A stretch of 64,000 nt of DNA from an uncultured Bacteroidales bacterium (GTDB lineage: Bacteria; Bacteroidota; Bacteroidia; Bacteroidales; Paludibacteraceae), in NCBI GenBank assembly GCA_900318245.1, contig ONJT01000001.1, positions 123,857-187,856 of the forward strand, written 5' to 3'. The first letter of the stretch is position 1, and each line of letters opens with the position of its first letter. This document shows positions 1 to 64,000 of the stretch, one piece after another. A program made the translations under genes and the position numbers. The notes beneath the pieces are model-generated. The model did not search any database, was not told the DNA's origin, and worked only from the letters and a program-made list of their open reading frames with translations.

Positions 1-2
1 CG

Positions 3-1781
3 AAGGAGGACCAAGAGCAAATACGAGATTCAGGAACTTTAGTTAAAGTGTACCTGAAAAAAGAATGCTATCAGGAACTCAATACGAAGGAGATAAAAAA
101 TATAGGTATTGTCTCTTACGATTTTCGAGGGCGGTTACAACGGTTCCGTCCTGACTTAGAAGAAGACTTTGTAAATTGGCAAAATAGCCTCTATAACATC
201 ATAGATAAGTATATAATGATGGTGCCTGAGCAAATAGAGGTGAGTGTGAGATGGAATAACGGTAAGAAGCAGCAACTTTATAGCAAGCCCTATATTTACG
301 GTCCGGATGCATTGCAGATTCAGGATATGGATATTATAGACCAACAGATAAATATGTTCGGGACAGTATGTGAGTATCCGTTACGAAATTTTATTGACCT
401 TGTTGAATGCCGCATACTGGAGATATCACACGAGGGCATCCAATATAAGGCAATCATGAAATTACCCAAACCCGGATTGGAGAAGATAGGTTGCGATGTG
501 ATGAAACATATACCGGTTCATTATGCGAGCGGTATATGCGTAGATGGAATAGCGGCAAATGGGAGTTTCGGATTATATTCGTTTACGGAGACTCTAACCC
601 GTTACGGAATAATAAATTTCTATGGAGAGAATCGTCCCCAATTGAGTGTAGATCGAACCTCTATTATTAAGGAGATGGAGGAGACGTATGATTGGATAAC
701 AAAGGAGATAGTTCGGAAAGTGATGGATTGTGCCATCAGTACTGCGCATGAGCATATTCAGAAGTATGCCATTGCAAAGGGGAGTGAGTTGTACGATATG
801 GTATGGGAATGTGTGTTCGGCAATTTCAGCTATTCATCCAGCATACTGATAGACGAACTATCCAAGAGTCAGTATAACAACATAGAATGGGATAATCTGT
901 CGTCATTTGCCGGATTGGATATGACAATAGGTGAATTCATCACAAAGGACGAAATGACGATAAATAATTATGATTATCGAAAATTGGATCGTGTATCGCG
1001 GCTTATCCTATTAAATAAATTGTATAACGCATCGGAAATAGAAGTGAATGAGAAGACGGTTTGTATACGATCGCGTAAAAATTTCGAGGGGGATGTGCTC
1101 GGATATAATGTTGAGGATGAAATAGAAAGAGCAAAGTACTTTGCCAGAACGAGCAAGTATGGAAGCACATTTGCGGACTATGACATAATATCCGATTTGT
1201 ATCCTATCATTCCGGATTATCTGTTCGATCTCATAGAGATGCACGGAGGTTTAAAAATACGGAATGATCACTTTAAAAAAGTACAGAACTTTTCTAATGG
1301 TATATGTGCATTCTATGATCAGAATCCAACGGAAATAAATGAAGAGTTAGGAATGTATTTAGAGGAAAATGATGGATTCAGGCGGAAAGAGAAACATCTT
1401 CGTACATTCAAGACCAGACGAAGTTCCTTAGGATTTTTTGAGATGAGATTGCCGAATGGGGAACATGCGGAAAACAGTAAATACCGATTGGCTATTACCG
1501 CATATATAGCCCCGCGCGAACTATTAAAAAATGAGAAAGCGGAATTAGCGGAATGTAAAGAGAGTAATCCGCTTTATTACAAAGGAATCACGGAGGGATG
1601 GAGTCTGATAGTGACTGGAGAGCCGGACGACAAGATGAATACCTATATCAAAGCGGGGAAGTGTACGAGGGAGGAACTGGTTCGATTCATTCCGGATGCG
1701 TTTTGGGAGAAATATAAAGAGCATATACATGTATTCCCGAATGGTAGGATGTTGAAGGAGTATTTGGAAGGCAAGGAATAG
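3..1781 (+). CDS. HSP90-like ATPase family protein, C-terminal part (5' end outside window)
   Basis: The reading frame is open to the first base of the window, so the gene starts upstream and the N-terminal GHKL ATP-binding domain would lie outside. The visible start (SGTLVKVYL) fits the end of such a domain. Around nt 520-680 it carries the HSP90 middle-domain signature in which a client-binding segment reads GICVDGIAANG followed by NFYGENRPQLSVDRTSI; bacterial HSP90-like proteins have an equivalent NFSG..RP.L.VDRT stretch. The rest of the about 590 visible residues is not recognised. It is followed after 15 nt by a SIR2-like gene, which suggests a defence or stress cassette. Family assignment is by motif recall; the ATPase half has not been seen. 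Confidence 0.6.
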   Translation, partial: KEDQEQIRDSGTLVKVYLKKECYQELNTKEIKNIGIVSYDFRGRLQRFRPDLEEDFVNWQNSLYNIIDKYIMMVPEQIEVSVRWNNGKKQQLYSKPYIYGPDALQIQDMDIIDQQINMFGTVCEYPLRNFIDLVECRILEISHEGIQYKAIMKLPKPGLEKIGCDVMKHIPVHYASGICVDGIAANGSFGLYSFTETLTRYGIINFYGENRPQLSVDRTSIIKEMEETYDWITKEIVRKVMDCAISTAHEHIQKYAIAKGSELYDMVWECVFGNFSYSSSILIDELSKSQYNNIEWDNLSSFAGLDMTIGEFITKDEMTINNYDYRKLDRVSRLILLNKLYNASEIEVNEKTVCIRSRKNFEGDVLGYNVEDEIERAKYFARTSKYGSTFADYDIISDLYPIIPDYLFDLIEMHGGLKIRNDHFKKVQNFSNGICAFYDQNPTEINEELGMYLEENDGFRRKEKHLRTFKTRRSSLGFFEMRLPNGEHAENSKYRLAITAYIAPRELLKNEKAELAECKESNPLYYKGITEGWSLIVTGEPDDKMNTYIKAGKCTREELVRFIPDAFWEKYKEHIHVFPNGRMLKEYLEGKE

Positions 1782-1796
1782 GAGAACGGAATAAGA

Positions 1797-2828
1797 ATGA
1801 CGATACGGGATTCACATATTATGGGAGGACGGCACTTGGTAATTCTGGGTGCAGGAGCGAGTATTGCATCTCATAGACGCAATGCGGAGGCAAATGGATT
1901 TTGCCTGCCTTCCATGAACGATTTACCGAAGGTAGTAGATATGTCGGATATATTGAGTCAACTGCCGGAAGAGATACTATGTGACAATTTCGAGGAGTTG
2001 TATGGCAATATATACGAATGGGATGCTAATTCAAGATTCTTAGAAGAGATTAATAATAGAATCTATAGATACTTTGCGGCATTAGAGTTGCCGATGGAAC
2101 CCACGATATATGACTATCTGGTGATGTCGCTGCGCGATAAGGATGTGATAGCAACTTTTAATTGGGATCCATTCCTGTTCCAAGCATGGTGGCGCAATTA
2201 TCTGCATGGATCAAGTCCCGGATTGTTGTTTTTGCATGGGAATGTGGCTATTGGATATAACGAAGAAATAGAGGGAATCGGTTGGGCTGGTACAATCGGT
2301 AAAAGAACGCACAAATATTTTGAGCCGACTAAATTGATGTATCCTGTAAAACACAAGAATTATACGGATGATGTGTTCATCAAAGAGCAATGGAAACGGT
2401 TCGAGAAATGTTTGCAAGACTCAAAGCGAGTGACTGTGTTCGGCTATAGTGCACCCAAGTCAGATGTAGAGGCAATATCAGCGATGCAGAAGGCATGGGG
2501 AACTCCTGAGCAAAGAAACTTGGAGCAGTTTGAGTTGATTGATATACGTGAAGAGAATGAGGTGAAAGCATCATGGGATGGATTTATTCATAGTCATCAC
2601 TATGATTATTGCACGGATTTCTTTCGGTCAAGTTTGGCATTATACCCAAGACGCGCGTTTGAAGCATATATGATGCAATGTTTTCCCTGCACGCCAGAAG
2701 AGGCATTCGTGGAAGCGGTGCCTATTCCACAAAACGAGATACATACGTTTGATGAGATGTGGGAGTGGTATGAGCCATTGATTAAGCAGGAAGAGGAAGA
2801 TAGAGAAAGATATATGAATAGTAAATAG
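1797..2828 (+). CDS. SIR2-like domain protein
   Basis: A 343-residue protein with the marks of a SIR2-like (NAD-binding, often NADase) fold: VILGAGAS near residue 16-23 for the nucleotide-binding loop, TFNWDPF near residue 120 for the conserved N-x-D element, FLHGN near residue 142, and VFGYSAPKSD near residue 215 in the place of the late GYS motif. A start at 1821 (MGGRHLVIL) would also work and removes eight residues. SIR2-like proteins of this size are common effectors in anti-phage systems (Thoeris ThsA, DSR, SIR2-HerA), but none of those partners is visible here. The neighbours are an HSP90-like protein (15 nt upstream) and an unknown protein (20 nt downstream), so a three-gene cassette is likely. 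Confidence 0.75.
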   Translation: MTIRDSHIMGGRHLVILGAGASIASHRRNAEANGFCLPSMNDLPKVVDMSDILSQLPEEILCDNFEELYGNIYEWDANSRFLEEINNRIYRYFAALELPMEPTIYDYLVMSLRDKDVIATFNWDPFLFQAWWRNYLHGSSPGLLFLHGNVAIGYNEEIEGIGWAGTIGKRTHKYFEPTKLMYPVKHKNYTDDVFIKEQWKRFEKCLQDSKRVTVFGYSAPKSDVEAISAMQKAWGTPEQRNLEQFELIDIREENEVKASWDGFIHSHHYDYCTDFFRSSLALYPRRAFEAYMMQCFPCTPEEAFVEAVPIPQNEIHTFDEMWEWYEPLIKQEEEDRERYMNSK

Positions 2829-2848
2829 AGGATAGGATATATTTGGCA

Positions 2849-3610
2849 ATGGCAGACAAGGAGCGAAATATGAAGACATGGAAAGCCATGGGGAAGGCGA
2901 TTGCACAGTTGTGCTATGATCTGCGGGGGACGTTGTTGGCGTATTGCAAGGTGGAGGATAAGCAGAAGCGAGATCTGCTGATGATGGATTTTGTGAGACG
3001 AATCGAATGCAATATGTTTGCGGTGTTGGTGTTGACGAGGAACGCTGTCAACAGAGGAGGAACGACGTACTTGAAATTGCCGGTGGGATTACTGATACGG
3101 ACATGTCTATCGGATTGCATTATGGGGCTGTATGTTTCGCTGTTATCCAGGGATGATGTAGAGCAGTTGTCGCAGACTCTAACAGAGGAATACGTAGCAT
3201 CGCTGTTCAGTAGAGCAGAGGTGTATAAGGATAAGGTGTGGGATATTATACCCGGATATGAAGATCAACTTGATGGATGGTATACGATGCAGATAGAAGA
3301 TCATTTTATTGAATATCTAAAACTAAAACCGGATGCGACAAACTTTTACGAATGTTCGATGTGGGAGGTTGACAAGACGGGGAAACATATTACGTTGCAG
3401 AAAATGGTTGAGGCATTATTGAATAATGGAGAATTAAAGAAGATAGGGGAACGGTTATATTCATATTATAAGTATTTCTCTCAGTATGAGCACTTCTCGG
3501 AAGCATCGCATGGAGATACGTTGGTGGATTTTGGGTTGGATAATGTGTCGTTTGAAAAGGCGATAGAGGCTTTGAAGAACGGAATAGAAATTATTCTAAA
3601 GAAGGTATAA
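2849..3610 (+). CDS. Unknown protein of the HSP90/SIR2-like cassette
   Basis: 253 residues if started at ATG 2849; TTG 2843 or ATG 2870 (MKTWKAMG) are alternatives. No domain is recognised with confidence. It is mostly helical, without a signal peptide or a clear membrane segment. A late segment reads YYKYFSQYEHFSEASHGD, which recalls the Y-x-x-x-S-x-x-x-H pattern of DUF5677-type proteins, but this is weak. It lies 20 nt after the SIR2-like gene in the same direction and is followed by a probable terminator, so it is likely the last gene of that transcript. Confidence 0.6.
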   Translation: MADKERNMKTWKAMGKAIAQLCYDLRGTLLAYCKVEDKQKRDLLMMDFVRRIECNMFAVLVLTRNAVNRGGTTYLKLPVGLLIRTCLSDCIMGLYVSLLSRDDVEQLSQTLTEEYVASLFSRAEVYKDKVWDIIPGYEDQLDGWYTMQIEDHFIEYLKLKPDATNFYECSMWEVDKTGKHITLQKMVEALLNNGELKKIGERLYSYYKYFSQYEHFSEASHGDTLVDFGLDNVSFEKAIEALKNGIEIILKKV

Positions 3611-3863
3611 ATCGAGGGTAAGAATCATGGAACTGATGGAGGAGAAGAAACTCAAATATTATTTGGAGAAGAAGGATGTTATTGAAGAATAATGAAGCCA
3701 CGTGTGATTTGTGATTTGCCGGAGGGAGTGTTAAAGGAAAATGGCTGACAATGATTTAAAAAGATAAGATAATCGCAGAAAATTTAGTAAAAATAAGAAA
3801 TATTCGTGAAAATTTTAGAAAAAGTAGCGATTCTATTTGTTTATTCGCAAAAATTTCTTAGAA

Positions 3864-3892
3864 CCAAGTTTGAAAGACTTGGCCTTTTTCTT
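3864..3892 (+). terminator. Probable rho-independent terminator of the upstream cassette
   Basis: Six-base stem CCAAGT (3864-3869) and ACTTGG (3877-3882) with a 7-nt loop, followed by CCTTTTTCTT. It is the first stable hairpin with a T-tract after the stop at 3610. Confidence 0.55.
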
Positions 3893-3920
3893 ATAAAAAA
3901 GAAAACACGTTGTACATAAA

Positions 3921-3955
3921 CAAAGACGCGACTCCGATTTGAAGCCACGTCTTTG
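3921..3955. terminator. Inverted repeat just after the hipA stop
   Basis: Perfect 8-bp arms CAAAGACG (3921-3928) and CGTCTTTG (3948-3955) lie directly after the hipA stop codon on the minus strand, followed on that strand by a short T-rich stretch. A terminator for hipA is the simplest reading. Confidence 0.5.
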
Positions 3956-5443
3956 TTATATCCTTTCTTCAACTAACTGTTTGAGCAAGTCACTTGGGAC
4001 ATTGGGGATGCCGAGGGAAATGATGGTGGTGTATTCCGGGAAAGAGGGACGGAATATCCAACGACGAGGTGTGCCATCAACGGTAGCATGGAGGTGAATA
4101 TTGCCTTTGTAGGCTTGCTCCAGATAGACATTGGTGATGTGCTTTCCTGACGCAGTCGTCCAGGTGAGTGGTTGCAGCCGAATGTCAAATCCCCATTCCC
4201 GCAGATGCGTGAGGAGAACGTCTTCTATACGACCAATCCACTCCGGTTTAACTTCGTTTTTATCAGCAAGTGTACGGAAATTCATCACCGCTGCTGCTAC
4301 CTGACGGATGATCTTTTCCGGATTGCGGATACCGTTTTCGTTAGCAAAACCCAGTACATCCTCCATCGTCCAATCGCTGCGTTTACCACGCAGAGAAAGG
4401 CAATGGCTGAGTTCCGGCTGATAGCCTCTGACATTAAAGATATACGTCATGTCGTATGCCGGAGTAATCGACCATTCACCCTTGCGATTCATCATGAAGG
4501 CGAAGTTCTTGTGGTGATCATCGGTGTTGTTGGCCAGGTAATTGAAGACCAAGCGACGGAAGATCTCGTCCATGGCTGCATCCGGCAGATGCAGTTTGCG
4601 GCATGTCAGCATCAGCGCCTCATAACTCTCTGCATCCGGATCCATGGCAGCCAGTGTCTGTGTGTGCAGTTTCTGTCCGTTGGGTCTATCGAAACGCTGC
4701 GTCATGAAATGCTTCTCTCCGTCTGCCTCTTTGATAAAACAAGGCATCATGTCGATACCGGCTGCACGAGCCATCTCGTAGTACGTCATCTCCAATTCAG
4801 CTGAACTGCGTTCCGCATCACCAAACTTCAATATATAATAGTCGAACCCATCCAGTCCGGCTATCTGTCCCGAACGGATCTCACCCGTCTCACGGCTCAC
4901 GGCAATGATAGCCTTTGGCTGTCGTCCACCGGCAGAGGTGCCGACAGCCATCAGCAACTGCTTCGTGATCTCCTCGTCCGGAGCAATATGCGCCTCTTCC
5001 CTATCCACAAAAATCTTCAGCGCCAAATGAGCCAACTCGCCAATGTTTACCGGCTCTGCATACGGCATCAACTGTGCATCCGGTTCAAACTCCAGTGCAC
5101 CCATGCCGCGTTTGCCGATGAACGTCAACTTGTCCAACGGTGTCACTTCAGCCGGAGCCAGGTGTCGCTCCATACGCCAATGTTCGAACAGCGTGTTACC
5201 CCAATCGTCCGGCAACGAATCCGCTATAAAAGCCGGAAGACGCTGATAGATACGCTCTTCCTCGCTGCCGAAGGAACGATACAATGTGTTGGAATCGATA
5301 GGAGCCATTAGTGGAGCTATTGACGCACCACCTTTTGCCAAATACGCAGGATTGTACGTGAAGTACGAACGCCCCATACTCGGTTTCCACTCCAAGGCAC
5401 CAATCTCTTCGCCCCAGAGAAATATGTGAATAAGGTTTCTCAT
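3956..5443 (-). CDS. hipA: HipA-type serine/threonine kinase toxin with C-terminal extension
   Basis: 495 residues. HipA kinases phosphorylate targets such as glutamyl-tRNA synthetase and cause growth arrest unless bound by HipB. The HipA features are present in order: N-terminal subdomain (IFLWGEEIGAL), AFIADSLPDDWG, the G-rich loop VGTSAGGRQPKA near residue 170, the catalytic loop NNTDDHHKNFAF near residue 310 and the metal-binding PAYDMTYIF near 335. Typical single-chain HipA is about 420-440 residues; here about 75 residues follow residue 420 (from LQPLTWTTASGKHI on), which I do not recognise. The ATG overlaps the hipB stop by 4 nt, so the two are translationally coupled in toxin-last order. 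All key kinase residues look intact. Confidence 0.85.
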   Translation of the reverse strand: MRNLIHIFLWGEEIGALEWKPSMGRSYFTYNPAYLAKGGASIAPLMAPIDSNTLYRSFGSEEERIYQRLPAFIADSLPDDWGNTLFEHWRMERHLAPAEVTPLDKLTFIGKRGMGALEFEPDAQLMPYAEPVNIGELAHLALKIFVDREEAHIAPDEEITKQLLMAVGTSAGGRQPKAIIAVSRETGEIRSGQIAGLDGFDYYILKFGDAERSSAELEMTYYEMARAAGIDMMPCFIKEADGEKHFMTQRFDRPNGQKLHTQTLAAMDPDAESYEALMLTCRKLHLPDAAMDEIFRRLVFNYLANNTDDHHKNFAFMMNRKGEWSITPAYDMTYIFNVRGYQPELSHCLSLRGKRSDWTMEDVLGFANENGIRNPEKIIRQVAAAVMNFRTLADKNEVKPEWIGRIEDVLLTHLREWGFDIRLQPLTWTTASGKHITNVYLEQAYKGNIHLHATVDGTPRRWIFRPSFPEYTTIISLGIPNVPSDLLKQLVEERI

Positions 5444-5751
5444 TGCTTCTTGTGTCTTACGCGTTGCCGTTGTTCACCGTTGTCGCGCATCAAGTAAGGC
5501 GATTCTGGGATTTCGGCTAATAGGGTGTCTGCTCCTTCTAACTGATTGATGGAGCGTAATATCCGCAGCAGCGTCGAGAAAGAGATGTCTTTGTTGGTCC
5601 CGTTTTCGAAGGCTTGCAGCGTCGGCACCGATATCCCGGCACGTTCAGCCAGTTCTTTCTGCGTAAATCCCAAACGTATCCTGTAGGTCCGCTCCCGTTG
5701 CCCTAAGATCTGTATGATCTCTGGTGTCGAATATTGATAGATATCTCTCAT
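5440..5751 (-). CDS. hipB: HipB-like XRE-family antitoxin/repressor
   Basis: 103 residues with a helix-turn-helix of the XRE type at about residues 20-72: RIRLGFTQKELAERAGISVP (recognition helix VPTLQAFENG). This is the usual DNA-binding antitoxin partner of HipA, which it neutralises and with which it represses its own promoter. The gene precedes hipA and overlaps it by 4 nt. A perfect inverted repeat covers its start codon, and a good Bacteroidota promoter lies about 75 nt upstream, as expected for an autoregulated toxin-antitoxin operon. The Lys/Arg-rich tail is not part of the HTH. Confidence 0.85.
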   Translation of the reverse strand: MRDIYQYSTPEIIQILGQRERTYRIRLGFTQKELAERAGISVPTLQAFENGTNKDISFSTLLRILRSINQLEGADTLLAEIPESPYLMRDNGEQRQRVRHKKQ

Positions 5752-5767
5752 ATAGTACTAACTATAT
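5750..5767 (-). promoter_or_regulatory. Candidate HipB operator over the hipB start codon
   Basis: Perfect inverted repeat ATATAGT (5750-5756), spacer ACTA, ACTATAT (5761-5767). It overlaps the first bases of hipB, downstream of the promoter. HipB-type repressors bind such 7-8 bp palindromic half sites. The assignment is inferred from position and symmetry only. Confidence 0.5.
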
Positions 5768-5825
5768 TTTATATTATGCGTGTATTTTGTGAATAATACA
5801 AATTGAACTTTGTTTAAATCTGATG

Positions 5826-5857
5826 CAAAAGTACTGCTTTTTTTTGAAATATGCAAA
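5826..5857 (-). promoter_or_regulatory. Promoter of hipBA
   Basis: On the minus strand TTTG (plus CAAA 5854-5857), 20 nt, then TACTTTTG (plus 5826-5833), the Bacteroidota -33/-7 pair. The predicted start lies near 5819, leaving a leader of about 68 nt before hipB. Confidence 0.65.
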
Positions 5858-5960
5858 TAATTGGGCAGAATTTTTGCATTTTATTGATTTTTGTGTGGAA
5901 TTGGCAGGTAGAGGTGGGTATAAAGTGGGGTACAGATTGTCTCCCGGTTGATGTCAGTTA

Positions 5961-6136
5961 TTAAGTTTTACTTAAGTACTGAGTTGTACGGAAATTCCGA
6001 ACAACTGGGGAACTATTCGAAAATTTCGAATGGTTCGATGGGCAGCAAAGGAGGGTACAAATTGTACCCCTCCTTGAAATGTTATGTAAATTGCGCAGAA
6101 AACATAACATCGGATGACTGTTGCAGAAATTGCAAC
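5961..6136. repeat. Array of six short palindromes
   Basis: Six inverted repeats follow one another: TTAAGT/ACTTAA with 3-nt centre (5961-5975); a nested AGTTGT..CGGAA/TTCCG..ACAACT (5982-6006); ATTCGAAA/TTTCGAAT with 1-nt centre (6015-6031); AAGGAGGGTAC/GTACCCCTCCTT (6048-6075); ATGTTATGT/ACATAACAT with 14-nt loop (6079-6110); GTTGCA/TGCAAC with 5-nt loop (6120-6136). The units differ in sequence, so this is not a simple tandem repeat. A structured RNA or a multi-operator control region are both possible. Confidence 0.7.
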
Positions 6137-6213
6137 TGTAGGTGGATAAATGAGTCAGAAAGATAGCAAAATTCATGCAAAATCGATTATTTTAATAAAA
6201 TAATTATTAAAAG

Positions 6214-6245
6214 TTTGTGTATGTGGATTTTTTTTTGTATCTTTG
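6214..6245 (+). promoter_or_regulatory. Promoter of the 6383 gene
   Basis: TTTG (6214-6217), 20 nt, TATCTTTG (6238-6245), followed by GCGCG. This is a strong Bacteroidota promoter and would start transcription near 6252, giving a leader of about 130 nt. Confidence 0.7.
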
Positions 6246-6382
6246 CGCGAAATTGTGTAAATGGGAAATCGAGGCGTGATCATCGGTTATTGATGGGAAA
6301 GCAGGATAAAGGCTTCAAACAAATCAGAATATTAATAGGAGAAAATTAAAATCACGGGATATATACATAGTATATATAAGGT

Positions 6383-7273
6383 ATGGTGGGATACGTGATA
6401 ACCCCGTTCCGCATAGGTAATGCCACTGCAACGCTACTGATGAGCGTGAGGAACAAGGTAGAAAAGAAAAATATGGCGATTATAAACAGCAAAGAGAGAA
6501 ATAAAGCAATTTGGCGACTTATGCGTCAGGGAGCAAAGAAAGAAGGGATGGTACTATGGGTATTGACTATTTCGGTTTGTTATGCCTTAATATCCAATCT
6601 CCTTACGCATTGTTCTCCCTTACCTCTTTCTGCAAATGTATTGGATGTCATGGCATCCATTGATGAAACAATAAGAAATTGCTGCTATGGTTTGATAGCC
6701 GGTATTTCGTTCTATATGTTAAATGATTTCTACAAGAATTCGTATCAAAAAGTAGATCTATATAATGACATGTATCCTAGTTTATATAATTTATGGTTAC
6801 ATACGTATCAATTAGTTCTTGCATTAAATAATAACGAATTAGACAAATTGCAAAATAACGATGAACTTCATTTATCGATAATGACCAACCTTTGCAAACA
6901 ATCAGACAAAGAAATGTCCTGTAGTATGATGCGCGAAATTCCATTCGACATATTTCATATATTATACATACTTTGGTCTGATATTGTCAAAGAGAAAGCA
7001 AAATTTCTTGAAGTGTATGGTCACATTATAGAAAGAGAGGAACACGCAAAATTAAATGATAAAGAAATCGATATTTCTGTAGAAATGATAAAAGAGTTTA
7101 TTCCCGATAAAGATTACTCAGTTGCTATAGATCATATCACGATAAGGGATCATACTCTTCAGCACACTATCTATCTCATATTGAATTTCAAAACAGACTT
7201 AGCTGAAATGGTGAACAAATATTCTATTTATTATTATGGAAACCAAGCGGCAATAGGGAAAGATGCTTTTTAA
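6383..7273 (+). CDS. Membrane protein of unknown function
   Basis: 296 residues from ATG 6383; ATG 6473 (MAIINSKERNKAIW) is a good alternative giving 266 residues. Two hydrophobic segments, around LWVLTISVCYALISNLL and CCYGLIAGISFYML, flank a short loop and are followed by about 185 soluble residues, mostly helical and charged. I recognise no domain. It sits between hipBA and a restriction-modification gene, so it is probably an accessory gene; a membrane-anchored effector is possible but is only guesswork from location. Confidence 0.6.
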   Translation: MVGYVITPFRIGNATATLLMSVRNKVEKKNMAIINSKERNKAIWRLMRQGAKKEGMVLWVLTISVCYALISNLLTHCSPLPLSANVLDVMASIDETIRNCCYGLIAGISFYMLNDFYKNSYQKVDLYNDMYPSLYNLWLHTYQLVLALNNNELDKLQNNDELHLSIMTNLCKQSDKEMSCSMMREIPFDIFHILYILWSDIVKEKAKFLEVYGHIIEREEHAKLNDKEIDISVEMIKEFIPDKDYSVAIDHITIRDHTLQHTIYLILNFKTDLAEMVNKYSIYYYGNQAAIGKDAF

Positions 7274-7334
7274 TCCCGAATAATAAGTAAGTAATCGTCA
7301 ACAAGTCACATACTCAACCAGTAATTTTTATACT

Positions 7335-10190
7335 ATGGATATTAAGGAATACATAAGCACCGTCAATCAAAAGTACTGTGCAGGGAATGCAACCGAACAT
7401 ACCTATAGAGGCGCGTTAGAGCAATTGATGCAAGACCTACTTCCCAAACTCCGTATCGTGAACGAGCCGAAGAGGGAAAAGTGTGGAGCACCTGACTACA
7501 TCGCTAGTCGGAAAGACGGAATGCCGGTATTCTATATTGAAGCCAAAGATATTGGCGACAATGATCTTGACGGACGCAATCCTCATGGTCACAAAGAGCA
7601 GTTTACACGTTATAAGCAAGCACTCGATTATATTATTTTCACGGATTATTTGGATTTTCACCTTTATGAGTTTGGCGAGTTTGTTGATAGTGTGCGTATA
7701 GCCGAAATAAAAGGGGATAAGATTGTTGCTATCAATGAGAACGAAGACAAATTTCTGAATCTCATTGAGCATTTGGGGAATACTGCAATACAGAGTATTA
7801 CATCTGCTTCACGTCTGGCAAAACTGATGGCTGGTAAAGCTCGGCTATTAGAGAATATCATCGAGCAAGCAATGAATGACGAAACAGATAGTTATGCCAA
7901 CGAAAACATTAGGGGACAATATCAAGCATTTAAGGATGTACTTATTCAGGAATTGAAACCCTCAGAATTTGCCGACATCTATGCGCAGACTATTGCGTAT
8001 GGTATGTTTGCCGCACGTTTGCACGATGATACGCCGAAAGATTTTAGCAGGGAAGAAGCGGCTCGTCTTATCCCGAAAACAAACCCGTTCTTGCGACAGA
8101 TATTCAATAATTTGGCTGGCAATGATCTGGATGACCGTATTGCTTGGGTGGTAGATGATTTGGCAACAGTATTCCAAGCCACAAACATTCAGAAGATTAT
8201 GAAGACGTATGTGCAAGATAAGCGTCACCATGATCCAATGATTCATTTCTATGAAGACTTCCTTTCGGAATACAATCCCAAATTGCGCAAGTCAAAAGGC
8301 GTATGGTACACTCCGCAACCTGTCGTTGGATTCATTGTGAGAGCTGTCGATGAAATTCTGCAAAAGGAATTTGGATTGGCAGAGGGATTGGCTGACTACT
8401 CTATGATAGAAAAAGAGGTTGCAGTTGAACAAAGCCGAGACAAACGCACCTCGGACGGAGCAAAACACGGGATGCAAAAGTTCCATAGAGTGCAGATACT
8501 TGACCCTGCTACTGGAACAGGAACATTCTTGGCAGAGGTCGTAAATCAGATATATGACCGTTATCGTGACAATCAGGGTATTTGGCAGCAATATGTAGAA
8601 CAACACTTGTTGCCTCGTTTGAATGGTTTTGAGATATTGATGGCTTCATATGCAGTTGCTCATATCAAACTTGATATGCTTCTGTCTGAAACAGGTTATC
8701 AGCATCAAACCGACAAGCGTTTACATGTATATCTTACCAACTCGCTTGAAGAAAGCAACAATGAACCTCGCACGCTCTTTGCTCAATGGCTTAGCCGTGA
8801 GGCGACTGAAGCTAATGTTATCAAACGTGATTATCCTGTAATGGTAATGATCGGCAATCCTCCCTATAGTATTAGTAGCCAGAATAACGGGAAATGGATA
8901 ACAAACCTTGTTGCTGACTATAAAAAGAGCCTCAACGAAAGAAATATACAGCCACTTAGTGATGATTATATCAAATTTATTCGTTTAGGACAATACTATA
9001 TAGAAAAGAATGGTGAAGGAATCCTTGGATTTATATCTAATAACTCTTTTATTGATGGTCTTATCCATCGTCAGATGCGAAAGAGCCTTTATCAATCCTT
9101 TGACAAAATATACATTCTTAACTTGCATGGTAGCGCCAAAAGAAGAGAGGTCGCTTCTGATGGTACTAAGGATGAGAATGTCTTTGACATCCAACAAGGA
9201 GTTAGCATAAACATATTTTGTCGGACAAAGAATAATCAGCAAAATAATTGTCAAGTTTATTATTTTGACCTTTATGGAAGTCGTGAAAACAAATATTGTT
9301 ATCTGAACAGCCATAGCCTAATGGATGTAAATTGGGAGCAATTAGATATACAGGCTCCACAATATTTCTTTGTCCCCAAAGATTTCTCTATACAAGAAGA
9401 ATATGAGAAAGGATTTGAAATTGGTAAATTAATGCCAGTTTCTTCTAGCGGTGTTAAAACTCATCATGATAAGGAATTAGTTTCTACAACTCCATATCAA
9501 TCGGAGTATAATAAACCTTACACATATCGTCCATTTGATAATCAGTGGATTGATTACGACTTAAATAAAGTTGTAAGACATCGTTATAAGTATATGCGGC
9601 ATCTTCTCAAGGACAATATTTCTCTAATTATTGGTCCTCAAGGACAAGCCATCGGAGAAATGCCTTGGAATATTATTTATACATCAAAATATCTAGTTGA
9701 CACTAACATATTTTATCGAGGTGGTGGTATAGTATTCCCCTTATATCTCTACGTGGAAAATTTGGGTATTGAAGAGCGCATCACTAACTTTGATACCAAA
9801 ATACTCTCTCAAATCGAGAAAGTTCTTGGAGAGCAAATTGAGCCACAAGAACTCTTTGATTATATCTATGCCGTTTTACATTCTCCGAATTATCGCGAAC
9901 GCTACAAGGAATTCTTAAAGATAGACTTTCCGCGCATCCCGTATCCTGTAAATGCCAATGAATATCATAGATTGGCAAAATTAGGTGCGGAATTGCGTAA
10001 ACTGCATCTAATGGAGAATATACCCAATAGCACTGGTATTTCATTCCCCAAAACAGGCACACTGCAAGTAGATGGTTTCCATTGGGAACAGAACCGCGTC
10101 TATATCAATAGTGAACAATACTTTGAGAATGTACCGGAATCTGCTTGGAACTTCTATATTGGTGGCTATCAACCTGCCAAAAATGGTTGA
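7335..10190 (+). CDS. Type IIG-like restriction-modification enzyme (fused nuclease and N6-adenine methyltransferase), frameshifted near the end
   Basis: 951 residues as read. The N-terminus holds a PD-(D/E)XK type nuclease core (GAPDYIASR then VFYIEAKD, residues about 50-75). A helical linker leads to the N6-adenine methyltransferase: LDPATGTGTFLAEV (motif I, AdoMet binding) near residue 395 and MIGNPPYS (motif IV, catalytic) near residue 512. The C-terminal half would hold the target recognition domain. Such single-chain enzymes cut and methylate the same site. The frame stops at QPAKNG, while the next bases in the -1 frame read KWLKDRKG and continue as the family's usual C-terminus (see 10181-10297). 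The gap to the upstream gene is 61 nt. Confidence 0.85.
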   Translation: MDIKEYISTVNQKYCAGNATEHTYRGALEQLMQDLLPKLRIVNEPKREKCGAPDYIASRKDGMPVFYIEAKDIGDNDLDGRNPHGHKEQFTRYKQALDYIIFTDYLDFHLYEFGEFVDSVRIAEIKGDKIVAINENEDKFLNLIEHLGNTAIQSITSASRLAKLMAGKARLLENIIEQAMNDETDSYANENIRGQYQAFKDVLIQELKPSEFADIYAQTIAYGMFAARLHDDTPKDFSREEAARLIPKTNPFLRQIFNNLAGNDLDDRIAWVVDDLATVFQATNIQKIMKTYVQDKRHHDPMIHFYEDFLSEYNPKLRKSKGVWYTPQPVVGFIVRAVDEILQKEFGLAEGLADYSMIEKEVAVEQSRDKRTSDGAKHGMQKFHRVQILDPATGTGTFLAEVVNQIYDRYRDNQGIWQQYVEQHLLPRLNGFEILMASYAVAHIKLDMLLSETGYQHQTDKRLHVYLTNSLEESNNEPRTLFAQWLSREATEANVIKRDYPVMVMIGNPPYSISSQNNGKWITNLVADYKKSLNERNIQPLSDDYIKFIRLGQYYIEKNGEGILGFISNNSFIDGLIHRQMRKSLYQSFDKIYILNLHGSAKRREVASDGTKDENVFDIQQGVSINIFCRTKNNQQNNCQVYYFDLYGSRENKYCYLNSHSLMDVNWEQLDIQAPQYFFVPKDFSIQEEYEKGFEIGKLMPVSSSGVKTHHDKELVSTTPYQSEYNKPYTYRPFDNQWIDYDLNKVVRHRYKYMRHLLKDNISLIIGPQGQAIGEMPWNIIYTSKYLVDTNIFYRGGGIVFPLYLYVENLGIEERITNFDTKILSQIEKVLGEQIEPQELFDYIYAVLHSPNYRERYKEFLKIDFPRIPYPVNANEYHRLAKLGAELRKLHLMENIPNSTGISFPKTGTLQVDGFHWEQNRVYINSEQYFENVPESAWNFYIGGYQPAKNG

Positions 10191-10297
10191 AAGACAGAAA
10201 AGGTATGACGCTTGATTTTAAGGATGTGAAGCACTACCAGAGTATCATCTATGTTCTTCAACAGACCGACCGTATCATGCAAGAAATTGACTCATAA
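10181..10297 (+). pseudogene. Displaced C-terminal tail of the type IIG enzyme (-1 frame)
   Basis: After a run of five A (10179-10183) the family's C-terminal sequence continues in the -1 frame: KWLKDRKG, then DFKDVKHYQSII, then QQTDRIMQEIDS and a stop at 10295-10297. A sixth A would restore one continuous protein of about 990 residues. It may be a homopolymer sequencing error, a true deletion, a phase-variable tract or ribosomal slippage. Confidence 0.8.
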
Positions 10298-10325
10298 AAG
10301 CAATAGAATACAAAATACAATTAAT

Positions 10326-11069
10326 ATGTTGAGAGAATTAATCGAAGAAGGTCATCTGTTGACTCAAGAACCAGAAATTGATGCCTTGTATCAACCTACA
10401 TGGGTAAATGGGAACAAACATGGTGATTTTCTGAAATGGGAGATGAAAGCACTGCTTTATATTCAGCAAGAATATAGAGGGATTCCCATGGTATCGGAAT
10501 TTAAGAAGATTATTGATGAAGATAAAAAATGTTGTTTCTTAAAAACTCTCTTTTCTTTAGTCGGAATATTGGAAGCATTTGAACAACTCCAACCTAAAAC
10601 CGTTAATATAGATTATGACTTAATCATAAGAAATATAATAGAACATTTTAATGCTTGTGCAATTCAATTAAAGAGACGACATGCAGGTAGAGAAACTATA
10701 ATTATCCAAGATGAATATGACGTTCAAGATTTACTACACGCGTTGCTTAAATTACATTTTTCGGATGTAAGACCAGAAGAATGGACTCCCTCATATGCTG
10801 GTAATAGCAATAGAATGGATTTCTTGCTTAAAGAAGCGCACATCGCTATTGAAGTTAAGATGACTAGAGATAATCTGAAAGACAAAGAAATCGGTGAGCA
10901 ACTTATCATTGATGTTGCGAAATACCAGCAACATCCGGATGTTGACGCGCTATATTGCTTTGTCTATGACCCGAATGCTATTCTCCATAATCCGGTAGGA
11001 CTTGAAAACGATCTAAACAAACTTTCAACAGATAATTTTTCAGTGAAAGTATTTGTCCGTCCCAATTAG
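10326..11069 (+). CDS. DpnII/MboI-type restriction endonuclease domain protein
   Basis: 247 residues from ATG 10326 (MLRELIEEGHLL); the frame is open further upstream but would overlap the methyltransferase tail. The C-terminal 130 residues match the REase_DpnII-MboI domain pattern: ETIIIQDEYDVQDLLHALL, then RPEEWTPSYAGNSNRMDFLL, then IAIEVKMTRDNLKDKEIGEQ, then YCFVYDPN and NPVGLENDL. The D of RMDFLL and the E-x-K of IEVKM would form the PD-(D/E)XK metal site. The N-terminal part is helical and unassigned. Such proteins are frequent companions of defence genes; here it follows a type IIG enzyme by 28 nt and precedes a SIR2-like gene. Confidence 0.75.
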   Translation: MLRELIEEGHLLTQEPEIDALYQPTWVNGNKHGDFLKWEMKALLYIQQEYRGIPMVSEFKKIIDEDKKCCFLKTLFSLVGILEAFEQLQPKTVNIDYDLIIRNIIEHFNACAIQLKRRHAGRETIIIQDEYDVQDLLHALLKLHFSDVRPEEWTPSYAGNSNRMDFLLKEAHIAIEVKMTRDNLKDKEIGEQLIIDVAKYQQHPDVDALYCFVYDPNAILHNPVGLENDLNKLSTDNFSVKVFVRPN

Positions 11070-11142
11070 TTTCCGTTAAAGGAATATAGACATATTGGAA
11101 GCAAGCAAAGAAAGCAGCAGAATAAATGATTTTAGGATAAAT

Positions 11143-12225
11143 ATGAAGAATGTAACATACCTAATAGGAGCAGGGGCAAGTGCGGGCAAACGAGGGAAAG
11201 ATTTACCAGGTGGAGATCCGAAAGACAATAGTATATATGAAGGTTTGCCCTGCGTAAATGAAATATCAAATTGTTTATGGAATATATGTAACTTACTTGA
11301 TAAAAATGCTATTCCTAAAGATATTGACTGGAAGGATCCGCAAATAGGATTAGCTTCTTTCGAAGATTGGGAACATGCACGTAAAGAATTATGGAGACGC
11401 CTATATAGATTATATATAGAATGTGACCGCCATGCGACAATAGATACATATGCAAAGAAACTTGTATTAAAAAAGAGACCAGAAGAATTTAAGCAGTTAG
11501 AGCAACTTTTGACATTGTTCTTTTTGTATCTCCAATTACAGAATTATCCAGATTCAAGGTATGATACTTTCTTTGCTAACATATTGGAACCTAATCTGCA
11601 TTTCCCATCGAATATTCGTGTGATTTCATGGAATTATGACAGTCAGTTTGAATTAGCGTATTCCGGTTATGATGAACAAGGAGAATTGTTAGTGGGGTAT
11701 AAAAATGCCATGTTCGATGCAGATTACGAGATAATAAAAATAAATGGCACAGCAACATTCGCGAAACAAACAAGCATAGTTACATTACGTAAAAAGATAA
11801 GAGATAAATTATTTGCAATCAAAGAAGAACCTCATCGTAGCGAACAGCTCCAAAGAGAGCAAACATGGTTGTTAGAGTTTATATATCTTTATCAATTGTA
11901 TGTAGTAGGGAAAAAGGATAATACTCATTTGTCATTTGCTTTTGATGATAGTCAACCGAGTGAAAAGATTTTTAACAGAGTTGATAGGATTATTGGTAAA
12001 ACTGATGCTTTGGTTATTATCGGATATACTTTCCCTTTCTTCAATAGAGAAATTGACAGGAAGATACTGAGATATTTGAAACCTGATGCAAAGATATACA
12101 TTCAAGACCCAAATCCAAAATCCGTGCGACAAAGTTTAGAGGCGGTTTTAACGAAAGAGCAAAGTCAAGTTCAAATTGTAGAAATTGACAGAACAGAGCA
12201 ATTCTATTTGCCACCAGAGTTGTAA
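11143..12225 (+). CDS. SIR2-like domain protein (second copy type)
   Basis: 360 residues from ATG 11143, chosen because the fold starts at once (MKNVTYLIGAGASAG) and AGGAT precedes it; an in-frame TTG at 11095 would add 16 residues. SIR2-like marks: YLIGAGASAG at residues 5-14, ISWNYDSQFELAY near 165, IKINGTA near 200, VIIGYTFPFFNREID near 300 and IYIQDPNPKS near 330. It shares architecture, not close sequence, with the SIR2-like protein at 1797. A NAD-degrading defence effector is the family-based guess; the substrate is not visible. Confidence 0.75.
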   Translation: MKNVTYLIGAGASAGKRGKDLPGGDPKDNSIYEGLPCVNEISNCLWNICNLLDKNAIPKDIDWKDPQIGLASFEDWEHARKELWRRLYRLYIECDRHATIDTYAKKLVLKKRPEEFKQLEQLLTLFFLYLQLQNYPDSRYDTFFANILEPNLHFPSNIRVISWNYDSQFELAYSGYDEQGELLVGYKNAMFDADYEIIKINGTATFAKQTSIVTLRKKIRDKLFAIKEEPHRSEQLQREQTWLLEFIYLYQLYVVGKKDNTHLSFAFDDSQPSEKIFNRVDRIIGKTDALVIIGYTFPFFNREIDRKILRYLKPDAKIYIQDPNPKSVRQSLEAVLTKEQSQVQIVEIDRTEQFYLPPEL

Positions 12226-12246
12226 TAAAAACTAAATATACTTAAT

Positions 12247-12393
12247 ATGCCCTGTCCACATAATAACATAGATTGTCCTTGTACAAAAGAAGGATGTCCG
12301 AGACACGGAAAGTGTTGCGAGTGCGTTGCACATCACAAAGAACACGGGAAAAAGTTACCGGCTTGTTTGAGGGGAATAGAATGGGAAGGATGA
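12247..12393 (+). CDS. Small cysteine-rich protein (DUF6485-like)
   Basis: 48 residues. Eight cysteines and five histidines are arranged as CPHNNIDCPC, GCPRHGKCCECVAHH and LPACLRG. The CPR.GKCCEC..(H/Y)H ... LPAC pattern is a known small zinc-ribbon-like bacterial family of unknown role (DUF6485 as I recall it). It begins 21 nt after the SIR2-like gene and ends just before a broken rhuM gene. Confidence 0.7.
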   Translation: MPCPHNNIDCPCTKEGCPRHGKCCECVAHHKEHGKKLPACLRGIEWEG

Positions 12394-12488
12394 AAAACAG
12401 GAAAGACACCTATCTATGACGTCCGTAATGGTCGCGAGATGGTCGCGGGAGTGAAAGGTAAATGAAAGGAAAATAGAATTAGGGAATC

Positions 12489-12784
12489 ATGGATAACAAC
12501 GAAAGCAATATCATCATTTATAACACCATCGACGGAAAGGCGAGTGTGGTGTTGTATGCACGGGATGGGAGCGTGTGGATGAACCAAAATCAGCTTGCGG
12601 AACTTTTTGACACCTCTAAGCAAGGTATAGGTCAGCATATTGCTAACATACTGAACGAGAGGGAATTAGACGCAAATTCAGTTGTAAAGAAATTCTTTAC
12701 TACTGCCGCAGACGGGAAGAATTATGAGGTGACGCGGAGTTGGCTGCGATAGAGGAGGCAGTGGAGAAACGGGAGAAGGAGTAG
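12489..12784 (+). pseudogene. RhuM-family protein remnant with internal deletion
   Basis: The first about 80 residues are a normal RhuM N-terminus (IIIYNTIDGKASVVLY, VWMNQNQLAELFDTSKQGI, VVKKFFTTAADGKNYEV) but the frame ends after SWLR at 12752. From about 12732 another frame reads DAELAAIEEAVEKREKE and stops at 12784, which looks like the end of such a protein. Intact RhuM proteins are about 300-350 residues, so the middle is missing and the ends are joined out of frame. Confidence 0.65.
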
Positions 12785-12790
12785 TTCTAG

Positions 12791-12832
12791 ATTGAAGATT
12801 GGAGATTTAAGATTGGAGATTGGAGATTTTTG
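12791..12832 (+). repeat. Heptamer repeat, six units, ending at a start codon
   Basis: Six 7-bp units of the type ATTGGAG / ATTTAAG in exact 7-nt phase. The ATG at 12833 is the first base of the next phase. This is the leftmost clear member of the repeat family and marks the island border. Confidence 0.85.
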
Positions 12833-15742
12833 ATGGAGATACTGACGGACAGTTTGCATAAGGTGGCGTACGCGACGGATGCGAGTGTGTATCGCGAGGT
12901 ACCGTATGGCGTGGCATATCCGAAAGATGAGGCAGATTTGGTGGCTCTGATCGGAGAGGCGCGTCGTAGAGGAACGAGTATCATTGCGCGTGCAGGAGGT
13001 ACGTCGATAGCCGGACAGGTTGTCGGCAAAGGTATCGTGGCAGACGTGAGTCGGTATATGAATCGTATCCTAGAGATCAATGCGGAGGAACGGTATGCAT
13101 GGGTGGAACCCGGTGTGGTGCGGGATGAGTTGAACATAGCATGCAAGCCGTACGGGTTGTTTTTCAGTCCGGAGACATCGACATCGAACAGGTGTTGCAT
13201 CGGTGGCATGGTGGGTAATAACTCGTGCGGGACGCATTCGTTGATATACGGAAGTACGCGTCCGCATGTGTTAGAGGCTGATGGGATCCTTGCGGATGGG
13301 AGCAGGGTGCATTTTGCGGAATATACGATTGGAGAGCTGGAAGCGCGGTTTGGACGCGCGTTCTGGGATGAAGGAGTTAGAGAGTTAGGGAATGAGAGAA
13401 TTAGGGAGTTAGAGGAGAGGATATATGCGCAGTTGATACGATGGGCATTGGATGAAGAGACACGGACGTTGATAGCGGAGACGTATCCGGATAAGGAGTT
13501 GACGCGAAGGAGTTGCGGATATGCCATCGATGAGGCGATAGAAGATTTGTGCGACGAGAGTAAGCCTTTGCGGGAACGGAAGATCAACCTATGCCGGTTG
13601 ATAGCGGGAAGTGAAGGGACGTTGGCGTTGCTGTCGCGTATCAAGGTGTCGTTAGATCCGTTGCCACCGAAAGAGGTGATGGTGGTGTGTGCACATTGCA
13701 CGAGTCTGGATGCGGCTTTTGAGGCGAATCTGATTGCGTTGGCGCATCATCCTACAGCTGTGGAACTGATGGACGGGGAGATAATCCGACTGAGTCGAGA
13801 GGCATCGGCTTTCAGTAGTCAGCAGATTGATTTTATCGAAGGGACACCGGCTGCATTGCTCATTTCGGAACTGCGTGCGGAGAGCCGTGAGGAGATGGAT
13901 CGTCAGGCCGATGCGATAGAGAAAGCGTTGATGGCGAGCGGATTGGTGAACCTTTGTACGCGTGTGTACGGAGGTGATGTGGCGAAGGTGTGGAATCTGC
14001 GGAAGGCCGGATTGGGTATCCTGAACGGTATGCCTGGAGATGCGAAGCCTACGGGAGTGATTGAGGATACGGCAGTTGCGGCAAAACGGTTGCCGGCTTA
14101 TATGCGTGATTTTCGTGCGATGTTGGAGCGGTTGGGCACATCGTGTGTGTTCTATGGGCATATCAGTACGGGAGAGTTGCATCTAAGGCCGATTCTGAAC
14201 CTGAAGACGGAAGAAGGAAGGCGTCTGTTCCGGCAGATTGCGCATGAGACGACGTTGCTGGTTCGGAAACATCGCGGTACAATCAGCGGAGAGCATGGCG
14301 ACGGACGATTGCGAGGGGAGTTCATTCCGCTGCAATACGGGGAGAAGACGTATGAGCTGATGCGTGAAGTGAAACACTGCTGGGACGAAGAGGAAATTTT
14401 CAATCCGCATAAGATCGTGGATACGCCGAAGATGGATGAGTGGTTGCGAGTGCTCGGTTACGGGAAAACGATTAAGGACGCGGAGATGCTTTGCCTTGTG
14501 GAGCATTGTAACGGAGCCGGAGATTGCCGGAAGTCGAAGCTGATAGGTGGAACGATGTGTCCGGCATATAAGGTGAGCGGGGATGAGTTGCAGACGACGC
14601 GTGCCAGAGCGAATGTGCTGCGGGAATGGTTGAGCGGCAATGCGGCGATAGGTGAGGCTGAGTTGAAAGAGGTGTTGGCATCGTGTCTGGCCTGCAAGGC
14701 GTGCAAGCGAGAGTGTCCGTCGGGAGTGGATATGACGCGGTTGCGTGCAGAGGCACTGCAGAAATTGTATGATGCGCATGGGACACCGTTGCGGACGTGG
14801 ATGGTGGCGAGGAACGGTGCTATTCAGCGGCTTGGCGCGATGATGCCAGGGATTTATAACTGGTTCGCGACCAACCGATGGACATCGACAATGCTGAAGA
14901 AGATAGTTGGGTTTGCGGAGGAGAGGAGGATACCACGTATTAAAATTTCAAATTTTAGATTTAAGATTTCAAATTTTGATTTTCGATTTGAGAAGCGGGT
15001 ATATTTGTTTTTGGATGAGTTTACGCAGTATGAGGAGCCGGAGTTGGTAGAGACGTTTGTAAGGCTGATGAACAGGCTGGGGTATGAAGTGATTGTGCCT
15101 AAGCATACAGAGAGTGGTCGTGCAGCCATCTCGAAGGGTTGTCTGCGTTTGGCGAGACGTTATGCGGAGAAGAATATCCGGTTGCTGAAAGATCTGGTGA
15201 GCGACGAGACTCCGTTGGTGGGCATTGAACCGTCGTGCATCCTTACTTTCCGCGACGAATATCCGGAGTTGGTGGCGAATGGTGAATGGCGAGAGGCTGC
15301 TGAAAAATTGGCAAAGAACTGTCTGCTGTTTGATGAGTTTTTGATGCGCGAGGTGGAGGCCGGAAGGATAACCAAGGAGCAGTTTAGCGATATGCCGGCA
15401 GAGATTTGGTTGCACGGACATTGCCATCAGAAGGCGCTGGTGGGTGTGGAGAAGACAGCGGCGTTGCTGGATTTGCCGATGAACACGAAGGTGCATGTGA
15501 TTCCGTCCGGTTGCTGCGGAATGGCCGGTTCGTTCGGCTATGAGAAGACGCATTATCGGACGTCGATTGCTATTGGAGAGATGATTCTTTTCCCTGCTGT
15601 GCGTGAAGCTGTGAAAGCGGATTGCGTAGAGCGGCCGGTGTTTGTTGTTGCACCTGGAATCTCGTGCCGAACGCAGATTTATGACGGAACGGGAATTACG
15701 GCACATCATCCGATAGAGATACTATACAAGTTGCTGAAATAA
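12833..15742 (+). CDS. FAD-linked oxidase / (4Fe-4S) / CCG-domain dehydrogenase (glycolate or D-2-hydroxyacid dehydrogenase type)
   Basis: 969 residues fused from three parts. FAD-binding part: IIARAGGTSIAGQVVG near 50, CCIGGMVGNNSCGTHS near 120, and the cap and C-terminal flavin motif ISGEHGDGRLRGEF near 485. Iron-sulfur part: CNGAGDCRKSKL and SCLACKACKRECPSGVD near 560-630. Then the CCG (cysteine-rich) domain with SGCCGMAGSFGYE near 895. This architecture oxidises 2-hydroxyacids such as D-lactate, glycolate or D-2-hydroxyglutarate and passes electrons through Fe-S centres. Residues about 705-720 (KISNFRFKISNFDFRFE) are encoded by a heptamer repeat, and residues 181-194 by an octamer repeat; both lie between domains or in loops. 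Substrate not determinable. Confidence 0.85.
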   Translation: MEILTDSLHKVAYATDASVYREVPYGVAYPKDEADLVALIGEARRRGTSIIARAGGTSIAGQVVGKGIVADVSRYMNRILEINAEERYAWVEPGVVRDELNIACKPYGLFFSPETSTSNRCCIGGMVGNNSCGTHSLIYGSTRPHVLEADGILADGSRVHFAEYTIGELEARFGRAFWDEGVRELGNERIRELEERIYAQLIRWALDEETRTLIAETYPDKELTRRSCGYAIDEAIEDLCDESKPLRERKINLCRLIAGSEGTLALLSRIKVSLDPLPPKEVMVVCAHCTSLDAAFEANLIALAHHPTAVELMDGEIIRLSREASAFSSQQIDFIEGTPAALLISELRAESREEMDRQADAIEKALMASGLVNLCTRVYGGDVAKVWNLRKAGLGILNGMPGDAKPTGVIEDTAVAAKRLPAYMRDFRAMLERLGTSCVFYGHISTGELHLRPILNLKTEEGRRLFRQIAHETTLLVRKHRGTISGEHGDGRLRGEFIPLQYGEKTYELMREVKHCWDEEEIFNPHKIVDTPKMDEWLRVLGYGKTIKDAEMLCLVEHCNGAGDCRKSKLIGGTMCPAYKVSGDELQTTRARANVLREWLSGNAAIGEAELKEVLASCLACKACKRECPSGVDMTRLRAEALQKLYDAHGTPLRTWMVARNGAIQRLGAMMPGIYNWFATNRWTSTMLKKIVGFAEERRIPRIKISNFRFKISNFDFRFEKRVYLFLDEFTQYEEPELVETFVRLMNRLGYEVIVPKHTESGRAAISKGCLRLARRYAEKNIRLLKDLVSDETPLVGIEPSCILTFRDEYPELVANGEWREAAEKLAKNCLLFDEFLMREVEAGRITKEQFSDMPAEIWLHGHCHQKALVGVEKTAALLDLPMNTKVHVIPSGCCGMAGSFGYEKTHYRTSIAIGEMILFPAVREAVKADCVERPVFVVAPGISCRTQIYDGTGITAHHPIEILYKLLK
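13374..13413 (+). repeat. Octamer repeat inside the FAD dehydrogenase gene
   Basis: Five 8-bp units (GAGTTAGA, GAGTTAGG, GAATGAGA, GAATTAGG, GAGTTAGA) in exact phase within the coding sequence; translated as GVRELGNERIRELEE, a helical insert. Confidence 0.8.
14945..14992 (+). repeat. Heptamer repeat inside the FAD dehydrogenase gene
   Basis: Seven units (ATTTCAA, ATTTTAG, ATTTAAG, ATTTCAA, one 6-mer ATTTTG, ATTTTCG, ATTTGAG). It falls between the Fe-S and CCG domains, where it adds about 16 residues without breaking the frame. Confidence 0.8.
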
Positions 15743-15792
15743 GGTGCTAATCGTAAAAAAAATCTAAAAAAATTAAAATAATGGCATATACC

Positions 15793-15824
15793 TTTGTATA
15801 TGTCAGTTTTTTTGTGTACCTTTG
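15793..15824 (+). promoter_or_regulatory. Promoter of the aminotransferase/glycan operon
   Basis: TTTG (15793-15796), 20 nt, TACCTTTG (15817-15824). The -7 box is mirrored downstream: CCTTTGC, AGCC, GCAAAGG (15819-15836), so the predicted start near 15831 is inside a perfect palindrome. Confidence 0.7.
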
Positions 15825-15848
15825 CAGCCGCAAAGGTTTTTGAAAAAA

Positions 15849-17027
15849 ATGCAAGTATCAGAACGAGTAAAAGGGATAGCGGCGTCACAGAGTTTGGCGA
15901 TGGCGGCGAGGGCAAAGGCGATGCAAGCTGCAGGGGTTGATGTGATCAGTATGTCGCTGGGTGAACCGGATATGGAGACACCGGAACACATTCGTCGTGC
16001 GGCGCAAGAAGCGATAGACAAGGGATGGACGCATTATGGGCCGGTAGCGGGAATCGCATCGCTGCGCGAAGCCGTTGCGGCAGCGCAGAATGCGAATTGC
16101 AGATTGCAGATTGAAGATTGCAAATTTGAGGCTGCCGATGTGATTGTGAGTGTGGGGGCGAAGATGGCGATATACAATGCCATTCAGACGGTGGTTAATC
16201 CGGGAGACGAGGTGGTGATTCCGATGCCGAGTTGGGTGAGTTATACCGAGATGGTGAAGGTAGCCGGAGGAAAGGTGGTGGCGATACAGACAAAGTATGA
16301 AAACCGCTATTGCCTCACCGCGGACGAGTTGAGAGAGGCGCTGACAGAAAAGACGAAAATGTTGATCCTGTGCAGTCCGAATAACCCTACTGGAAGCGTA
16401 TATAGCCATTCGCAACTCGAAGCGTTAGTAGAAGTACTGCGAGCGTATCCGGAGGTGGTGGTGCTGAGCGACGAGATTTACGATGCGTTGGTGTATGAAG
16501 GTGCCGCTTGTTCGATGGCGGAGTTTGGGGAATTGGCGGAACGATTAGTAATAGTCAATGGTGTTAGTAAAGCATATGCGATGACGGGATGGCGAATCGG
16601 ATGGCTGATGAGTAAGAACAAAGCGTTCATCGAAGCGTGTGCGCGGTTGCAAGGACAGCAAGTGACATGCGCGACGATGGTGGCTCAGAAGGCAGCCGAG
16701 GCAGCCTTGACAGGATCACAGGATTGCGTAGAGCAAATGCGGCAGGTGTTTGCAGAGCGGAGAGAATTAATCTGTAAGTTAGCAGCAGAGATACCCGGAT
16801 GGAAGTTTGAGAAACCGCAAGGTGCGTTCTATCTGTTTCCGGACGTGAGTGCGTTAGGCGGAGGCGACAAGGTCGCGGAGTACCTGCTGGAAGAAGCGCA
16901 TGTGGCGGTAGTGAGCGGTTCGGCCTTCGGTAGCCCGGAATGTATCCGGTTATCGTACGCGATTAGCACGGAGGAGATCATGGAAGCCATGCGGCGGATA
17001 AAGATGGCGATTGAGAAATTGAAATAA
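15849..17027 (+). CDS. Class I/II PLP aminotransferase, aspartate aminotransferase type
   Basis: 392 residues from ATG 15849, about 19 nt after the predicted transcription start; an in-frame TTG at 15822 lies in the -7 box and is rejected. The fold-type I marks are SLGEPDMETPEHI, VSVGAKMAIYNA, PSWVSYTEMV, CSPNNPTGSVY, LSDEIYDALVY and the PLP lysine in VNGVSKAYAMTGWRIGW. These fit the aspartate/prephenate aminotransferase subgroup (AspB/AspC-like), which makes aspartate from oxaloacetate. Residues 83-94 (NCRLQIEDCKFE) are encoded by five heptamer units at a surface position where family members vary. It may share a transcript with the glycan genes that begin 17 nt later. Confidence 0.8.
   Translation: MQVSERVKGIAASQSLAMAARAKAMQAAGVDVISMSLGEPDMETPEHIRRAAQEAIDKGWTHYGPVAGIASLREAVAAAQNANCRLQIEDCKFEAADVIVSVGAKMAIYNAIQTVVNPGDEVVIPMPSWVSYTEMVKVAGGKVVAIQTKYENRYCLTADELREALTEKTKMLILCSPNNPTGSVYSHSQLEALVEVLRAYPEVVVLSDEIYDALVYEGAACSMAEFGELAERLVIVNGVSKAYAMTGWRIGWLMSKNKAFIEACARLQGQQVTCATMVAQKAAEAALTGSQDCVEQMRQVFAERRELICKLAAEIPGWKFEKPQGAFYLFPDVSALGGGDKVAEYLLEEAHVAVVSGSAFGSPECIRLSYAISTEEIMEAMRRIKMAIEKLK
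16096..16130 (+). repeat. Heptamer repeat inside the aminotransferase gene
   Basis: Five exact 7-nt units: ATTGCAG twice, ATTGAAG, ATTGCAA, ATTTGAG. The same consensus (ATTGCAG) recurs at 22206-22247 in another gene's end, which shows this is one family and not a chance codon pattern. Confidence 0.85.
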
Positions 17028-17044
17028 TTAAAAATATAAGCAAT

Positions 17045-18031
17045 ATGAATAAACCATTAAATTTTGCATTGATTGGTGCGGCGGGATATATTGCTCCGCG
17101 TCATATCAAGGCGATTGCAGACACAGGTAACAACCTGTTGGTAGCGTATGACAAGTTTGACTCGGTGGGTCGTTTGGACTCGTCGTTCCCGGATTGTTCG
17201 TTCTTCACGGAGAATGAGCAGTTCGATAGGTTCTGCTCGAAGCAGATGCGGACGGATAAGCCGCTGAACTGGGTGTCGATATGTACGCCGAACTACACGC
17301 ACGACGCATTCATCCGTTACGGTTTGCGTCTGGGATGCGACGTGATATGCGAGAAGCCACTGGTGCTCAACCCGTATAACATCGACAACCTCGTGGAGTT
17401 GGAAGCCGAGACGGGACATAAGGCGTATACGATTCTGCAGTTGCGTCTGCACGATAAGATCCGCGCGCTGAAAGAGAAAGTGGAGAAAGGTCCGAAAGAT
17501 AAGATCTACGACGTGGATCTGACGTATATCACGAGTCGCGGCAAGTGGTATTATAGCAGTTGGAAGGGCGATGTACACAAGAGTGGCGGTATCGCGACGA
17601 ACATCGGTGTGCATTTCTACGACATGCTGCAGTGGGTATTTGGCCCGGTGAAGAAGAACATCGTGCACGTGATGAGTTTTGATCGGGTAGCGGGTTATCT
17701 GGAGCTCGAGCAAGCGCGTGTGCGTTATTTCCTTTCTATCAATGCAGACTGTCTGCCTGCAAACGCTGTGCAAGGTGAGAAACGAACCTATCGTACCTTG
17801 TCCATCGATGGCGAGGAGTTTGAGTTCAGCGCAGGATTTACGGAGTTGCATACGGAGAGTTACAAGCATATCCTTGCCGGAGACGGATTCCGCATCGCTG
17901 AAGCACGTCCGTGCATCGAGACGGTGGCGCAGATACGGCATGCCGAGCCGATCGGACTCGTAGGCGACTACCATCCGCTGGCAAAATTACCATTAAGTGC
18001 GCATCCGTTTGGCTGGGATGAGAGGCGATAA
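17045..18031 (+). CDS. Gfo/Idh/MocA oxidoreductase, WlbA/WbpB-like UDP-sugar 3-dehydrogenase
   Basis: 328 residues. The NAD-binding start NFALIGAAGYIAPRHIKAI is typical of WlbA/WbpB, as are YDKFDSVGRLDSSFPDCSFF, SICTPNYTHD, CDVICEKPLVLNP and SGGIATNIGVHFYDML. WlbA oxidises the 3-position of UDP-N-acetylglucosaminuronate as a step toward diacetamido-uronic acids of surface polysaccharides. The usual partner genes (WlbB acetyltransferase, WlbC aminotransferase) are not adjacent, although an acyltransferase and a DegT-type aminotransferase occur 7-8 kb downstream. First clear gene of the glycan cluster. Confidence 0.8.
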   Translation: MNKPLNFALIGAAGYIAPRHIKAIADTGNNLLVAYDKFDSVGRLDSSFPDCSFFTENEQFDRFCSKQMRTDKPLNWVSICTPNYTHDAFIRYGLRLGCDVICEKPLVLNPYNIDNLVELEAETGHKAYTILQLRLHDKIRALKEKVEKGPKDKIYDVDLTYITSRGKWYYSSWKGDVHKSGGIATNIGVHFYDMLQWVFGPVKKNIVHVMSFDRVAGYLELEQARVRYFLSINADCLPANAVQGEKRTYRTLSIDGEEFEFSAGFTELHTESYKHILAGDGFRIAEARPCIETVAQIRHAEPIGLVGDYHPLAKLPLSAHPFGWDERR

Positions 18032-18037
18032 ATCGCT

Positions 18038-18072
18038 ATTTTAGATTTAAGATTTTAGATTTAAGATTTAAT
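18038..18072 (+). repeat. Heptamer repeat between the WlbA-like and sugar transferase genes
   Basis: Units ATTTTAG and ATTTAAG alternate twice, then ATTTAAT runs into the ATG at 18071. The whole 39-nt gap is essentially repeat. Confidence 0.85.
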
Positions 18073-19585
18073 GATTAGAGACGGATGGAATAGGAGAATT
18101 GCGGTAGACCTGCTGGTGTGGGGTATAGCGGCATTGCTGTGCATGCTGTGGCGATGGGTGTCCGACAAGAGCGATATCGCACATTACTGGGCGCTGTTCG
18201 GTGTGCTGGCTGTGCTGTGGATCGTGGTGGGTTTTGCTGTGCAATTGTACCGCTCGTATAAAGACACCTGGTTCTGGCAATCGCTGCTGTCGTTGATAGC
18301 GGATGCGGGTATACTGATCGGACTATGCTGGTGGCTATTGCCGAAAATGCCGTACTCGCTCTCTCCGCGTGTGGCGATGTGGACGATCCTGATCGTGGGA
18401 GGACTGGAGACAATCGTGGTGATCATCGAACATTACTGGAAGTACGCGACGAACATGACGGTTCCGGCCATGAAGATCGAGCAGCGCAAGGACGCGCAGG
18501 TACAACGTCCGGACGAGAAACGCAGTAAGTCCTCCATCGAGTCGATTCATCAGTCGGTGCTGAGTGTGACGACGGAAGCAGACTACTACATGCTGCGCAA
18601 GAACGCGCGACTGGACAGCCGGCAGACGAAGGTGGTTTGCGACCGGAACCGGTTTGCCTTCCTGCAGATACCGGATTACCAATACCAGACGATCGTGGAC
18701 CTGACGCTGCTGAACGACGCCAAGGGTATCAACCGACGGTTCTGCATCGTGAATCAGAAACTGCCGGACGAAGGGCGCTATGTATGCTGCTACCGTCCGC
18801 AGGAATATATCAAGCAGAAGATATTGAACCGCTATCCGTGGGGATTGAATTGGATCGTGTATTGCATGTATTTCTTTAGCAAACGGGTGTTGCCTCGATT
18901 GATGCTGACGAGTCGTCTCTACTATGATATCAACAAGGGCCGCAAGCGTATGCTGAGTAAGACGGAGGTGCTGGGACGACTGTATTACTGCGGTTTTGAG
19001 GTAGATGAGATTGTGCCGATGGGGCATATCGAGTATGTGTTCGCCCATCGTCACTCACAACCGTATCCGCAGGAGCAGATCAAGGTATATGGTCCGCTGA
19101 TCAAGTTGCCGCGCGTATGCAAGAACAAAGAGATCAAGTATTTCTACAAGACGCGAACGATGCACCCGTATGCGGAGTATATTCAGAAGTACGTGTTTGA
19201 TGCGCGCGGAGGTATGGACATCGCGGATAAGAGTAACGACGATTGGCGTATCACGACCTGGGGCAAATTTATGCGCAAGTACTGGTTGGACGAGCTGCCG
19301 ATGCTGATTAACTTGCTGAAAGGCGATGTGAAGTTAGTGGGTGTAAGGCCGTTGAGTAAGACGATGTTCGAGACCTATCCGGAGTGGTTGCAAGAGAAAC
19401 GAACGCGATGCAAACCGGGTTTGATTCCTCCGTTCTACATCGATCATCCGGACACGTTTGAGGAACTATTCGCGAGTGAAGACAAGTACCTGACGGAATA
19501 CCTGGCACATCCGGTTCGCACGGATATCAAGTATTTCTTCCTGACGATGGCGTCGATATTAACACGCAAGACGCATAGCGCATGA
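18071..19585 (+). CDS. Membrane-bound sugar transferase (WcaJ/PglC-like C-terminal domain)
   Basis: 504 residues. Four hydrophobic segments lie in the first 135 residues (for example LLVWGIAALLCMLW and LFGVLAVLWIVVGFAV). A long middle part of unknown fold follows. The C-terminal 110 residues match bacterial sugar transferases: WRITTWGKFMRKYWLDELPM, LINLLKGDVKLVGVRPLS, TRCKPGLIPPF. These enzymes place the first sugar phosphate on undecaprenyl phosphate. The usual KR..D...S segment before the catalytic part is not obvious, so activity is less certain. Its last 4 nt overlap the next gene. Confidence 0.7.
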   Translation: MIRDGWNRRIAVDLLVWGIAALLCMLWRWVSDKSDIAHYWALFGVLAVLWIVVGFAVQLYRSYKDTWFWQSLLSLIADAGILIGLCWWLLPKMPYSLSPRVAMWTILIVGGLETIVVIIEHYWKYATNMTVPAMKIEQRKDAQVQRPDEKRSKSSIESIHQSVLSVTTEADYYMLRKNARLDSRQTKVVCDRNRFAFLQIPDYQYQTIVDLTLLNDAKGINRRFCIVNQKLPDEGRYVCCYRPQEYIKQKILNRYPWGLNWIVYCMYFFSKRVLPRLMLTSRLYYDINKGRKRMLSKTEVLGRLYYCGFEVDEIVPMGHIEYVFAHRHSQPYPQEQIKVYGPLIKLPRVCKNKEIKYFYKTRTMHPYAEYIQKYVFDARGGMDIADKSNDDWRITTWGKFMRKYWLDELPMLINLLKGDVKLVGVRPLSKTMFETYPEWLQEKRTRCKPGLIPPFYIDHPDTFEELFASEDKYLTEYLAHPVRTDIKYFFLTMASILTRKTHSA

Positions 19586-20634
19586 TCTTAGATGAACTGA
19601 CATATGAACAATGCCTGAGGCAAGGGGTAGGACCTATGGTTTTCCCTGCGCGCTTGGAGAAGGGTATTGACCCGGCTAACAGCATGCGGATGAAGGCCGT
19701 GTGTATGCAGAATATGCAGACGCAAGCGAAGTTGCAGATTGTGCTGGAGCGAGCATGGAAAGCGCTGGAGAAAGCCGGTATTAAGCCGGTGCTGATGAAA
19801 GGTGCGGGTTTGGCGGCGCTCTATCCTGATCCGTCCATGCGGCAATGGGGCGACATCGATCTTTTTGTCGGAAAAGAGCAATACCATCCGGCTTGCGCGG
19901 TGATGCGCGAGACATTTCCGAAAGCCTTGAAGTTCGACGAGGAGTTGGACCATTACAAGCACTATAACATCATTGCGGACGGGGTGTCGATCGAGACGCA
20001 CCGCGTGAGTGTGAGTTTCTCGCATCCGATCGATGAACGACGGTATGCGAAGATGGAAGCGTTCGGCGTGAAGCACGCTTCCGAATTGGTGATTGGAGAT
20101 TTAAGATTGCAGATTTTCGAGCCGACATTCAATGCGCTATTTGTGTTCTTGCATTCGTGGGAACATATGATGAGCAGCGGGGCGAGCATCCGGCAGTTAT
20201 GCGATTTGGCGCTGTTGCTGCATCGCAACAAAGAAGCGATTGATGCGCGGTTGTTGCGGAAATGGCTGAAGGCGCTACACCTGTATGACGTATGGCAGCT
20301 CTATGCATATAACCTGGTGCAAAGTCTAGGATACCCCCGTGATGAGGTGCTTTTCTATACGGATTCGGTAGCAACGAGAGCGGAGAAGATGATGGCGGAT
20401 CTGCTGGCCGGAAGGATGGACGAGAGGTTGAAGGATGCAGGGGCGAAGGGTGAAGAGAAGAAAGGAAAAACGCCGAAGAATCGCTATCTGCGAAAGATCC
20501 ATACGATGCAAGAGCGCATGCGCAATGCGCGACGCATAGGGCAATACAGTTCGGAGTATGCGCGACATATGAAAGCCACTATTTGGTTGAGCGGTTTGGC
20601 GCGGTTGTTTGCGAAAGATAGGCATTGGGAGTAG
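19582..20634 (+). CDS. Nucleotidyltransferase-fold protein (NTP_transf_5 family)
   Basis: 350 residues. The core reads VLMKGAGLAALYPDPSMRQWGDIDLFV (residues about 72-98), with the DIDL metal-binding aspartates, the pattern of the uncharacterised NTP_transf_5 family often found in capsule and O-antigen loci. The downstream helical part includes FLHSWEHMMSSGASIRQLCDLALLL. A heptamer repeat encodes LVIGDLRLQIF near residue 170. Substrate unknown; family members are thought to modify glycans or proteins, without proof. The ATG overlaps the previous stop (ATGA). Confidence 0.7.
   Translation: MILDELTYEQCLRQGVGPMVFPARLEKGIDPANSMRMKAVCMQNMQTQAKLQIVLERAWKALEKAGIKPVLMKGAGLAALYPDPSMRQWGDIDLFVGKEQYHPACAVMRETFPKALKFDEELDHYKHYNIIADGVSIETHRVSVSFSHPIDERRYAKMEAFGVKHASELVIGDLRLQIFEPTFNALFVFLHSWEHMMSSGASIRQLCDLALLLHRNKEAIDARLLRKWLKALHLYDVWQLYAYNLVQSLGYPRDEVLFYTDSVATRAEKMMADLLAGRMDERLKDAGAKGEEKKGKTPKNRYLRKIHTMQERMRNARRIGQYSSEYARHMKATIWLSGLARLFAKDRHWE
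20085..20119 (+). repeat. Heptamer repeat inside the NTP_transf_5 gene
   Basis: Five exact units: ATTGGTG, ATTGGAG, ATTTAAG, ATTGCAG, ATTTTCG. The insert lies between the nucleotidyltransferase core and the helical C-terminal part. Confidence 0.8.
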
Positions 20635-20636
20635 AT

Positions 20637-20664
20637 AAAGTTGAAAGTTTAAAGTTTAAAGTTG
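20637..20664 (+). repeat. Heptamer repeat that supplies a TTG start codon
   Basis: Four units AAAGTTG, AAAGTTT, AAAGTTT, AAAGTTG fill the gap. The TTG at 20662 in the last unit is the only plausible start of the next gene. Confidence 0.8.
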
Positions 20665-22224
20665 AAAGATAAACTGTACATATTGGCAGCGAACATCGTA
20701 TATTTTGCGGTGATGGCGTGGATGTTGCCGTTGGGGTTCGAGGAGAATGACGACGTGATGATGGCCATGATTGCGAACGGCAGTTATTCGGGTGCACCGG
20801 ATTATCATCTGGTGTATATCAATGTGTTGTACGGATGGGTGCTGGCCGGTTTGTACAGTTTGACCAAGGTCGTTGAATGGTATACGCTGAGCTTTGCGGT
20901 GCTGCATGTGCTCTCGATGTCGGCGCTGAGCTATTGCCTCATCACGATGCCTAACCGCGCGCGATGGGAAAAGATATTATGGTTGATCATTCTCTATGTG
21001 CTATGGGCGCGCATCATCGTCGCGCTGCAGTTTACGACAACAGCGGGATTGGTTTGCCTCGCGGGGTGCGTGTTACTGTTGCGCGAGAGTAAAAAAGCAC
21101 GATGGAGCGGTGTGGCGATGGTGATTATCGCGGCGCTGATACGCTTCTGGGCCGCGGGATTAGTAGGATTGCTGATGGCGCCGATCATCGTCTATACCTA
21201 CCGTCTTGAGTGGCGCAAATATATCGCGGTGGTGGTGATGCTGACAGCGGTGGTGGGATGCCGAGTAGCGAATCAAAAGATTTATGATCGCGATCCGGAG
21301 TGGAAGTACTACCGGACCTATAACTTGTTACGCGCCCAACTGAATGACAACCCCAATGCGTATACCTTACGTCCAAGTCAGTTGCCTGAAAATATCAACT
21401 GGATTGACTATCAGTTGTTGCTGCGATTTATTCCGGACGGAGAGCAAATCGACTTGGCGGCGATACGGCAGTTGAGTGCGGTAGTGGGCAAAGTACCGGT
21501 GCGCGACCAATGGCAAAACCTGTACCGATTGGACAAGTATGCTGTAGAAATAGTGATACTCATCGCGATGCTGGTGCTGATGATATTGACGACAGGAAAC
21601 CGCACGAAGTATATCTTCTTGATAGCCTATGCCGTCTTCGTGGCAATTTTGATTATACATGTGAGTTTGGACGGGTTCCTCAAAAACCGCGTGTTCCTTT
21701 GTATGCTGATGCCGATGCTGGTGACGGATTTCATGTTGCTGCCGAAGACGACGGGGAAGAGGCGGCAGTGGGGAATAGGGATTGCGATGGTGGTGCTGAG
21801 CGGGTGGTATATGTATCAGATATACGCGGAGTGCGTGACAGCGAGTTATAACCGCTACGTATGGGAGCGGTTGCAACGGCCGTTGATTGACTTTGTGCCG
21901 AGCGATGCACAGGTGACGACGATTGGTACGACGATGATGATGGAGGCGGTGAATCCTTGGCATATCTGGCCGTACAAATGCGAGAAATATACCTTGGGTT
22001 GGATGACCTGGAGTCCGCTCAATCAACCCGTAGGACACAGTTATCGCGCGTTGTTGCGGGACGATATGTACATCTTTACGGACGTGCAAGGATACAAGCA
22101 GGAACGCACAGCCGTTCCGCGAATATGCGAGCAGATCGAGTTGCACTACGGTGTGCCGACGAAGGTAGTGCCGATATGCCATAACGGAAGGTATGCACTT
22201 ATTCGATTGCAGATTGCAGATTGA
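20662..22224 (+). CDS. Multi-pass membrane protein of the glycan cluster
   Basis: 520 residues with about ten hydrophobic segments. It begins at TTG 20662 (MKDKLYILAANIVYFAVMAW); no later start preserves the first helix. The early loop GFEENDDVMMAMI recalls the acidic pairs in the first periplasmic loop of GT-C glycosyltransferases, which use polyprenyl-phosphate sugars. A soluble tail of about 130 residues follows the last helix. A GT-C transferase is the best guess; a polymerase is possible. The final codons and the TGA come from the ATTGCAG heptamer repeat, giving the C-terminus RLQIAD. Confidence 0.6.
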   Translation: MKDKLYILAANIVYFAVMAWMLPLGFEENDDVMMAMIANGSYSGAPDYHLVYINVLYGWVLAGLYSLTKVVEWYTLSFAVLHVLSMSALSYCLITMPNRARWEKILWLIILYVLWARIIVALQFTTTAGLVCLAGCVLLLRESKKARWSGVAMVIIAALIRFWAAGLVGLLMAPIIVYTYRLEWRKYIAVVVMLTAVVGCRVANQKIYDRDPEWKYYRTYNLLRAQLNDNPNAYTLRPSQLPENINWIDYQLLLRFIPDGEQIDLAAIRQLSAVVGKVPVRDQWQNLYRLDKYAVEIVILIAMLVLMILTTGNRTKYIFLIAYAVFVAILIIHVSLDGFLKNRVFLCMLMPMLVTDFMLLPKTTGKRRQWGIGIAMVVLSGWYMYQIYAECVTASYNRYVWERLQRPLIDFVPSDAQVTTIGTTMMMEAVNPWHIWPYKCEKYTLGWMTWSPLNQPVGHSYRALLRDDMYIFTDVQGYKQERTAVPRICEQIELHYGVPTKVVPICHNGRYALIRLQIAD

Positions 22225-22247
22225 AAATTGTAGATTTTAGAATGAAG
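22206..22247 (+). repeat. Heptamer repeat across a stop codon and the next start
   Basis: Six exact units (ATTGCAG twice, ATTGAAA, ATTGTAG, ATTTTAG, AATGAAG). The repeat covers the last residues and TGA stop of the upstream gene and the ATG (22242) of the next. Confidence 0.85.
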
Positions 22248-23243
22248 AGTTTAGCGATTATAGGAGCGAGTTATTTGCAGCGGCCGTTAGTGGAACGCGC
22301 AAAGGAGATGGGACTCAGGACGATTTGTTTTGCCTGGGCAGAAGGCGCGGTGTGCAAGGACCTGTGCGACGTGTTCTATCCGATTTCCATCACGGAGAAG
22401 GAAGAGATTTTGCGTATCTGTAGGGAGGAGCATATCGACGGTATCTGCACGATCGGCAGCGATGTGGCAGCGCCGACAGTGGCGTACGTGGCAGAAGAGA
22501 TGGGGCTGACCGGAAACAGCTATGAAGCGGCTGTGCGTGCGCATGACAAGCACTTGATGCACGATGCGCTGGTTGCGGCCGGAGTCGATTGTCCGAAAAC
22601 CGATGGCACGGCATTGCCGGTAGTTGTGAAGCCGACGGATCGAAGCGGAAGTCTCGGTGTGCAGAAAGTGGAGCGAAAGGAAGATCTGGCACCCGCAATC
22701 GCGAAGGCGAAAGCGCTGTCGATGTCCGGGCAAGTGATTGTAGAAGAATATATCGAGGGTCGCGAGATAAGCGTGGAGATGATCAGTTGCAGGGGCGTGC
22801 ACTATGCGCTGCAGATTACCGATAAAGTAACGACCGGAGCGCCGCATTTTGTGGAACTGGAGCACCATCAGCCTTCGGACCTGCCGGCCGATATGCAGAC
22901 GCATATTTTTGAGATTACCCGTCGTGCCTTGGATGCGTTGGGGATCACCAATGGCGCGAGTCATTCGGAGTATAAGATCACGAACGAAGGCCGTATCGTA
23001 GTGATGGAGATAGGTGGACGCATGGGTGGTGATTTCATCGGCAGCGACTTGGTCAAACTGAGTACGGGGTATGACTTCGTAGAAGGCGTGATACGTGTGG
23101 CGCTGGGCGAGATCATTCATCCTGAAGTTAAGCAGATAGGACGCAGCAGCGTGTTTTTCGATGCTCCGGAGAATGTGAGTTGCAGCGGAGAACGCACAGG
23201 GTATAAAATCTACCAAGATGATAGATTAGTAGTTAGCAATTAG
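22242..23243 (+). CDS. ATP-grasp ligase of unknown substrate
   Basis: 333 residues from ATG 22242; an in-frame TTG at 22221 lies in the repeat and is less likely. ATP-grasp features: N-terminal SLAIIGASYLQRPLVERAKEMG, ICTIGSDVAAPTV, LPVVVKPTDRSGSLGVQKV (phosphate loop and lysine), VIVEEYIEGREISVEM and the metal-binding VVMEIGGRMGGDFIGSDL. It resembles carboxylate-amine ligases (PurK/CarB-like) found in surface-sugar loci, which may attach an amino acid to a sugar. The terminal codons and TAG lie in a TTAGCAA heptamer repeat. Confidence 0.75.
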   Translation: MKSLAIIGASYLQRPLVERAKEMGLRTICFAWAEGAVCKDLCDVFYPISITEKEEILRICREEHIDGICTIGSDVAAPTVAYVAEEMGLTGNSYEAAVRAHDKHLMHDALVAAGVDCPKTDGTALPVVVKPTDRSGSLGVQKVERKEDLAPAIAKAKALSMSGQVIVEEYIEGREISVEMISCRGVHYALQITDKVTTGAPHFVELEHHQPSDLPADMQTHIFEITRRALDALGITNGASHSEYKITNEGRIVVMEIGGRMGGDFIGSDLVKLSTGYDFVEGVIRVALGEIIHPEVKQIGRSSVFFDAPENVSCSGERTGYKIYQDDRLVVSN

Positions 23244-23253
23244 CAATTATAAC
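23226..23253 (+). repeat. Heptamer repeat across a stop codon, ending at an ATG
   Basis: Four units TTAGTAG, TTAGCAA, TTAGCAA, TTATAAC. The TAG at 23241 is the stop of the ATP-grasp gene and the repeat ends exactly at ATG 23254. Confidence 0.8.
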
Positions 23254-24180
23254 ATGTATAAACAAAGTTTGTCGGTAGTTGTACCGATTTATAATGACGA
23301 AGAAGTGATCAATGAATTGCTGCGACGCTTGACAGCCGTGGTGGAGACGATCGTGAAGGAGTATGAGATCATCCTGGTGGATGACGGTAGTCGCGACCGA
23401 TCGTGGGAGATCATGCAAGCAGAACGTGCACAGCGAGAACATTTACGCATCGCTCGGTTGAGCAGAAACTTCGGTCAGCAGAACGCCATCGCCGCAGGTT
23501 TGAGTTTGACGACGAAGGAGTTGATCGTGCTGATGGATAGCGACTTACAGGATCGGCCGGAAGATATCCCGGTGCTGATCGATGCGCTGTTGGCATCACC
23601 GGAAGCGACGATGGCTATTGCGCAGTGGGAGGAACGCAAGGACAGCAAGATGAAGATTGCCGTGTCGCGTCTTTTCCAGCGCGTGAGCAACCGCATCACA
23701 GATATCCACACGATGCCGCGTCTCGGTATCTTCCGCGTGATGAAGAAGAGCGTCGTGGAAGAACTTCGTCGCTTCCCGGAGAAGACAGCTACGGCGGTGA
23801 GTCTGCTGTACTATATCGGCAATAAATATGTGGCGGTGCCCTTGAAACGCGATGCGCGCTTTGCCGGTAAGAGCGGGTATAACCTGAGCAAGATGCTGGC
23901 GCTGACGTTCGCGCGTATCTTCTCGTTCTCGATGTTCCCGATTCGCATCGTGACCTACCTGGGCGCGCTGCTGTGCGTAGGCAGTATGATCGCGGCGCTG
24001 GGACTGATCATCTACAAACTGGTAGGCAATGTGGTCACCGGATGGACGAGTATGATGGTGCTGATGCTGTTCCTCTTTGGTCTGAACTTCGCGTTTCTGG
24101 GGGTATTGGGCGAATATATCGGCCGTATCTTCCTGGAGACCAAACAGCGTCCGAACTTTATAATAGAACAAGTTGTGTAA
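23254..24180 (+). CDS. Family 2 glycosyltransferase, polyprenyl-phosphate sugar synthase (ArnC/GtrB-like)
   Basis: 308 residues. GT2 marks: LSVVVPIYNDEEVINELLRR, IILVDDGSRDRSWEIM, SRNFGQQNAIAAGLS and VLMDSDLQDRPEDIP (DxD). Two C-terminal membrane segments (LGALLCVGSMIAALGLIIYKL and MMVLMLFLFGLNFAFLGVLG) and the ending EYIGRIFLETKQRPNFII are those of ArnC/GtrB/DPM-type enzymes. These move a sugar from a nucleotide to polyprenyl phosphate on the cytoplasmic side. The downstream SMR pair and WecE-type aminotransferase support an Arn-like pathway. Confidence 0.85.
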   Translation: MYKQSLSVVVPIYNDEEVINELLRRLTAVVETIVKEYEIILVDDGSRDRSWEIMQAERAQREHLRIARLSRNFGQQNAIAAGLSLTTKELIVLMDSDLQDRPEDIPVLIDALLASPEATMAIAQWEERKDSKMKIAVSRLFQRVSNRITDIHTMPRLGIFRVMKKSVVEELRRFPEKTATAVSLLYYIGNKYVAVPLKRDARFAGKSGYNLSKMLALTFARIFSFSMFPIRIVTYLGALLCVGSMIAALGLIIYKLVGNVVTGWTSMMVLMLFLFGLNFAFLGVLGEYIGRIFLETKQRPNFIIEQVV

Positions 24181-24201
24181 GGTGTAAAGTGTAAGGTGTA
24201 T
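24181..24201 (+). repeat. Heptamer repeat between GT2 and acyltransferase genes
   Basis: Three units GGTGTAA, AGTGTAA, GGTGTAT; the gap consists only of this repeat and the next ATG (24200) lies in the third unit. Confidence 0.75.
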
Positions 24202-24859
24202 GAGTAGAAAAGTAGCGATATTAGGTGGGCAAGGCAATGCGGCCGTGGTGGCTGCAGCGATAGAGCATGCGCGACGGATGGGTGCTACGGATCTGGAAGT
24301 AGCGGGATACTTGAATGATCGCACACCGGTAGGAGAGAAGATCGATTTGTTTCCCGTGATAGGCAAGATCAGCGATGCGCAGCGACTGTTAGCCGAAGGC
24401 TATTGGTTTATCAACACCATCTTTCGCATCGACGGAAACAGAGAACGCATCGCGCTATTCGAGAGTCTGGGTATTCCCGATGATCGCTTGGCGACGTTCG
24501 TGCATCCAATGGCGTATGTGGCACCGAGTGTGGAATTAGGACCGGGTTGCGTCATACTACCGAATGTGTCGATGTCTCCGGCTACGAAGTTAGGCAAAGG
24601 CTGTATGATGATGGCGGGAAGTATGATGGGGCACGACAATGTGGTGGGTGATTTCTGTCATATCGCCGCACAAGCCGCTGTGGGCAGTTATCTGACGATC
24701 GGCAAAGGCGTACATATCGGACTCAATGCCACCATTCATGAGTGCATGACCATCGGCGATTATGCCACCCTCGGTATGGGCGCTGTGCTCAAACATAATA
24801 TCGGCGAAGGAGAAATCTGGGCAGGAAACCCGGCGCGTTTCTTGCGAATGGCGGAATGA
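24200..24859 (+). CDS. PglD/NeuD-type sugar O/N-acyltransferase
   Basis: 219 residues. The N-terminal nucleotide-binding part starts KVAILGGQGNAAVV. From about residue 95 a left-handed beta-helix of hexapeptide repeats follows: YVAPSVELGPGCVILPNVSM, TKLGKGCMMMAGSMMGHDNV, HIAAQAAVGSYLTIGKGVHIG, TIHECMTIGDYATLGMGAVL, and the terminal WAGNPARFL. Such enzymes acetylate UDP-amino sugars (PglD makes UDP-diNAc-bacillosamine). The catalytic His is likely in GHDNVVGDFCHI. With the DegT-type aminotransferase at 25539 this could make an acetamido sugar. Confidence 0.8.
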   Translation: MSRKVAILGGQGNAAVVAAAIEHARRMGATDLEVAGYLNDRTPVGEKIDLFPVIGKISDAQRLLAEGYWFINTIFRIDGNRERIALFESLGIPDDRLATFVHPMAYVAPSVELGPGCVILPNVSMSPATKLGKGCMMMAGSMMGHDNVVGDFCHIAAQAAVGSYLTIGKGVHIGLNATIHECMTIGDYATLGMGAVLKHNIGEGEIWAGNPARFLRMAE

Positions 24860-24874
24860 GTAATTAGTGAATTA

Positions 24875-25210
24875 GTGATTAGAGGTAAACACATAGTAGC
24901 GTTAGTGGGTGTCAACATGCTGTATGCCTGCGTAGGGATTTGCACGAAGATGGCTTCGATGCAAGAAACGGGTTCATGGCCGTATCTGTTGTGGTTCGGC
25001 GGGGCGGTCGCGATCATCGGCATCTATGCGCTGCTGTGGCAACAAGTGCTACGGCGGATTGAGTTGAGTACCGCGTATATGTTCAAGGGCACGACGCTTA
25101 TCTTCACGATGCTTATTGCGGCCTTGCTGTTCGGCGAGATCATCACGATCCCGAACATCCTCGGTTCAGTCATCATCATTATCGGTATCGTTTTATTGGC
25201 GCGCTCATGA
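24875..25210 (+). CDS. SMR-family membrane protein, ArnE-like
   Basis: 111 residues, four membrane segments of the EmrE/ArnE fold (IVALVGVNMLYACVGICTKM, PYLLWFGGAVAIIGIYALLW, YMFKGTTLIFTMLIAALLFG, NILGSVIIIIGIVLLARS). The GTG start lies in an octamer repeat. ArnE and ArnF together move a lipid-linked aminoarabinose across the inner membrane. A second SMR-like gene overlaps its stop by 4 nt, so a heterodimer is likely. Confidence 0.7.
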   Translation: MIRGKHIVALVGVNMLYACVGICTKMASMQETGSWPYLLWFGGAVAIIGIYALLWQQVLRRIELSTAYMFKGTTLIFTMLIAALLFGEIITIPNILGSVIIIIGIVLLARS

Positions 25211-25542
25211 TATATGCTTTGATTGCCATAGGGTCCGTTTTTACCGCCGCTTGCGCACAGATGTTGCTCAAGCAGGGCGCACGCCGCGGCTATAGTCCAT
25301 GGTGGCGGCAGTACATGAACGGGTGGGTGATAAGCGGATATGGTATCATGTTCGCGACGATGGTGGTGAATATATGGTGCATGCATCACGGGCTGCAACT
25401 GAAAGAGATAAGTATCATTGAATCAATGAGTTATCTGTTTGTTCCGGCTCTCAGTTGGGCGGTATTTAAGGAACCTATCTCGTGGCGAAAAGGACTCGCC
25501 ATCGGGGTGATTATTATTGGCGTAATTGTATTTTTTCTATGA
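25207..25542 (+). CDS. SMR-family membrane protein, ArnF-like
   Basis: 111 residues, four membrane segments (IYALIAIGSVFTAACAQMLL, WVISGYGIMFATMVVNIWCM, MSYLFVPALSWAVF, GLAIGVIIIGVIVFFL). The middle part ISIIESMSYLFVPALSWAVFKEPISWRK is typical of EamA/SMR transporters. ATG overlaps the previous gene (ATGA) and its TGA overlaps the next (ATGA), so three genes are translationally coupled. Partner subunit of the preceding gene in flipping a polyprenyl-phosphate sugar. Confidence 0.7.
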   Translation: MIYALIAIGSVFTAACAQMLLKQGARRGYSPWWRQYMNGWVISGYGIMFATMVVNIWCMHHGLQLKEISIIESMSYLFVPALSWAVFKEPISWRKGLAIGVIIIGVIVFFL

Positions 25543-26669
25543 AGATAAATTTCAACCAACCGCACTTGACGGGAAAAGAAGCGCACTACATGTACGAGGC
25601 CGTTTTTGCCGGTAAGTTAAGTGGCAACGGTAAGTTCACAAAGGCCTGCCAGGCATGGTTTGAGCAGCGTTACGGTTTTCGGAAATGTCTGCTGACGAGT
25701 AGCGGCACGGATGCGCTGGAGATGTGCGCGATGCTGTGCAGTCTCAAACCCGGCGACGAAGTGATTGTGCCGAGTTATACGTTTGTCAGCACGGCTTTGG
25801 CGTTCCTGCGCGAAGGTGCAACGGTGGTTTTTGCGGACAGTATGAAACGCAACCCGAACCTGGATGCAGAGACACTCGAAGCACTCATCACGCCGAAAAC
25901 GAGGGTCATTGTGCCGGTTCATTATGCCGGTGTGGCGTGCGACATGGATGCGATTTTGGCAATTGCCAAGAAGCATAACTTGCTGGTAGTCGAAGATGCG
26001 GCGCAAGCAGTGGATAGTTACTATAAAGGTCGGCCATTAGGCTCGATCGGACATCTTGCCGCCTTTAGTTTTCATGAGACGAAGAATATCACCGCAGGTG
26101 GAGAAGGAGGACTGTTGGTTGTGAACGACGAGCGGTTTGTTCGCCGCGCCGAGATTATCTGGGAAAAGGGCACCAACCGCGCAGAGTTTTTCCGCGGCGA
26201 AGTGAATAAATACGGTTGGGTTGATATGGGTAGTTCGTTCCTGCCAAGCGAAGTGAATGCAGCATTTTTGTGGGCGCAACTGGAGAATATTGACGATATC
26301 CAATCGAAACGTAAGGTGCTATGGAACCGATATTACGAACGTCTTAAACCGCTGGCAGAGCAGGGTAGGTTTACGCTGCCGGATATCCCGGAGTATGCGA
26401 CGAACAATGCGCATATGTTTTATCTCGTATTGCCGAGTTTGGAGGCCCGTACGGGATTGCTGGCGTATTTGAAAGAACACGAGGTATATGCCGTATTCCA
26501 TTATTTGAGTCTGCATAGTAGCCCGTACTACGCGTCCCGCCATGATGGTAGGGCATTGCCGGAATGCGACCGGTATGCCGATTGTCTGGTTCGTTTGCCG
26601 CTGTTCTATGACCTGAAGATAGACGATGTTGAACGTATATGCGATCTAATCGAAGCATATTATCGATAA
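25539..26669 (+). CDS. DegT/DnrJ/EryC1 aminotransferase, WecE/RffA-like
   Basis: 376 residues from ATG 25539, chosen for the 4-nt ATGA coupling and because FNQPHLTGKEAHYMYEA is the normal start of WecE. Marks: LLTSSGTDALEMCAML, IVPSYTFVSTALAFL, IVPVHYAGVACDMD, VVEDAAQAVDSYYKGRPLG, and the PLP lysine in FSFHETKNITAGGEGG. WecE makes dTDP-4-amino-4,6-dideoxygalactose from the 4-keto sugar. The next gene starts 31 nt inside its 3' end. Confidence 0.85.
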   Translation: MKINFNQPHLTGKEAHYMYEAVFAGKLSGNGKFTKACQAWFEQRYGFRKCLLTSSGTDALEMCAMLCSLKPGDEVIVPSYTFVSTALAFLREGATVVFADSMKRNPNLDAETLEALITPKTRVIVPVHYAGVACDMDAILAIAKKHNLLVVEDAAQAVDSYYKGRPLGSIGHLAAFSFHETKNITAGGEGGLLVVNDERFVRRAEIIWEKGTNRAEFFRGEVNKYGWVDMGSSFLPSEVNAAFLWAQLENIDDIQSKRKVLWNRYYERLKPLAEQGRFTLPDIPEYATNNAHMFYLVLPSLEARTGLLAYLKEHEVYAVFHYLSLHSSPYYASRHDGRALPECDRYADCLVRLPLFYDLKIDDVERICDLIEAYYR

Positions 26670-28180
26670 CGTTGCTGGTGGTGGCGCTGGCATGGACGCT
26701 TTGGTTCGTCTTTGCCGGTTTTGGAAACCATCAAGACCCGCTCTACTGGTTGTATAAATACCAACATTTAGAGGGCGGATGGATGGCTGTGGGTACACTG
26801 CTGACGGGTGGTGCAGTGGTACGAATCTTCGGCGCCGAACTGCTGCCGCTTCGCCTCTTCGGCTGGCTGTGTACGGTAGCAGCGATCGTTTTGCCGTATT
26901 GCTGTCTATTGGATAAGGATCAACGAAAAACCAATCTCCATTGGTTGGCGCTGACTTTGCTGCTGATGGGGTACGGTGCTTTCCAGGAATTCAGTCCCGG
27001 AACTTTGACGGTATTGCTGCTGTCTGTGATTTGGGTGTTAGCAAGTAAATCATACACCATACACTATACACCATACATTGCAGCTATTGCTGCAGGCCTC
27101 GCGATAGCTGTTCGTTTTCCGAATATATTGGTGCTATTGGTACTAATTCCGCTTTGGAAAAAACGCAGTTTGTGGTGTGTGACGATAGCAGCAGCGACAG
27201 CAGGATTGGTCTATTTGCTCGGGTATTGTTTTGTGAATCCTGCTCCGATGGATGCGGCTATGACGAGTCACGATTTATGGCCGATGATCAGCAAACTTTG
27301 GACGAATGCAGGCATGCTGATAGGATTTATCTTGATGGGTATCGGAGTACTTGCGTTAAAGAGCGAAAGAATGAGTGAGTTAGTGAATGAGAGAGTTAGG
27401 GGATTAATGGTTGGCTTGGCCATCGTGCTTTTCATCGCTTATACGATTAAACCCACGCAGTGGTATAACATCGATTTGACCTACCTGATTTCGGCATTGT
27501 GTATTGTGATCGCGGTGGCGGCAAGCAAATCAGAAATCATAAATCATAAATTTGAAATCTTAATTGGAGCGGCGATCTTAATAGTCGCGACACTAGGCAC
27601 CGACACCGCTTGGCTCAAACTCTTTCCGGCGATGCTATGTCTGCTGCCGGTAGCTGCGGCACAATATGAAAAGCCGATGCGAAGATACGTATGGTGGGTA
27701 CTGGTACCGGTGACAGCGATGGTGATGGTGCGGCACAGCACGAACAGCATCGGAAAGAACAACCTGATCCAAGCGACGACCATCAGCGCTATCTCGCCTT
27801 ATCGCGGCATTGCCATCACCGAAGCGCAAGAGGCAAGGATAAATCAGTATAAAACGGATTATAAGGAATTAAAGAGTGAAAGAGTATTGGCGCTGGGGCA
27901 GGAGAATCACCTGATGCGCGCAGTGACGGGTTGCGAAGCGGCGCGGTACAATGAGTTTTGGTCGAACATATATGATTCGGTCTATACGGCCAAATACCAA
28001 ACGATTATCGAAGCGGAACGGCCGATTGTGTTCTGCTCCTTCTCGCCGCAGTTCAAGACCAAACCTGAGTACAAAGACCGACAAAGCGCGATGGAGAATA
28101 TGCTGCGCGAGCACGGATATATGGAGATAGAACGAAGCACGTATAAATACGTCGTATTTATTCCGAAAGATTATGATTAA
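26639..28180 (+). CDS. Multi-pass membrane protein, possible GT-C glycosyltransferase
   Basis: 513 residues, about nine or ten membrane segments then a soluble tail of about 130 residues. An early loop has GNHQDPLYWLYKYQHLEGG, an acidic, aromatic loop as in ArnT-like GT-C enzymes, which would take the flipped lipid-linked sugar. Three repeat tracts lie within: residues about 138-147 (YTIHYTPYI), 244-254 (RMSELVNERVRG) and 297-308 (KSEIINHKFEIL), each in a loop between hydrophobic segments. It overlaps the aminotransferase by 31 nt and holA by 8 nt. Confidence 0.6.
   Translation: MRSNRSILSITLLVVALAWTLWFVFAGFGNHQDPLYWLYKYQHLEGGWMAVGTLLTGGAVVRIFGAELLPLRLFGWLCTVAAIVLPYCCLLDKDQRKTNLHWLALTLLLMGYGAFQEFSPGTLTVLLLSVIWVLASKSYTIHYTPYIAAIAAGLAIAVRFPNILVLLVLIPLWKKRSLWCVTIAAATAGLVYLLGYCFVNPAPMDAAMTSHDLWPMISKLWTNAGMLIGFILMGIGVLALKSERMSELVNERVRGLMVGLAIVLFIAYTIKPTQWYNIDLTYLISALCIVIAVAASKSEIINHKFEILIGAAILIVATLGTDTAWLKLFPAMLCLLPVAAAQYEKPMRRYVWWVLVPVTAMVMVRHSTNSIGKNNLIQATTISAISPYRGIAITEAQEARINQYKTDYKELKSERVLALGQENHLMRAVTGCEAARYNEFWSNIYDSVYTAKYQTIIEAERPIVFCSFSPQFKTKPEYKDRQSAMENMLREHGYMEIERSTYKYVVFIPKDYD
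27051..27078 (+). repeat. Heptamer repeat inside the 26639 gene (first)
   Basis: Four units CATACAC, CATACAC, TATACAC, CATACAT in exact phase within the coding frame. Confidence 0.75.
27369..27400 (+). repeat. Octamer repeat inside the 26639 gene (second)
   Basis: Four 8-bp units GAATGAGT, GAGTTAGT, GAATGAGA, GAGTTAGG. Nearly the same unit set as the octamer tract at 13374-13413, 14 kb away. Confidence 0.8.
27528..27562 (+). repeat. Heptamer repeat inside the 26639 gene (third)
   Basis: Five units AATCAGA, AATCATA, AATCATA, AATTTGA, AATCTTA. The same AATCATA/AATTTGA set occurs in the intergenic tract at 35581-35608. Confidence 0.8.
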
Positions 28181-29201
28181 GAAATTCAATGATATCATTG
28201 CCGATCTGAAGGCAGACAAGTACGCACCGGTGTATGTGCTGTGCGGCGACGAACCGTATTATCCGGATCAGGTGTGCGACTATATCGCGGAGCATGCGCT
28301 GGATGAGATGGCGCGGGAGTTTGACCAGCAGATCGTGTATGGTCGAGACTTGCAGGGTGCAGATATAGCTCCTATTATAGGAGCAGCGCGCGGGTACGCG
28401 ATGATGGGCGGACGCAAAGTGGTGATTGTGCGCGAAGCGCAGCCGATTAAGAAATGGGAGGCGTTCGAGGCGTACCTCAATAACCTGATGTCGCAGACGG
28501 TGCTGGTGATTTGCTTCAACGGCAAACCCGACAGACGGCAGGGAGTTTGGAAGACGGCAGCGGAACATCCGGACGTGGTATGGCTGCAATCCGACAAGTT
28601 ACGCGATTATGAAGTAGAGCGCTGGATCAACAGTTATATTGCGGATTTCAACAAAGAGTCGGGTGTGCAGATCGACCCTCGTGTCGCGCCGCTGTTGGCG
28701 GACCATTTAGGCACGGATCTCTCGGCGATAGTGGGTGCGGTGCAGAAGTTGATTGATGGTCGTCCCGAAGGCGTGAACGTCATTGACGCGGCATTGGTGG
28801 AGCGCAATATCGGTATCTCGAAGGACTATAACATCATTGAGTTGCAGTCGGCATTGATACGCGGCGATATCGCGAAGGCGCATCGTATCACCCAGTATTT
28901 CGCGTCGAGCAAAGACCATGTGATGGTGCGCGAACTTGCTCCGCTGCATACTTTCTTCTCTAACCTGCTGATGTATCACTATCTGCCGGACAAGAGTCAG
29001 GCGAACGTGGCGAAAGAGTTGGGCATCAACCCGTTCTTCGTGCGCGACTACGCTATGGCCGCAAAGCGTTATCCGGCCGGAAAAACATTCCTGATTATCG
29101 GGTATCTGCGCGAGATGGACGCGCGTTACAAAGGTATCAACAACCCCTCGGCGAAAGATGCCGATCTATGGAAGGAGTTGATCTACCGCATCATGCACTA
29201 A
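28173..29201 (+). CDS. holA: DNA polymerase III delta subunit
   Basis: 342 residues. The delta subunit opens the beta sliding clamp within the clamp-loader complex. The sequence follows the Bacteroidota HolA pattern: N-terminal APVYVLCGDEPYYPDQVCDYI, the degenerate nucleotide site GARGYAMMGGRKVVIVREAQ, a middle LADHLGTDLSAIVGAVQKLI and the C-terminal lid LAPLHTFFSNLLMYHYLPDK and GINPFFVRDY. It overlaps the preceding glycan gene by 8 nt, so it may be co-transcribed with that cluster, and overlaps the convergent DUF4296 gene by 36 nt. Confidence 0.88.
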   Translation: MIKKFNDIIADLKADKYAPVYVLCGDEPYYPDQVCDYIAEHALDEMAREFDQQIVYGRDLQGADIAPIIGAARGYAMMGGRKVVIVREAQPIKKWEAFEAYLNNLMSQTVLVICFNGKPDRRQGVWKTAAEHPDVVWLQSDKLRDYEVERWINSYIADFNKESGVQIDPRVAPLLADHLGTDLSAIVGAVQKLIDGRPEGVNVIDAALVERNIGISKDYNIIELQSALIRGDIAKAHRITQYFASSKDHVMVRELAPLHTFFSNLLMYHYLPDKSQANVAKELGINPFFVRDYAMAAKRYPAGKTFLIIGYLREMDARYKGINNPSAKDADLWKELIYRIMH

Positions 29202-29669
29202 ACGCTCCGGCAGCGGTTCCCAATACGTAGGGTAGCCGTGCTGCGTCACCCAGAGCATACTGTCTAACTGGTGCTTTGTCAGCGCCGGTTTTTTCTTGGG
29301 TCTGGGCGTATATAGACTTGGGCGGAAAGTCAGTTCAGCTTCATGCGCCGCCTCAAACGCTTCGCGCTCCGCGTCTAACTGCGCCAGCACTTTCGGATAA
29401 ATCTTGTCGAACAGTTGCGGATGGGCGGTGTACCACACCAGCGACGAGTCAAACTGCGCTTGCGTCACGCCGTGTTTCTCGAGTACCTCTGCATAGTAGA
29501 TATCGGCTGCATCGTTATGCCCAAACTGCAGACCCGCCACTTGCAGCATCGCGTCGGTCTTGTGCAGATCGACCAAGACGTCCCGCATCTCCCACGAATG
29601 CAAGATGCCTTTTGGGCGGCATGAGTGAAATGAAAATTGAAAAATGAAAATTGAAAGGAGAATGAACAT
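29166..29669 (-). CDS. DUF4296 lipoprotein
   Basis: 167 residues from ATG 29669; upstream in-frame codons lie in a repeat and would add a charged stretch before the signal peptide. The signal peptide MFILLSIFIFQFSFHSC ends in a lipobox-like FHSC, so a lipoprotein is likely. The mature part fits DUF4296 (SWEMRDVLVDLHKTDAMLQV, YAEVLEKHGVTQAQFDSSLVWY), a Bacteroidota family of unknown role. The hydrophobic core of the signal peptide is written by a TTTCAAT/TTTTCAT repeat. Its 3' end overlaps holA by 36 nt. It follows lspA, the lipoprotein signal peptidase gene. Confidence 0.8.
   Translation of the reverse strand: MFILLSIFIFQFSFHSCRPKGILHSWEMRDVLVDLHKTDAMLQVAGLQFGHNDAADIYYAEVLEKHGVTQAQFDSSLVWYTAHPQLFDKIYPKVLAQLDAEREAFEAAHEAELTFRPSLYTPRPKKKPALTKHQLDSMLWVTQHGYPTYWEPLPERLVHDAVDQLLP
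29624..29662 (-). repeat. Heptamer-type repeat encoding the DUF4296 signal peptide core
   Basis: On the plus strand GTGAAAT, GAAAATT and GAAAAAT-like units alternate; on the coding (minus) strand it reads as T/C-rich units that encode Phe, Ile, Ser and Leu. Confidence 0.75.
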
Positions 29670-29671
29670 CC

Positions 29672-29732
29672 CTTTCCCCTTTAACCTTTCATTTTTCACC
29701 TTATATTTCCTTTCACCTTTCACTTTTCACCT
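29672..29732 (-). repeat. Heptamer repeat between lspA and DUF4296 gene
   Basis: Coding-strand units GTGAAAA, GTGAAAG, AAATGAAAG and GTTAAAG fill the whole gap and run into the last codons of lspA. Spacing is 7 with some slips. Confidence 0.7.
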
Positions 29733-30280
29733 TGATTGAGTTCTTTCATGTAGAAGAGTAGGATGACGACCACCGCGCAGGTGATGCAGCTATCCGCGAA
29801 GTTAAACACCGGCCGGAAGAAGAGCACCTCCCCGGCGCTGTTGTGGATGAGCGGGAAGTAGAACATATCCACCACGCGGCCATAGAACCAACCGGCATAG
29901 CCGAAGAGTTTGCCATAGAACACGCAGTCGATGATGTTTCCCAGCGCCCCGGCGATGATGAACGCTATCGTCGCGAGAAAACCCGTCTTCGTCTCGGGTT
30001 TGTTAATCAACATATGGACATACCAGCCGAGCAAACCTACCGCCAGCAGCCGGAAGAGTGTCAGCGCCAGTTTGCTGAACCACTCGATGCCGAAGGCCAT
30101 TCCGTTGTTCTCGATATAGCATATCCAGAACCATGAGAATATCTCGCGGCTCTCGCCCAGCGCAAAATGCGTGGCAATATAGAGCTTGATAGCCTGATCG
30201 ATGATCAGCGCGCCGAGGACGATGCCTATTACAAGCCAAACGCGGCCTTGACGGCTGCAAGTCGGTCGAGTTTCTCCCAT
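29720..30280 (-). CDS. lspA: Lipoprotein signal peptidase (signal peptidase II)
   Basis: 186 residues, four membrane segments. LspA cleaves prolipoprotein signal peptides in the inner membrane. The conserved parts are [23 protein letters not shown], the first catalytic Asp in [26 protein letters not shown] and the second catalytic Asp in FNFADSCI. The start at 30280 lies 52 nt inside the metK gene; no later start codon keeps the first helix, so real overlap is likely. It is probably translated from the metK transcript. Confidence 0.9.
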
Positions 30281-31509
30281 GTGAACAGTTCTACTTCGCG
30301 TGTATATTCGTTGTCGTCGGAGTCAAGGAAAGTCTTGGTGACGATCTCGTTCTTACGTCCCATATGGCCGTAGCGCGCTGTCTCTTCATACATCGGCTGC
30401 GTGAGCTTGAGGTCGCGCGTGATAGCAGCGGGACGGAGGTCAAAGAGCAGACGTACGACGTTCGCTATCTCCGCATCGGACATGTTCACTTGCGCCGTGC
30501 CGTTGGTGTTGACGTACAGCGAGACAGGCTCCGCTACGCCGATAGCGTAACTCACTTGCACGAGCGCTTCATGTGCCACACCGGCTGCTACCAGGTGCTT
30601 CGCAATCCAGCGTGCAGCATAGGCTGCCGAGCGATCCACTTTCGAAGGATCCTTGCCGCTGAACGCACCGCCGCCATGAGCGCCGCGTCCACCGTAGGTA
30701 TCGACGATGATCTTTCGTCCCGTCAGACCCGTGTCGCCGTGAGGACCACCGATGACGAAGTTACCCGTCGGGTTGACCAACAGCTTTGCTTTCGGATCCT
30801 CGAGGAACTGCTCAAGCAGGTGACCATAGCGCGAGTCGCGAGTCGCTACGCGCGGCAGGAGAATCTCGATGATGTCATGCTTGATCATCTCCGGCGTCAC
30901 GAGCAGGTACTTGTCGCCGATATGCAGTTTCTCGTCATGTTGCGTGGAGAGCACGATGGTATCGATACGTACGGGCCGGTTCTGCTCGTCATATTCGATC
31001 GTCACCTGAGACTTGCTATCCGGGCGAAGATAGGTCATCTGTCGGCCTTCCTTTCGGATGCGCGCGAGTGTGAACACTAAGGTATGCGCGAGATCGAGGG
31101 TGAGCGGCATGAAGTTATCCGTCTCGTCGGTCGCATAACCGAACATCATTCCCTGGTCTCCGGCGCCTTGCTCTTCCGCTTTTTCGCGACTCACACCCAT
31201 GTTGATGTCCTGGCTCTGCGCATGCAACGCCGTGAGAATACCGCAACTCTCCGCTTCGAATTTATACTCCGACTTGGTGTAACCGATCTCGGCGATGGTC
31301 TTACGGGCAATCTTCAGCAGATCGACCCATCCTTTACAACTCACCTCACCGGCGATGACGACCTGTCCGGTCGTACACATCGTCTCACAAGCCACATGCG
31401 CATGGGGATCCTGCGCTAACATGTTATCCAATATGGCGTCCGATATCTGGTCCGCCACTTTGTCCGGGTGTCCTTCCGACACCGACTCTGATGTAAATAA
31501 ATAGTGCAT
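30229..31509 (-). CDS. metK: S-adenosylmethionine synthetase
   Basis: 426 residues from ATG 31509 ([17 protein letters not shown]); ATG 31521 would add four residues. MetK makes AdoMet from methionine and ATP. Family signatures: [57 protein letters not shown] and [19 protein letters not shown]. The length is slightly above the E. coli protein (384), as common in Bacteroidota. A SAM-II riboswitch and an intrinsic terminator lie directly upstream, so the product shuts off its own gene. Confidence 0.95.
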
Positions 31510-31521
31510 AGTATTGTCCAT

Positions 31522-31554
31522 AAAAAATCCACAAGCGACTGTTTTAGCTTGTGG
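31522..31554 (-). terminator. Intrinsic terminator of the metK leader
   Basis: On the minus strand CCACAAGC (31554-31547) pairs with GCTTGTGG (31536-31529), a perfect 8-bp stem, followed by A and six T. It lies directly before the metK start. A smaller hairpin (31548-31560, CTTGTG with CACAAG) uses one arm of it and could act as antiterminator. Confidence 0.75.
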
Positions 31555-31606
31555 CACAAGTTTTAGCATTGTTTTAACGAGGTTGCAAGCAGTCAAATCC
31601 ATCCTC
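31555..31606 (-). promoter_or_regulatory. SAM-II riboswitch upstream of metK
   Basis: Minus-strand leader with the SAM-II consensus: GAGG (31606-31603), GATTTGA, CTTGCAACC, then GTTAAAACAATGCTAAAA. GAGG pairs with CCTC (31582-31579) as stem P1, and the A-rich segment with its GCTAAA end forms the pseudoknot side. SAM-II elements sit before metK/metA-type genes in alphaproteobacteria and Bacteroidota. With the terminator right after it, SAM binding would favour early termination. Confidence 0.8.
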
Positions 31607-31622
31607 TGTTTCAAATCCGCTG

Positions 31623-31654
31623 CAAAATTACAACAAAAATTGCACATACGCAAA
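31623..31654 (-). promoter_or_regulatory. Promoter of metK
   Basis: Minus-strand TTTG (plus CAAA 31651-31654), 20 nt, TAATTTTG (plus 31623-31630). The predicted start near 31616 gives a leader of about 105 nt containing the riboswitch. It lies within the first copy of a 33-bp direct repeat. Confidence 0.7.
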
Positions 31655-31657
31655 TTT
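31625..31657. repeat. 33-bp direct repeat, copy 1
   Basis: Identical over 33 nt to 31882-31914. This copy carries both boxes of the metK promoter. Confidence 0.9.
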
Positions 31658-31881
31658 TTGAGCGAAAAATTTTAGCAAAATAGAATTTTTATTCTATTGT
31701 TACGGGTATGGTTGCGCACTCGGGGGCTTGCACACAGAGGGCGTAAACGGGCACGTAACATAGGGCACAGCCCTGCTAAAATTTATCGCTCTACCTTGCG
31801 TATGTCCGGCAGGACGCGAACGTAAGTTCGGAGGGAACCCGCCCTGAGTAGGCTAAGCCTGCGAAGGGAAGGGGCGTGCCG
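31658..31881. other. GC-rich hairpin block between two 33-bp repeats
   Basis: 224 nt without a credible gene, part of the 509-nt gap between metK and the TPR gene. It begins with AATAGAAT, TTTT, ATTCTATT (31679-31698). Further on are small hairpins: GGGC-ACA-GCCC near 31760, GTCC-GGCA-GGAC near 31808, GAAC-GTAA-GTTC near 31820 and AGGCT-A-AGCCT near 31851. Base composition is much richer in GC than the flanks. It may be an inserted non-coding element or a structured RNA. Confidence 0.55.
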
Positions 31882-31914
31882 AAATTACAACAAAAATTGC
31901 ACATACGCAAATTT
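31882..31914. repeat. 33-bp direct repeat, copy 2
   Basis: Exact copy of 31625-31657. Here the base after the repeat changes the -7 box to TAATTTCG on the minus strand, so promoter activity is doubtful. Confidence 0.9.
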
Positions 31915-31936
31915 ATATGTTATTTTTTCGCTTTTA

Positions 31937-31968
31937 TTTGCAAATTTGAAAAATTTGTAGTATCTTTG
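31937..31968 (+). promoter_or_regulatory. Promoter of the TPR/ribH/aspartokinase operon
   Basis: TTTG (31937-31940), 20 nt, TATCTTTG (31961-31968) followed by CAGCCG; predicted start near 31975, leader about 44 nt. Confidence 0.7.
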
Positions 31969-32018
31969 CAGCCGATTTTGGAAATAACTTATTGTAAACA
32001 ATAAAACAATCAAATAAA

Positions 32019-32702
32019 ATGGCAAAAAAGAAACAAGAGTTCGAGAAACAAGACGAACAGTTGCAAGAAGTGAATGAAGCGCTGACTGGCGCAGGTAAAT
32101 GGATTGAGGACAACGCAAACCTCATCAGTTGGATTGTATGTGGTATCGCCATCGTTGTGATGGGTGTTATCGCGATTAACAATTACGTGATTAAGCCGAA
32201 GGCAGCCGAGGCTGCTAACGAGAACGCCAAGGCAGAGGCATACTTCCTCGCCGGTGATTTCGACAAGGCCCTCAACGGTGACGAAGCTGAGTGCATCGGT
32301 TTTGAGGCTATCGCTAATGAGTACAAGCACTATCAGCAGGGTGAGCTCGCTGCGCTCTACGCAGGTATCTGCTATTTCGAGAAGGGCGAGTTTGAGGATG
32401 CGGCTAAGTATCTGAAGCGCTTCGACGCGGACGACCTGAACATCGACCCCGCTGCGCATCAGTTGCTCGGCGACGCGTATGTAGAGCTCGAGGAGTTCGG
32501 TAAGGCAGCAAAGGCTTTCGAGGCTGCTGCGGAATCCGGCAATGAGGTTATCGCTCCGATGAGTCTGAAGAAAGCCGGTCTCGTATACCTGCACGAGGGC
32601 GAGAACGCCAAAGCGCTGCGCGCGTTCAAGGCAATCAAGAACGACTTCCCGCAGTCCGCAGAAGCACAGGATATCGACAAATACATCGCTATCGCTGAAT
32701 AA
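32019..32702 (+). CDS. Tetratricopeptide-repeat protein with N-terminal membrane anchor
   Basis: 227 residues. One membrane segment (LISWIVCGIAIVVMGVIAIN, residues about 36-55) follows a charged cytoplasmic start. The rest holds about four TPR units (GELAALYAGICYFEKGEFEDAAKYL, PAAHQLLGDAYVELEEFGKAAKAFE, APMSLKKAGLVYLHEGENAKALRAF). It is the Bacteroidota counterpart of the YfgM/BamD-like TPR proteins; the exact partner is unknown. Its TAA overlaps the ATG of ribH by one base. Confidence 0.8.
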   Translation: MAKKKQEFEKQDEQLQEVNEALTGAGKWIEDNANLISWIVCGIAIVVMGVIAINNYVIKPKAAEAANENAKAEAYFLAGDFDKALNGDEAECIGFEAIANEYKHYQQGELAALYAGICYFEKGEFEDAAKYLKRFDADDLNIDPAAHQLLGDAYVELEEFGKAAKAFEAAAESGNEVIAPMSLKKAGLVYLHEGENAKALRAFKAIKNDFPQSAEAQDIDKYIAIAE

Positions 32703-33178
32703 TGACAACGGATTTATCTAAATATGATGCCAACCAATTGCCTAGCGCTGAAGTCCTCGGACGTCAGCGCTATGCTATTGTGGTAGCAGACTGGAACAGC
32801 GACATCACCTATCCGATGATGCTCGGTGCAGTGGAGACGCTTACCAAACACGGCGTATCCGTCGATAACATCGACGTGTTACATGTGCCCGGTGCGGTGG
32901 AACTGACTTACGGCGCCGCTCACATCATGAAAGAGGAACGCATTGATGCCATCATCGTCATCGGATGCGTCATCAAGGGTGACACTCCCCATTTCGACTA
33001 CGTGTGCCAATCCGTGACGCAAGGTGTCGCGACGCTCAACGCGCAAGGCAAGGTGCCGGTGATCTTCTCTGTGCTGACTGTGCTCGATAAGCAGCAGGCA
33101 CTCGATCGTTGCGGCGGAAAACTGGGCAACAAAGGCATCGAAGGCGCAGTGACAGCCATTCATATGGCTAACTTGTAG
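32702..33178 (+). CDS. ribH: 6,7-dimethyl-8-ribityllumazine synthase
   Basis: 158 residues. RibH condenses the ribityl-pyrimidine with dihydroxybutanone phosphate in riboflavin synthesis. Conserved elements: VVADWNSDITYPMM (substrate Trp and Asn), VPGAVELTYGA, GCVIKGDTPHFDYV with the catalytic His, and the C-terminal GNKGIEGAVTAIHMANL. The start overlaps the upstream stop (TAATG). No other rib gene is nearby. Confidence 0.93.
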   Translation: MTTDLSKYDANQLPSAEVLGRQRYAIVVADWNSDITYPMMLGAVETLTKHGVSVDNIDVLHVPGAVELTYGAAHIMKEERIDAIIVIGCVIKGDTPHFDYVCQSVTQGVATLNAQGKVPVIFSVLTVLDKQQALDRCGGKLGNKGIEGAVTAIHMANL

Positions 33179-33205
33179 TTGGTGATTGATAATTGCTGAT
33201 TGATG
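33178..33205 (+). repeat. Heptamer repeat between ribH and aspartokinase
   Basis: Units ATTGATA, ATTGCTG, ATTGATG after an 8-mer AGTTGGTG. The last unit contains the ATG at 33203. Confidence 0.7.
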
Positions 33206-34456
33206 AAGGTTTATAAGTTCGGTGGAGCATCGGTGAAGGACGCTGCTGGCGTTCGGAACCTCGAGCGGATCGTTCGCGCGGCGGACGATGAACTCATGGT
33301 GGTGGTATCCGCTATGGGTAAGACGACGAATGCCCTCGAACGGGTGGTGGAGTTTCTCGATGCCGGCAAGGAAGAGCAAGCGCTCAACCAATGGGTCGAT
33401 ATCATTGACTACCACGTCGCTATCATGAAGGAACTGGGGCTGAAGCCCGGTTCAGACATCCGCTTGCAGGGCGAGATACCGTTTGACCCGCAGTTGTCGC
33501 TCGACGAGAACTACGACCAAGTGGTGTCGCTCGGCGAGATCATGTCCACGCAAATCGTCGCTGTCTATCTGCTGAAGCAGGGCCTTCCCGTCGAGTGGTG
33601 GAACATGCCGAAACTGCTGCGCACGGACAACACCTGGCGCGAGGCGAAGGTGGACAACGAGACGAGTGCGGCGACCATTCGCGCAGGGTGGGAGAGAGCC
33701 AACAGACCTTCCATTGTCGTGACGCAAGGCTTCATCGGCGGTACTGCCGAAGGCAAGCGCACAACGCTCGGTCGCGAGGGATCGGACTATACGGCGGCGC
33801 TGCTCGGCAACTACCTCGATGCCGTATCGGTGACGATATGGAAAGATGTGCCGGGGATCCTGAATGCCGATCCGCGTCTCGAACCCAACACGATACTTAT
33901 TCCTTCGCTGCGCTACCAAGACGCTGTCGAACTCAGCTATTCCGGCGCGCAGATCATACACCCAAAGACCATCCGTCCGCTGGAGAACAAGCAGATACCG
34001 CTTTTCGTGAAGCCTTTCGGAGACCCCGGGGCGGCGGGTTCGAAGATCGCAGCCGATGGCGTAGGACCGATTGACGTGCCGGTGTATATTTGGCGCAAGA
34101 ACCAGATTCTCATCACCATGCGCGCGAAAGACTTCGCCTTTGTGCTCGAAGAGAGCCTGAGCGAGATCTTCGAGATCATCCATCGCCATCGTCTGAAAGT
34201 GGCGCTCATACAGTCCTCCGCGGTCACTATCTCCGTCTGCGTCGATAACACACGCTTCGTGCCCGAGGCAATAGAAGAACTGAAACAACATTTCAACGTA
34301 ACCTATAATGACCATCTGTCTCTGCTGACAATCCGCGGCACGACGCCTGAGATACTCGAGCGCGCAAAGGCCGACAGGACTATCATGCTCAGCCAGACAA
34401 CCCGTCGAACGGCACGGCTCGTCGTCAAAGAAGACAGCGTACCGCAAGCAAAATAA
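33203..34456 (+). CDS. Aspartate kinase
   Basis: 417 residues from ATG 33203; an in-frame TTG at 33200 is unlikely. Aspartokinase phosphorylates aspartate, the first step toward lysine, threonine and methionine. Marks: MKVYKFGGASVKDAAGVRNL, VVSAMGKTTNALE, IVVTQGFIGGTAEGKRTTLGREGSDYTAALLG, ELSYSGAQIIHPKTI. The C-terminal 120 residues are an ACT-type regulatory region. It is a monofunctional enzyme without a fused homoserine dehydrogenase. Together with metK divergently upstream it concerns methionine supply, but no shared control is visible. Confidence 0.88.
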   Translation: MKVYKFGGASVKDAAGVRNLERIVRAADDELMVVVSAMGKTTNALERVVEFLDAGKEEQALNQWVDIIDYHVAIMKELGLKPGSDIRLQGEIPFDPQLSLDENYDQVVSLGEIMSTQIVAVYLLKQGLPVEWWNMPKLLRTDNTWREAKVDNETSAATIRAGWERANRPSIVVTQGFIGGTAEGKRTTLGREGSDYTAALLGNYLDAVSVTIWKDVPGILNADPRLEPNTILIPSLRYQDAVELSYSGAQIIHPKTIRPLENKQIPLFVKPFGDPGAAGSKIAADGVGPIDVPVYIWRKNQILITMRAKDFAFVLEESLSEIFEIIHRHRLKVALIQSSAVTISVCVDNTRFVPEAIEELKQHFNVTYNDHLSLLTIRGTTPEILERAKADRTIMLSQTTRRTARLVVKEDSVPQAK

Positions 34457-34463
34457 CAACACC

Positions 34464-35573
34464 ATGGAAAACCTTAAGATTTATTTCACTGCAGCGTACT
34501 GGCGTGAACTGCTGAACGCCTTCGGGCATGCGCTGTGTACCCTTAAGTTTTGGAAAGAACTGCTGATGATGACGGCAGGCATGAGTCTCGGCGCTGCCGC
34601 GGTCTATTATTTCCTGATGCCGAGCCATCTGATCGTCGGTTCTATCTCCGGTCTCTCCATCGTCCTCAATACACTCATCGGAGGCAATGCAGACACGTTC
34701 TCGTATATCGTGATGGGCATCAACGCTTTCCTATTGCTCTTGGCTTTCCTGCTGATCGGTAACGAGTTCGGCGCGAAGACCGTCTATACGGCGATGATCT
34801 TGGGTCCGTTGACCCAGGTGTGGGATCGTATCTATCCGTCCTACCACTTCACGCACCAGGTGATCGACAATCCCGACATCCTCGCGCAGTTACAAGCCGG
34901 CCAGACGGTACTGGACGCCAATGGCAATCCGTATATCCTCAACCGTGCGGGAGAGGTGATGGAGCAGGTACGCGAGTCGGTGATGAGCGGCGGCTTGGGA
35001 GTGGGCGACGTATGGTTTGACCTGATATGCTTCGTGCTGTTGCTTAGTGCCTGCCAGGCCTTCCTGTTCCGCATCAACGCTTCGACCGGCGGACTCGACA
35101 TACTCGGCAAAATCGTCAATAAATACCTCCATTTCGATATCGGCACTTCGGTCGCCATCGGAGGAATCATCATCTGCTGCACTTCCTTCCTGATCAACGA
35201 CTTCCGCATGGTGGTCATCGGCATCATCGGCACATGGATCAACGGACTGGCGATAGACTATTTCACAGCTTCGCTCAACAAACGCAAGCGCGTATGTATT
35301 ATATCTAATGAACACGAGCGCATACGCGAGTTCATCATCAACAAACTGCTGCGCGGCTGCTCGCTGTACGATGTACAGGGCGGTTACAGCGGCGAAGCGC
35401 ACAAGGAGATACAGGTGTTGCTCACGCAGGACGAGTTCTCCAGCCTCATGGCTTTCGTGCGCGACAGCAAACTGCAGGCCTTCATCACCGCCGGTAACTG
35501 CTCCGAAGTCTATGGACTCTGGGCTAAACATTACAAGCACAACGGCCAACTGAAAGCCGTAACCGAAGAGTAA
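34464..35573 (+). CDS. YitT family membrane protein (DUF161/DUF2179)
   Basis: 369 residues. Five or six membrane segments are of the YitT type (ELLMMTAGMSLGAAAVYYFLM, GSISGLSIVLNTLIGG, VGDVWFDLICFVLLLSACQAF, FRINASTGGLDILGKIVNKYL, IGTSVAIGGIIICCTSFLIN). The C-terminal soluble DUF2179 part is KRKRVCIISNEHERIREFIIN. Compared with the usual 280-300 residues there is an insert of about 65 residues (139-203) between the third and fourth helices. Function of the family is unknown. Confidence 0.8.
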   Translation: MENLKIYFTAAYWRELLNAFGHALCTLKFWKELLMMTAGMSLGAAAVYYFLMPSHLIVGSISGLSIVLNTLIGGNADTFSYIVMGINAFLLLLAFLLIGNEFGAKTVYTAMILGPLTQVWDRIYPSYHFTHQVIDNPDILAQLQAGQTVLDANGNPYILNRAGEVMEQVRESVMSGGLGVGDVWFDLICFVLLLSACQAFLFRINASTGGLDILGKIVNKYLHFDIGTSVAIGGIIICCTSFLINDFRMVVIGIIGTWINGLAIDYFTASLNKRKRVCIISNEHERIREFIINKLLRGCSLYDVQGGYSGEAHKEIQVLLTQDEFSSLMAFVRDSKLQAFITAGNCSEVYGLWAKHYKHNGQLKAVTEE

Positions 35574-35580
35574 AATAATC

Positions 35581-35608
35581 AATCATAAATTTGAAATCAT
35601 AAATCAAT
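35581..35608 (+). repeat. Heptamer repeat before the 35613 gene
   Basis: Units AATCATA, AATTTGA, AATCATA, AATCAAT fill the gap after the YitT gene. Confidence 0.75.
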
Positions 35609-35612
35609 TGAT

Positions 35613-36512
35613 ATGAAACCAACATTATTTATCTTGGCCGCCGGCATGGGAAGCCGCTACGGCGGACTCAAACAACTTGACGGACTCGGCCCTAACGGCG
35701 AGACCATCATGGACTACAGTGTTTTTGACGCCCTGCGCGCAGGGTTCGGCAAGATCGTCTTCGTCATCCGTAAGGATTTCGAGGCGGACTTCCGTGAGAA
35801 AGTGTTGTCCAAATATGCAGACAAAGTGCCCTGCGAAGTGTGCTTCCAGGCGATAGACAAAGTGCCGGAAGGCTGTACGTTCAACCCTGAACGCGCCAAG
35901 CCCTGGGGCACCAACCACGCTGTGCTCATGGCGAAAGATATCATTCATGAACCCTTTGCCGTCATCAACGCCGATGACTTCTACGGCAAGGAGTCGTTCC
36001 AGGTCTTAGCCGACTATCTGCGTTCAATCGAGGGCACCGAGGGCAAGTACTGCATGGTCGGTTACCGCGTAGCCAACACCCTCAGCGAGAACGGCGCAGT
36101 AAGCCGCGGTGTCTGCACTACCGACGCCAATGGTCTGCTGACGGACGTGGTAGAGCGCACAAAGATAGAGGATAAGAACGGCACGATCGTGTTCACCGAA
36201 GGCGAAGTGGACACCCCGCTCGACCCGCATACACCGGTGTCGATGAACATGTGGGGCTTCACGCCGGAGTATTTCCAATATACGGAGAAAGCCTTCCGCA
36301 CCTTCCTCGCCGAGCATGGACAGGAGCTGAAGTCGGAGTTCTATATCCCGACGCTTGTGAACCAGCTCATCGGAGAAGGCAAAGCAACCTGCCGCGTGCT
36401 CGACACCCCGTCCAAATGGTTCGGAGTGACTTACGCCGAGGACCGTCCACAGGTGGTAATGAAAATCAATCAACTCATCGCAAAGGGAGAATATCCCGCT
36501 AAATTATTCTGA
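35613..36512 (+). CDS. Sugar nucleotidyltransferase-like protein
   Basis: 299 residues. N-terminal LFILAAGMGSRYGGLKQLD is the nucleotide-binding signature of NTP transferases (GlmU/RmlA fold). Next come INADDFYGKESF as the metal site and GFTPEYFQYTEKAF. The Bacteroidota family to which it belongs is not characterised; it lies in tandem with galE and manA, so a role in nucleotide-sugar supply is plausible. No hexapeptide domain is present. Confidence 0.75.
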   Translation: MKPTLFILAAGMGSRYGGLKQLDGLGPNGETIMDYSVFDALRAGFGKIVFVIRKDFEADFREKVLSKYADKVPCEVCFQAIDKVPEGCTFNPERAKPWGTNHAVLMAKDIIHEPFAVINADDFYGKESFQVLADYLRSIEGTEGKYCMVGYRVANTLSENGAVSRGVCTTDANGLLTDVVERTKIEDKNGTIVFTEGEVDTPLDPHTPVSMNMWGFTPEYFQYTEKAFRTFLAEHGQELKSEFYIPTLVNQLIGEGKATCRVLDTPSKWFGVTYAEDRPQVVMKINQLIAKGEYPAKLF

Positions 36513-36530
36513 ATACTGAACACTGAATAC
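36510..36530 (+). repeat. Heptamer repeat before galE
   Basis: Three units TGAATAC, TGAACAC, TGAATAC; the first contains the stop codon of the upstream gene. Confidence 0.65.
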
Positions 36531-36532
36531 TC

Positions 36533-37564
36533 ATGGCAAGAATACTTGTAACCGGTGGCACCGGATATATAGGATCGCATACAACGGTGGAACTGATGCA
36601 ACAGGGCTACGACGTAACCATCGTGGATAACCTCAGCAACTCCTCCATCGACGTGTTAGACGGCATCGCCGAGATTGTAGGACGCAAACCCGAGTTTGCG
36701 AATATAGACTGCGGTAACTTCATGGACCTCGATAATGTCTTCCGCGCTTATCCTGATGTCGTCGGAGTGATTCATTTCGCGGCCAGCAAAGCCGTAGGCG
36801 AGTCAGTGGAGAAACCGCTGCTCTATTACCGAAATAACCTCGGCAGTCTCTGTACGCTGCTCGAAGTAATGAAGTTGCACCAAGTGCCGAATATCGTCTT
36901 CTCTTCGTCCTGTACCGTCTATGGACAACCGGATGCAGCCCATCTGCCCGTTGACGAGACGGCGCCTATTCAGAAAGCCCTCTCGCCTTACGGCAACACC
37001 AAGCAAATCAACGAGGAGATTATCTGCGACGAAGCGCATGCGGACAAGAATCTGCAGGCTACAATCCTTCGGTACTTCAATCCTATCGGCGCGCACCCTT
37101 CAGCACTCATCGGAGAACTGCCGAACGGCGTTCCGCAGAACCTGCTGCCCTTCATTACCCAGACTGCTGCCGGACTTCGTCCCGAACTGAAGGTCTTCGG
37201 TAATGACTATAACACGCCGGACGGCTCGTGCATCCGCGATTATATCTATGTCGTGGATCTCGCCAAGGCGCATGTGAAGGCTATCGACCGCATGCTCCAT
37301 GCCAAGGATCGCGAGCAGGTAGAGGTCTTCAACCTCGGTACGGGAACAGGTCTGAGTGTGCTGACGCTCATCAAAGAGTTCGAGGCCGCTACGGGTGTGA
37401 AGATCCCTTATACCATCGTCGGCCGTCGTGAAGGAGATATAGAGAAAGTATGGGCTGCGCCGAAGAAAGCCAACGAAGTGTTGGGCTGGAAAGCAGACAC
37501 ACCTATTCGCGAAGTGCTCGCCTCCGCATGGAAATGGGAGAAACATATTAGAAATATAAAATAA
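36533..37564 (+). CDS. galE: UDP-glucose 4-epimerase
   Basis: 343 residues, usual length. GalE interconverts UDP-glucose and UDP-galactose with bound NAD. Marks: ILVTGGTGYIGSHTTVELMQ (Rossmann G-x-x-G-x-x-G), VIHFAASKAVGESVEKPLLYY, SSSCTVYGQP, the catalytic Y-x-x-x-K in SPYGNTKQINEE, LRYFNPIGAHPSALIGE and CIRDYIYVVDLAKAH. Activity on the N-acetylated pair cannot be excluded. Confidence 0.92.
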   Translation: MARILVTGGTGYIGSHTTVELMQQGYDVTIVDNLSNSSIDVLDGIAEIVGRKPEFANIDCGNFMDLDNVFRAYPDVVGVIHFAASKAVGESVEKPLLYYRNNLGSLCTLLEVMKLHQVPNIVFSSSCTVYGQPDAAHLPVDETAPIQKALSPYGNTKQINEEIICDEAHADKNLQATILRYFNPIGAHPSALIGELPNGVPQNLLPFITQTAAGLRPELKVFGNDYNTPDGSCIRDYIYVVDLAKAHVKAIDRMLHAKDREQVEVFNLGTGTGLSVLTLIKEFEAATGVKIPYTIVGRREGDIEKVWAAPKKANEVLGWKADTPIREVLASAWKWEKHIRNIK

Positions 37565-37604
37565 TTACCAATTACCAATCACCAATTACCAATCATAAAT
37601 CATA
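37563..37604 (+). repeat. Heptamer repeat between galE and manA
   Basis: Six exact units: AATTACC twice, AATCACC, AATTACC, AATCATA twice. It covers the whole gap and switches consensus part-way. Confidence 0.85.
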
Positions 37605-37609
37605 GATTT

Positions 37610-38605
37610 ATGTTGTATCCTTTTAAATTCAAGGCGCATCTCTTCCATAAGATTTGGGGAGGGCATACGATTGAGCAGTGGTACGACCATGTGCCCGCCG
37701 ACTATGAGAACGTAGGCGAGGCATGGGTGATGTCGGACGTAGAGAAATACCCGACAGAGGTCATCAACGGCTCGCATGCCGGAGACAGCCTGCAGGACTT
37801 GTTGGAGGTTTATATGGATGAATTGGTAGGCGAACGCGTGTATGAACTGTTCGGTAACCATTTCCCCTTGCTGCTCAAGTTCATCGATGCCACGGATGAC
37901 CTTTCGATACAGGTACACCCTGATGATGAGTACGCTCTGGAGAACGAGCAGAGCCTCGGGAAGACAGAGATGTGGTACGTGCTTCCCTCATCGGAAGAAG
38001 CGTCTATCTATCTTGGGTGGAACAAAGAGATGAATGCGTCCTTGATCCATTCCGCCATTCAAGACGGTTCCCTCGCGCGCTACCTGCGCGAATATAAGGT
38101 ACGCGCAGGCGATGTTGCCTATATCCCTTCCGGAACGGTGCATGCCATGCGTCGCAATACCATCGTGGCGGAGATCCAGGAGAACAGCGATGTCACCTAT
38201 CGTCTGTATGACTATAACCGCGTAGGAAACGACGGACGGATGCGTCCTCTCAAACTCGACAAGGCGCTCCAAGTCATGGATTTCCATCCGGATAACAATG
38301 CCGCACTGACACATCCTGATGATAAAGAAAACGGCGCGGTGAACCTGCGTAAGACCCCGTATTTCACGGCGAACTTGCTGACACTCAGCACGATAGCGCA
38401 GCGCGATTATGCGCCGCTGGACAGTTTTGTGGCGTACATGTGCGTGGAAGGAGCATGCGCGATTGAGGCGCTCGACAGCGAGGCGGAGGATAAGTCCGTG
38501 ACGATGCGTACGGGAGAAGCCGTGCTGGTGCCGGCTACGCTGAATGATATCCGCATCACACCGCAAGGGAAATGCAGACTCCTGGAGATATACCTGGAAG
38601 AATAA
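37610..38605 (+). CDS. manA: Mannose-6-phosphate isomerase, class I
   Basis: 331 residues. Zn-dependent interconversion of mannose-6-P and fructose-6-P. Family features: FHKIWGGHTIEQWY, GEAWVMSDVEKYPTEV, LLLKFIDATDDLSIQVHPDDEYA (zinc ligands Q, H), GKTEMWYVLP, YIPSGTVHAMRRNTIVAEIQENSDVTYRLYDY. The short form is typical of Bacteroidota and Firmicutes. It ends the operon; a strong bidirectional terminator follows. Confidence 0.9.
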   Translation: MLYPFKFKAHLFHKIWGGHTIEQWYDHVPADYENVGEAWVMSDVEKYPTEVINGSHAGDSLQDLLEVYMDELVGERVYELFGNHFPLLLKFIDATDDLSIQVHPDDEYALENEQSLGKTEMWYVLPSSEEASIYLGWNKEMNASLIHSAIQDGSLARYLREYKVRAGDVAYIPSGTVHAMRRNTIVAEIQENSDVTYRLYDYNRVGNDGRMRPLKLDKALQVMDFHPDNNAALTHPDDKENGAVNLRKTPYFTANLLTLSTIAQRDYAPLDSFVAYMCVEGACAIEALDSEAEDKSVTMRTGEAVLVPATLNDIRITPQGKCRLLEIYLEE

Positions 38606-38632
38606 AAAAAAGAGGCGAGCGCCTCTTTTTTT
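38604..38632. terminator. Bidirectional terminator between manA and rsmD
   Basis: A8, GAGGCG (38612-38617), AG, CGCCTC (38620-38625), T8. The A and T tracts on both sides let it serve both convergent transcripts. Confidence 0.85.
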
Positions 38633-39161
38633 ATTGGAAGAAACTGAAATGTACGCTTCCGTAGGTACGCGTCTCTACATGATTCGGATGGCTTGTGAAG
38701 TCAGTGTCTTTGCCGTGTTCTATCACCAACCAGCCTTCGGGTTTAAGTATTCCTTGTGAGAGAATACTATCGGGCAGAGCAGGTAGGGATTCCAAGGCAT
38801 AAGGCGGGTCCGCGAAGATCAGGTCGTATTGGGTGCGGCACGCGCTGATGAACTTAAACACATCGCCGCGGATGACGGACAAGTTGCGGATGCCGAGTTG
38901 CTTGCAGCAGGCGATGATCCAGTTCTGCTGCACATGCGCGATCTCCACCGCCGTCACTTCCCGTGCCCCGCGGCTGACACATTCGATACCGATGCCGCCG
39001 GTACCCGCAAAGAGATCCAGCATGTCGATGCCTTCCAGGTCCATGCGGTTGTTCAGGAGATTGAACAAACTCTCCTTGGCGAAGTCCGTTGTGGGCCTCG
39101 CGGTGATATTTTTAGGGGGCGACAACCGCCGCCCCCCATATGTACCACTAATGATTCGCAT
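38631..39161 (-). CDS. rsmD: 16S rRNA (guanine966-N2) methyltransferase
   Basis: 176 residues from ATG 39161 (MRIISGTYGGRRL), the canonical start; longer in-frame reading to 39224 is rejected. Marks: RPTTDFAKESLFNLL, MLDLFAGTGGIGIECVSRGA (AdoMet motif I) and the catalytic DPPY in DLIFADPPYAL. It methylates G966 of 16S rRNA during 30S assembly. The 115-nt upstream gap contains several short inverted repeats and no promoter that I can see. Confidence 0.92.
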   Translation of the reverse strand: MRIISGTYGGRRLSPPKNITARPTTDFAKESLFNLLNNRMDLEGIDMLDLFAGTGGIGIECVSRGAREVTAVEIAHVQQNWIIACCKQLGIRNLSVIRGDVFKFISACRTQYDLIFADPPYALESLPALPDSILSQGILKPEGWLVIEHGKDTDFTSHPNHVETRTYGSVHFSFFQ

Positions 39162-39276
39162 AATTTCAATCGGGGTCCCCAGAGTAACAGGAACTGTTGC
39201 TATGGGGAAAGCGTAGCACAACACGTAGCGCTATACAAGGGCAGTGCCCGTAGTCGCGCGAGTGTTAGTGTAAGCG

Positions 39277-40035
39277 CTACTCCCAGTTACCGGCGTTGTT
39301 GTTCGGCGAGAAGACGTCACCTACCTTCAGTCCGGGGTAGTGCTCCAGTTTCTGCTCACGGTCGATGAGGTTCACGAGCTCCTGCTTGTTCAGGTCGCCT
39401 AAATAACTCTCAAACGGTGCGCGTGCCTCGAACAGCGGAACGCGGATGCCCTGACTGGTCTTATAGTCATTGTTAACCTCGATCTCGAATAACTTACCCT
39501 CGCTGTACGGGATCTCCGTGATGGCGGCAATGCTCTTCTCGTCGTACTCACCCTTGTAGAGCGACTGCAGCATATTCGACTCGATGGTGTCGCGGCGGAA
39601 ACCTGCTAAACCGTTCTTGATCACGTCTGCGTCATTCTCCCAGATGTAGGCATAGAGTGCTTCCGGAGTATCGAAACTTCCCTTCTTCAGCGCTTTCTTC
39701 TTTGCCTCGTTAAGGATTTTGATAGCCTTCGGCTCGGTCAAACCGGCCTCCAACTGCTTGTCGGTCAAACTACCTTCTTTCAACACCTCTTTTTTCGGAG
39801 CGGTGCGAAGGAATAGGAGCAGGCTGTCGTAGTTCGCCGTGAAACGGCCGTTCTGGTGATGAAACTCCACTTCAGCAGTACGCAGATCAACCAAGTGCTT
39901 GATCACCGCTACCTCACGCTCAGTGCGCGTGTTCTCAAACTTAATAGGGGTTGTGACACTCTGTACGCAGAATACCGTCATCAGTACTGCACATACGGCG
40001 AGCACACAGATAATTAGGGGTCTTGTCGTTTTCAT
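39277..40035 (-). CDS. Membrane-anchored hypothetical protein, pseudopilin-like start
   Basis: 252 residues. One N-terminal hydrophobic segment (LIICVLAVCAVLMTVFCVQSV). The following VIKHLVDLRTAEVEFHHQNGRFTANYDSLLLFL recalls the region after the helix in GspG-type pseudopilins (A..Y..ANG.F), but the prepilin cleavage site is not seen. The remainder is unassigned. It is conserved-looking and shares a divergent promoter region with the RSH gene. Confidence 0.65.
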   Translation of the reverse strand: MKTTRPLIICVLAVCAVLMTVFCVQSVTTPIKFENTRTEREVAVIKHLVDLRTAEVEFHHQNGRFTANYDSLLLFLRTAPKKEVLKEGSLTDKQLEAGLTEPKAIKILNEAKKKALKKGSFDTPEALYAYIWENDADVIKNGLAGFRRDTIESNMLQSLYKGEYDEKSIAAITEIPYSEGKLFEIEVNNDYKTSQGIRVPLFEARAPFESYLGDLNKQELVNLIDREQKLEHYPGLKVGDVFSPNNNAGNWE

Positions 40036-40072
40036 TATCGGTTAAATTTAGTATGTTTACACAATTTCGCCG

Positions 40073-40104
40073 CAAAATTACTATTTTTTTTTGATATATG
40101 CAAA
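40073..40104 (-). promoter_or_regulatory. Promoter of the 39277 gene (divergent)
   Basis: Minus-strand TTTG (plus CAAA 40101-40104), 20 nt, TAATTTTG (plus 40073-40080). Its -33 box and that of the opposite promoter face each other in TTTG-N7-CAAA (40090-40104). Confidence 0.65.
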
Positions 40105-40120
40105 TTTTTTCTTACCTTTG
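40090..40120 (+). promoter_or_regulatory. Promoter of the RSH/recR operon (divergent)
   Basis: TTTG (40090-40093), 19 nt, TACCTTTG (40113-40120) followed by CAGCG. Predicted start near 40127, so the leader before ATG 40145 is only about 18 nt, which supports that start. Confidence 0.7.
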
Positions 40121-40144
40121 CAGCGATTTTTTGATTAGACCCGT

Positions 40145-41578
40145 ATGGAAGACAGCAATAAAGTTCTTTTTGACATCCTCAACGAGCGGTTGGAACTGCT
40201 GCGTCAGTTGGACGCGGAAGGGGATTCGGAGCGTCGTCGTCATATTGCGAAAGAGACACAGACGCTACATGCGCCTATGGCGCACCGTTTGGGTCTATAT
40301 CAGATCAAGACGGAGATGGAGGATCTGGCGCTGAAGTTCCTCGATTATGATATGTACAAGCATATCGCCCATGAGTTGAACGCCAAGAAGGCGGAGCGCG
40401 AGGCGTATATCGCGTCGTTCATCGCGCCGCTGGAAGAGAAGCTGAAGAAAGAAGGCTTTGTGTTCACCATCAAGGGTCGTCCTAAGTCCATTCACTCCAT
40501 CTACCATAAGATGCAAGCGCAGCACTGCGGCGTCGATAAGATCTATGACCTTTTCGCGATACGTATCATCCTCGACTCGCCGCTGGAGCGGGAGAAGTCG
40601 GATTGCTGGCAAGTCTATTCGCTCATCACCGATATCTTCCCCCCAAACCCGAAGCGACTGCGCGACTGGTTGTCCGTGCCGAAAGAGAACGGCTATGAGT
40701 CGCTCCATACGACGGTTCTCGGACCGGAGAACCGATGGGTAGAAGTGCAGATCCGCACGAAGCGTATGGATGAGATAGCGGAGAAAGGTGTGGCGGCGCA
40801 CTGGTCGTACAAAGGTGTGAAGGGATCTATCGTGCAGAAATCCGGCGATGTGTTCGTCTTCACCCCTGCGGGTGACTTACGGAGACTTCCGGAAGGCGCG
40901 ACCGTGCTTGACTTTGCGTACTCGATCCATAGCGAGGTGGGTGCACACTGCGTAGGAGGAACGATAAGAAACCAGAATGTGTCCATCCGTCAGAAGCTCG
41001 AGAACGGCGACCAAGTGTCGATCCTCACGTCCCCGAACCAACACCCGAATGCCGACTGGCTCAATTTCGTAGCGTCCACCAAGGCGAAGAACAAGATTCG
41101 TCAGGCGCTCAAGGAGATCGAGTACAAGCAAGCCGCGGAAGGCAAGGAGATCATCGACCGCAAGTTCAAGAACTGGAAGATCAACTATACCGAAGGCGAC
41201 ATCACCAAGATGGCGATCAAGCTGGGCTACAAGGCGGTGTCGGATATGTATCAGTCGGTGGCGAACGGCAAAGAGGACGTGCAGCGGCTGCGGGACGTGC
41301 TGCAAGAACCCGAAGAGGCGCCGACGCAGCGCGAGCATACGGAGTATGTGGACCGCTCGGACCTGAAGGGTTTGGCGATCGAGGTGGATATGAACGTGAA
41401 GAACGTGGATTACAACCTCTCCAAGTGCTGCAACCCCGAACCCGGCGACCCGATCTTCGCTTTCGTATCCGTGCTGAAGGGTATCCGCATCCATAAGATC
41501 GACTGCCCGAATGCGGAGGATATACGAAAAAGGTATCCGTATAGAGTTTTGCCGGCCCGCTGGGCGAAGAAATCATGA
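40145..41578 (+). CDS. RelA/SpoT homologue lacking the HD and ACT domains
   Basis: 477 residues versus about 730-750 for a full RSH protein. Present: the helical segment after HD ([20 protein letters not shown]), the (p)ppGpp synthetase ([62 protein letters not shown]), the TGS domain ([27 protein letters not shown]) and a zinc-finger-like [13 protein letters not shown] with HKIDCPNA. Absent: the N-terminal HD hydrolase (no HDxxED) and the C-terminal ACT/RRM. The leader is short and recR overlaps the end by 4 nt, so this is the real gene size. Likely a synthetase-only enzyme; ribosome sensing through the C-terminus would be changed. Confidence 0.82.
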
Positions 41579-42189
41579 ACGAATATCCCTCAATATTGTT
41601 GGAGCAGGCAGTGAACCAGATGAGTTCGCTTCCGGGCGTAGGGCGGAGAACAGCCTTACGGCTGGTGTTGCACCTGTTGCGCCAATCGGACGAGAGCGTC
41701 GAGGCTTTCGCGGGTGCGTTCACGAAGCTGAAGAAAGAAGTGGTGTACTGCCGCGAGTGCCATAATATCTCCGACACGGAGGTATGTCCGATATGCGGCT
41801 CCACGCGCCGTGACCATGCGACGATATGCGTCGTGGAGAACGTGCAAGACGTGATGTCCATCGAGAACACCGGCCAGTATACGGGCGTGTACCATGTGCT
41901 GGGCGGCATCATCTCGCCCATGGAGGGTATCGGACCGAAGGATATCGAGATAGACAGCCTCATCGAGCGCGTCGCGAAGGGCGGAGTGGAGGAGATCATC
42001 CTCGCCCTGCCGACCACGATGGAAGGCGACACGACGAATTTCTATATCTACCGCCGCATACAGAATGCCGGTATCGACGTCAAGATCTCGCAGATAGCAA
42101 GAGGTGTGGCCGTAGGCAACCAACTCGAGTACACCGACGAGATCACCCTCGGTCGCTCGATCGTCAACCGAACGGAATTCAAAGGATAA
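41575..42189 (+). CDS. recR: Recombination mediator RecR
   Basis: 204 residues, usual length. RecR with RecO/RecF loads RecA at gaps. Features: helix-hairpin-helix [18 protein letters not shown], four-Cys zinc finger [16 protein letters not shown], Toprim domain [14 protein letters not shown] and [16 protein letters not shown], and [21 protein letters not shown]. The start overlaps the RSH stop (ATGA). Confidence 0.93.
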
Positions 42190-42204
42190 AGAAGAAACAA
42201 TTAT

Positions 42205-42639
42205 ATGGAACAGACAGTAAGAAAACTCAATTGGATCTATTACAGCCAGATGATCATTGCTCTCATCGTGCTGAGCGCGATGTACTATGCATTCTCAAAG
42301 GGTTTGTACGAACCTTGGGATAGGATGTCGCAGAGCGGTCAGATCATTCAGTACATCCTCATCTTCGATGCGCTGATCACCATTCCGCTGGGCTTGTATC
42401 TCGTCAAACTGTTCAAACCGAAGACGGATCAGCAGTATTTCAAGGTCGCTGCGGCCCGTATCCTGTTGGCGAGCAACACCATGCCGCTCGGCATCGCCGC
42501 TTATTACGCTTTCGGCTGCTACCAGTCGATGCTGTGGGTAGCCGCTATCGCCGCTATCGCATGGTATTTCAGCAAACCGACGCTCGGCAAGATGGAGCAG
42601 GAGATGAAACCCGAAGATCCCAATATGCCCACATATTGA
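42205..42639 (+). CDS. Four-helix membrane protein of unknown function
   Basis: 144 residues with four membrane segments (MIIALIVLSAMYYAF, YILIFDALITIPLGLYLV, ILLASNTMPLGIAAYYAF, MLWVAAIAAIAWYF). No known domain. It lies 15 nt after recR and is likely in the same transcript. The stop codon is at the edge of a heptamer repeat. Confidence 0.65.
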   Translation: MEQTVRKLNWIYYSQMIIALIVLSAMYYAFSKGLYEPWDRMSQSGQIIQYILIFDALITIPLGLYLVKLFKPKTDQQYFKVAAARILLASNTMPLGIAAYYAFGCYQSMLWVAAIAAIAWYFSKPTLGKMEQEMKPEDPNMPTY

Positions 42640-42673
42640 TTGAAGATTGAAGATTGAAGATTTAAGATTTTAT
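42639..42673 (+). repeat. Heptamer repeat between two genes of the recR operon
   Basis: ATTGAAG three times, ATTTAAG, ATTTTAT; the last unit carries the ATG at 42672. The first unit starts at the last base of the upstream TGA. Confidence 0.85.
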
Positions 42674-43094
42674 GATTATAGCTTGTGATTTTGACGGGAC
42701 GATCGTGACGCACGAGTACCCGAAAATAGGCAAACCTATCCCTTTTGCCATTCAGACCTTGAAGAAGTTGCAGGATGAAGATCATCATCAAATCATCCTC
42801 TGGACAGTGCGCGAAGGCGCGTTGTTACAAGAGGCGGTTGATTACTGCAAGGAGCGCGGCCTGGAGTTCTATGCCGTGAATTCCAACTATCCGGAGGAAG
42901 AACCGGAGCACGGCACGGCGCGGAAGTTGGTCGCTGACCTGTGGATTGATGACCGCAACTTAGGCGGACTGCCGGACTGGGGTGTGATATACAACATGAT
43001 TCACACCGGTCATCCGTATGAACCCGCGCCGCAAGGCAATATGGAAGACCTGCGTCCGAAGAAAAAAGGCTTCTTTGCCCGTATGTTTGATTAG
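42672..43094 (+). CDS. Small HAD-like hydrolase (BT0820-like)
   Basis: 140 residues. The N-terminal IACDFDGTIV gives the nucleophile and acid Asp pair of HAD phosphatases. Then IILWTVREG (motif II Thr) and WIDDRNLGGLPDW (motif IV acidic pair). No cap domain is present. The closest family known to me is the small uncharacterised Bacteroides BT0820-type hydrolase. Substrate unknown. Confidence 0.75.
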   Translation: MIIACDFDGTIVTHEYPKIGKPIPFAIQTLKKLQDEDHHQIILWTVREGALLQEAVDYCKERGLEFYAVNSNYPEEEPEHGTARKLVADLWIDDRNLGGLPDWGVIYNMIHTGHPYEPAPQGNMEDLRPKKKGFFARMFD

Positions 43095-43125
43095 TAGTTA
43101 GCTATTAGCTATTAGTTATTAGCCA
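43091..43125 (+). repeat. Heptamer repeat between HAD and GNAT genes
   Basis: Five exact units TTAGTAG, TTAGCTA, TTAGCTA, TTAGTTA, TTAGCCA. The first holds the TAG stop; the ATG begins at the last base. Confidence 0.85.
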
Positions 43126-43628
43126 TGTTGCGTTTACGTAAACTTGAACCCACTGACTTGCCGTTCCTCTACCAATGGGAGAACGATGCTTCGGCATGGG
43201 CGGACGGGGCGAATCATAACCCGCTGTCCCAGCAGGACTTGCGCAACTATATCGAATCCACCACCGGCGACATCTACAGAGACGGCCAGTTGCGATTGAT
43301 TATTGAAGAAACCTCTAACACTCTAACCTCTAACCCTCTAACCCTCGGTTGTATTGACCTGTTCGACTTCGACCCGCGCAATAGACGCGCGGCGATAGGG
43401 ATGTATATCGCCCCGGAGCACCGCGGTAAAGGAGTAGGGAAGGAGGCCTTGCGCTTACTCGAACAATACGCGTTTGGGCACTTGAACCTGCGCGTGCTAT
43501 ATGCAGTTATTGCGACCAAAAACATAGCCTGCACTACGCTCTATCGCAGTACAGGCTATACGTCGTCACCTCTACCGAGTTGGACGCTCGAAGACGACGC
43601 GAATATATGGATAAAAAATCACCAATGA
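43125..43628 (+). CDS. GNAT-family N-acetyltransferase
   Basis: 167 residues. GNAT fold: RKLEPTDLPFLYQWENDASAW, GCIDLFDFDPRNRRAAIGMYI and the acetyl-CoA loop APEHRGKGVGKEALRLLEQYA, then RVLYAVIATKNIACTTLYRSTGY. This is the RimJ/RimL/SpeG-like subgroup. Residues about 64-74 (SNTLTSNPLTL) are encoded by a CTCTAAC repeat that lengthens the loop between two strands. Acceptor unknown. Confidence 0.8.
   Translation: MLRLRKLEPTDLPFLYQWENDASAWADGANHNPLSQQDLRNYIESTTGDIYRDGQLRLIIEETSNTLTSNPLTLGCIDLFDFDPRNRRAAIGMYIAPEHRGKGVGKEALRLLEQYAFGHLNLRVLYAVIATKNIACTTLYRSTGYTSSPLPSWTLEDDANIWIKNHQ
43313..43345 (+). repeat. CTCTAAC repeat inside the GNAT gene
   Basis: Four CTCTAAC units spaced 8, 7 and 8 nt. Here the coding strand is pyrimidine-rich, opposite to most tracts; the reverse complement GTTAGAG matches the octamer tracts at 13374 and 27369. 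Confidence 0.75.
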
Positions 43629-43650
43629 TAAATGACAAATGACCAATAAA

Positions 43651-43677
43651 AAATGGCACCGTTTGGTGCCATTTTTG
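43651..43677. terminator. Bidirectional terminator between GNAT and groL
   Basis: AAATGGCACC (43651-43660), GTTT, GGTGCCATTT (43665-43674) with flanking A and T runs. It ends four bases before the groL stop and can serve both convergent transcripts. A 4-unit AATGACA heptamer tract lies just before it (43624-43651). Confidence 0.85.
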
Positions 43678-43678
43678 T

Positions 43679-45338
<1,660 letters not shown>

Positions 45339-45339
<1 letters not shown>

Positions 45340-45614
45340 TACTTAATTATCGCCAAGACATCGCTCTGGCGCATAATTAAATACTTCTCGCCGTCGAGCT
45401 CGAGTTCCGTACCGGCATACTTGCCATACAGCACTTGGTCTCCGACCTTGAGCACCATGGCCTCATCTTTCGTTCCTTCGCCTACGGCGAGCACCTCGCC
45501 ACGCAGCGGTTTCTCTTTTGCACTGTCGGGGATGATGATGCCGCCGACGGTTTTCTCTTCTGCAGCCGCAGGTTTAACTAACACGCGATCTGCTAACGGT
45601 TGAATCTTACTCAT
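45339..45614 (-). CDS. groS: Co-chaperonin GroES
   Basis: 91 residues from ATG 45614 ([15 protein letters not shown]); a longer frame upstream is rejected. Caps the GroEL ring. Marks: [23 protein letters not shown], the mobile loop and [33 protein letters not shown]. Confidence 0.95.
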
Positions 45615-45649
45615 TGTATCTACTTGTTTTAAGTTGCACTTTGTCAGTG

Positions 45650-45665
45650 ACAAAAGCTATGCCAA
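45650..45665 (-). promoter_or_regulatory. Possible sigma-54-type promoter of groSL
   Basis: Minus-strand TTGGCATAGCTTTTGT fits the -24/-12 consensus TTGGCAyr-N4-TTGc with correct spacing, 36 nt before ATG 45614. No TTTG/TAnnTTTG pair is obvious in this gap and no CIRCE element is present. No enhancer-binding protein gene is visible, so this stays tentative. Confidence 0.35.
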
Positions 45666-45676
45666 GAGGCGCAAAC

Positions 45677-45691
45677 CTGCCAAAATGGCAG
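45677..45691. terminator. Hairpin between the GH13 gene and groS promoter
   Basis: CTGCCA (45677-45682), AAA, TGGCAG (45686-45691) lies just after the GH13 stop. No T-tract follows on the minus strand, so it may instead be an operator upstream of groSL. Confidence 0.35.
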
Positions 45692-45696
45692 ACTTG

Positions 45697-46983
45697 TCAT
45701 TTCTCGATGATCTCGTAGCCCCAGGGCGCGAGGTCAAAATGCTCGCCGCTCTCGAGGGTGACACTCTGCGCCTCGCCGCTCATATTCATCACTGCCAGCA
45801 CGCTATTGGTATGCCAGCGTCCTTCTTTGGTACGACGGCATGCGAAGATCGCCTCGTTGTCGCAAGCTACGCGCTCCATCGGCGCACCCACCTCCGGACT
45901 GAACAGCGCTTTGTTGCGTTTACGCAATGCATTGAGACTCTTGTAGAGATCGCCCTGCGCGAACGCTTCGTCGGTGTCGATGAGGTCTTTCTCGAAGAAC
46001 GCCAGGCGGTGATGGTTACCGCTTATCTGACCGGTGTAGATCATCGGCATACCGGGCACTACATAGCAGAAGGCGGCAAACAGGTTCACTGCCTCGCCCA
46101 TACGCTCTTGCTCCGTGCCGTTCCAGCTGTTCTCGTCGTGGTTGGAGATAAAGTTCATGCGAATAGCTTCGGGACGAATGGTGGTGTCGGCTTTCGCGAA
46201 GTATGCCCACAGATCTTCAACAGTGCTCTTGCCTTGCGCTACGTCGTTCATGATATGATGCAGCGTCCATCCGTAGTACATGTCGAAGGCCGTCTCGGTG
46301 AGTTCTTGCGCTTTGTCTTCATCCTCTGCGAGGGTGAACATATGCGGGTGTGTCAGGCGCAGGTCAGCCATCGCCCAGTTCCAGAAATCGGTCGGCACTT
46401 CACCGGCTACGTCGCAGCGGAAACCGTCTATACCGATCGAGTCCATCCACCAGTGCATCGATTTCAGCATCTCGTCACGCATGTCTTGGTTCTCGTAGTT
46501 TAGTTTGGATATATCCGTCCAGTCGTATTGCACCATCAGGTTTCCGAGGCTGTCGCGATAGTGCCAGCCTTCGTGCTGTGTCCACTTGCTGTCCGGAGCG
46601 GTGTGGTTAGCTACCCAGTCGAGGATGACCTTGAAGCCCTGCTTATGCGCCGCTTTGAGGAAGTGCTCAAAGTCCGCGCGGGTACCAAACTCGGGGTTGA
46701 TAGCACAGTAGTCGATGATCGAGTAGTAACTGCCGAGTGAACCCTTGCGGGTGATGACGCCGATGGGTTGACAGGGCATCACCCATATGATGTCGATTCC
46801 GTTGTCGCGCAGCGTCGGAAGCAGAGCTTCCGCAGCTTGGAAAGTACCTTCCGGCGTAGCCTGACGTACGTTCAGTTCATAGATCGTCGCGTCGTACGCA
46901 AATTTCGGGTGACGCAACGGGGTGTTGTCAGCGCAGCTGATGAGTGCCATCGCAGCCAGCGCAAGCCATAATGTCTTTGTCAT
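45697..46983 (-). CDS. GH13 alpha-amylase family lipoprotein (short)
   Basis: 428 residues. Signal peptide with lipobox ALISC (Cys 17), so the enzyme is probably an envelope lipoprotein. GH13 regions: VILDWVANHTAPDS (region I), GIDGFRCDVAGEVP (region II with nucleophile Asp), MFTLAEDEDK (region III, acid/base Glu or its neighbour) and MNFISNHDENSWNG (region IV). It acts on alpha-glucans by family; specificity unknown. The gene follows a larger GH13 gene by one base. Confidence 0.82.
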   Translation of the reverse strand: MTKTLWLALAAMALISCADNTPLRHPKFAYDATIYELNVRQATPEGTFQAAEALLPTLRDNGIDIIWVMPCQPIGVITRKGSLGSYYSIIDYCAINPEFGTRADFEHFLKAAHKQGFKVILDWVANHTAPDSKWTQHEGWHYRDSLGNLMVQYDWTDISKLNYENQDMRDEMLKSMHWWMDSIGIDGFRCDVAGEVPTDFWNWAMADLRLTHPHMFTLAEDEDKAQELTETAFDMYYGWTLHHIMNDVAQGKSTVEDLWAYFAKADTTIRPEAIRMNFISNHDENSWNGTEQERMGEAVNLFAAFCYVVPGMPMIYTGQISGNHHRLAFFEKDLIDTDEAFAQGDLYKSLNALRKRNKALFSPEVGAPMERVACDNEAIFACRRTKEGRWHTNSVLAVMNMSGEAQSVTLESGEHFDLAPWGYEIIEK

Positions 46984-46984
46984 G

Positions 46985-49018
46985 TTATTTGTCGTTTATA
47001 ATCTGATATGTTAATTCTTTGCGATTGATGATGACGGTGATTTTCTCTCCCAGGTATACGCGCTGGTAGATGATCTCGTCGGGTCGGTCGATGAGGGGGA
47101 TGAAGTCGCCGTAGAGCAGCGGCATGGAGTGGCGGCGCATATGGATCAGTTCTGCCACTTGCGCGCGCATCGCTATCTCCTCTTCCTTCAGGTTCTCAAA
47201 CCGCATCATATGGCGGTTGTCAGGGTCATTGCCGCCCACCTCGGCATACTCGTCGCCCTGGTAGATACAGGGCACGCCGGGCAGCGTCATATTGAGTACC
47301 TCGAGCAGCAGTGCGCGCTTGTACGCTTTCTCTGCATCGCCGATACCTACCTCGCGTGTCCAGCCTTCTTCCTTGCCCTGGCTCGCGATGTCGATGTCGC
47401 CACCCGCGATGGACGCAAAGCGTATCTGGTCGTGGTTGCCGGAGATATTGCCCATCGTATGGTGTGCACCATAGGTACGGAGGGAGGTCAACTCGTTGTT
47501 CAGTACTTCGTCCATACCTTTCAGTCCGCAGAGTGCCTCGCGCGCCGTGAAATAGACGTTGAAGTCAAACTGTGCATCGAGCATACCGGATTTCACGTAG
47601 CTTCCGATGAGTTCCGGACTGCCGTAGGTCTCGCCGATCATCCATATCGCGCGACCCGGCCAACGCGTCGCGATCTTCTGGCCGAGCATACGCCAATAGC
47701 CTTCGGGGATATGTTTGCACGCGTCGTGACGGAAACCGTCCAACTCGTAGTTAGCTAACCAATAGAGAGCGCTGTCCGTCATCGCCTCGCATACCTCCGG
47801 ACGCTCCAGGTCCAAGGTCGGGATATGCTTGTCAAACCAGGTCGTGAGACGCGCTTCGTCCCACAGCTCGAAATTACGACGTCCGTCGGGTAGGATAGAG
47901 TCGGTATGCCAGTCGGGGTGCTCCTGCAGCGTCGGCGAGTTAATATGCATGTGGTTCGCGACATAATCGAGCACCACGTTGATCCCGTGCGTGTGCGCGG
48001 TGTCTAATAAGGTACGCAGCTCGTCCGGCGTGCCGAAGCGCTCTTCCAGTTTCGTCGCGTAGATAGGCCAATAGCCGTGGTAGCCGCTGAACTTCGTATA
48101 GGTCTTCGACGGGTCGTATTTATTGCCGTGCTTGAACTCATAGCAGCCCCATGCGTCATAAGGGTTCTGAGTGATCGGACTGATCCATATCGTGGTTATG
48201 CCCAGTTGGTCGAAATAGCCCTCGCTGATCTTCTTCGTGATACCCGCGAGGTCGCCGCCTTGATAATCGACGATGTCCAATACCTCCGGCGAGTTCATCT
48301 TCCAGTTGTTAGACGTGTTGCCGTCGTAGAAACGGTCCACGAGCAGCGAGTAGAGCACCTGCGCTTGCGGGTCGTGACGGTTCAGATCACTCGCGTCGGT
48401 GATGACCTTGCCGTCCTGCAGCGGCAGCAGCATGTCGTTGTAGAGATAGGTCTCGTCCTCGGCGAAGATACGCAGGTAACTGCGGCCGGGCAGCGTGATG
48501 CCGGACAGGTCCAGCGTCCATGTGCCGTCTTCCTCTTCTTGCCAGAGGCTATGGTCGATCAGACTGTTCTGCACGAAGGCCTCAAAACTCGGGTTCTCCA
48601 CCGTGTCGTAGAAGCCCACCTGCAGCTTGTTGTCGGCGTAGCCGAGCGATATCAGGGCCTGGCGAACGGGCTTGGCGGGCAGCACAGGGATGGCAAAACT
48701 GCCGCTCTTGTCGAGGAACGTGATGGCGTGAATGCTGCGATCGCGGTTCACGATGTCCATCTCGCGCACCACTTGCGGCGTGCCGATGAGGTTGATACAC
48801 TCGATGTCCTCACCCGTCGTCCATTGCAATCCTTCCCATAGCGTCGTGTCGCCGTAAAGCACCGGCACAAAGTCGGTCAGCACAACATGCGTCGTGTCGC
48901 TCAGCATGCGGATAGGTAGGATTGGTTTACTCTTCGCGATCGTGTCCGCGATGTTACTACTTGGTTCGCAACCTGCCCAAATCAGGGCTGTCAAAACGAA
49001 AAACAGTACTTTTCTCAT
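46985..49018 (-). CDS. GH13 alpha-glucan hydrolase lipoprotein (long, with N-terminal domains)
   Basis: 677 residues from ATG 49018 (MRKVLFFVLTALIWAGC, lipobox WAGC). About 200 residues of beta-type accessory domains precede the catalytic barrel. GH13 regions: VVLDYVANHMHINS, YELDGFRHDACKHIP, IWMIGETYGSPE and MGNISGNHDQIRF, plus YSLLVDRFYDGNTSN and QGGDLAGI at the barrel start. It resembles neopullulanase/cyclomaltodextrinase-type enzymes at the cell surface or periplasm. It forms a two-gene unit with the shorter GH13 gene. Confidence 0.85.
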   Translation of the reverse strand: MRKVLFFVLTALIWAGCEPSSNIADTIAKSKPILPIRMLSDTTHVVLTDFVPVLYGDTTLWEGLQWTTGEDIECINLIGTPQVVREMDIVNRDRSIHAITFLDKSGSFAIPVLPAKPVRQALISLGYADNKLQVGFYDTVENPSFEAFVQNSLIDHSLWQEEEDGTWTLDLSGITLPGRSYLRIFAEDETYLYNDMLLPLQDGKVITDASDLNRHDPQAQVLYSLLVDRFYDGNTSNNWKMNSPEVLDIVDYQGGDLAGITKKISEGYFDQLGITTIWISPITQNPYDAWGCYEFKHGNKYDPSKTYTKFSGYHGYWPIYATKLEERFGTPDELRTLLDTAHTHGINVVLDYVANHMHINSPTLQEHPDWHTDSILPDGRRNFELWDEARLTTWFDKHIPTLDLERPEVCEAMTDSALYWLANYELDGFRHDACKHIPEGYWRMLGQKIATRWPGRAIWMIGETYGSPELIGSYVKSGMLDAQFDFNVYFTAREALCGLKGMDEVLNNELTSLRTYGAHHTMGNISGNHDQIRFASIAGGDIDIASQGKEEGWTREVGIGDAEKAYKRALLLEVLNMTLPGVPCIYQGDEYAEVGGNDPDNRHMMRFENLKEEEIAMRAQVAELIHMRRHSMPLLYGDFIPLIDRPDEIIYQRVYLGEKITVIINRKELTYQIINDK

Positions 49019-49040
49019 GGTTACACACATTTTTGCGCCG

Positions 49041-49072
49041 CAAAAATACAAAATTATTTTGACATATGCAAA
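49041..49072 (-). promoter_or_regulatory. Promoter of the GH13 pair (divergent)
   Basis: Minus-strand TTTG (plus CAAA 49069-49072), 20 nt, TATTTTTG (plus 49041-49048). The -7 box lies in a perfect palindrome ATTTTTGC-GCC-GCAAAAAT (49029-49047). Confidence 0.7.
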
Positions 49073-49088
49073 AAAAAACGTATCTTTG
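49058..49088 (+). promoter_or_regulatory. Promoter of the M20 peptidase gene (divergent)
   Basis: TTTG (49058-49061), 19 nt, TATCTTTG (49081-49088). Faces the GH13 promoter through TTTG-N7-CAAA (49058-49072). Predicted start near 49095 places ATG 49108 as the real start. Confidence 0.7.
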
Positions 49089-49107
49089 CAGCATAATTTT
49101 TATTATT

Positions 49108-50517
49108 ATGACCATTCAGGAGTATATAGCTGCGCATAGAGCGCGATTTATGGAAGAGTGGGCGAGTTTGATTCGCATCCCCAGTGTCAGTTGTCAAGAG
49201 GAGCACAAAGCGGATATGACGCGGTGCGCCGAGCGGTGGAAGGAACTGCTGCTCGAAGCCGGGTGCCAGAAAGCGGAAGTGCTGCCGAGCAAGGGAAACC
49301 CGTTTGTGTATGGAGAGTTTAATCTATCAGGCGAAGCCGGTCTAACAGCGAAGCGGTCTGTCAGTGAAACGGTCTGTCAGTCGAAGACGGTCTTGGTATA
49401 TGCCCATTATGACGTGATGCCGGTGGAGCCGGTGGAGCAGTGGAAGTCGGACCCGTGGGAGCCGGAGATACGCGACGGAAGGCTGTATGCACGCGGGGCG
49501 GATGATGACAAAGGTCAGGCGATGATTCAGGCGAAAGCCTTCGAGTATATGGCGAAGACGGGTCAGCTGAACTGCAACGTGAAGTTTATCTTCGAGGGCG
49601 AAGAAGAGATCGGTTCTCCGTCGCTCGAAGCCTTCCTTGAGGACCATAAAGAGTTGCTGAAAGCCGATATCATCTTGGTTTCCGACACCTCGATGATTGG
49701 CAAAGAGACGCCGTCTATCACGACGGGGCTGCGCGGACTCGCGTATTGGCAGATCGAAGTGGACGGACCGAACAGAGACCTGCATTCCGGTCATTTCGGC
49801 GGGGCGGTGAAGAATCCTGTCAATGCGCTATGCAAGATGCTGGCGAGAGTGGTGGACGAGAACGGCCGCATCACCATCCCGGGCTTCTACGACGACGTGC
49901 TGCCTATTCCCGAAGAGGAACGAAAGATGATCGCGCAGATACCATTCTGCCAGGCGGCGTATAACAAAGCCATTGACGTGGATGACGTGTTCGGCGAGGT
50001 AGGGTACAGCACATTAGAGCGCAACTCCTGCCGCCCATCGTTCGACATATGTGGTATCTGGGGCGGATACACAGGAGAGGGCTCAAAGACCGTGCTGCCG
50101 AGCAAGGCTTTTGCCAAGGTGAGTTGCCGGCTCGTAGCCAACCAGGACCACGTGAAGATCTCGCAGGCTTTTATCGACTATATCCAAACCCTTGCGCCGA
50201 AAGGTGTACGCGTGCACGTCACGCCGATGCATGGCGGACAGGGGTATGTCTGCCCGATCGATATCCCCGCGTATAAGGCGGCAGAGAAAGGATTTGAGAT
50301 CGCCTTTGGCAAACGTCCGTTGGCGGCCCGTCGCGGCGGCTCGATACCTATCATCGCGGCCTTTGAGCAGATACTCGGCTGTAAGACCATCCTCATGGGC
50401 TTCGGGTTGGAGCAGAACGCTATCCACTCGCCGAATGAGTCGATGGACCTCGAGGTGTGGGAGAAGGGTATCATTGCTGTGACGGAGTTCTATAAAGCAT
50501 ACGCAAGCAGCAAGTAA
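49108..50517 (+). CDS. M20 family dipeptidase
   Basis: 469 residues from ATG 49108 (MTIQEYIAAHRARFMEEW). Zinc-dependent M20 peptidase: LVYAHYDVMPVEP (first ligand His and catalytic Asp), RGADDDKGQAMI (bridging Asp), FEGEEEIGSPSLE (catalytic Glu-Glu), then GLRGLAYWQIEVDGPNRDLHSGHFGG for the lid and AIHSPNESMDLEVW for the last His. It fits cytosolic dipeptidases of the CNDP type. Residues about 72-96 are encoded by a 16-bp tandem repeat in the loop before the first metal ligand. Confidence 0.85.
   Translation: MTIQEYIAAHRARFMEEWASLIRIPSVSCQEEHKADMTRCAERWKELLLEAGCQKAEVLPSKGNPFVYGEFNLSGEAGLTAKRSVSETVCQSKTVLVYAHYDVMPVEPVEQWKSDPWEPEIRDGRLYARGADDDKGQAMIQAKAFEYMAKTGQLNCNVKFIFEGEEEIGSPSLEAFLEDHKELLKADIILVSDTSMIGKETPSITTGLRGLAYWQIEVDGPNRDLHSGHFGGAVKNPVNALCKMLARVVDENGRITIPGFYDDVLPIPEEERKMIAQIPFCQAAYNKAIDVDDVFGEVGYSTLERNSCRPSFDICGIWGGYTGEGSKTVLPSKAFAKVSCRLVANQDHVKISQAFIDYIQTLAPKGVRVHVTPMHGGQGYVCPIDIPAYKAAEKGFEIAFGKRPLAARRGGSIPIIAAFEQILGCKTILMGFGLEQNAIHSPNESMDLEVWEKGIIAVTEFYKAYASSK
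49329..49391 (+). repeat. 16-bp tandem repeat inside the M20 peptidase gene
   Basis: Units of the type GAAGCGGTCTGTCAGT, about 3.5 copies with 16-17 nt spacing and few differences. Encodes GEAGLTAKRSVSETVCQSKT. Confidence 0.75.
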
Positions 50518-50520
50518 ACA

Positions 50521-50549
50521 AAAAAGGACGACTCGAGATCGTCCTTTTG
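50521..50549. terminator. Bidirectional terminator after the M20 gene
   Basis: AAAAGGACGA (50522-50531), 7-nt loop, TCGTCCTTTT (50539-50548). Serves the M20 gene and the convergent lipoprotein gene. Confidence 0.85.
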
Positions 50550-50566
50550 TTTGGTGGTAGCGGCTA

Positions 50567-51946
50567 TTAGTCAGCCAGTCTCCAACCGTCTTTTCTGGTG
50601 TAGGTGAACGATACGTTGTGATCGGTCTTGGTACCGTTGGTCAGGCCAAGGTAAACACGTCCTACGCCGTTAACGCGAGCGAGCTTGAGGGTAGCCGTAG
50701 CGGTAGCCCAAGCTTCTTTCTGATTGCCGTGCTCTTCGAGGTCGTTGATGTCGCTAACGCGAACGACGCCACCCAGCAGTTTCACGGTCTCGAAATGCTC
50801 TTTCTCTTTTGCCAACTCATACAGCGTCGGGTCGGTATGCTCTACGTATGCCAGGCTACCGGATGTCTCGCACATCTCGAAGTCATCCTCTTCGGGCTCG
50901 GGTTCGGGAGCCTGATATTGCGGCATACGAGCCATAGCCTGACGCAACTCTGCCTCGATCTTGTCGCGTTGCTCTTTTGCTGCGCGAGCTGCCAGGATCT
51001 CTTCCTTGGTCAGCGTGCCTGCCAGCGAGCAAACGGTCTGGTTGAGCGAACGCAGTTTGTCCGGAGCGATGTAAGCGAGGTCCTCGATAACAACCGGATT
51101 CTCTTCGCTCATCACGTAGAGGAAGTCGTTCTCGCCAATCGACACGAGGTAAGCGTTTTTCATACGCGGCATACGCAGGATGGTCATGTTCTGTACCAGT
51201 TCCGGCGTCAACTCAGCATCGCGGGTGAAGGGGTTGCTACCCAGTTTGTCCACACCGTAGGAAGCGAGCGTGTTGAGCAGGCGCATTGCGCATACCATCT
51301 TGGCATCCATCAGACTCTGGTTGTAGCTCTGACCGGCTTGGAGACCTGCATAGAAGGTCTTGAGGGCCTCTTTGATCGGAGCGGGCACGAGGGTGTCGGT
51401 CGTCGGGATACCCCAAGGATCCTGGTCAAGCGACGGGATCAGGAAAGCTTTTGCCTCTTCCTCGGTGATACGATCCTCGGGGAAGACAGGTTTCTTCGGG
51501 CTCTCGCGCAGCCACCAGCCTTTCCAAGTCAGGTCTACAGTTACCCAATAGGTCGAACCGGACTCGGTAACAATCTCATCGCACTGCATCTTGATGATGT
51601 TGTTCGCTGCCAGCTTCATGAGTTTGAGACGCTCAGCATAGCTGTTGCACTCATAATAACCGATGCGAATAGGAGCGGTCAAGCGATGTTGATCCGCCTT
51701 CTTCAACTGCTGACGCAGTAAATGCTTCGCAATGAATTTGTAGAGTTTCTTCGGGCTCTCCGGCTCTTGAGCTTGCTCTGCATCTTTGTCGGGAGGAACG
51801 AGCTTGTAATACTTCTGCTCGATCGAGCCGTCTTTGTACACAGTGATCTTCGACTCCTCTCTCTGTACGCTCTCTACTCGTTTACAAGCAGAGAAACCGC
51901 CTGCTACCAGCAGCAGACCCAATACGTAGATAAAGCTTCTTTTCAT
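50567..51946 (-). CDS. Lipoprotein of unknown function
   Basis: 459 residues. Signal peptide MKRSFIYVLGLLLVAGGFSAC with lipobox FSAC. The mature protein is soluble, with a Lys/Arg-rich helical part (LRQQLKKADQHRL), then DLTWKGWWLRESPKKP, and a Pro/Glu-rich linker (YQAPEPEPEEDDFE) before the last 110 residues, which look like a small beta domain (VNGVGRVYLGLTNGTKTDHNVSFTYTR). No family recognised. It has a 120-nt leader holding one copy of the duplicated leader element. Confidence 0.7.
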   Translation of the reverse strand: MKRSFIYVLGLLLVAGGFSACKRVESVQREESKITVYKDGSIEQKYYKLVPPDKDAEQAQEPESPKKLYKFIAKHLLRQQLKKADQHRLTAPIRIGYYECNSYAERLKLMKLAANNIIKMQCDEIVTESGSTYWVTVDLTWKGWWLRESPKKPVFPEDRITEEEAKAFLIPSLDQDPWGIPTTDTLVPAPIKEALKTFYAGLQAGQSYNQSLMDAKMVCAMRLLNTLASYGVDKLGSNPFTRDAELTPELVQNMTILRMPRMKNAYLVSIGENDFLYVMSEENPVVIEDLAYIAPDKLRSLNQTVCSLAGTLTKEEILAARAAKEQRDKIEAELRQAMARMPQYQAPEPEPEEDDFEMCETSGSLAYVEHTDPTLYELAKEKEHFETVKLLGGVVRVSDINDLEEHGNQKEAWATATATLKLARVNGVGRVYLGLTNGTKTDHNVSFTYTRKDGWRLAD

Positions 51947-52001
51947 TGTAATAAAGATTAAAAATTGTTTGTTATAAGGTTAATTTTTAACTCTTCGCAT
52001 A

Positions 52002-52073
52002 CTTTGCGCTACTAGGTGTTCCCGCTAATCGGGAAAACCGCTACAGGGAAAGGGTCTAAACCTTTGCCGCCGC
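52002..52073 (-). ncRNA. Duplicated leader element, copy A
   Basis: 72 nt alignable without gaps to 62284-62355. On the transcribed minus strand it starts at the predicted transcription start. The stem TTCCCG/CGGGAA (52018-52034 on plus) corresponds to TTTCCG/CGGAAA in copy B, a compensatory C-G to T-A change. The segment CCGCTACAGGGAAA and the start CTTTGCGCTACTAGGTGTT are identical. Both copies precede genes for envelope lipoproteins. Confidence 0.6.
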
Positions 52074-52104
52074 AAAAATAGTATAAAAAAATGACATATG
52101 CAAA
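52073..52104 (-). promoter_or_regulatory. Promoter of the 50567 lipoprotein gene
   Basis: Minus-strand TTTG (plus CAAA 52101-52104), 20 nt, TATTTTTG (plus 52073-52080); mirrored by TTTGC at 52063-52067. Confidence 0.7.
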
Positions 52105-52139
52105 TTTTTTTGCATTTTTATGCACGATTGTTATTTTTA

Positions 52140-52171
52140 TTTGCACATATTATTTTTTTTTATTACTTTTG
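52140..52171 (+). promoter_or_regulatory. Promoter of hppA
   Basis: TTTG (52140-52143), 20 nt, TACTTTTG (52164-52171); TTTGC-GCTC-GCAAA (52168-52181) forms the start-site palindrome. Confidence 0.7.
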
Positions 52172-52248
52172 CGCTCGCAAAGTATGAGAAAACGAAACAA
52201 CAAACAATTTAACACAAATTAATACCAATTTTCTAAACACAAAATCGT

Positions 52249-54465
52249 ATGAATGATTTAACAGTTTTGATGTATGTCGTATTAGCGGCGTCCGTCTTAG
52301 CGCTCGGTTTTGCGTACTTCTTCTACCGCTCGATGTTGGGCAAAGACGAAGGTACAGAACTGATGAAGACCATTGCCTCGCACGTGCGTAAAGGCGCAAT
52401 GGCGTATCTGAAACAGCAGTACAAAGTAGTGACGATCGTGTTCGTGGTCCTCGCTGCCGTATTTGCTATCATGGCGTATTTCAACCTCCAGAACGGAATC
52501 GTATGGTTCGCGTTCCTCACGGGCGGATTCTTCTCCGGCTTGGCGGGTTTCTTCGGCATGAAGACGGCGACCTATGCTTCGGCACGAACCGCTAACGCGG
52601 CGCGTCAGAGTCTGAACGCCGGTCTGCAGGTCGCTTTCCGTTCGGGCGCTGTGATGGGTCTGACGGTGGTAGGTCTGGCGCTGCTGGACATCGCCGGATG
52701 GTTTCTCATCCTGCAGAAGACGGGTCTGCTCGCGCTCGTAGGCGCAGAAGGTGACCTGATCACCATCACTACGACGATGCTGACCTTCGGTATGGGTGCT
52801 TCGACGCAAGCACTGTTTGCCCGCGTCGGTGGTGGTATCTACACGAAAGCAGCGGACGTAGGCGCAGACCTTGTAGGTAAGACCGAATATAATATCCCGG
52901 AGGATGATCCTCGTAACCCCGCGACGATAGCCGACAACGTAGGCGACAACGTAGGTGACGTAGCCGGTATGGGTGCGGACCTGTATGAGTCCTACGCCGG
53001 TTCTATCCTCGCTACGATGGCCCTCGGTGCTTCGGCTTTTGCCTTAGTGCCTGAGATGCAACTCAAAGCGGTGCTCGCGCCGTCGCTCATCGCGGCATGC
53101 GGCGTGCTGCTGTCGCTGATAGGTATCTTCATGGTGAAGACCAAAGAGGGCGCAGGCATGAAAGAACTGCTGCGCGCGCTCGCTATCGGTACGAACACCG
53201 CGGCGTTCCTCATCGCCGGCGTGACCTTCGGCATCTTCTACTGGCTGTTAGGCGACAACCCTGCTGCGCCGAATCAATGGTGGCAAGTGAGCCTCTCGGT
53301 AGTCGTTGGTCTGCTCGCCGGTGTGATCATTGGCAAATCAACCGAGTACTACACGAGTCAGAGTTATAAGCCGACCCAGAAAGTGAGCGAGAGTTCGCAG
53401 ACCGGTCCTGCCACCGTCATCATCAGCGGTCTGGGTCTGGGTATGCTCTCGACGGCTATTCCGGTCATCACCGTAGGTGTAGCGATCATCCTCGCATACC
53501 TCTGCGCGAACGGTTTCGCTATTGAGTTTAGCGCACAGAACCTGAGTATGGGTCTCTACGGCATCGGCATCGCCGCTGTCGGCATGCTCTCGACCTTGGG
53601 TATCACCCTCGCTACCGACGCCTATGGACCTATCGCCGACAACGCCGGCGGTAACGCCGAGATGTCGGGTCTGCCTGCAGAAGTGCGTCAACGCACGGAC
53701 GCCCTCGACGCGCTGGGTAACACCACCGCCGCTACGGGTAAAGGTTTTGCGATTGGTAGTGCAGCCCTCACGGCGCTCGCATTGTTAGCTTCCTATGTAG
53801 AGGAGATCAAGATCGCGCTCATCCGCACGGGTGAGGCCCTGCCGAACGGCGTAGAGGCGGCGAAAGCGACGCTCGTGGACTTCATGGACGCGTATAACGT
53901 CAACCTGATGAACCCGATTGTGCTCGTAGGTATCTTCATCGGCTCAATGATGGCCTTCCTGTTCTGCGGCTTGACGATGAACGCTGTCGGCCGCGCGGCA
54001 CAGAAGATGGTGGAGGAGGTGCGTCGTCAGTTCCGGACCATCAAGGGTATCCTCGAAGGCAAGGCTGATCCGGACTATGCGCGCTGCGTAGCTATCTCGA
54101 CGAAGGGTGCGCAACACGAGATGTTGCTGCCGTCTATCCTTGCCATCATCGTTCCGATCATCACTGGTCTCGTCCTCGGCGTAGCCGGCGTACTGGGACT
54201 GCTCATCGGCGGACTGGCAACAGGCTTCGTACTGGCGGTCTTCATGGCGAACGCCGGCGGCGCATGGGATAACGCAAAGAAATACGTCGAGGAAGGCCAC
54301 TTCGGCGGCAAGGGCAGCGATTGCCACAAGGCTACCGTAGTAGGTGACACCGTAGGTGATCCGTTCAAAGACACCTCGGGCCCGAGCCTCAACATCCTTA
54401 TCAAACTGATGTCGATGGTATCCATCGTGATGGCCGGATTGACCGTCTCTTACCACTTGTTATAA
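52249..54465 (+). CDS. hppA: Membrane-bound ion-translocating pyrophosphatase
   Basis: 738 residues, about 16 membrane helices. Couples PPi hydrolysis to H+ or Na+ export. Signatures: [20 protein letters not shown], the acidic [23 protein letters not shown] and the last acidic loop ([22 protein letters not shown]). [15 protein letters not shown] has Ala where K+-independent enzymes have Lys, so this is the K+-dependent type; H+ versus Na+ cannot be settled from the motifs I can check. guaD follows after one base. Confidence 0.95.
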
Positions 54466-54466
54466 T

Positions 54467-55741
54467 ATGAAGATTTACAGAGGAAATATTCTCTTCACAC
54501 CCACTCCGGAACAGTTTACTGTTCTGGAGCGCGGGTATGTGATCGTCGGCGATGACGGCATCATCATCAAGACCTGTCAGGATCTGCCGGATGACTGCCG
54601 GAACGTAGAAGTGGTCGATTTTGGCGACCAGCTGGTGATGCCTGCGATGAACGACCTGCATGTCCATGCACCGCAGTACCGTAACCTCGGCATCGCCATG
54701 GACCAGGAGTTGCTGCCGTGGCTTAACACCTATACCTTCCCTGAGGAGGCGAAGTACAAAGACCTGAAGTACGCGGAGCGTATGTACCGCCGTTTTGTAC
54801 GCGACCTTTGGAAGTTAGGAACTATGCGCGCGGCGATCTTCGCCACCATCCATCCGGATGCGACTTGTCTGCTGGCGGACCTGCTCAACGAAGCGGGTAT
54901 GGGCGGCATGGTTGGTCTGGTAGGTATGGACCGCAACAGCCCCTCTACGCTGAGCAACACCGTCGAGCAGGCGGTAGAAGGCACGAAGCGGGTGATGGAA
55001 CACACCAAAGACATGCCGCTCGTCTCGGCTATCGTCACGCCGCGCTTCGTACCCAGTTGTACGCCGCGTATGATGACGGCGCTGGGTAAGTTAGCGAACG
55101 ACTACAAACTGCCCGTGCAGTCGCACTTGAGCGAGAACCGGTCGGAGATAGCCTGGGTGGCGGAACTCGAACCTGAGTCCACTTGTTATGGTGACGCGTA
55201 CCACCGCTATGGCATGTTCGGTCAGACACCGACGCTCATGGCGCACTGTTGCTACACCGACGGTAAGGAGTTCGAGCTGATGCGTAAGAACCACGTCTTC
55301 GCCGTCCATTGTCCGACGAGCAACTGCAACCTCGGCTCGGGTATCGCGCCTATCCGCCGCTTCATGTCGGCCGGCATACCTGTCGCCCTGGGCTCGGATG
55401 TATCTGCCGGCAGCGGGTTCTCTATCTTCCGCGTGATGCACTATACGCTGCAGATGTCGAAGATGCAGTGGGTACGCACGAACCACGAGGACCAGTTCCT
55501 CAGCCTGAGCGAAGCGTTCTGGTTGGCTACCAAGTCCGGCGGATCGTTCTTCGGCAAGGTCGGTTCGTTCGAGCCGGGCTACGCCTTCGATGCACTCGTA
55601 GTGGACGACAGCGACCTCAATTTCGATAACTACACGATCCAGCATCGCCTGGAGCGCTATATCTACTTAGGTGACGACCGTCAACTGACCCGTCGCTTCT
55701 GCAATGGAAAAGAGATTGAAGCTCCGAGGATTGAAAGGTGA
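54467..55741 (+). CDS. guaD: Guanine deaminase (amidohydrolase)
   Basis: 424 residues. Converts guanine to xanthine. Amidohydrolase metal site: MNDLHVHAPQYRNLGI (HxH), PVQSHLSENRSEI, TLMAHCCYTD and ALGSDVSAGSG. PQYRNLG and SHLSEN are diagnostic of guanine deaminases within the family. The last residues (EIEAPRIER) and TGA lie in the GTGAAAG repeat. Confidence 0.85.
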   Translation: MKIYRGNILFTPTPEQFTVLERGYVIVGDDGIIIKTCQDLPDDCRNVEVVDFGDQLVMPAMNDLHVHAPQYRNLGIAMDQELLPWLNTYTFPEEAKYKDLKYAERMYRRFVRDLWKLGTMRAAIFATIHPDATCLLADLLNEAGMGGMVGLVGMDRNSPSTLSNTVEQAVEGTKRVMEHTKDMPLVSAIVTPRFVPSCTPRMMTALGKLANDYKLPVQSHLSENRSEIAWVAELEPESTCYGDAYHRYGMFGQTPTLMAHCCYTDGKEFELMRKNHVFAVHCPTSNCNLGSGIAPIRRFMSAGIPVALGSDVSAGSGFSIFRVMHYTLQMSKMQWVRTNHEDQFLSLSEAFWLATKSGGSFFGKVGSFEPGYAFDALVVDDSDLNFDNYTIQHRLERYIYLGDDRQLTRRFCNGKEIEAPRIER

Positions 55742-55772
55742 AAGGTGAAAGGTGAAAGGTGAAAGGTGACGA
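55731..55772 (+). repeat. Heptamer repeat across guaD stop and lplA start
   Basis: TTGAAAG, then GTGAAAG four times, then GTGACGA. The guaD TGA (55739) and the lplA GTG start (55766) are both part of the repeat. Confidence 0.9.
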
Positions 55773-56386
55773 TTGTTCATTTTCCGGAAGGGCTGGCTCT
55801 GATTGACTATTTGGATAAGGAGCAGGAACTAGTGAAGAGTGTCCAAGAACCGACACTCTTCACTTGGATTGTGTCGCCGACGGTCATCTACGGGCGGCAT
55901 CAGAGCGCGGAGGTGGAGGTCAACGAGGCCTACTGTCGCGAGCACGATATCGCCGTCGTGCAGCGCAAGAGCGGGGGAGGGTGCGTCTATGCCGACGAAG
56001 GCAACCTGATGATCTCTTTTATCTCGCCGAGCACCCATAGCGAGCAGGTCTTTGCTCAATTCCTGGCGATGGTCGCTCAGGCGCTGCAAGCCAAAGGACT
56101 GCCGGCTGTGACGACGGCGCATAATGACATCCTTGTGGACGGAAGAAAAGTCTCCGGCTGCGCGTGCTTCACCGCGCCGACAGGCACTATCGTCCATGGC
56201 ACCTTGCTCTATGACGTCAACCTCGAAGCGATGCTTGCGGCTATCACACCGACGACGGACAAACTCGCCAAACACGGCGTAGCCTCCGTAAGACAGCGCG
56301 TGGCCAACCTCAGAGAGCTGACCACGGCATTCGATGATATCCACGCGCTGCGCGCGTATATAGAAGGATATATAGGGAACTTATAA
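55766..56386 (+). CDS. lplA: Lipoate-protein ligase A family protein
   Basis: 206 residues from GTG 55766, the only start that keeps the first strand (VTIVHFPEG). LplA/LipB fold: WIVSPTVIYGRHQSAEVEVN, VVQRKSGGGCVYADEGNLMISF, the lysine in NDILVDGRKVSGCACF, and GTLLYDVNLEAMLAAI then SVRQRVANL. It attaches lipoate (or octanoate) to carrier domains. It is shorter than the E. coli enzyme (338) because the C-terminal accessory domain is missing, so a separate activity may be needed for activation. Confidence 0.8.
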   Translation: MTIVHFPEGLALIDYLDKEQELVKSVQEPTLFTWIVSPTVIYGRHQSAEVEVNEAYCREHDIAVVQRKSGGGCVYADEGNLMISFISPSTHSEQVFAQFLAMVAQALQAKGLPAVTTAHNDILVDGRKVSGCACFTAPTGTIVHGTLLYDVNLEAMLAAITPTTDKLAKHGVASVRQRVANLRELTTAFDDIHALRAYIEGYIGNL

Positions 56387-56458
56387 GGGCAGGTAGATGA
56401 CCTGTTTGGTCTCAAACCCGGAGCGTCTTCCCGACGGAACGGGAAGAGCGGCCTCCGC
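56381..56458 (-). other. In-frame duplicate of the rsmG C-terminal codons after its stop
   Basis: Beyond the rsmG TAG the same frame stays open for 25 codons and ends FETKQVIYLPL plus TAA; rsmG itself ends FKTKQVIYLPF. The two DNA segments differ mainly at third codon positions. A perfect 8-bp hairpin TCTTCCCG/CGGGAAGA (56427-56448) lies between them. Confidence 0.7.
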
Positions 56459-57073
56459 CTAGAAAGGTAAGTAAATTACTTGTTTGGTTTTAAACCATTC
56501 TTCTCGGAAGAAAGTACTGCAGGGGGTGACCTCTGCTTTTTTTATGAACGGCGCTATCTCGGCCTGCAGGTCGCCGCCTTTGAGGACTACCAGTCCGTTC
56601 GGCACGGCGTTGCGGTGTTTGTTAGACACGTTCTTGCGCACCAGCTTCACGAGGTCGGGTAGGGGCATCACGGCGCGGGAGACGACGAAGTCGAACTGCC
56701 GCTTCTCTTCCTCTGCCCGCTCCTGCTTGCACTCCACGTTCGTCAGGCCCAAGGCTTGCGCCACTTCCGACGCCACCTTGATCTTCTTGCCGATCGAGTC
56801 AATCAGCAGGAACTGACACTCCGGGAACAGGATGGCCAAGGGGATTCCGGGAAAACCGCCACCTGTGCCGACGTCCAGGATGGTCGTGCCGGGCTGGAAA
56901 GGCAACAGTTTGGCGATCGCGAGGGAGTGGAGCACATGGTGCTCGTAGAGGTTATCGATATCCTTGCGCGAGATGACGTTGATCTTGCTGTTCCAATCCC
57001 GATAGAGCGCGTCAAGCGCAGCGAATTGCTGCGCCTGATGCGGGGTCAGTTTAAAATAATCAGAGATGATCAT
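56459..57073 (-). CDS. rsmG: 16S rRNA (guanine527-N7) methyltransferase
   Basis: 204 residues from ATG 57073; an in-frame start further up lies in a repeat. AdoMet-dependent methylation of G527 in 16S rRNA. Marks: DWNSKINVISRKDIDNLYEHHVLHSL, TTILDVGTGGGFPGIPLAILFP, LLIDSIGKKIKVASEVA, FDFVVSRAVMPLPDLVKLV and the C-terminal FKTKQVIYLPF. Convergent with lplA. Confidence 0.93.
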   Translation of the reverse strand: MIISDYFKLTPHQAQQFAALDALYRDWNSKINVISRKDIDNLYEHHVLHSLAIAKLLPFQPGTTILDVGTGGGFPGIPLAILFPECQFLLIDSIGKKIKVASEVAQALGLTNVECKQERAEEEKRQFDFVVSRAVMPLPDLVKLVRKNVSNKHRNAVPNGLVVLKGGDLQAEIAPFIKKAEVTPCSTFFREEWFKTKQVIYLPF

Positions 57074-57074
57074 C

Positions 57075-57103
57075 CTTTCACCTTTCACCTTTCACCTTTC
57101 ACC
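57075..57103 (-). repeat. Heptamer repeat between yebC and rsmG
   Basis: Four exact CTTTCAC units on the plus strand, so GTGAAAG on the coding strand, the same unit and coding-strand sense as at 55731-55772 though the genes run the other way. Confidence 0.88.
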
Positions 57104-57823
57104 TTAGTCTGCCAGGTTGGTGAACACGTTCTGTACGTCTTCGTCCTCCTCGATCTTGTCGATCAGTTTCTGTACCGATTCGCGTTGGTCTTCCGGCAGT
57201 TCCTTGGTGTCGTTCGGGATACGAACGAACTCCATCGACTGGATCTCGAAGCCGTTGTCCTCGAGGTATTTCTGCATGTCGATAGCCGCGTCGAAGTCGG
57301 AGTAGATGACGATGGTGTTCTCTTCCTCGTCCACGCCGAGCTCTTCTACGCCGAAGTCAATGAGCTCGAGTTCGAGTTCATCGAGGTCGATACCATCCTT
57401 CATCGTCACGGTGAAGCAAGCCTTGCGGTCGAAGAGGAACTGGAGGCTACCCTGTGTGCCGAGCGTGCCGCCGAACTTGGTGAAGTACGAGCGGATGTTC
57501 GCTACGGTACGCATGTGGTTGTCCGTCGCCGTCTCTATGAAGATAGCGATGCCATGCGGACCGTATCCCTCGTAGTTGATCTCCTTGTAGCCTTCAGACG
57601 ACTTATCGGTCGCTTTCTTGATAGCGCGGTCGATATTGTCCTTCGGCATGTTCTCTCGCTTGCACTGCTGGATGAGTGTACGCAGGCGCGGGTTGGAGTC
57701 CGGATCCGGTCCACCCTCGCGGGCTGCGATAGTGATTTCTTTTCCTAACTTGGTAAATGTGCGGGACATGTGTCCCCATCTTTTCAGTTTTGTCGCTTTG
57801 CGATATTCAAATGCGCGTCCCAT
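57104..57823 (-). CDS. yebC: YebC/PmpR family regulator
   Basis: 239 residues. The conserved start MGRAFEYRKATKLKRWGHMS is the Bacteroidota variant of the usual MAGHSKWANIKH motif. Then REGGPDPDSNPRLRTLIQQCKRENMPKDNIDRAIKKA, YEGYGPHGIAIFIE and FGGTLGTQGSLQFLFDRK. Members act as transcription factors or, in recent work, assist translation of proline-rich stretches. Confidence 0.92.
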   Translation of the reverse strand: MGRAFEYRKATKLKRWGHMSRTFTKLGKEITIAAREGGPDPDSNPRLRTLIQQCKRENMPKDNIDRAIKKATDKSSEGYKEINYEGYGPHGIAIFIETATDNHMRTVANIRSYFTKFGGTLGTQGSLQFLFDRKACFTVTMKDGIDLDELELELIDFGVEELGVDEEENTIVIYSDFDAAIDMQKYLEDNGFEIQSMEFVRIPNDTKELPEDQRESVQKLIDKIEEDEDVQNVFTNLAD

Positions 57824-57830
57824 ATAAACT

Positions 57831-57880
57831 ATTTATGATTTATGATTTATAATTTCACTCTTTAAACTTTAAACTTTCAC
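57831..57880 (-). repeat. Heptamer repeat between the OmpA gene and yebC
   Basis: Plus-strand units ATTTATG twice, ATTTATA, ATTTCAC, then TCTTTAA, ACTTTAA, ACTTTCAC: at least two consensus types joined in one tract. Confidence 0.8.
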
Positions 57881-57881
57881 C

Positions 57882-60380
57882 TTATTCCGCCGGGGTAGGA
57901 TTCGCATGGTCGAGGATGGTCTCTACATGCACCTTCTCGAAGGTGATGTTAAACTCAACGCGGCGGTTCTTAGCGCGTCCGGCCTTGGTGCTATTGTCTG
58001 CGATAGGTTTGTCAGGTCCATAACCGACAGCCGTCATACGATCTGCGGGAACACCCTTCTTAACCAGGTAGTCCTTCACGGCATTGGCACGCTTGTCTGA
58101 CAGTTTCCTGTTCGCTTCATCCTTACCGGTGTTATCGGTGTGACCCTGAACCTCAATGATATAGTTCTTGTTCTCGATGAAGGTCTCTGCGATCTGGTCA
58201 AGCAGCGGGAAGGACTTCGACTTGATGGTCGCCTTGCCGGTCTCGAACTCGATACCTTGCATTGCTTTCTGCAGCAGTTGGCGTACTTCGCGTTTTACTA
58301 CCGGACAACCCTTGTTGGCCTTAGGACCCGGCACTGACCGGCATTCGTCTTTATAGTCAGGCACGCCGTCGCCGTCGCTGTCGAGTTCACAGCCGTTCTC
58401 GTCCACGAAGCCGAGCGCCTCTATAGGCGTATCCGGACACTCGTCGAGGTAGTCGGGCACTTCGTCGTCATCGCTGTCGAGCGGGCAACCGTCCTTGTCC
58501 ACAAGGCCCCAAGCTGCTTCCGGCGTATCCGGGCACTTGTCCTTATAGTCGGGCACACCGTCGCCGTCGCTGTCGCGCGGACAACCCCGCTCGTCGAGGT
58601 AGATACGGAAGGACTCTTTCGGGGTGTCCGGACACTCGTCGAGGTAGTCAGGCACACCATCGCCGTCGCTATCCAGCGGACAACCTACGCTGTCCACCAA
58701 TCCGATAGCGGCTGCCGGCGTACCAAGGCAATGGTCGAGGTAGTCGGGCACACCGTCGTGGTCTTCGTCCACCGGACAACCGACGCTGTCCACGGCTACG
58801 CCGCGCGGGGTCTCAGGACACATGTCGATCTTGTCCCATACGCCGTCTTTGTCTTTATCCTTGCGGTTCGTTCCCCAGCAGATAGAGAAACCAAGGGCGA
58901 GATTAACCATCTTTGCCTTGTCCGGCAGCAGGTATTTCGGCACGCCGTTCATGTCGATAGCGGCGTAGCTCGTCGGGATATAATCCATGGCGAGTGTCAT
59001 GTTGATACCATCGTAAGGCATGAAACTCAGACCGGCGCCGATATTGCTGTACTTACCGTTGTTCATCAGCGAGTAAGTTGCCGCGATGTTAAACCATCGC
59101 ACGGGTCGGAAAGCAACACCGAAGGTGACCTCTTCGTACAGACGTGCGTTATACAGACGTGTCGCGGACACGATGCCCACACCTACGCGGTTGTCCCAGA
59201 AATTAGCATCCAGACCGATGTTCAGGCGAGCCGTCACCATCTTCGCGTAGCCGCTGCCCGAGGGGTGGAGGATGATGTTATTCGCCAGGCCCTTGATGTT
59301 GTTCAGCAGCGAGTCGATCACCAGCTGCGTGTCGAACTGACCGTCTTGGTTGCGGAAAGCCGGGTCGCTGTAGTCGATCGTGCCGACACCGTTGAAGGTG
59401 GTGTCCATCGACGCCGTATATTTCTTTGCGTTCGTCCAGTAGATGAAGCCCAGGTCGTTGAGCGCACCGGTGATCTGCAGGTGCTCAATCGGTTTCCATA
59501 CAAAGCCGAAGTCGATAGCCGCTCCGTAGCCGGAGGGCTTGAGCAGACCGGGTATATTACGCATGTTGATGAGCGAGTCAATGGCGATAGGGGTAGCGCC
59601 GCCGCCCGAGAACTCATTAATCACGTCTATCAGTCGGCGTTCGTTCATGTCCGGTAGTTTGTCGAAGTTCAGCGGACCGGCCATCTCGACCGCCATGTCG
59701 CCCTTGATACGCCAAGCGTCCGTGCTGGCATCGATGCCGAGGGTCTTGGAGCGCACCGTCATATCCATCGTTCCCAACAGCAGTTTGAGTTTTCCGCCGA
59801 TGGTCCATTTCTCGTTGATGCGGTGGCTGTACCCTGCGCCTATCTCGGTGAACGCCGTTCCTCCGGCGCCAAGGCCCGAGAGGTTAAACGCGTTTATCGA
59901 TCCTTGGGTGAGGTTCGTCATACCGCCGCCGAGCACGAAGTCGAACATCGGCTTGGGAAGCGTGCCGCCGGCTTCGATGCGCTCGTTGATGCCAATCATC
60001 AGGTAGCCGTTCTCCTTGATACGGAAACCCATGTTCAGCCAACTGAAGTTCATGCTGGCGTCCATCAGCGTCATGCTATGCAGCGAGCGCAGGAACGCCT
60101 GTTTGTCCGCATGCGGGTGCAGCGGCGTGATAGTCTTGCGCGTCTCGGGATCGACGAACAGCACGTCGCTTACCGTCAGCGAGTTGTTACCTGCGCTGAG
60201 CGTCATCCATCCGAGCGGAGAGAAGTTGATATACCCGTTGCTCACCGGCTGGAGAGCAGGGTTGATCGTATGGCGCATAGGCGCGTTCTCTAAGAAATAG
60301 AGCGTCGTCACCTGCTGTGCGCTTGCGCTGAGTGTCAACAGTGCCGCGAGGGCTACCAATATCGTTTTTGTACGTTTCAT
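57882..60380 (-). CDS. OmpA-family outer membrane protein with DUF5723-like barrel and thrombospondin type 3 repeats
   Basis: 832 residues. Signal peptide TILVALAALLTLSASAQ. Residues about 20-505 fit a beta-barrel of the DUF5723 type (NPALQPVSNGYINFSPLG). Then about six calcium-binding TSP3-like repeats (DSDGDGVPDYLDECPDTP and variants) between 505 and 690. The C-terminus is an OmpA domain for peptidoglycan binding: IEVQGHTDNTGKDEANRKLS and NRRVEFNI. It ties outer membrane to cell wall. A lipoprotein gene lies 14 nt upstream in the same operon. Confidence 0.85.
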   Translation of the reverse strand: MKRTKTILVALAALLTLSASAQQVTTLYFLENAPMRHTINPALQPVSNGYINFSPLGWMTLSAGNNSLTVSDVLFVDPETRKTITPLHPHADKQAFLRSLHSMTLMDASMNFSWLNMGFRIKENGYLMIGINERIEAGGTLPKPMFDFVLGGGMTNLTQGSINAFNLSGLGAGGTAFTEIGAGYSHRINEKWTIGGKLKLLLGTMDMTVRSKTLGIDASTDAWRIKGDMAVEMAGPLNFDKLPDMNERRLIDVINEFSGGGATPIAIDSLINMRNIPGLLKPSGYGAAIDFGFVWKPIEHLQITGALNDLGFIYWTNAKKYTASMDTTFNGVGTIDYSDPAFRNQDGQFDTQLVIDSLLNNIKGLANNIILHPSGSGYAKMVTARLNIGLDANFWDNRVGVGIVSATRLYNARLYEEVTFGVAFRPVRWFNIAATYSLMNNGKYSNIGAGLSFMPYDGINMTLAMDYIPTSYAAIDMNGVPKYLLPDKAKMVNLALGFSICWGTNRKDKDKDGVWDKIDMCPETPRGVAVDSVGCPVDEDHDGVPDYLDHCLGTPAAAIGLVDSVGCPLDSDGDGVPDYLDECPDTPKESFRIYLDERGCPRDSDGDGVPDYKDKCPDTPEAAWGLVDKDGCPLDSDDDEVPDYLDECPDTPIEALGFVDENGCELDSDGDGVPDYKDECRSVPGPKANKGCPVVKREVRQLLQKAMQGIEFETGKATIKSKSFPLLDQIAETFIENKNYIIEVQGHTDNTGKDEANRKLSDKRANAVKDYLVKKGVPADRMTAVGYGPDKPIADNSTKAGRAKNRRVEFNITFEKVHVETILDHANPTPAE

Positions 60381-60394
60381 CGTGGGCCCTCCTT

Positions 60395-62272
60395 TTATTT
60401 GTTCTTACTGTTAAAATTCAATATCGCGTCTATCTGCGCCGTCAGGCCGATGTTTATCTCCACCGTCTGGTCCGCCGTGATAGGCACTTCCGGCAGCGCC
60501 GGATTAGCTTTGAACGCATAGTTAAGCGCTTCGTTGTCGATGATCACCTGATACCATATCTTCTTGATCTGAGGCATCACGTCGAGTTGCTTCTTGCTCA
60601 TGCGTGCGGTCAGCACGCTCTTGCCGTCCTCTACGGGCACCCACTGGCCCATCGCGTTCTTCTCGAAGCGCGGCGGGTTGATGCGGATGGTGTCTTCTAA
60701 GAACGGATTGAAGAACTTCGACTCATCCTCCGGATCTTTGATCGGCTGGTTGTTCTTGTCCAGGTATCGGAGCACGGTCTTCAGCGTGATAGGTATCTTA
60801 CTGAATGCCGTCAGGTACAGCGTTACCTCGCCGGCCTCAATCGTGTCGACGATCTGTGACTCCCGTACGAGCGAGTCGATCTTCACGGCGCTCAGGTCGA
60901 TGTCGCGGAGCGTGTCGCGAAAGTCGATGAATAGGCCCTCGCGGAACTTCATAGGCAGCGTGCACTGCGCGTTGATCGACACCTTCGTGTCTCGCGCCAC
61001 GCGGACCTGCGGACTCTTGTTGCTGTTGATATCTACGTAGAAGTCGTAGCCGAGCTTCTTCGGCAACTTGCTGAACAAGCGGTCTATCTCGCCTTCTGCT
61101 TTCGCCTTGCTGAAATGGACGGTATCGGTTACCGAACTGCCGAGCGGACTCTTCTTCGGATCCGGATGCAGCCACGGGTTCATCGGGAACTCCAGGTTAC
61201 GATGGCCGTTGAACAGCGCAAAGGTCGAGTCGCCTTGCTCGTCGGTCACATAGACGTAGTTGCCGTTGAGCACCATCGCACCTGCTATCTGCGTCGTCAC
61301 GGCCACGTCGATCTTCGGATCTGTGAATGGCGTGCATATGTTCTTGAACACCGTCATGTCGCCGAGCACTGTGTCCATGTCTATCTCTACTTTCTTCGAG
61401 ATCATATCTTTGTCCGGTGTGAAGAATCCCCATATAGCGCTGTAGTCGATGAACTCCACCTGCATCAGGTATTTGAATTTCGCCGTCGGTTGCAGTGTTA
61501 TCGCGCCGGCTTCCTTCGGGATGGTGAACTTGAAGTCCACGCCGAAGGTGAACACGGAGTCTACGTTCTGCGCATAGTCGAAGATGTTGTTCTTCTCGAT
61601 GCTCAGCGTCTTGTCCTTCATCAGGTTGATGGAGAAATGGTCGATATCGGTGTTGAACAGCTGGTCGTATGTGCCGGCGTCGCCTTTCTTATAGATGACC
61701 TTGGTGTTACCCGCCTCGCGGTACACTTGATCGCCGAGCACCAGGTCCACTTCGTCGATCCATTCCCATTCTAACGGCAGGTCTTTGCGGCTGAATTTCG
61801 ACGAGAAGCGGGCGCTGTCTATCAGCGCGCTGTCCAAGCGCTCCTTGCCCAACTCATGGTTGATACCATTCAACTTGATCGGCAGGTCGAAATGCATCTT
61901 CGCCGGGATGTCGAAACCCATACCGGTACCTTTGATCACGCCGCCCGGGCCGATCAGTCCCATGGCGTCTAACTTCTGATACACGTTCAGCGTGTCCTCT
62001 CGCGCGGAGATGTGCTGCTTCATGTTGATCTTGTGATACTCACGCTCGTCGGGGTAGCCGAACTTAAGCGTCACCACGCCGCCGTTCGCCGAGTCGATAT
62101 ACAGGTTCGGGATGTTTCCGAGGAAGTCCCCGAGCTTGGCGCGAACGCTTCCTACCGGCACGGCCACACCCATCTCGATCTCCGCCGTGGTATCCACGTT
62201 CGTCAGGTCGATGTTCGAGTGGCACGCCATCAGCATCCCGCCTACTAAAATCATTAAAAGTCCTTTTTTCAT
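60395..62272 (-). CDS. Large lipoprotein of the OmpA operon, unknown function
   Basis: 625 residues. Signal peptide MKKGLLMILVGGMLMAC with lipobox LMAC. The mature protein is beta-rich with many short alternating segments (VAVPVGSVRAKLGDFLG, IPAKMHFDLPIKLNG, FTFGVDFKFTIPKEAGAITLQPTAKF), as in large surface or periplasmic Bacteroidota lipoproteins. No domain recognised. First gene of a minus-strand unit with the OmpA gene; its leader carries copy B of the duplicated leader element. Confidence 0.75.
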   Translation of the reverse strand: MKKGLLMILVGGMLMACHSNIDLTNVDTTAEIEMGVAVPVGSVRAKLGDFLGNIPNLYIDSANGGVVTLKFGYPDEREYHKINMKQHISAREDTLNVYQKLDAMGLIGPGGVIKGTGMGFDIPAKMHFDLPIKLNGINHELGKERLDSALIDSARFSSKFSRKDLPLEWEWIDEVDLVLGDQVYREAGNTKVIYKKGDAGTYDQLFNTDIDHFSINLMKDKTLSIEKNNIFDYAQNVDSVFTFGVDFKFTIPKEAGAITLQPTAKFKYLMQVEFIDYSAIWGFFTPDKDMISKKVEIDMDTVLGDMTVFKNICTPFTDPKIDVAVTTQIAGAMVLNGNYVYVTDEQGDSTFALFNGHRNLEFPMNPWLHPDPKKSPLGSSVTDTVHFSKAKAEGEIDRLFSKLPKKLGYDFYVDINSNKSPQVRVARDTKVSINAQCTLPMKFREGLFIDFRDTLRDIDLSAVKIDSLVRESQIVDTIEAGEVTLYLTAFSKIPITLKTVLRYLDKNNQPIKDPEDESKFFNPFLEDTIRINPPRFEKNAMGQWVPVEDGKSVLTARMSKKQLDVMPQIKKIWYQVIIDNEALNYAFKANPALPEVPITADQTVEINIGLTAQIDAILNFNSKNK

Positions 62273-62283
62273 AATTACAAAAC

Positions 62284-62355
62284 CTTTGCGCTACTAGGTG
62301 TTTCCGTTAAGCGGAAAAACCGCTACAGGGAAAAGGCCTACACCTTTGCGGCGGC
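62284..62355 (-). ncRNA. Duplicated leader element, copy B
   Basis: Second copy of the 72-nt element at 52002-52073. In this copy the outer arms AGGTGT and ACACCT (on plus near 62296 and 62340) are fully complementary, and the inner stem is TTTCCG/CGGAAA. It covers nearly the whole leader of the 60395 lipoprotein gene. Confidence 0.6.
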
Positions 62356-62386
62356 AAAGGTACGAAAAAATATTTACATATGCAAG
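62355..62386 (-). promoter_or_regulatory. Promoter of the lipoprotein/OmpA operon
   Basis: Minus-strand CTTG (plus CAAG 62383-62386), 20 nt, TACCTTTG (plus 62355-62362); CCTTTGC-GGCG-GCAAAGG (62343-62360) forms the start-site palindrome. Confidence 0.65.
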
Positions 62387-62435
62387 AAAATTGCGATTTT
62401 TTTCTTTTTGGGCTTTCTTTTTGGGGCTCGGCCAT

Positions 62436-62640
62436 AGGCGGGCGTAGCGCCTGCGGGGTGTAGCGTTTGTCATTTACGCCGGATACTATCCGGCATGTTG
62501 TATCTCTATTTTGCTGTTTATGGGAGGGAGTTTCGTCCATTGATCCGGCATTGTACCTCCGGTGGGTGTTTACCTTCGGTGATGGCTGTTTAGGGGGGCT
62601 TTGTTCATTTTGCCGATTAGTAATCGGCGCCTTTATTTGC
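62436..62640. repeat. Hairpin and degenerate direct-repeat block
   Basis: AGGCG/CGCCT (62436-62452); GCCGGATA-C-TATCCGGC (62478-62494); GCCGATTA-G-TAATCGGC (62612-62628). GCTGTTTATGGGAGGG (62513) recurs as GCTGTTTAGGGGGG (62585), 72 nt on, and ATCCGGCAT with TTGTA recurs at 62489 and 62543. It resembles the remains of a small repeated element. Confidence 0.55.
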
Positions 62641-62644
62641 ATCC

Positions 62645-62673
62645 CGGTCACATTTTTGCGACCGTTTTTTTTT
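62645..62673 (+). terminator. Rho-independent terminator
   Basis: CGGTC (62645-62649), 10-nt loop, GACCG (62660-62664), then nine T. It ends any plus-strand transcript from the repeat block. Confidence 0.6.
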
Positions 62674-62681
62674 CATTTTTA

Positions 62682-62713
62682 TTTGCATATATGTGTTTTT
62701 TTCCGTACCTTTG
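62682..62713 (+). promoter_or_regulatory. Upstream plus-strand promoter
   Basis: TTTG (62682-62685), 20 nt, TACCTTTG (62706-62713). No gene starts soon after it; the transcript would run about 180 nt into the DUF4143 gene, or be a short RNA. Confidence 0.6.
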
Positions 62714-62798
62714 CAGCCAAACCGGCTGCATATGACAATGCTCGCATCACTTGGTTCTATCGGCAGTACAGGGAAGACATATTGACGATTTTACGTAG

Positions 62799-62853
62799 AA
62801 TCGCAGATTATTTTGTGCAAAATCGCAGATTTTTCTTGCAAGAATCGCAGATT
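62799..62853 (+). repeat. Three direct repeats with 22-nt period upstream of the DUF4143 gene
   Basis: AATCGCAGATT occurs at 62799, 62821 and 62843, exactly 22 nt apart, with TTGCAA-like spacers. The third copy sits between the -33 and -7 boxes of the gene's promoter, so a repressor binding these sites could block it. Confidence 0.75.
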
Positions 62854-62866
62854 TTTTGTATCTTTG
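62835..62866 (+). promoter_or_regulatory. Promoter of the DUF4143 ATPase gene
   Basis: CTTG (62835-62838), 20 nt, TATCTTTG (62859-62866) followed by CAGCG; predicted start near 62873, leader about 19 nt. Confidence 0.6.
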
Positions 62867-62891
62867 CAGCGAATTTTGATAAATACATGAT

Positions 62892-64000
62892 ATGAACATG
62901 ATTATTCGGTCTCAAAGCAAAGATCTCATTGCGCGCTTGCAAGAACCTCGCCGTACTATTCAGGTTGTGGCGGGTCCGCGTCAAGTAGGTAAGACAACAC
63001 TTGTAAAACAGGTGCTACAACAATTGTCAACACCCTCACGTTTCTTTAATGCCGATGGAGTGAAGCCTGACGACAAAGATTGGATAGCTGCTCGTTGGGA
63101 TGAGGTACGAGCATTGATGCATTTTAATCAATATCAGGAGATGGTGCTCGTCATTGACGAGGTGCATAAGATCAACAATTGGAGTGAACAAGTTAAACGT
63201 GAGTGGGATGCCGACACATTCAATGATGTGAATATCAAGGTGGTGTTGCTTGGTTCGTCGCGTCTGCTACTAAAAAAAGGATTGACAGAGTCGCTTGCCG
63301 GAAGGTTTGAGATACTATCCATGACACATTGGTCATTTCAAGAAATGCAAGAAGCGTTTGGATGGGACATTAACCAATATGTGTATTTCGGAGGATATCC
63401 GGGAAGTGCCCCATATATTAACAATGAGGCGCGTTGGCGCAAATACATGCGTGAGTCAATAATCGCTCCGGCTATTGAAAAAGACGTTTTGCAAACGACG
63501 TATATTTACAAACCGGCCTTGATGCATCAACTCTTTCATCTCGGCTGTGCTTATTCCGGAGAGTTGCTTTCGTACAACAAAATGCTCGGATTGCTGCAAG
63601 ATGCGGGCAATGCTACTACATTGGTTAATTATATGGAAGTTCTCGGCGAAAGTAAACTGCTGACAGGTCTGCCAAAGTATGTAAAGGATGCATCCCGAAA
63701 ATACAGAACGATCCCCAAACTTCAAGTATATAATAATGCGCTATTAACAGCATTGACGGAAGGAGTTTCGTATGAAAAGGTCTTTACGGATCCGCACTTG
63801 TGGGGACGTTGGGTAGAATCAGCAGTGGGATGCTATTTGTTGGATAAAGCAGATGAGTTGGACTGCGACCTATTCTATTGGCGCGAGGATAACGAAGAAG
63901 TGGATTTCGTTTTGCGCAGAGCAGATAAACTTTTGGCGATTGAAGTTAAGAGTGGAAAAAGGCAGAGCAATAGCGGGTTAAGCACATTCCGTCAAATGTA
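62892..64000 (+). CDS. AAA ATPase with DUF4143 and nuclease-like C-terminus (3' end outside window)
   Basis: At least 369 residues; the frame is open to the window end. Start MNMIIRSQSKDLIARL at 62892. Walker A VVAGPRQVGKTTLV and Walker B EMVLVIDEVHKI; sensor-like VVLLGSSRLLL; then SLAGRFEILSMTHWSFQEMQ and VYFGGYPGSAP, all typical of the DUF4143 ATPases. The end reads EEVDFVL and LLAIEVKSGK, a PD-(D/E)XK-type pattern normal for this family. Its role is unknown; members are abundant, often mobile-like accessory genes in Bacteroidota. Confidence 0.85.
   Translation, partial: MNMIIRSQSKDLIARLQEPRRTIQVVAGPRQVGKTTLVKQVLQQLSTPSRFFNADGVKPDDKDWIAARWDEVRALMHFNQYQEMVLVIDEVHKINNWSEQVKREWDADTFNDVNIKVVLLGSSRLLLKKGLTESLAGRFEILSMTHWSFQEMQEAFGWDINQYVYFGGYPGSAPYINNEARWRKYMRESIIAPAIEKDVLQTTYIYKPALMHQLFHLGCAYSGELLSYNKMLGLLQDAGNATTLVNYMEVLGESKLLTGLPKYVKDASRKYRTIPKLQVYNNALLTALTEGVSYEKVFTDPHLWGRWVESAVGCYLLDKADELDCDLFYWREDNEEVDFVLRRADKLLAIEVKSGKRQSNSGLSTFRQM

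Follow-up and report, generated by a model that had tools for sequence, protein, structure and literature searches.

What process fills the short gaps between genes in this genome with tandem repeats of a 7-bp unit, and do those repeats serve the genes beside them? A reading made from the sequence alone had listed 18 places with such repeats in the window (that is, the whole 64-kb stretch of DNA that was analysed). The repeat tracts at these gene gaps are real: 16 of the 18 places surpassed at least 999 of 1000 local shuffles, and the other two were marginal, with lag-7 scores reached by 25 (place 33178) and 65 (place 35581) of 1000 local shuffles. We then sampled 720.7 kb of the 2.26-Mb genome (G000), which belongs to an uncultured bacterium that probably comes from animal guts. 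The first part of the sample (452.5 kb) comprises the window and 20 stretches, every one of them from a contig with a match to GATTGAAG; the second comprises 20 more stretches (268.2 kb) that were picked by contig number without regard to GATTGAAG matches. Note that gene borders throughout are those of a simple purpose-written gene caller and not of an annotation. Period 7 was dominant in the 720.7 kb (98 arrays) and period 8 came second, with next to no tracts in shuffled sequence. In particular, the first part held 62 lag-7 tracts with a score of at least 12 against none in one dinucleotide-preserving shuffle, and 79 period-7 tracts at a threshold of 10 against a mean of 1.2 over five shuffles, such that period-7 tracts are far commoner in real DNA than in shuffled controls. 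Period 8 was the next fundamental period in these 452.5 kb (14 tracts against 0 shuffled at a score of at least 12); the 41 tracts at period 14 and the 26 at period 21 fall at multiples of 7, and any remaining period in the range 4–24 had at most 7 tracts at that score. The stretches picked without regard to matches contained 27 period-7 and 11 period-8 tracts (threshold 11). Thus, the earlier claim of a constant period holds for the dominance of period 7 but has to make room for a second and weaker class, that of period 8.

Consistent with what had been proposed, the arrays prefer short codirectional gaps. In the 720.7-kb sample, codirectional gaps contained 64 tracts in 48.0 kb (1.33 per kb) and coding sequence contained 50 in about 648 kb (0.077 per kb), a roughly 17-fold difference in density that is approximate because many gap tracts overrun gene ends. 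In 21 relatives the corresponding densities were 1.89 and 0.058 tracts per kb. Most of the listed places do lie in codirectional gaps, but 43624 sits in a convergent one. The arrays inside genes, which had been overlooked, make up 50 of the 124 tracts in the sample and occur in the window with period 7 at five places and period 8 at two (Table 1). Unit lengths divisible by 3 were found for 7 of 92 gap arrays as opposed to 29 of 85 in-gene arrays. At one loop of one protein (gene 43125-43628) the repeats are in frame and differ by species; in sister species this loop (43310..43346) carries a different repeat or different sequence, or lacks the extra residues. The arrays are a steady source of new sequence at gene junctions and in protein loops.

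Table 1. Tandem arrays of 7- and 8-bp units in the window (positions in the 64-kb stretch; marginal cases are marked).
Position	Strand	Array and setting	Remark
12789..12828	+	7-bp, ATTGRAG/ATTTAAG	gap before gene 12833-15742
18038..18070	+	7-bp, ATTTTAG/ATTTAAG	14-bp higher-order unit; touches start codon at 18071
20637..20667	+	7-bp, AAAGTTG/AAAGTTT	
22205..22240	+	7-bp, GATTGCA	includes stop of gene 20662-22224
23226..23248	+	7-bp, TTAGCAA	includes stop of gene 22242-23243
24175..24199	+	7-bp, GTGTAAG	includes stop of 23254-24180; extends to start at 24200
29631..29733	-	degenerate 7-bp tracts between two predicted minus genes	29631-29655; GTGAAAG-type (minus strand) 29709-29729
33179..33206	+	7-bp, TTGATGA, upstream of lysC	weak, marginal; TRF score 35
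35573..35606	+	AATCATA, between lysA and next gene	weak, marginal alone
36509..36530	+	7-bp, CTGAATA, before galE	first unit holds upstream gene's stop
37563..37603	+	7-bp, AATTACC/AATCACC/AATCATA, after galE	
42638..42669	+	7-bp, GATTGAA	
43098..43121	+	7-bp, TTAGCTA	
43616..43655	no strand	7-bp, AATGACA	convergent gap beside groEL
45308..45338	-	7-bp, ATTGAAG/ATTTAAG, between groES and groEL	sense = minus strand
55732..55768	+	7-bp, perfect, GTGAAAG	gives upstream TGA stop and predicted downstream GTG start
57074..57104	-	7-bp, perfect, GTGAAAG (minus strand)	after yebC-like gene
57831..57876	-	two adjoining 7-bp arrays before yebC-like gene	57831-57854, 57860-57876
13374..13411	+	period 8	within gene 12833-15742
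14943..14988	+	7-bp	within gene 12833-15742
16096..16119	+	7-bp, ATTGCAG	within gene 15900-17027; stretch length-variable among orthologues
27051..27076	+	7-bp, CATACAC	within gene 26672-28180
27527..27550	+	7-bp, AAATCAT	within gene 26672-28180
30830		period 7	within gene
43310..43346	+	period 8, CCTCTAAC	encodes variable loop of gene 43125-43628

Two artefacts of assembly were considered. Misassembly of one genome is rejected by the presence of period-7 or -8 tracts in 19 of 20 sampled genomes of the same genus. (Note that the exception was G029, and that G017, G028 and G033 had one tract each; because shuffles of the same-genus genomes gave 0 or 1 tract per genome, all periods together, single tracts in one genome are not significant alone.) Breaks of the assembly within long arrays were rejected too, in that none of 37 contig ends looked array-like by eye; of the ends inspected, six (from three short contigs) consist of N only and cannot be judged.

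Heptamer repeats as such are already known, also in Bacteroidota, whereas the sequence-only reading knew of none described in that phylum. TAACTGA direct repeats are on record for Beggiatoaceae, for some cyanobacteria and for five Bacteroidetes, including Paludibacter propionicigenes, in some of them with other heptamers alongside, and MacGregor proposed a transcript-level role for them (PMC4679880). As here, the heptamers form arrays close to start codons, within short gaps, and are in some cases absent from relatives at the same place; unlike here, there is a single word, and related heptamers are rarely tandem there. Neither the 720.7 kb sampled from this genome nor 69 other loci contained an exact TAACTGA dimer. 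As for the trait of lying directly upstream of starts in one orientation, 43 of the 64 codirectional arrays here end within 5 nt of a predicted start or past it, with the purine-rich strand sense versus antisense in 49:14 cases here and 68:44 in relatives. The GGGAATC / GGGGA(C/T)T repeats of Xanthomonas and Nostoc (PMC4692102) likewise have a unit of 7, lie mostly between aligned genes, show a strand preference, are under-represented in coding and divergent places, and, where prominent, stand beside different genes in two related species. Of these traits, the unit-7 excess, the codirectional preference and the depletion from coding sequence were all found here, the last despite the in-gene fraction. 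However, those genomes each have one G-rich, quadruplex-capable word family, whereas here 98 arrays use 41 A-rich words, many arrays are in genes and words are replaced between species. A dominant word of the G-rich kind is absent from our sample: the commonest, GTGAAAG (14 of 98 arrays), has no run of three G. Slippage has been proposed for the long simple sequence repeats of prokaryotes (Mrazek et al. 2007, via PMC4679880 and PMC4692102); those second-hand accounts list no member of the Bacteroidota among the ten leading genomes and mention neither species vocabularies nor loop insertions, both present here. The STRR heptanucleotides of cyanobacteria (PMC4692102 mentions three of Calothrix) also form several heptamer families in one genome, a likeness of description. 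Within the open-access library searched, no closer system in print was found.

It had been claimed both that each locus has its own consensus and that the consensus words recur at distant places. The first claim fails and the second is upheld: among the 98 arrays, 196 pairs have a common word, compared with means of 16 after shuffling of letters (maximum 28, 300 runs) and 11 for random gap 7-mers (maximum 32, 300 runs). Words are also common to gaps and genes, since 71 of 2120 pairs of a gap array and an in-gene array have the same word against 6.3 expected (maximum 13 in 300 runs). In the three genomes compared (G000, G006 and G035) the array words are species-specific. Identical-word pairs occurred at rates of 4.0, 2.4 and 6.6% inside these genomes, respectively, and of 2.1, 1.0 and 0.7% between them (letter shuffles gave 0.4%), the rate within G006 barely exceeding that between G000 and G006. 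Identical pairs within genomes numbered 368 against 201±13, and 274 against 162±11 when a word was counted once per 3 kb; neither value was reached in 2000 label permutations. A weak test, of 8-mers shared between whole gaps, gave 10.4% within and 7.5% between genomes (shuffled 8.3% and 7.6%).

Nothing beyond the word is held in common. Long strings common to arrays were not in excess (34 pairs against a mean of 54 after shuffling of unit order), and array-array matches neither extended into non-repeat flanks nor revealed a common order of units. Copying of longer segments together with their flanks was thus not seen, direct copying of arrays is not borne out, and any copied piece must be short. 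REP elements and MITEs are short, often intergenic and present in many copies; the arrays here are tandem words whose matches stop short of non-repeat flanks, and array-array comparison found no common body of the REP or MITE type (palindromic or with terminal inverted repeats) beyond the tandem word.

The lack of shared flanks and unit order would also be expected if the arrays arose by purely local slippage, independently at many places, with the replication machinery or the sequence bias of the genome favouring certain words. Heptamers are moreover over-represented in unrelated bacteria (PMC4692102, PMC4679880), and outside the genus period 7 was second only to period 12, at a lower density of 2.24 per 100 kb (53 loci, other Bacteroidota or unassigned). 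However, this account would require a genome-specific preference for words that changes between species. Note that for nine words chosen after the fact, the three genomes had similar frequencies of single copies, yet dimers were found mostly in the home genome for seven (the exceptions were GTTGAAA and CCCGTAA); dimers of AATTAAA, for example, occurred at 6.08 per 100 kb in the home genome and at 0 in each of the other two. An equal supply of single copies with dimers in one genome speaks against slippage alone, subject to the after-the-fact choice of words and the two of nine that do not fit, and we regard slippage alone as unlikely.

At orthologous junctions, as read from a comparison of species with one genome per species, both gene ends are kept and the array is absent or made of other words or periods. 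Between groES and groEL, 12 of 29 sister loci had an array (score of at least 11) and 17 had none, and the word of this genome was present in none of the 12. Upstream of orthologues, including groEL, lysC and galE, neither the word nor the presence of an array is conserved. In G006, AATCATA occupies four of the five junctions of the gene block with the weak AATCATA array next to lysA, and an AGTTGAA/AGTTTAA array follows the yebC-like gene, with a length near that of the GTGAAAG array at 57074..57104. Arrays are thus lost or word-replaced at fixed junctions across species. The finding that each closely examined species has its own favoured words argues for a fast process of spread and replacement rather than a conserved control signal. 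Earlier reports of heptamer repeats came from scattered bacteria and usually featured a single main word. With 36 sister genomes that can be compared junction by junction, words are seen here to change where gene ends stay fixed, and the same words occur inside genes. This opens to test whether the repeats originate by local slippage, by word-specific seeding or through function.

We entertained the idea that a dedicated writer or a very small mobile element, either an enzyme or a DNA-uptake route, copies the words of a species to its junctions. Species vocabularies common to gaps and genes would suit such a writer, as would one junction with a 95-nt run of identity between G002 and G004, two species with 90.4% identical yebC genes. 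This identity indicates that some arrays are conserved or transferred, but the same pair has its next longest identical run, 74 nt, within the gene, which makes the excess modest; array flanks or ends, moreover, are not shared, and a dedicated writer seems very improbable. A trans-acting process of the genus in a wider sense (enzymatic, or through uptake of short DNA), which would write species-specific 7- and 8-bp words at junctions and loops and overwrite older words, is doubtful, although less so than the writer. (This estimate covers jointly the writer and that part of the explanation preferred below that involves seeding of words in trans.) If such a process exists, the repeat vocabulary at fixed sites would be particular to each species and would change rapidly.

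On balance we lean, by somewhat better than an even chance, to the explanation that the arrays are fast-turnover simple sequence repeats produced by local amplification of genome-specific words and kept where they are tolerated. A short word would be duplicated and then expanded locally in units of 7 or 8 bp, presumably by slippage or recombination, and a small set of words per species would have reached many distant sites, gaps as well as genes and in either orientation, by seeding at new places. Arrays would survive where insertion does little harm, namely in stop-to-start gaps and variable protein loops, and most copies may be neutral. An array at a junction often provides the stop and sometimes the start, and as species diverge it is lost or swapped for another word. 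The suggestion in the sequence-only reading that heptamers are copied or slip at gene borders fits the sharing of words across loci and their replacement between species. Loss of mismatch repair was rejected as the cause, because a MutS match passed the cut-off in 35 of the 37 genomes scanned, G000 included.

If arrays are kept where tolerated, reading frames should filter insertions, and counts by word (periods 7 and 8) indicate that they do: gap arrays have stops on the sense strand only in 36 cases and on the antisense strand only in 8, compared with 11 and 19 for in-gene arrays (Fisher 1.6e-4), and a separate count showed the same trend. (A count for four after-the-fact words, with 19 forward and 0 backward in gaps and 4 and 7 in genes, is superseded by this all-word count; array-free gaps lean likewise, with stops at 48:27.) Nevertheless, the sense excess in gaps (stops 36:8, purines 49:14) is larger than a pure tolerance filter predicts, which counts against our preferred explanation. 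So, too, do the lack of excess long strings common to arrays, the weak 8-mer test, the two after-the-fact words that do not fit and the junction that G002 and G004 have in common. The sense strand of arrays contains 5.7% C and 23.9% G, as opposed to 18.1% and 16.8% in array-free gaps, and has a higher mean purine content (0.628 versus 0.532, p 1.3e-5); by simple counts the purine bias of array-free gaps (76:36) does not differ from that of arrays (Fisher 0.22). The claimed strand bias is thus present in this genome but weak in 21 sister genomes (purine 68:44, p 0.03; A over T 65:48, p 0.13), where in-gene arrays are purine-biased too (40:21, p 0.02).

These features bear on the proposal that the arrays act in the transcript and set downstream translation, either as a purine-rich leader without structure or as an RNA tract bound by a protein. 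The closeness to predicted starts and the purine-rich, C-poor sense strand in this genome are in keeping with such a role, and the mean predicted structure around the start is -7.8 kcal/mol with arrays and -9.5 without. That difference, however, is not significant, either against array-free gaps (p 0.21, n=43) or for sense against reversed arrays (p 0.27, n=43), and anti-Shine-Dalgarno pairing is not enriched in arrays (p 0.20); an unstructured leader or a supply of Shine-Dalgarno sequence was rejected on these grounds. Together with the weak bias in relatives, the in-gene tracts and the groEL, lysC and galE orthologues that have no array or another word, these results go against the claimed transcript-level role, which we consider improbable, a shade more so than a trans-acting process.

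Finally, units that are not a multiple of 3 could close all frames and thereby guard the downstream gene from read-through, an idea in keeping with the rarity of multiples of 3 in gap arrays relative to genes. Likewise in keeping with it, all three frames are closed on the sense strand in 38 of 64 gap arrays and on the antisense strand in 16. Permuted unit positions, however, close all frames equally often (mean 37.5, with 516 of 1000 permutations reaching 38). Three-frame fail-safe stops as a design are rejected by this control, and of the readings weighed here we give this one the slightest chance; the stop content of the arrays follows from their composition.

Tandem tracts were detected with a lag-identity scan set against a dinucleotide-preserving shuffle, in the draft genome of the window (2.26 Mb in 56 contigs; the window is contig 38, 123857-187856) and in relatives; 36 genomes of the same genus are listed. 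By the H+-pyrophosphatase gene the nearest titled record is a Paludibacteraceae genome from goat abomasum, at 94% protein identity, and the source of the window is probably an uncultured Bacteroidales of ruminants. In a first sample of 452.5 kb, whose extra stretches all came from contigs with a known array match, the scan returned 62 tracts of period 7 and 14 of period 8 versus 0 for either period after shuffling; the remaining fundamental periods gave at most 7 tracts each, and the 41 and 26 tracts found at periods 14 and 21 are multiples of 7. A second sample of 268.2 kb, picked regardless of known matches, contained 27 period-7 and 11 period-8 tracts at a threshold of 11. Sixteen of the 18 places at which the sequence-only reading had listed period-7 junction tracts hold real tracts, and two (33178 and 35581) are marginal. 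A whole-genome pattern search for four GTGAAAG units with at most 2 mismatches produced 54 matches, many of them overlapping, at about 25 separate places, versus 1 match for the pattern read backward. Period-7 tracts number 13.8 per 100 kb in the genome of the window, 6.4 in 20 sister genomes, 2.2 in 53 loci from other Bacteroidota or unassigned, and 1.5 in 24 loci of other phyla (note that loci outside the genus were assigned to a group by record title and all lie around one gene).

Gene borders were taken from a simple purpose-written gene caller. Over 720.7 kb of the genome, 64 of 124 period-7 and period-8 tracts occupy codirectional gaps, 50 are intragenic, 8 lie in convergent and 2 in divergent gaps. 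This corresponds to 1.33 tracts per kb of codirectional gap versus 0.077 per kb of coding sequence, a ratio that is approximate because many gap tracts extend into gene ends; the values for 21 same-genus genomes (1153 kb) are 1.89 and 0.058. In 42 of the 64 codirectional cases the stop of the upstream gene falls inside the array, and in 43 the end of the array is at most 5 nt from the following predicted start, or beyond it.

The sequence-only reading had argued from position and orientation for a role of the arrays at the transcript level. In the genome of the window the purine-rich strand of gap arrays is sense in 49 cases and antisense in 14 (binomial 1.1e-5), and the sense strand has 5.7% C versus 23.9% G; in array-free gaps the purine strand divides 76:36, with C and G nearly equal. 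In gap arrays of the 21 relatives the purine bias is weaker (68:44, p 0.03) and neither A/T nor G/C strand bias is significant, and their intragenic arrays have a similar purine bias (40:21). When 43 arrays were compared with 120 array-free gaps, no significant array effect was seen on predicted folding or on anti-Shine-Dalgarno pairing. Stops are borne by the word on the sense strand only in 36 gap arrays and on the antisense strand only in 8, the corresponding intragenic counts being 11 and 19. An alternative is that the arrays serve as fail-safe stops; however, all frames are closed in 38 of the 64 arrays, versus a mean of 37.5 after permutation of the units, and array stop content is as expected from composition. 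Because the bias is weak in relatives, the stops follow composition and the folding and pairing comparisons gave nothing significant, these results lend no support to a transcript-level role that is conserved; one local to this species is possible.

The 98 period-7 arrays of the genome reduce to 41 words, and 196 array pairs have a common word versus a null mean of 16. Gap and gene arrays also have words in common (71 of 2120 pairs versus 6.3 expected). Identical words make up 4.0%, 2.4% and 6.6% of pairs within G000 (the genome of the window) and two genomes compared with it, G006 and G035, versus 0.7-2.1% between them and 0.4% under the null. With genome labels permuted, the 368 within-genome identical pairs fall to 201±13 (0/2000), and the 123 within-genome same-word pairs of a gap and a gene array to 76 (3/2000); thinning to one count per word per 3 kb leaves 274 identical pairs versus 162±11 (0/2000). 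For nine words chosen post hoc, single-copy frequency is similar in the three genomes; dimers are most numerous in the home genome for seven, the exceptions being GTTGAAA and CCCGTAA. Unit order and flanks were not common to different arrays when arrays were compared with one another, and a test of 8-mer sharing over whole gaps gave a weak signal.

The best reading of these data is local word expansion combined with genome-wide word spread, filtered by tolerance. Short words would be expanded locally, some route of seeding would make a word common within one genome, and tolerance would decide which arrays persist. The same sharing of words might also arise through local slippage with a genome-specific word preference, or through a dedicated writer of words. 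Loops of 7 nt would escape MutS. MutS was found above the cut-off in 35 of the 37 genomes searched (23 of the 37 same-genus), with no match in G018, which is 54% complete, and a match below the cut-off in G050.

Words are replaced at fixed junctions. The groES-groEL junction of the window carries an ATTGAAG array; 12 of 29 sister loci have an array of score at least 11, none of them ATTGAAG, and 17 have no such array, the gap being nearly empty in some. Seven of the sister arrays are of period 8 (GTTAAATT-like, CTAGANTT-like, ACTAGTCC-like, CACACTTA/CAAATTTA and GTTAAAGA), one is of period 7 (AAGACAA, with hairpins, at a single locus), and four have periods of 10, 14, 15 and 15. In the lysC-lysA-nucleotidyltransferase-galE block, where each junction was compared in as many as 16 sister genomes, gene ends are kept. 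Neighbouring genes overlap or lie only a few nucleotides apart at one extreme and are separated by 82 nt at the other; G013 and G020 are exceptions, with long non-array gaps of 238 and 298 nt. The sister G018 has CCCRTAA, G002 a 15-nt unit, and G006 AATCATA at 4 of 5 junctions. After the gene that we take to be yebC, four GGTGAAA units in the window correspond to AGTTGAA/AGTTTAA of near-equal length in G006. The same junction is identical over 95 nt between G002 and G004 (L223, L224), whose yebC genes are 90.4% identical and whose next-longest identical run is 74 nt, within yebC; G001 and G007 (L228, L229; yebC 91.2%) are identical for 90 nt after yebC, at a contig end. Some junction sequences are therefore conserved or exchanged between species; these two cases could reflect either short interspecies exchange or local constraint. 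Short hairpins, read by eye, lie among the array units in groEL or yebC gaps of L106, L111, L113, L118, L115, L223 and L224; their stems differ, with, for example, AAAGACC/TCAAAGAC or GTTAAAATGGTTT/AAACGTTAAA flanks or GCGAAGC inside, and they resemble small interspersed palindromes.

Arrays also occur within genes. In a gene for what is presumably an acetyltransferase, one loop is coded by a period-8 array; among 23 aligned loci this loop lacks the extra residues, has other sequence, or has different in-frame repeats (CAATCAC-like in G003; in G002 a unit of 16 nt, to which the repeat of G018 is related). Repeats of this kind thus find their way into a protein at a loop that tolerates them. 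Elsewhere in the window, GCGAAGACGGTCTGTCA is a coding repeat of 16-17 nt similar to the GCGGTCT...CAGCGAAG unit that G002 and G018 have in this loop (L318, L319), so that genes take in a longer word too.

Heptamer repeats between aligned genes are reported in Xanthomonas and Nostoc (PMC4692102). TAACTGA repeats are reported for Beggiatoaceae, cyanobacteria and five Bacteroidetes (PMC4679880), and the suggestion in the sequence-only reading that no heptamer repeats had been described in Bacteroidota was therefore mistaken. As far as searches of an open-access library show, what is new is the species vocabularies of many words, the replacement of words at fixed junctions across the genus, and the use of the same words inside genes.

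Arrays of period 11 form a separate class, many in long intergenic regions. Of 43 found, 18 are codirectional, 14 divergent, 6 convergent, 3 at a contig edge and 2 intragenic. The words ACTTATCACGC and AATCACCTACT recur across sister species and other period-11 words are local; the class looks like helically phased operator arrays.

Locations of period-11 arrays and of other features of the window
Feature	Sequence	Positions
Period-11 array, own genome	L097	13305-13339
Period-11 array, own genome	L182	13772-13820
Period-11 array, own genome	L180	554-610
Period-11 array, own genome	L189	11976-12010
Period-11 array, relative	L131	
Period-11 array, relative	L132	
Period-11 array, relative	L138	
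Period-11 array, relative	L146	
Period-11 array, relative	L150	
Period-11 array, relative	L352	
Region of lower G+C	window	1-12000
Acetyltransferase-like gene	window	43125-43628
16-17-nt coding repeat	window	49331-49393
Gene with DUF5723 match	window	57882-60380
96-nt repeats	window	58354-58793

The first part of the window has a G+C content of 37-42%, and 50-56% thereafter, and is perhaps an acquired island. The 96-nt repeats lie within a gene that matches DUF5723, thrombospondin type 3 repeats and OmpA, and are ordinary coding repeats.
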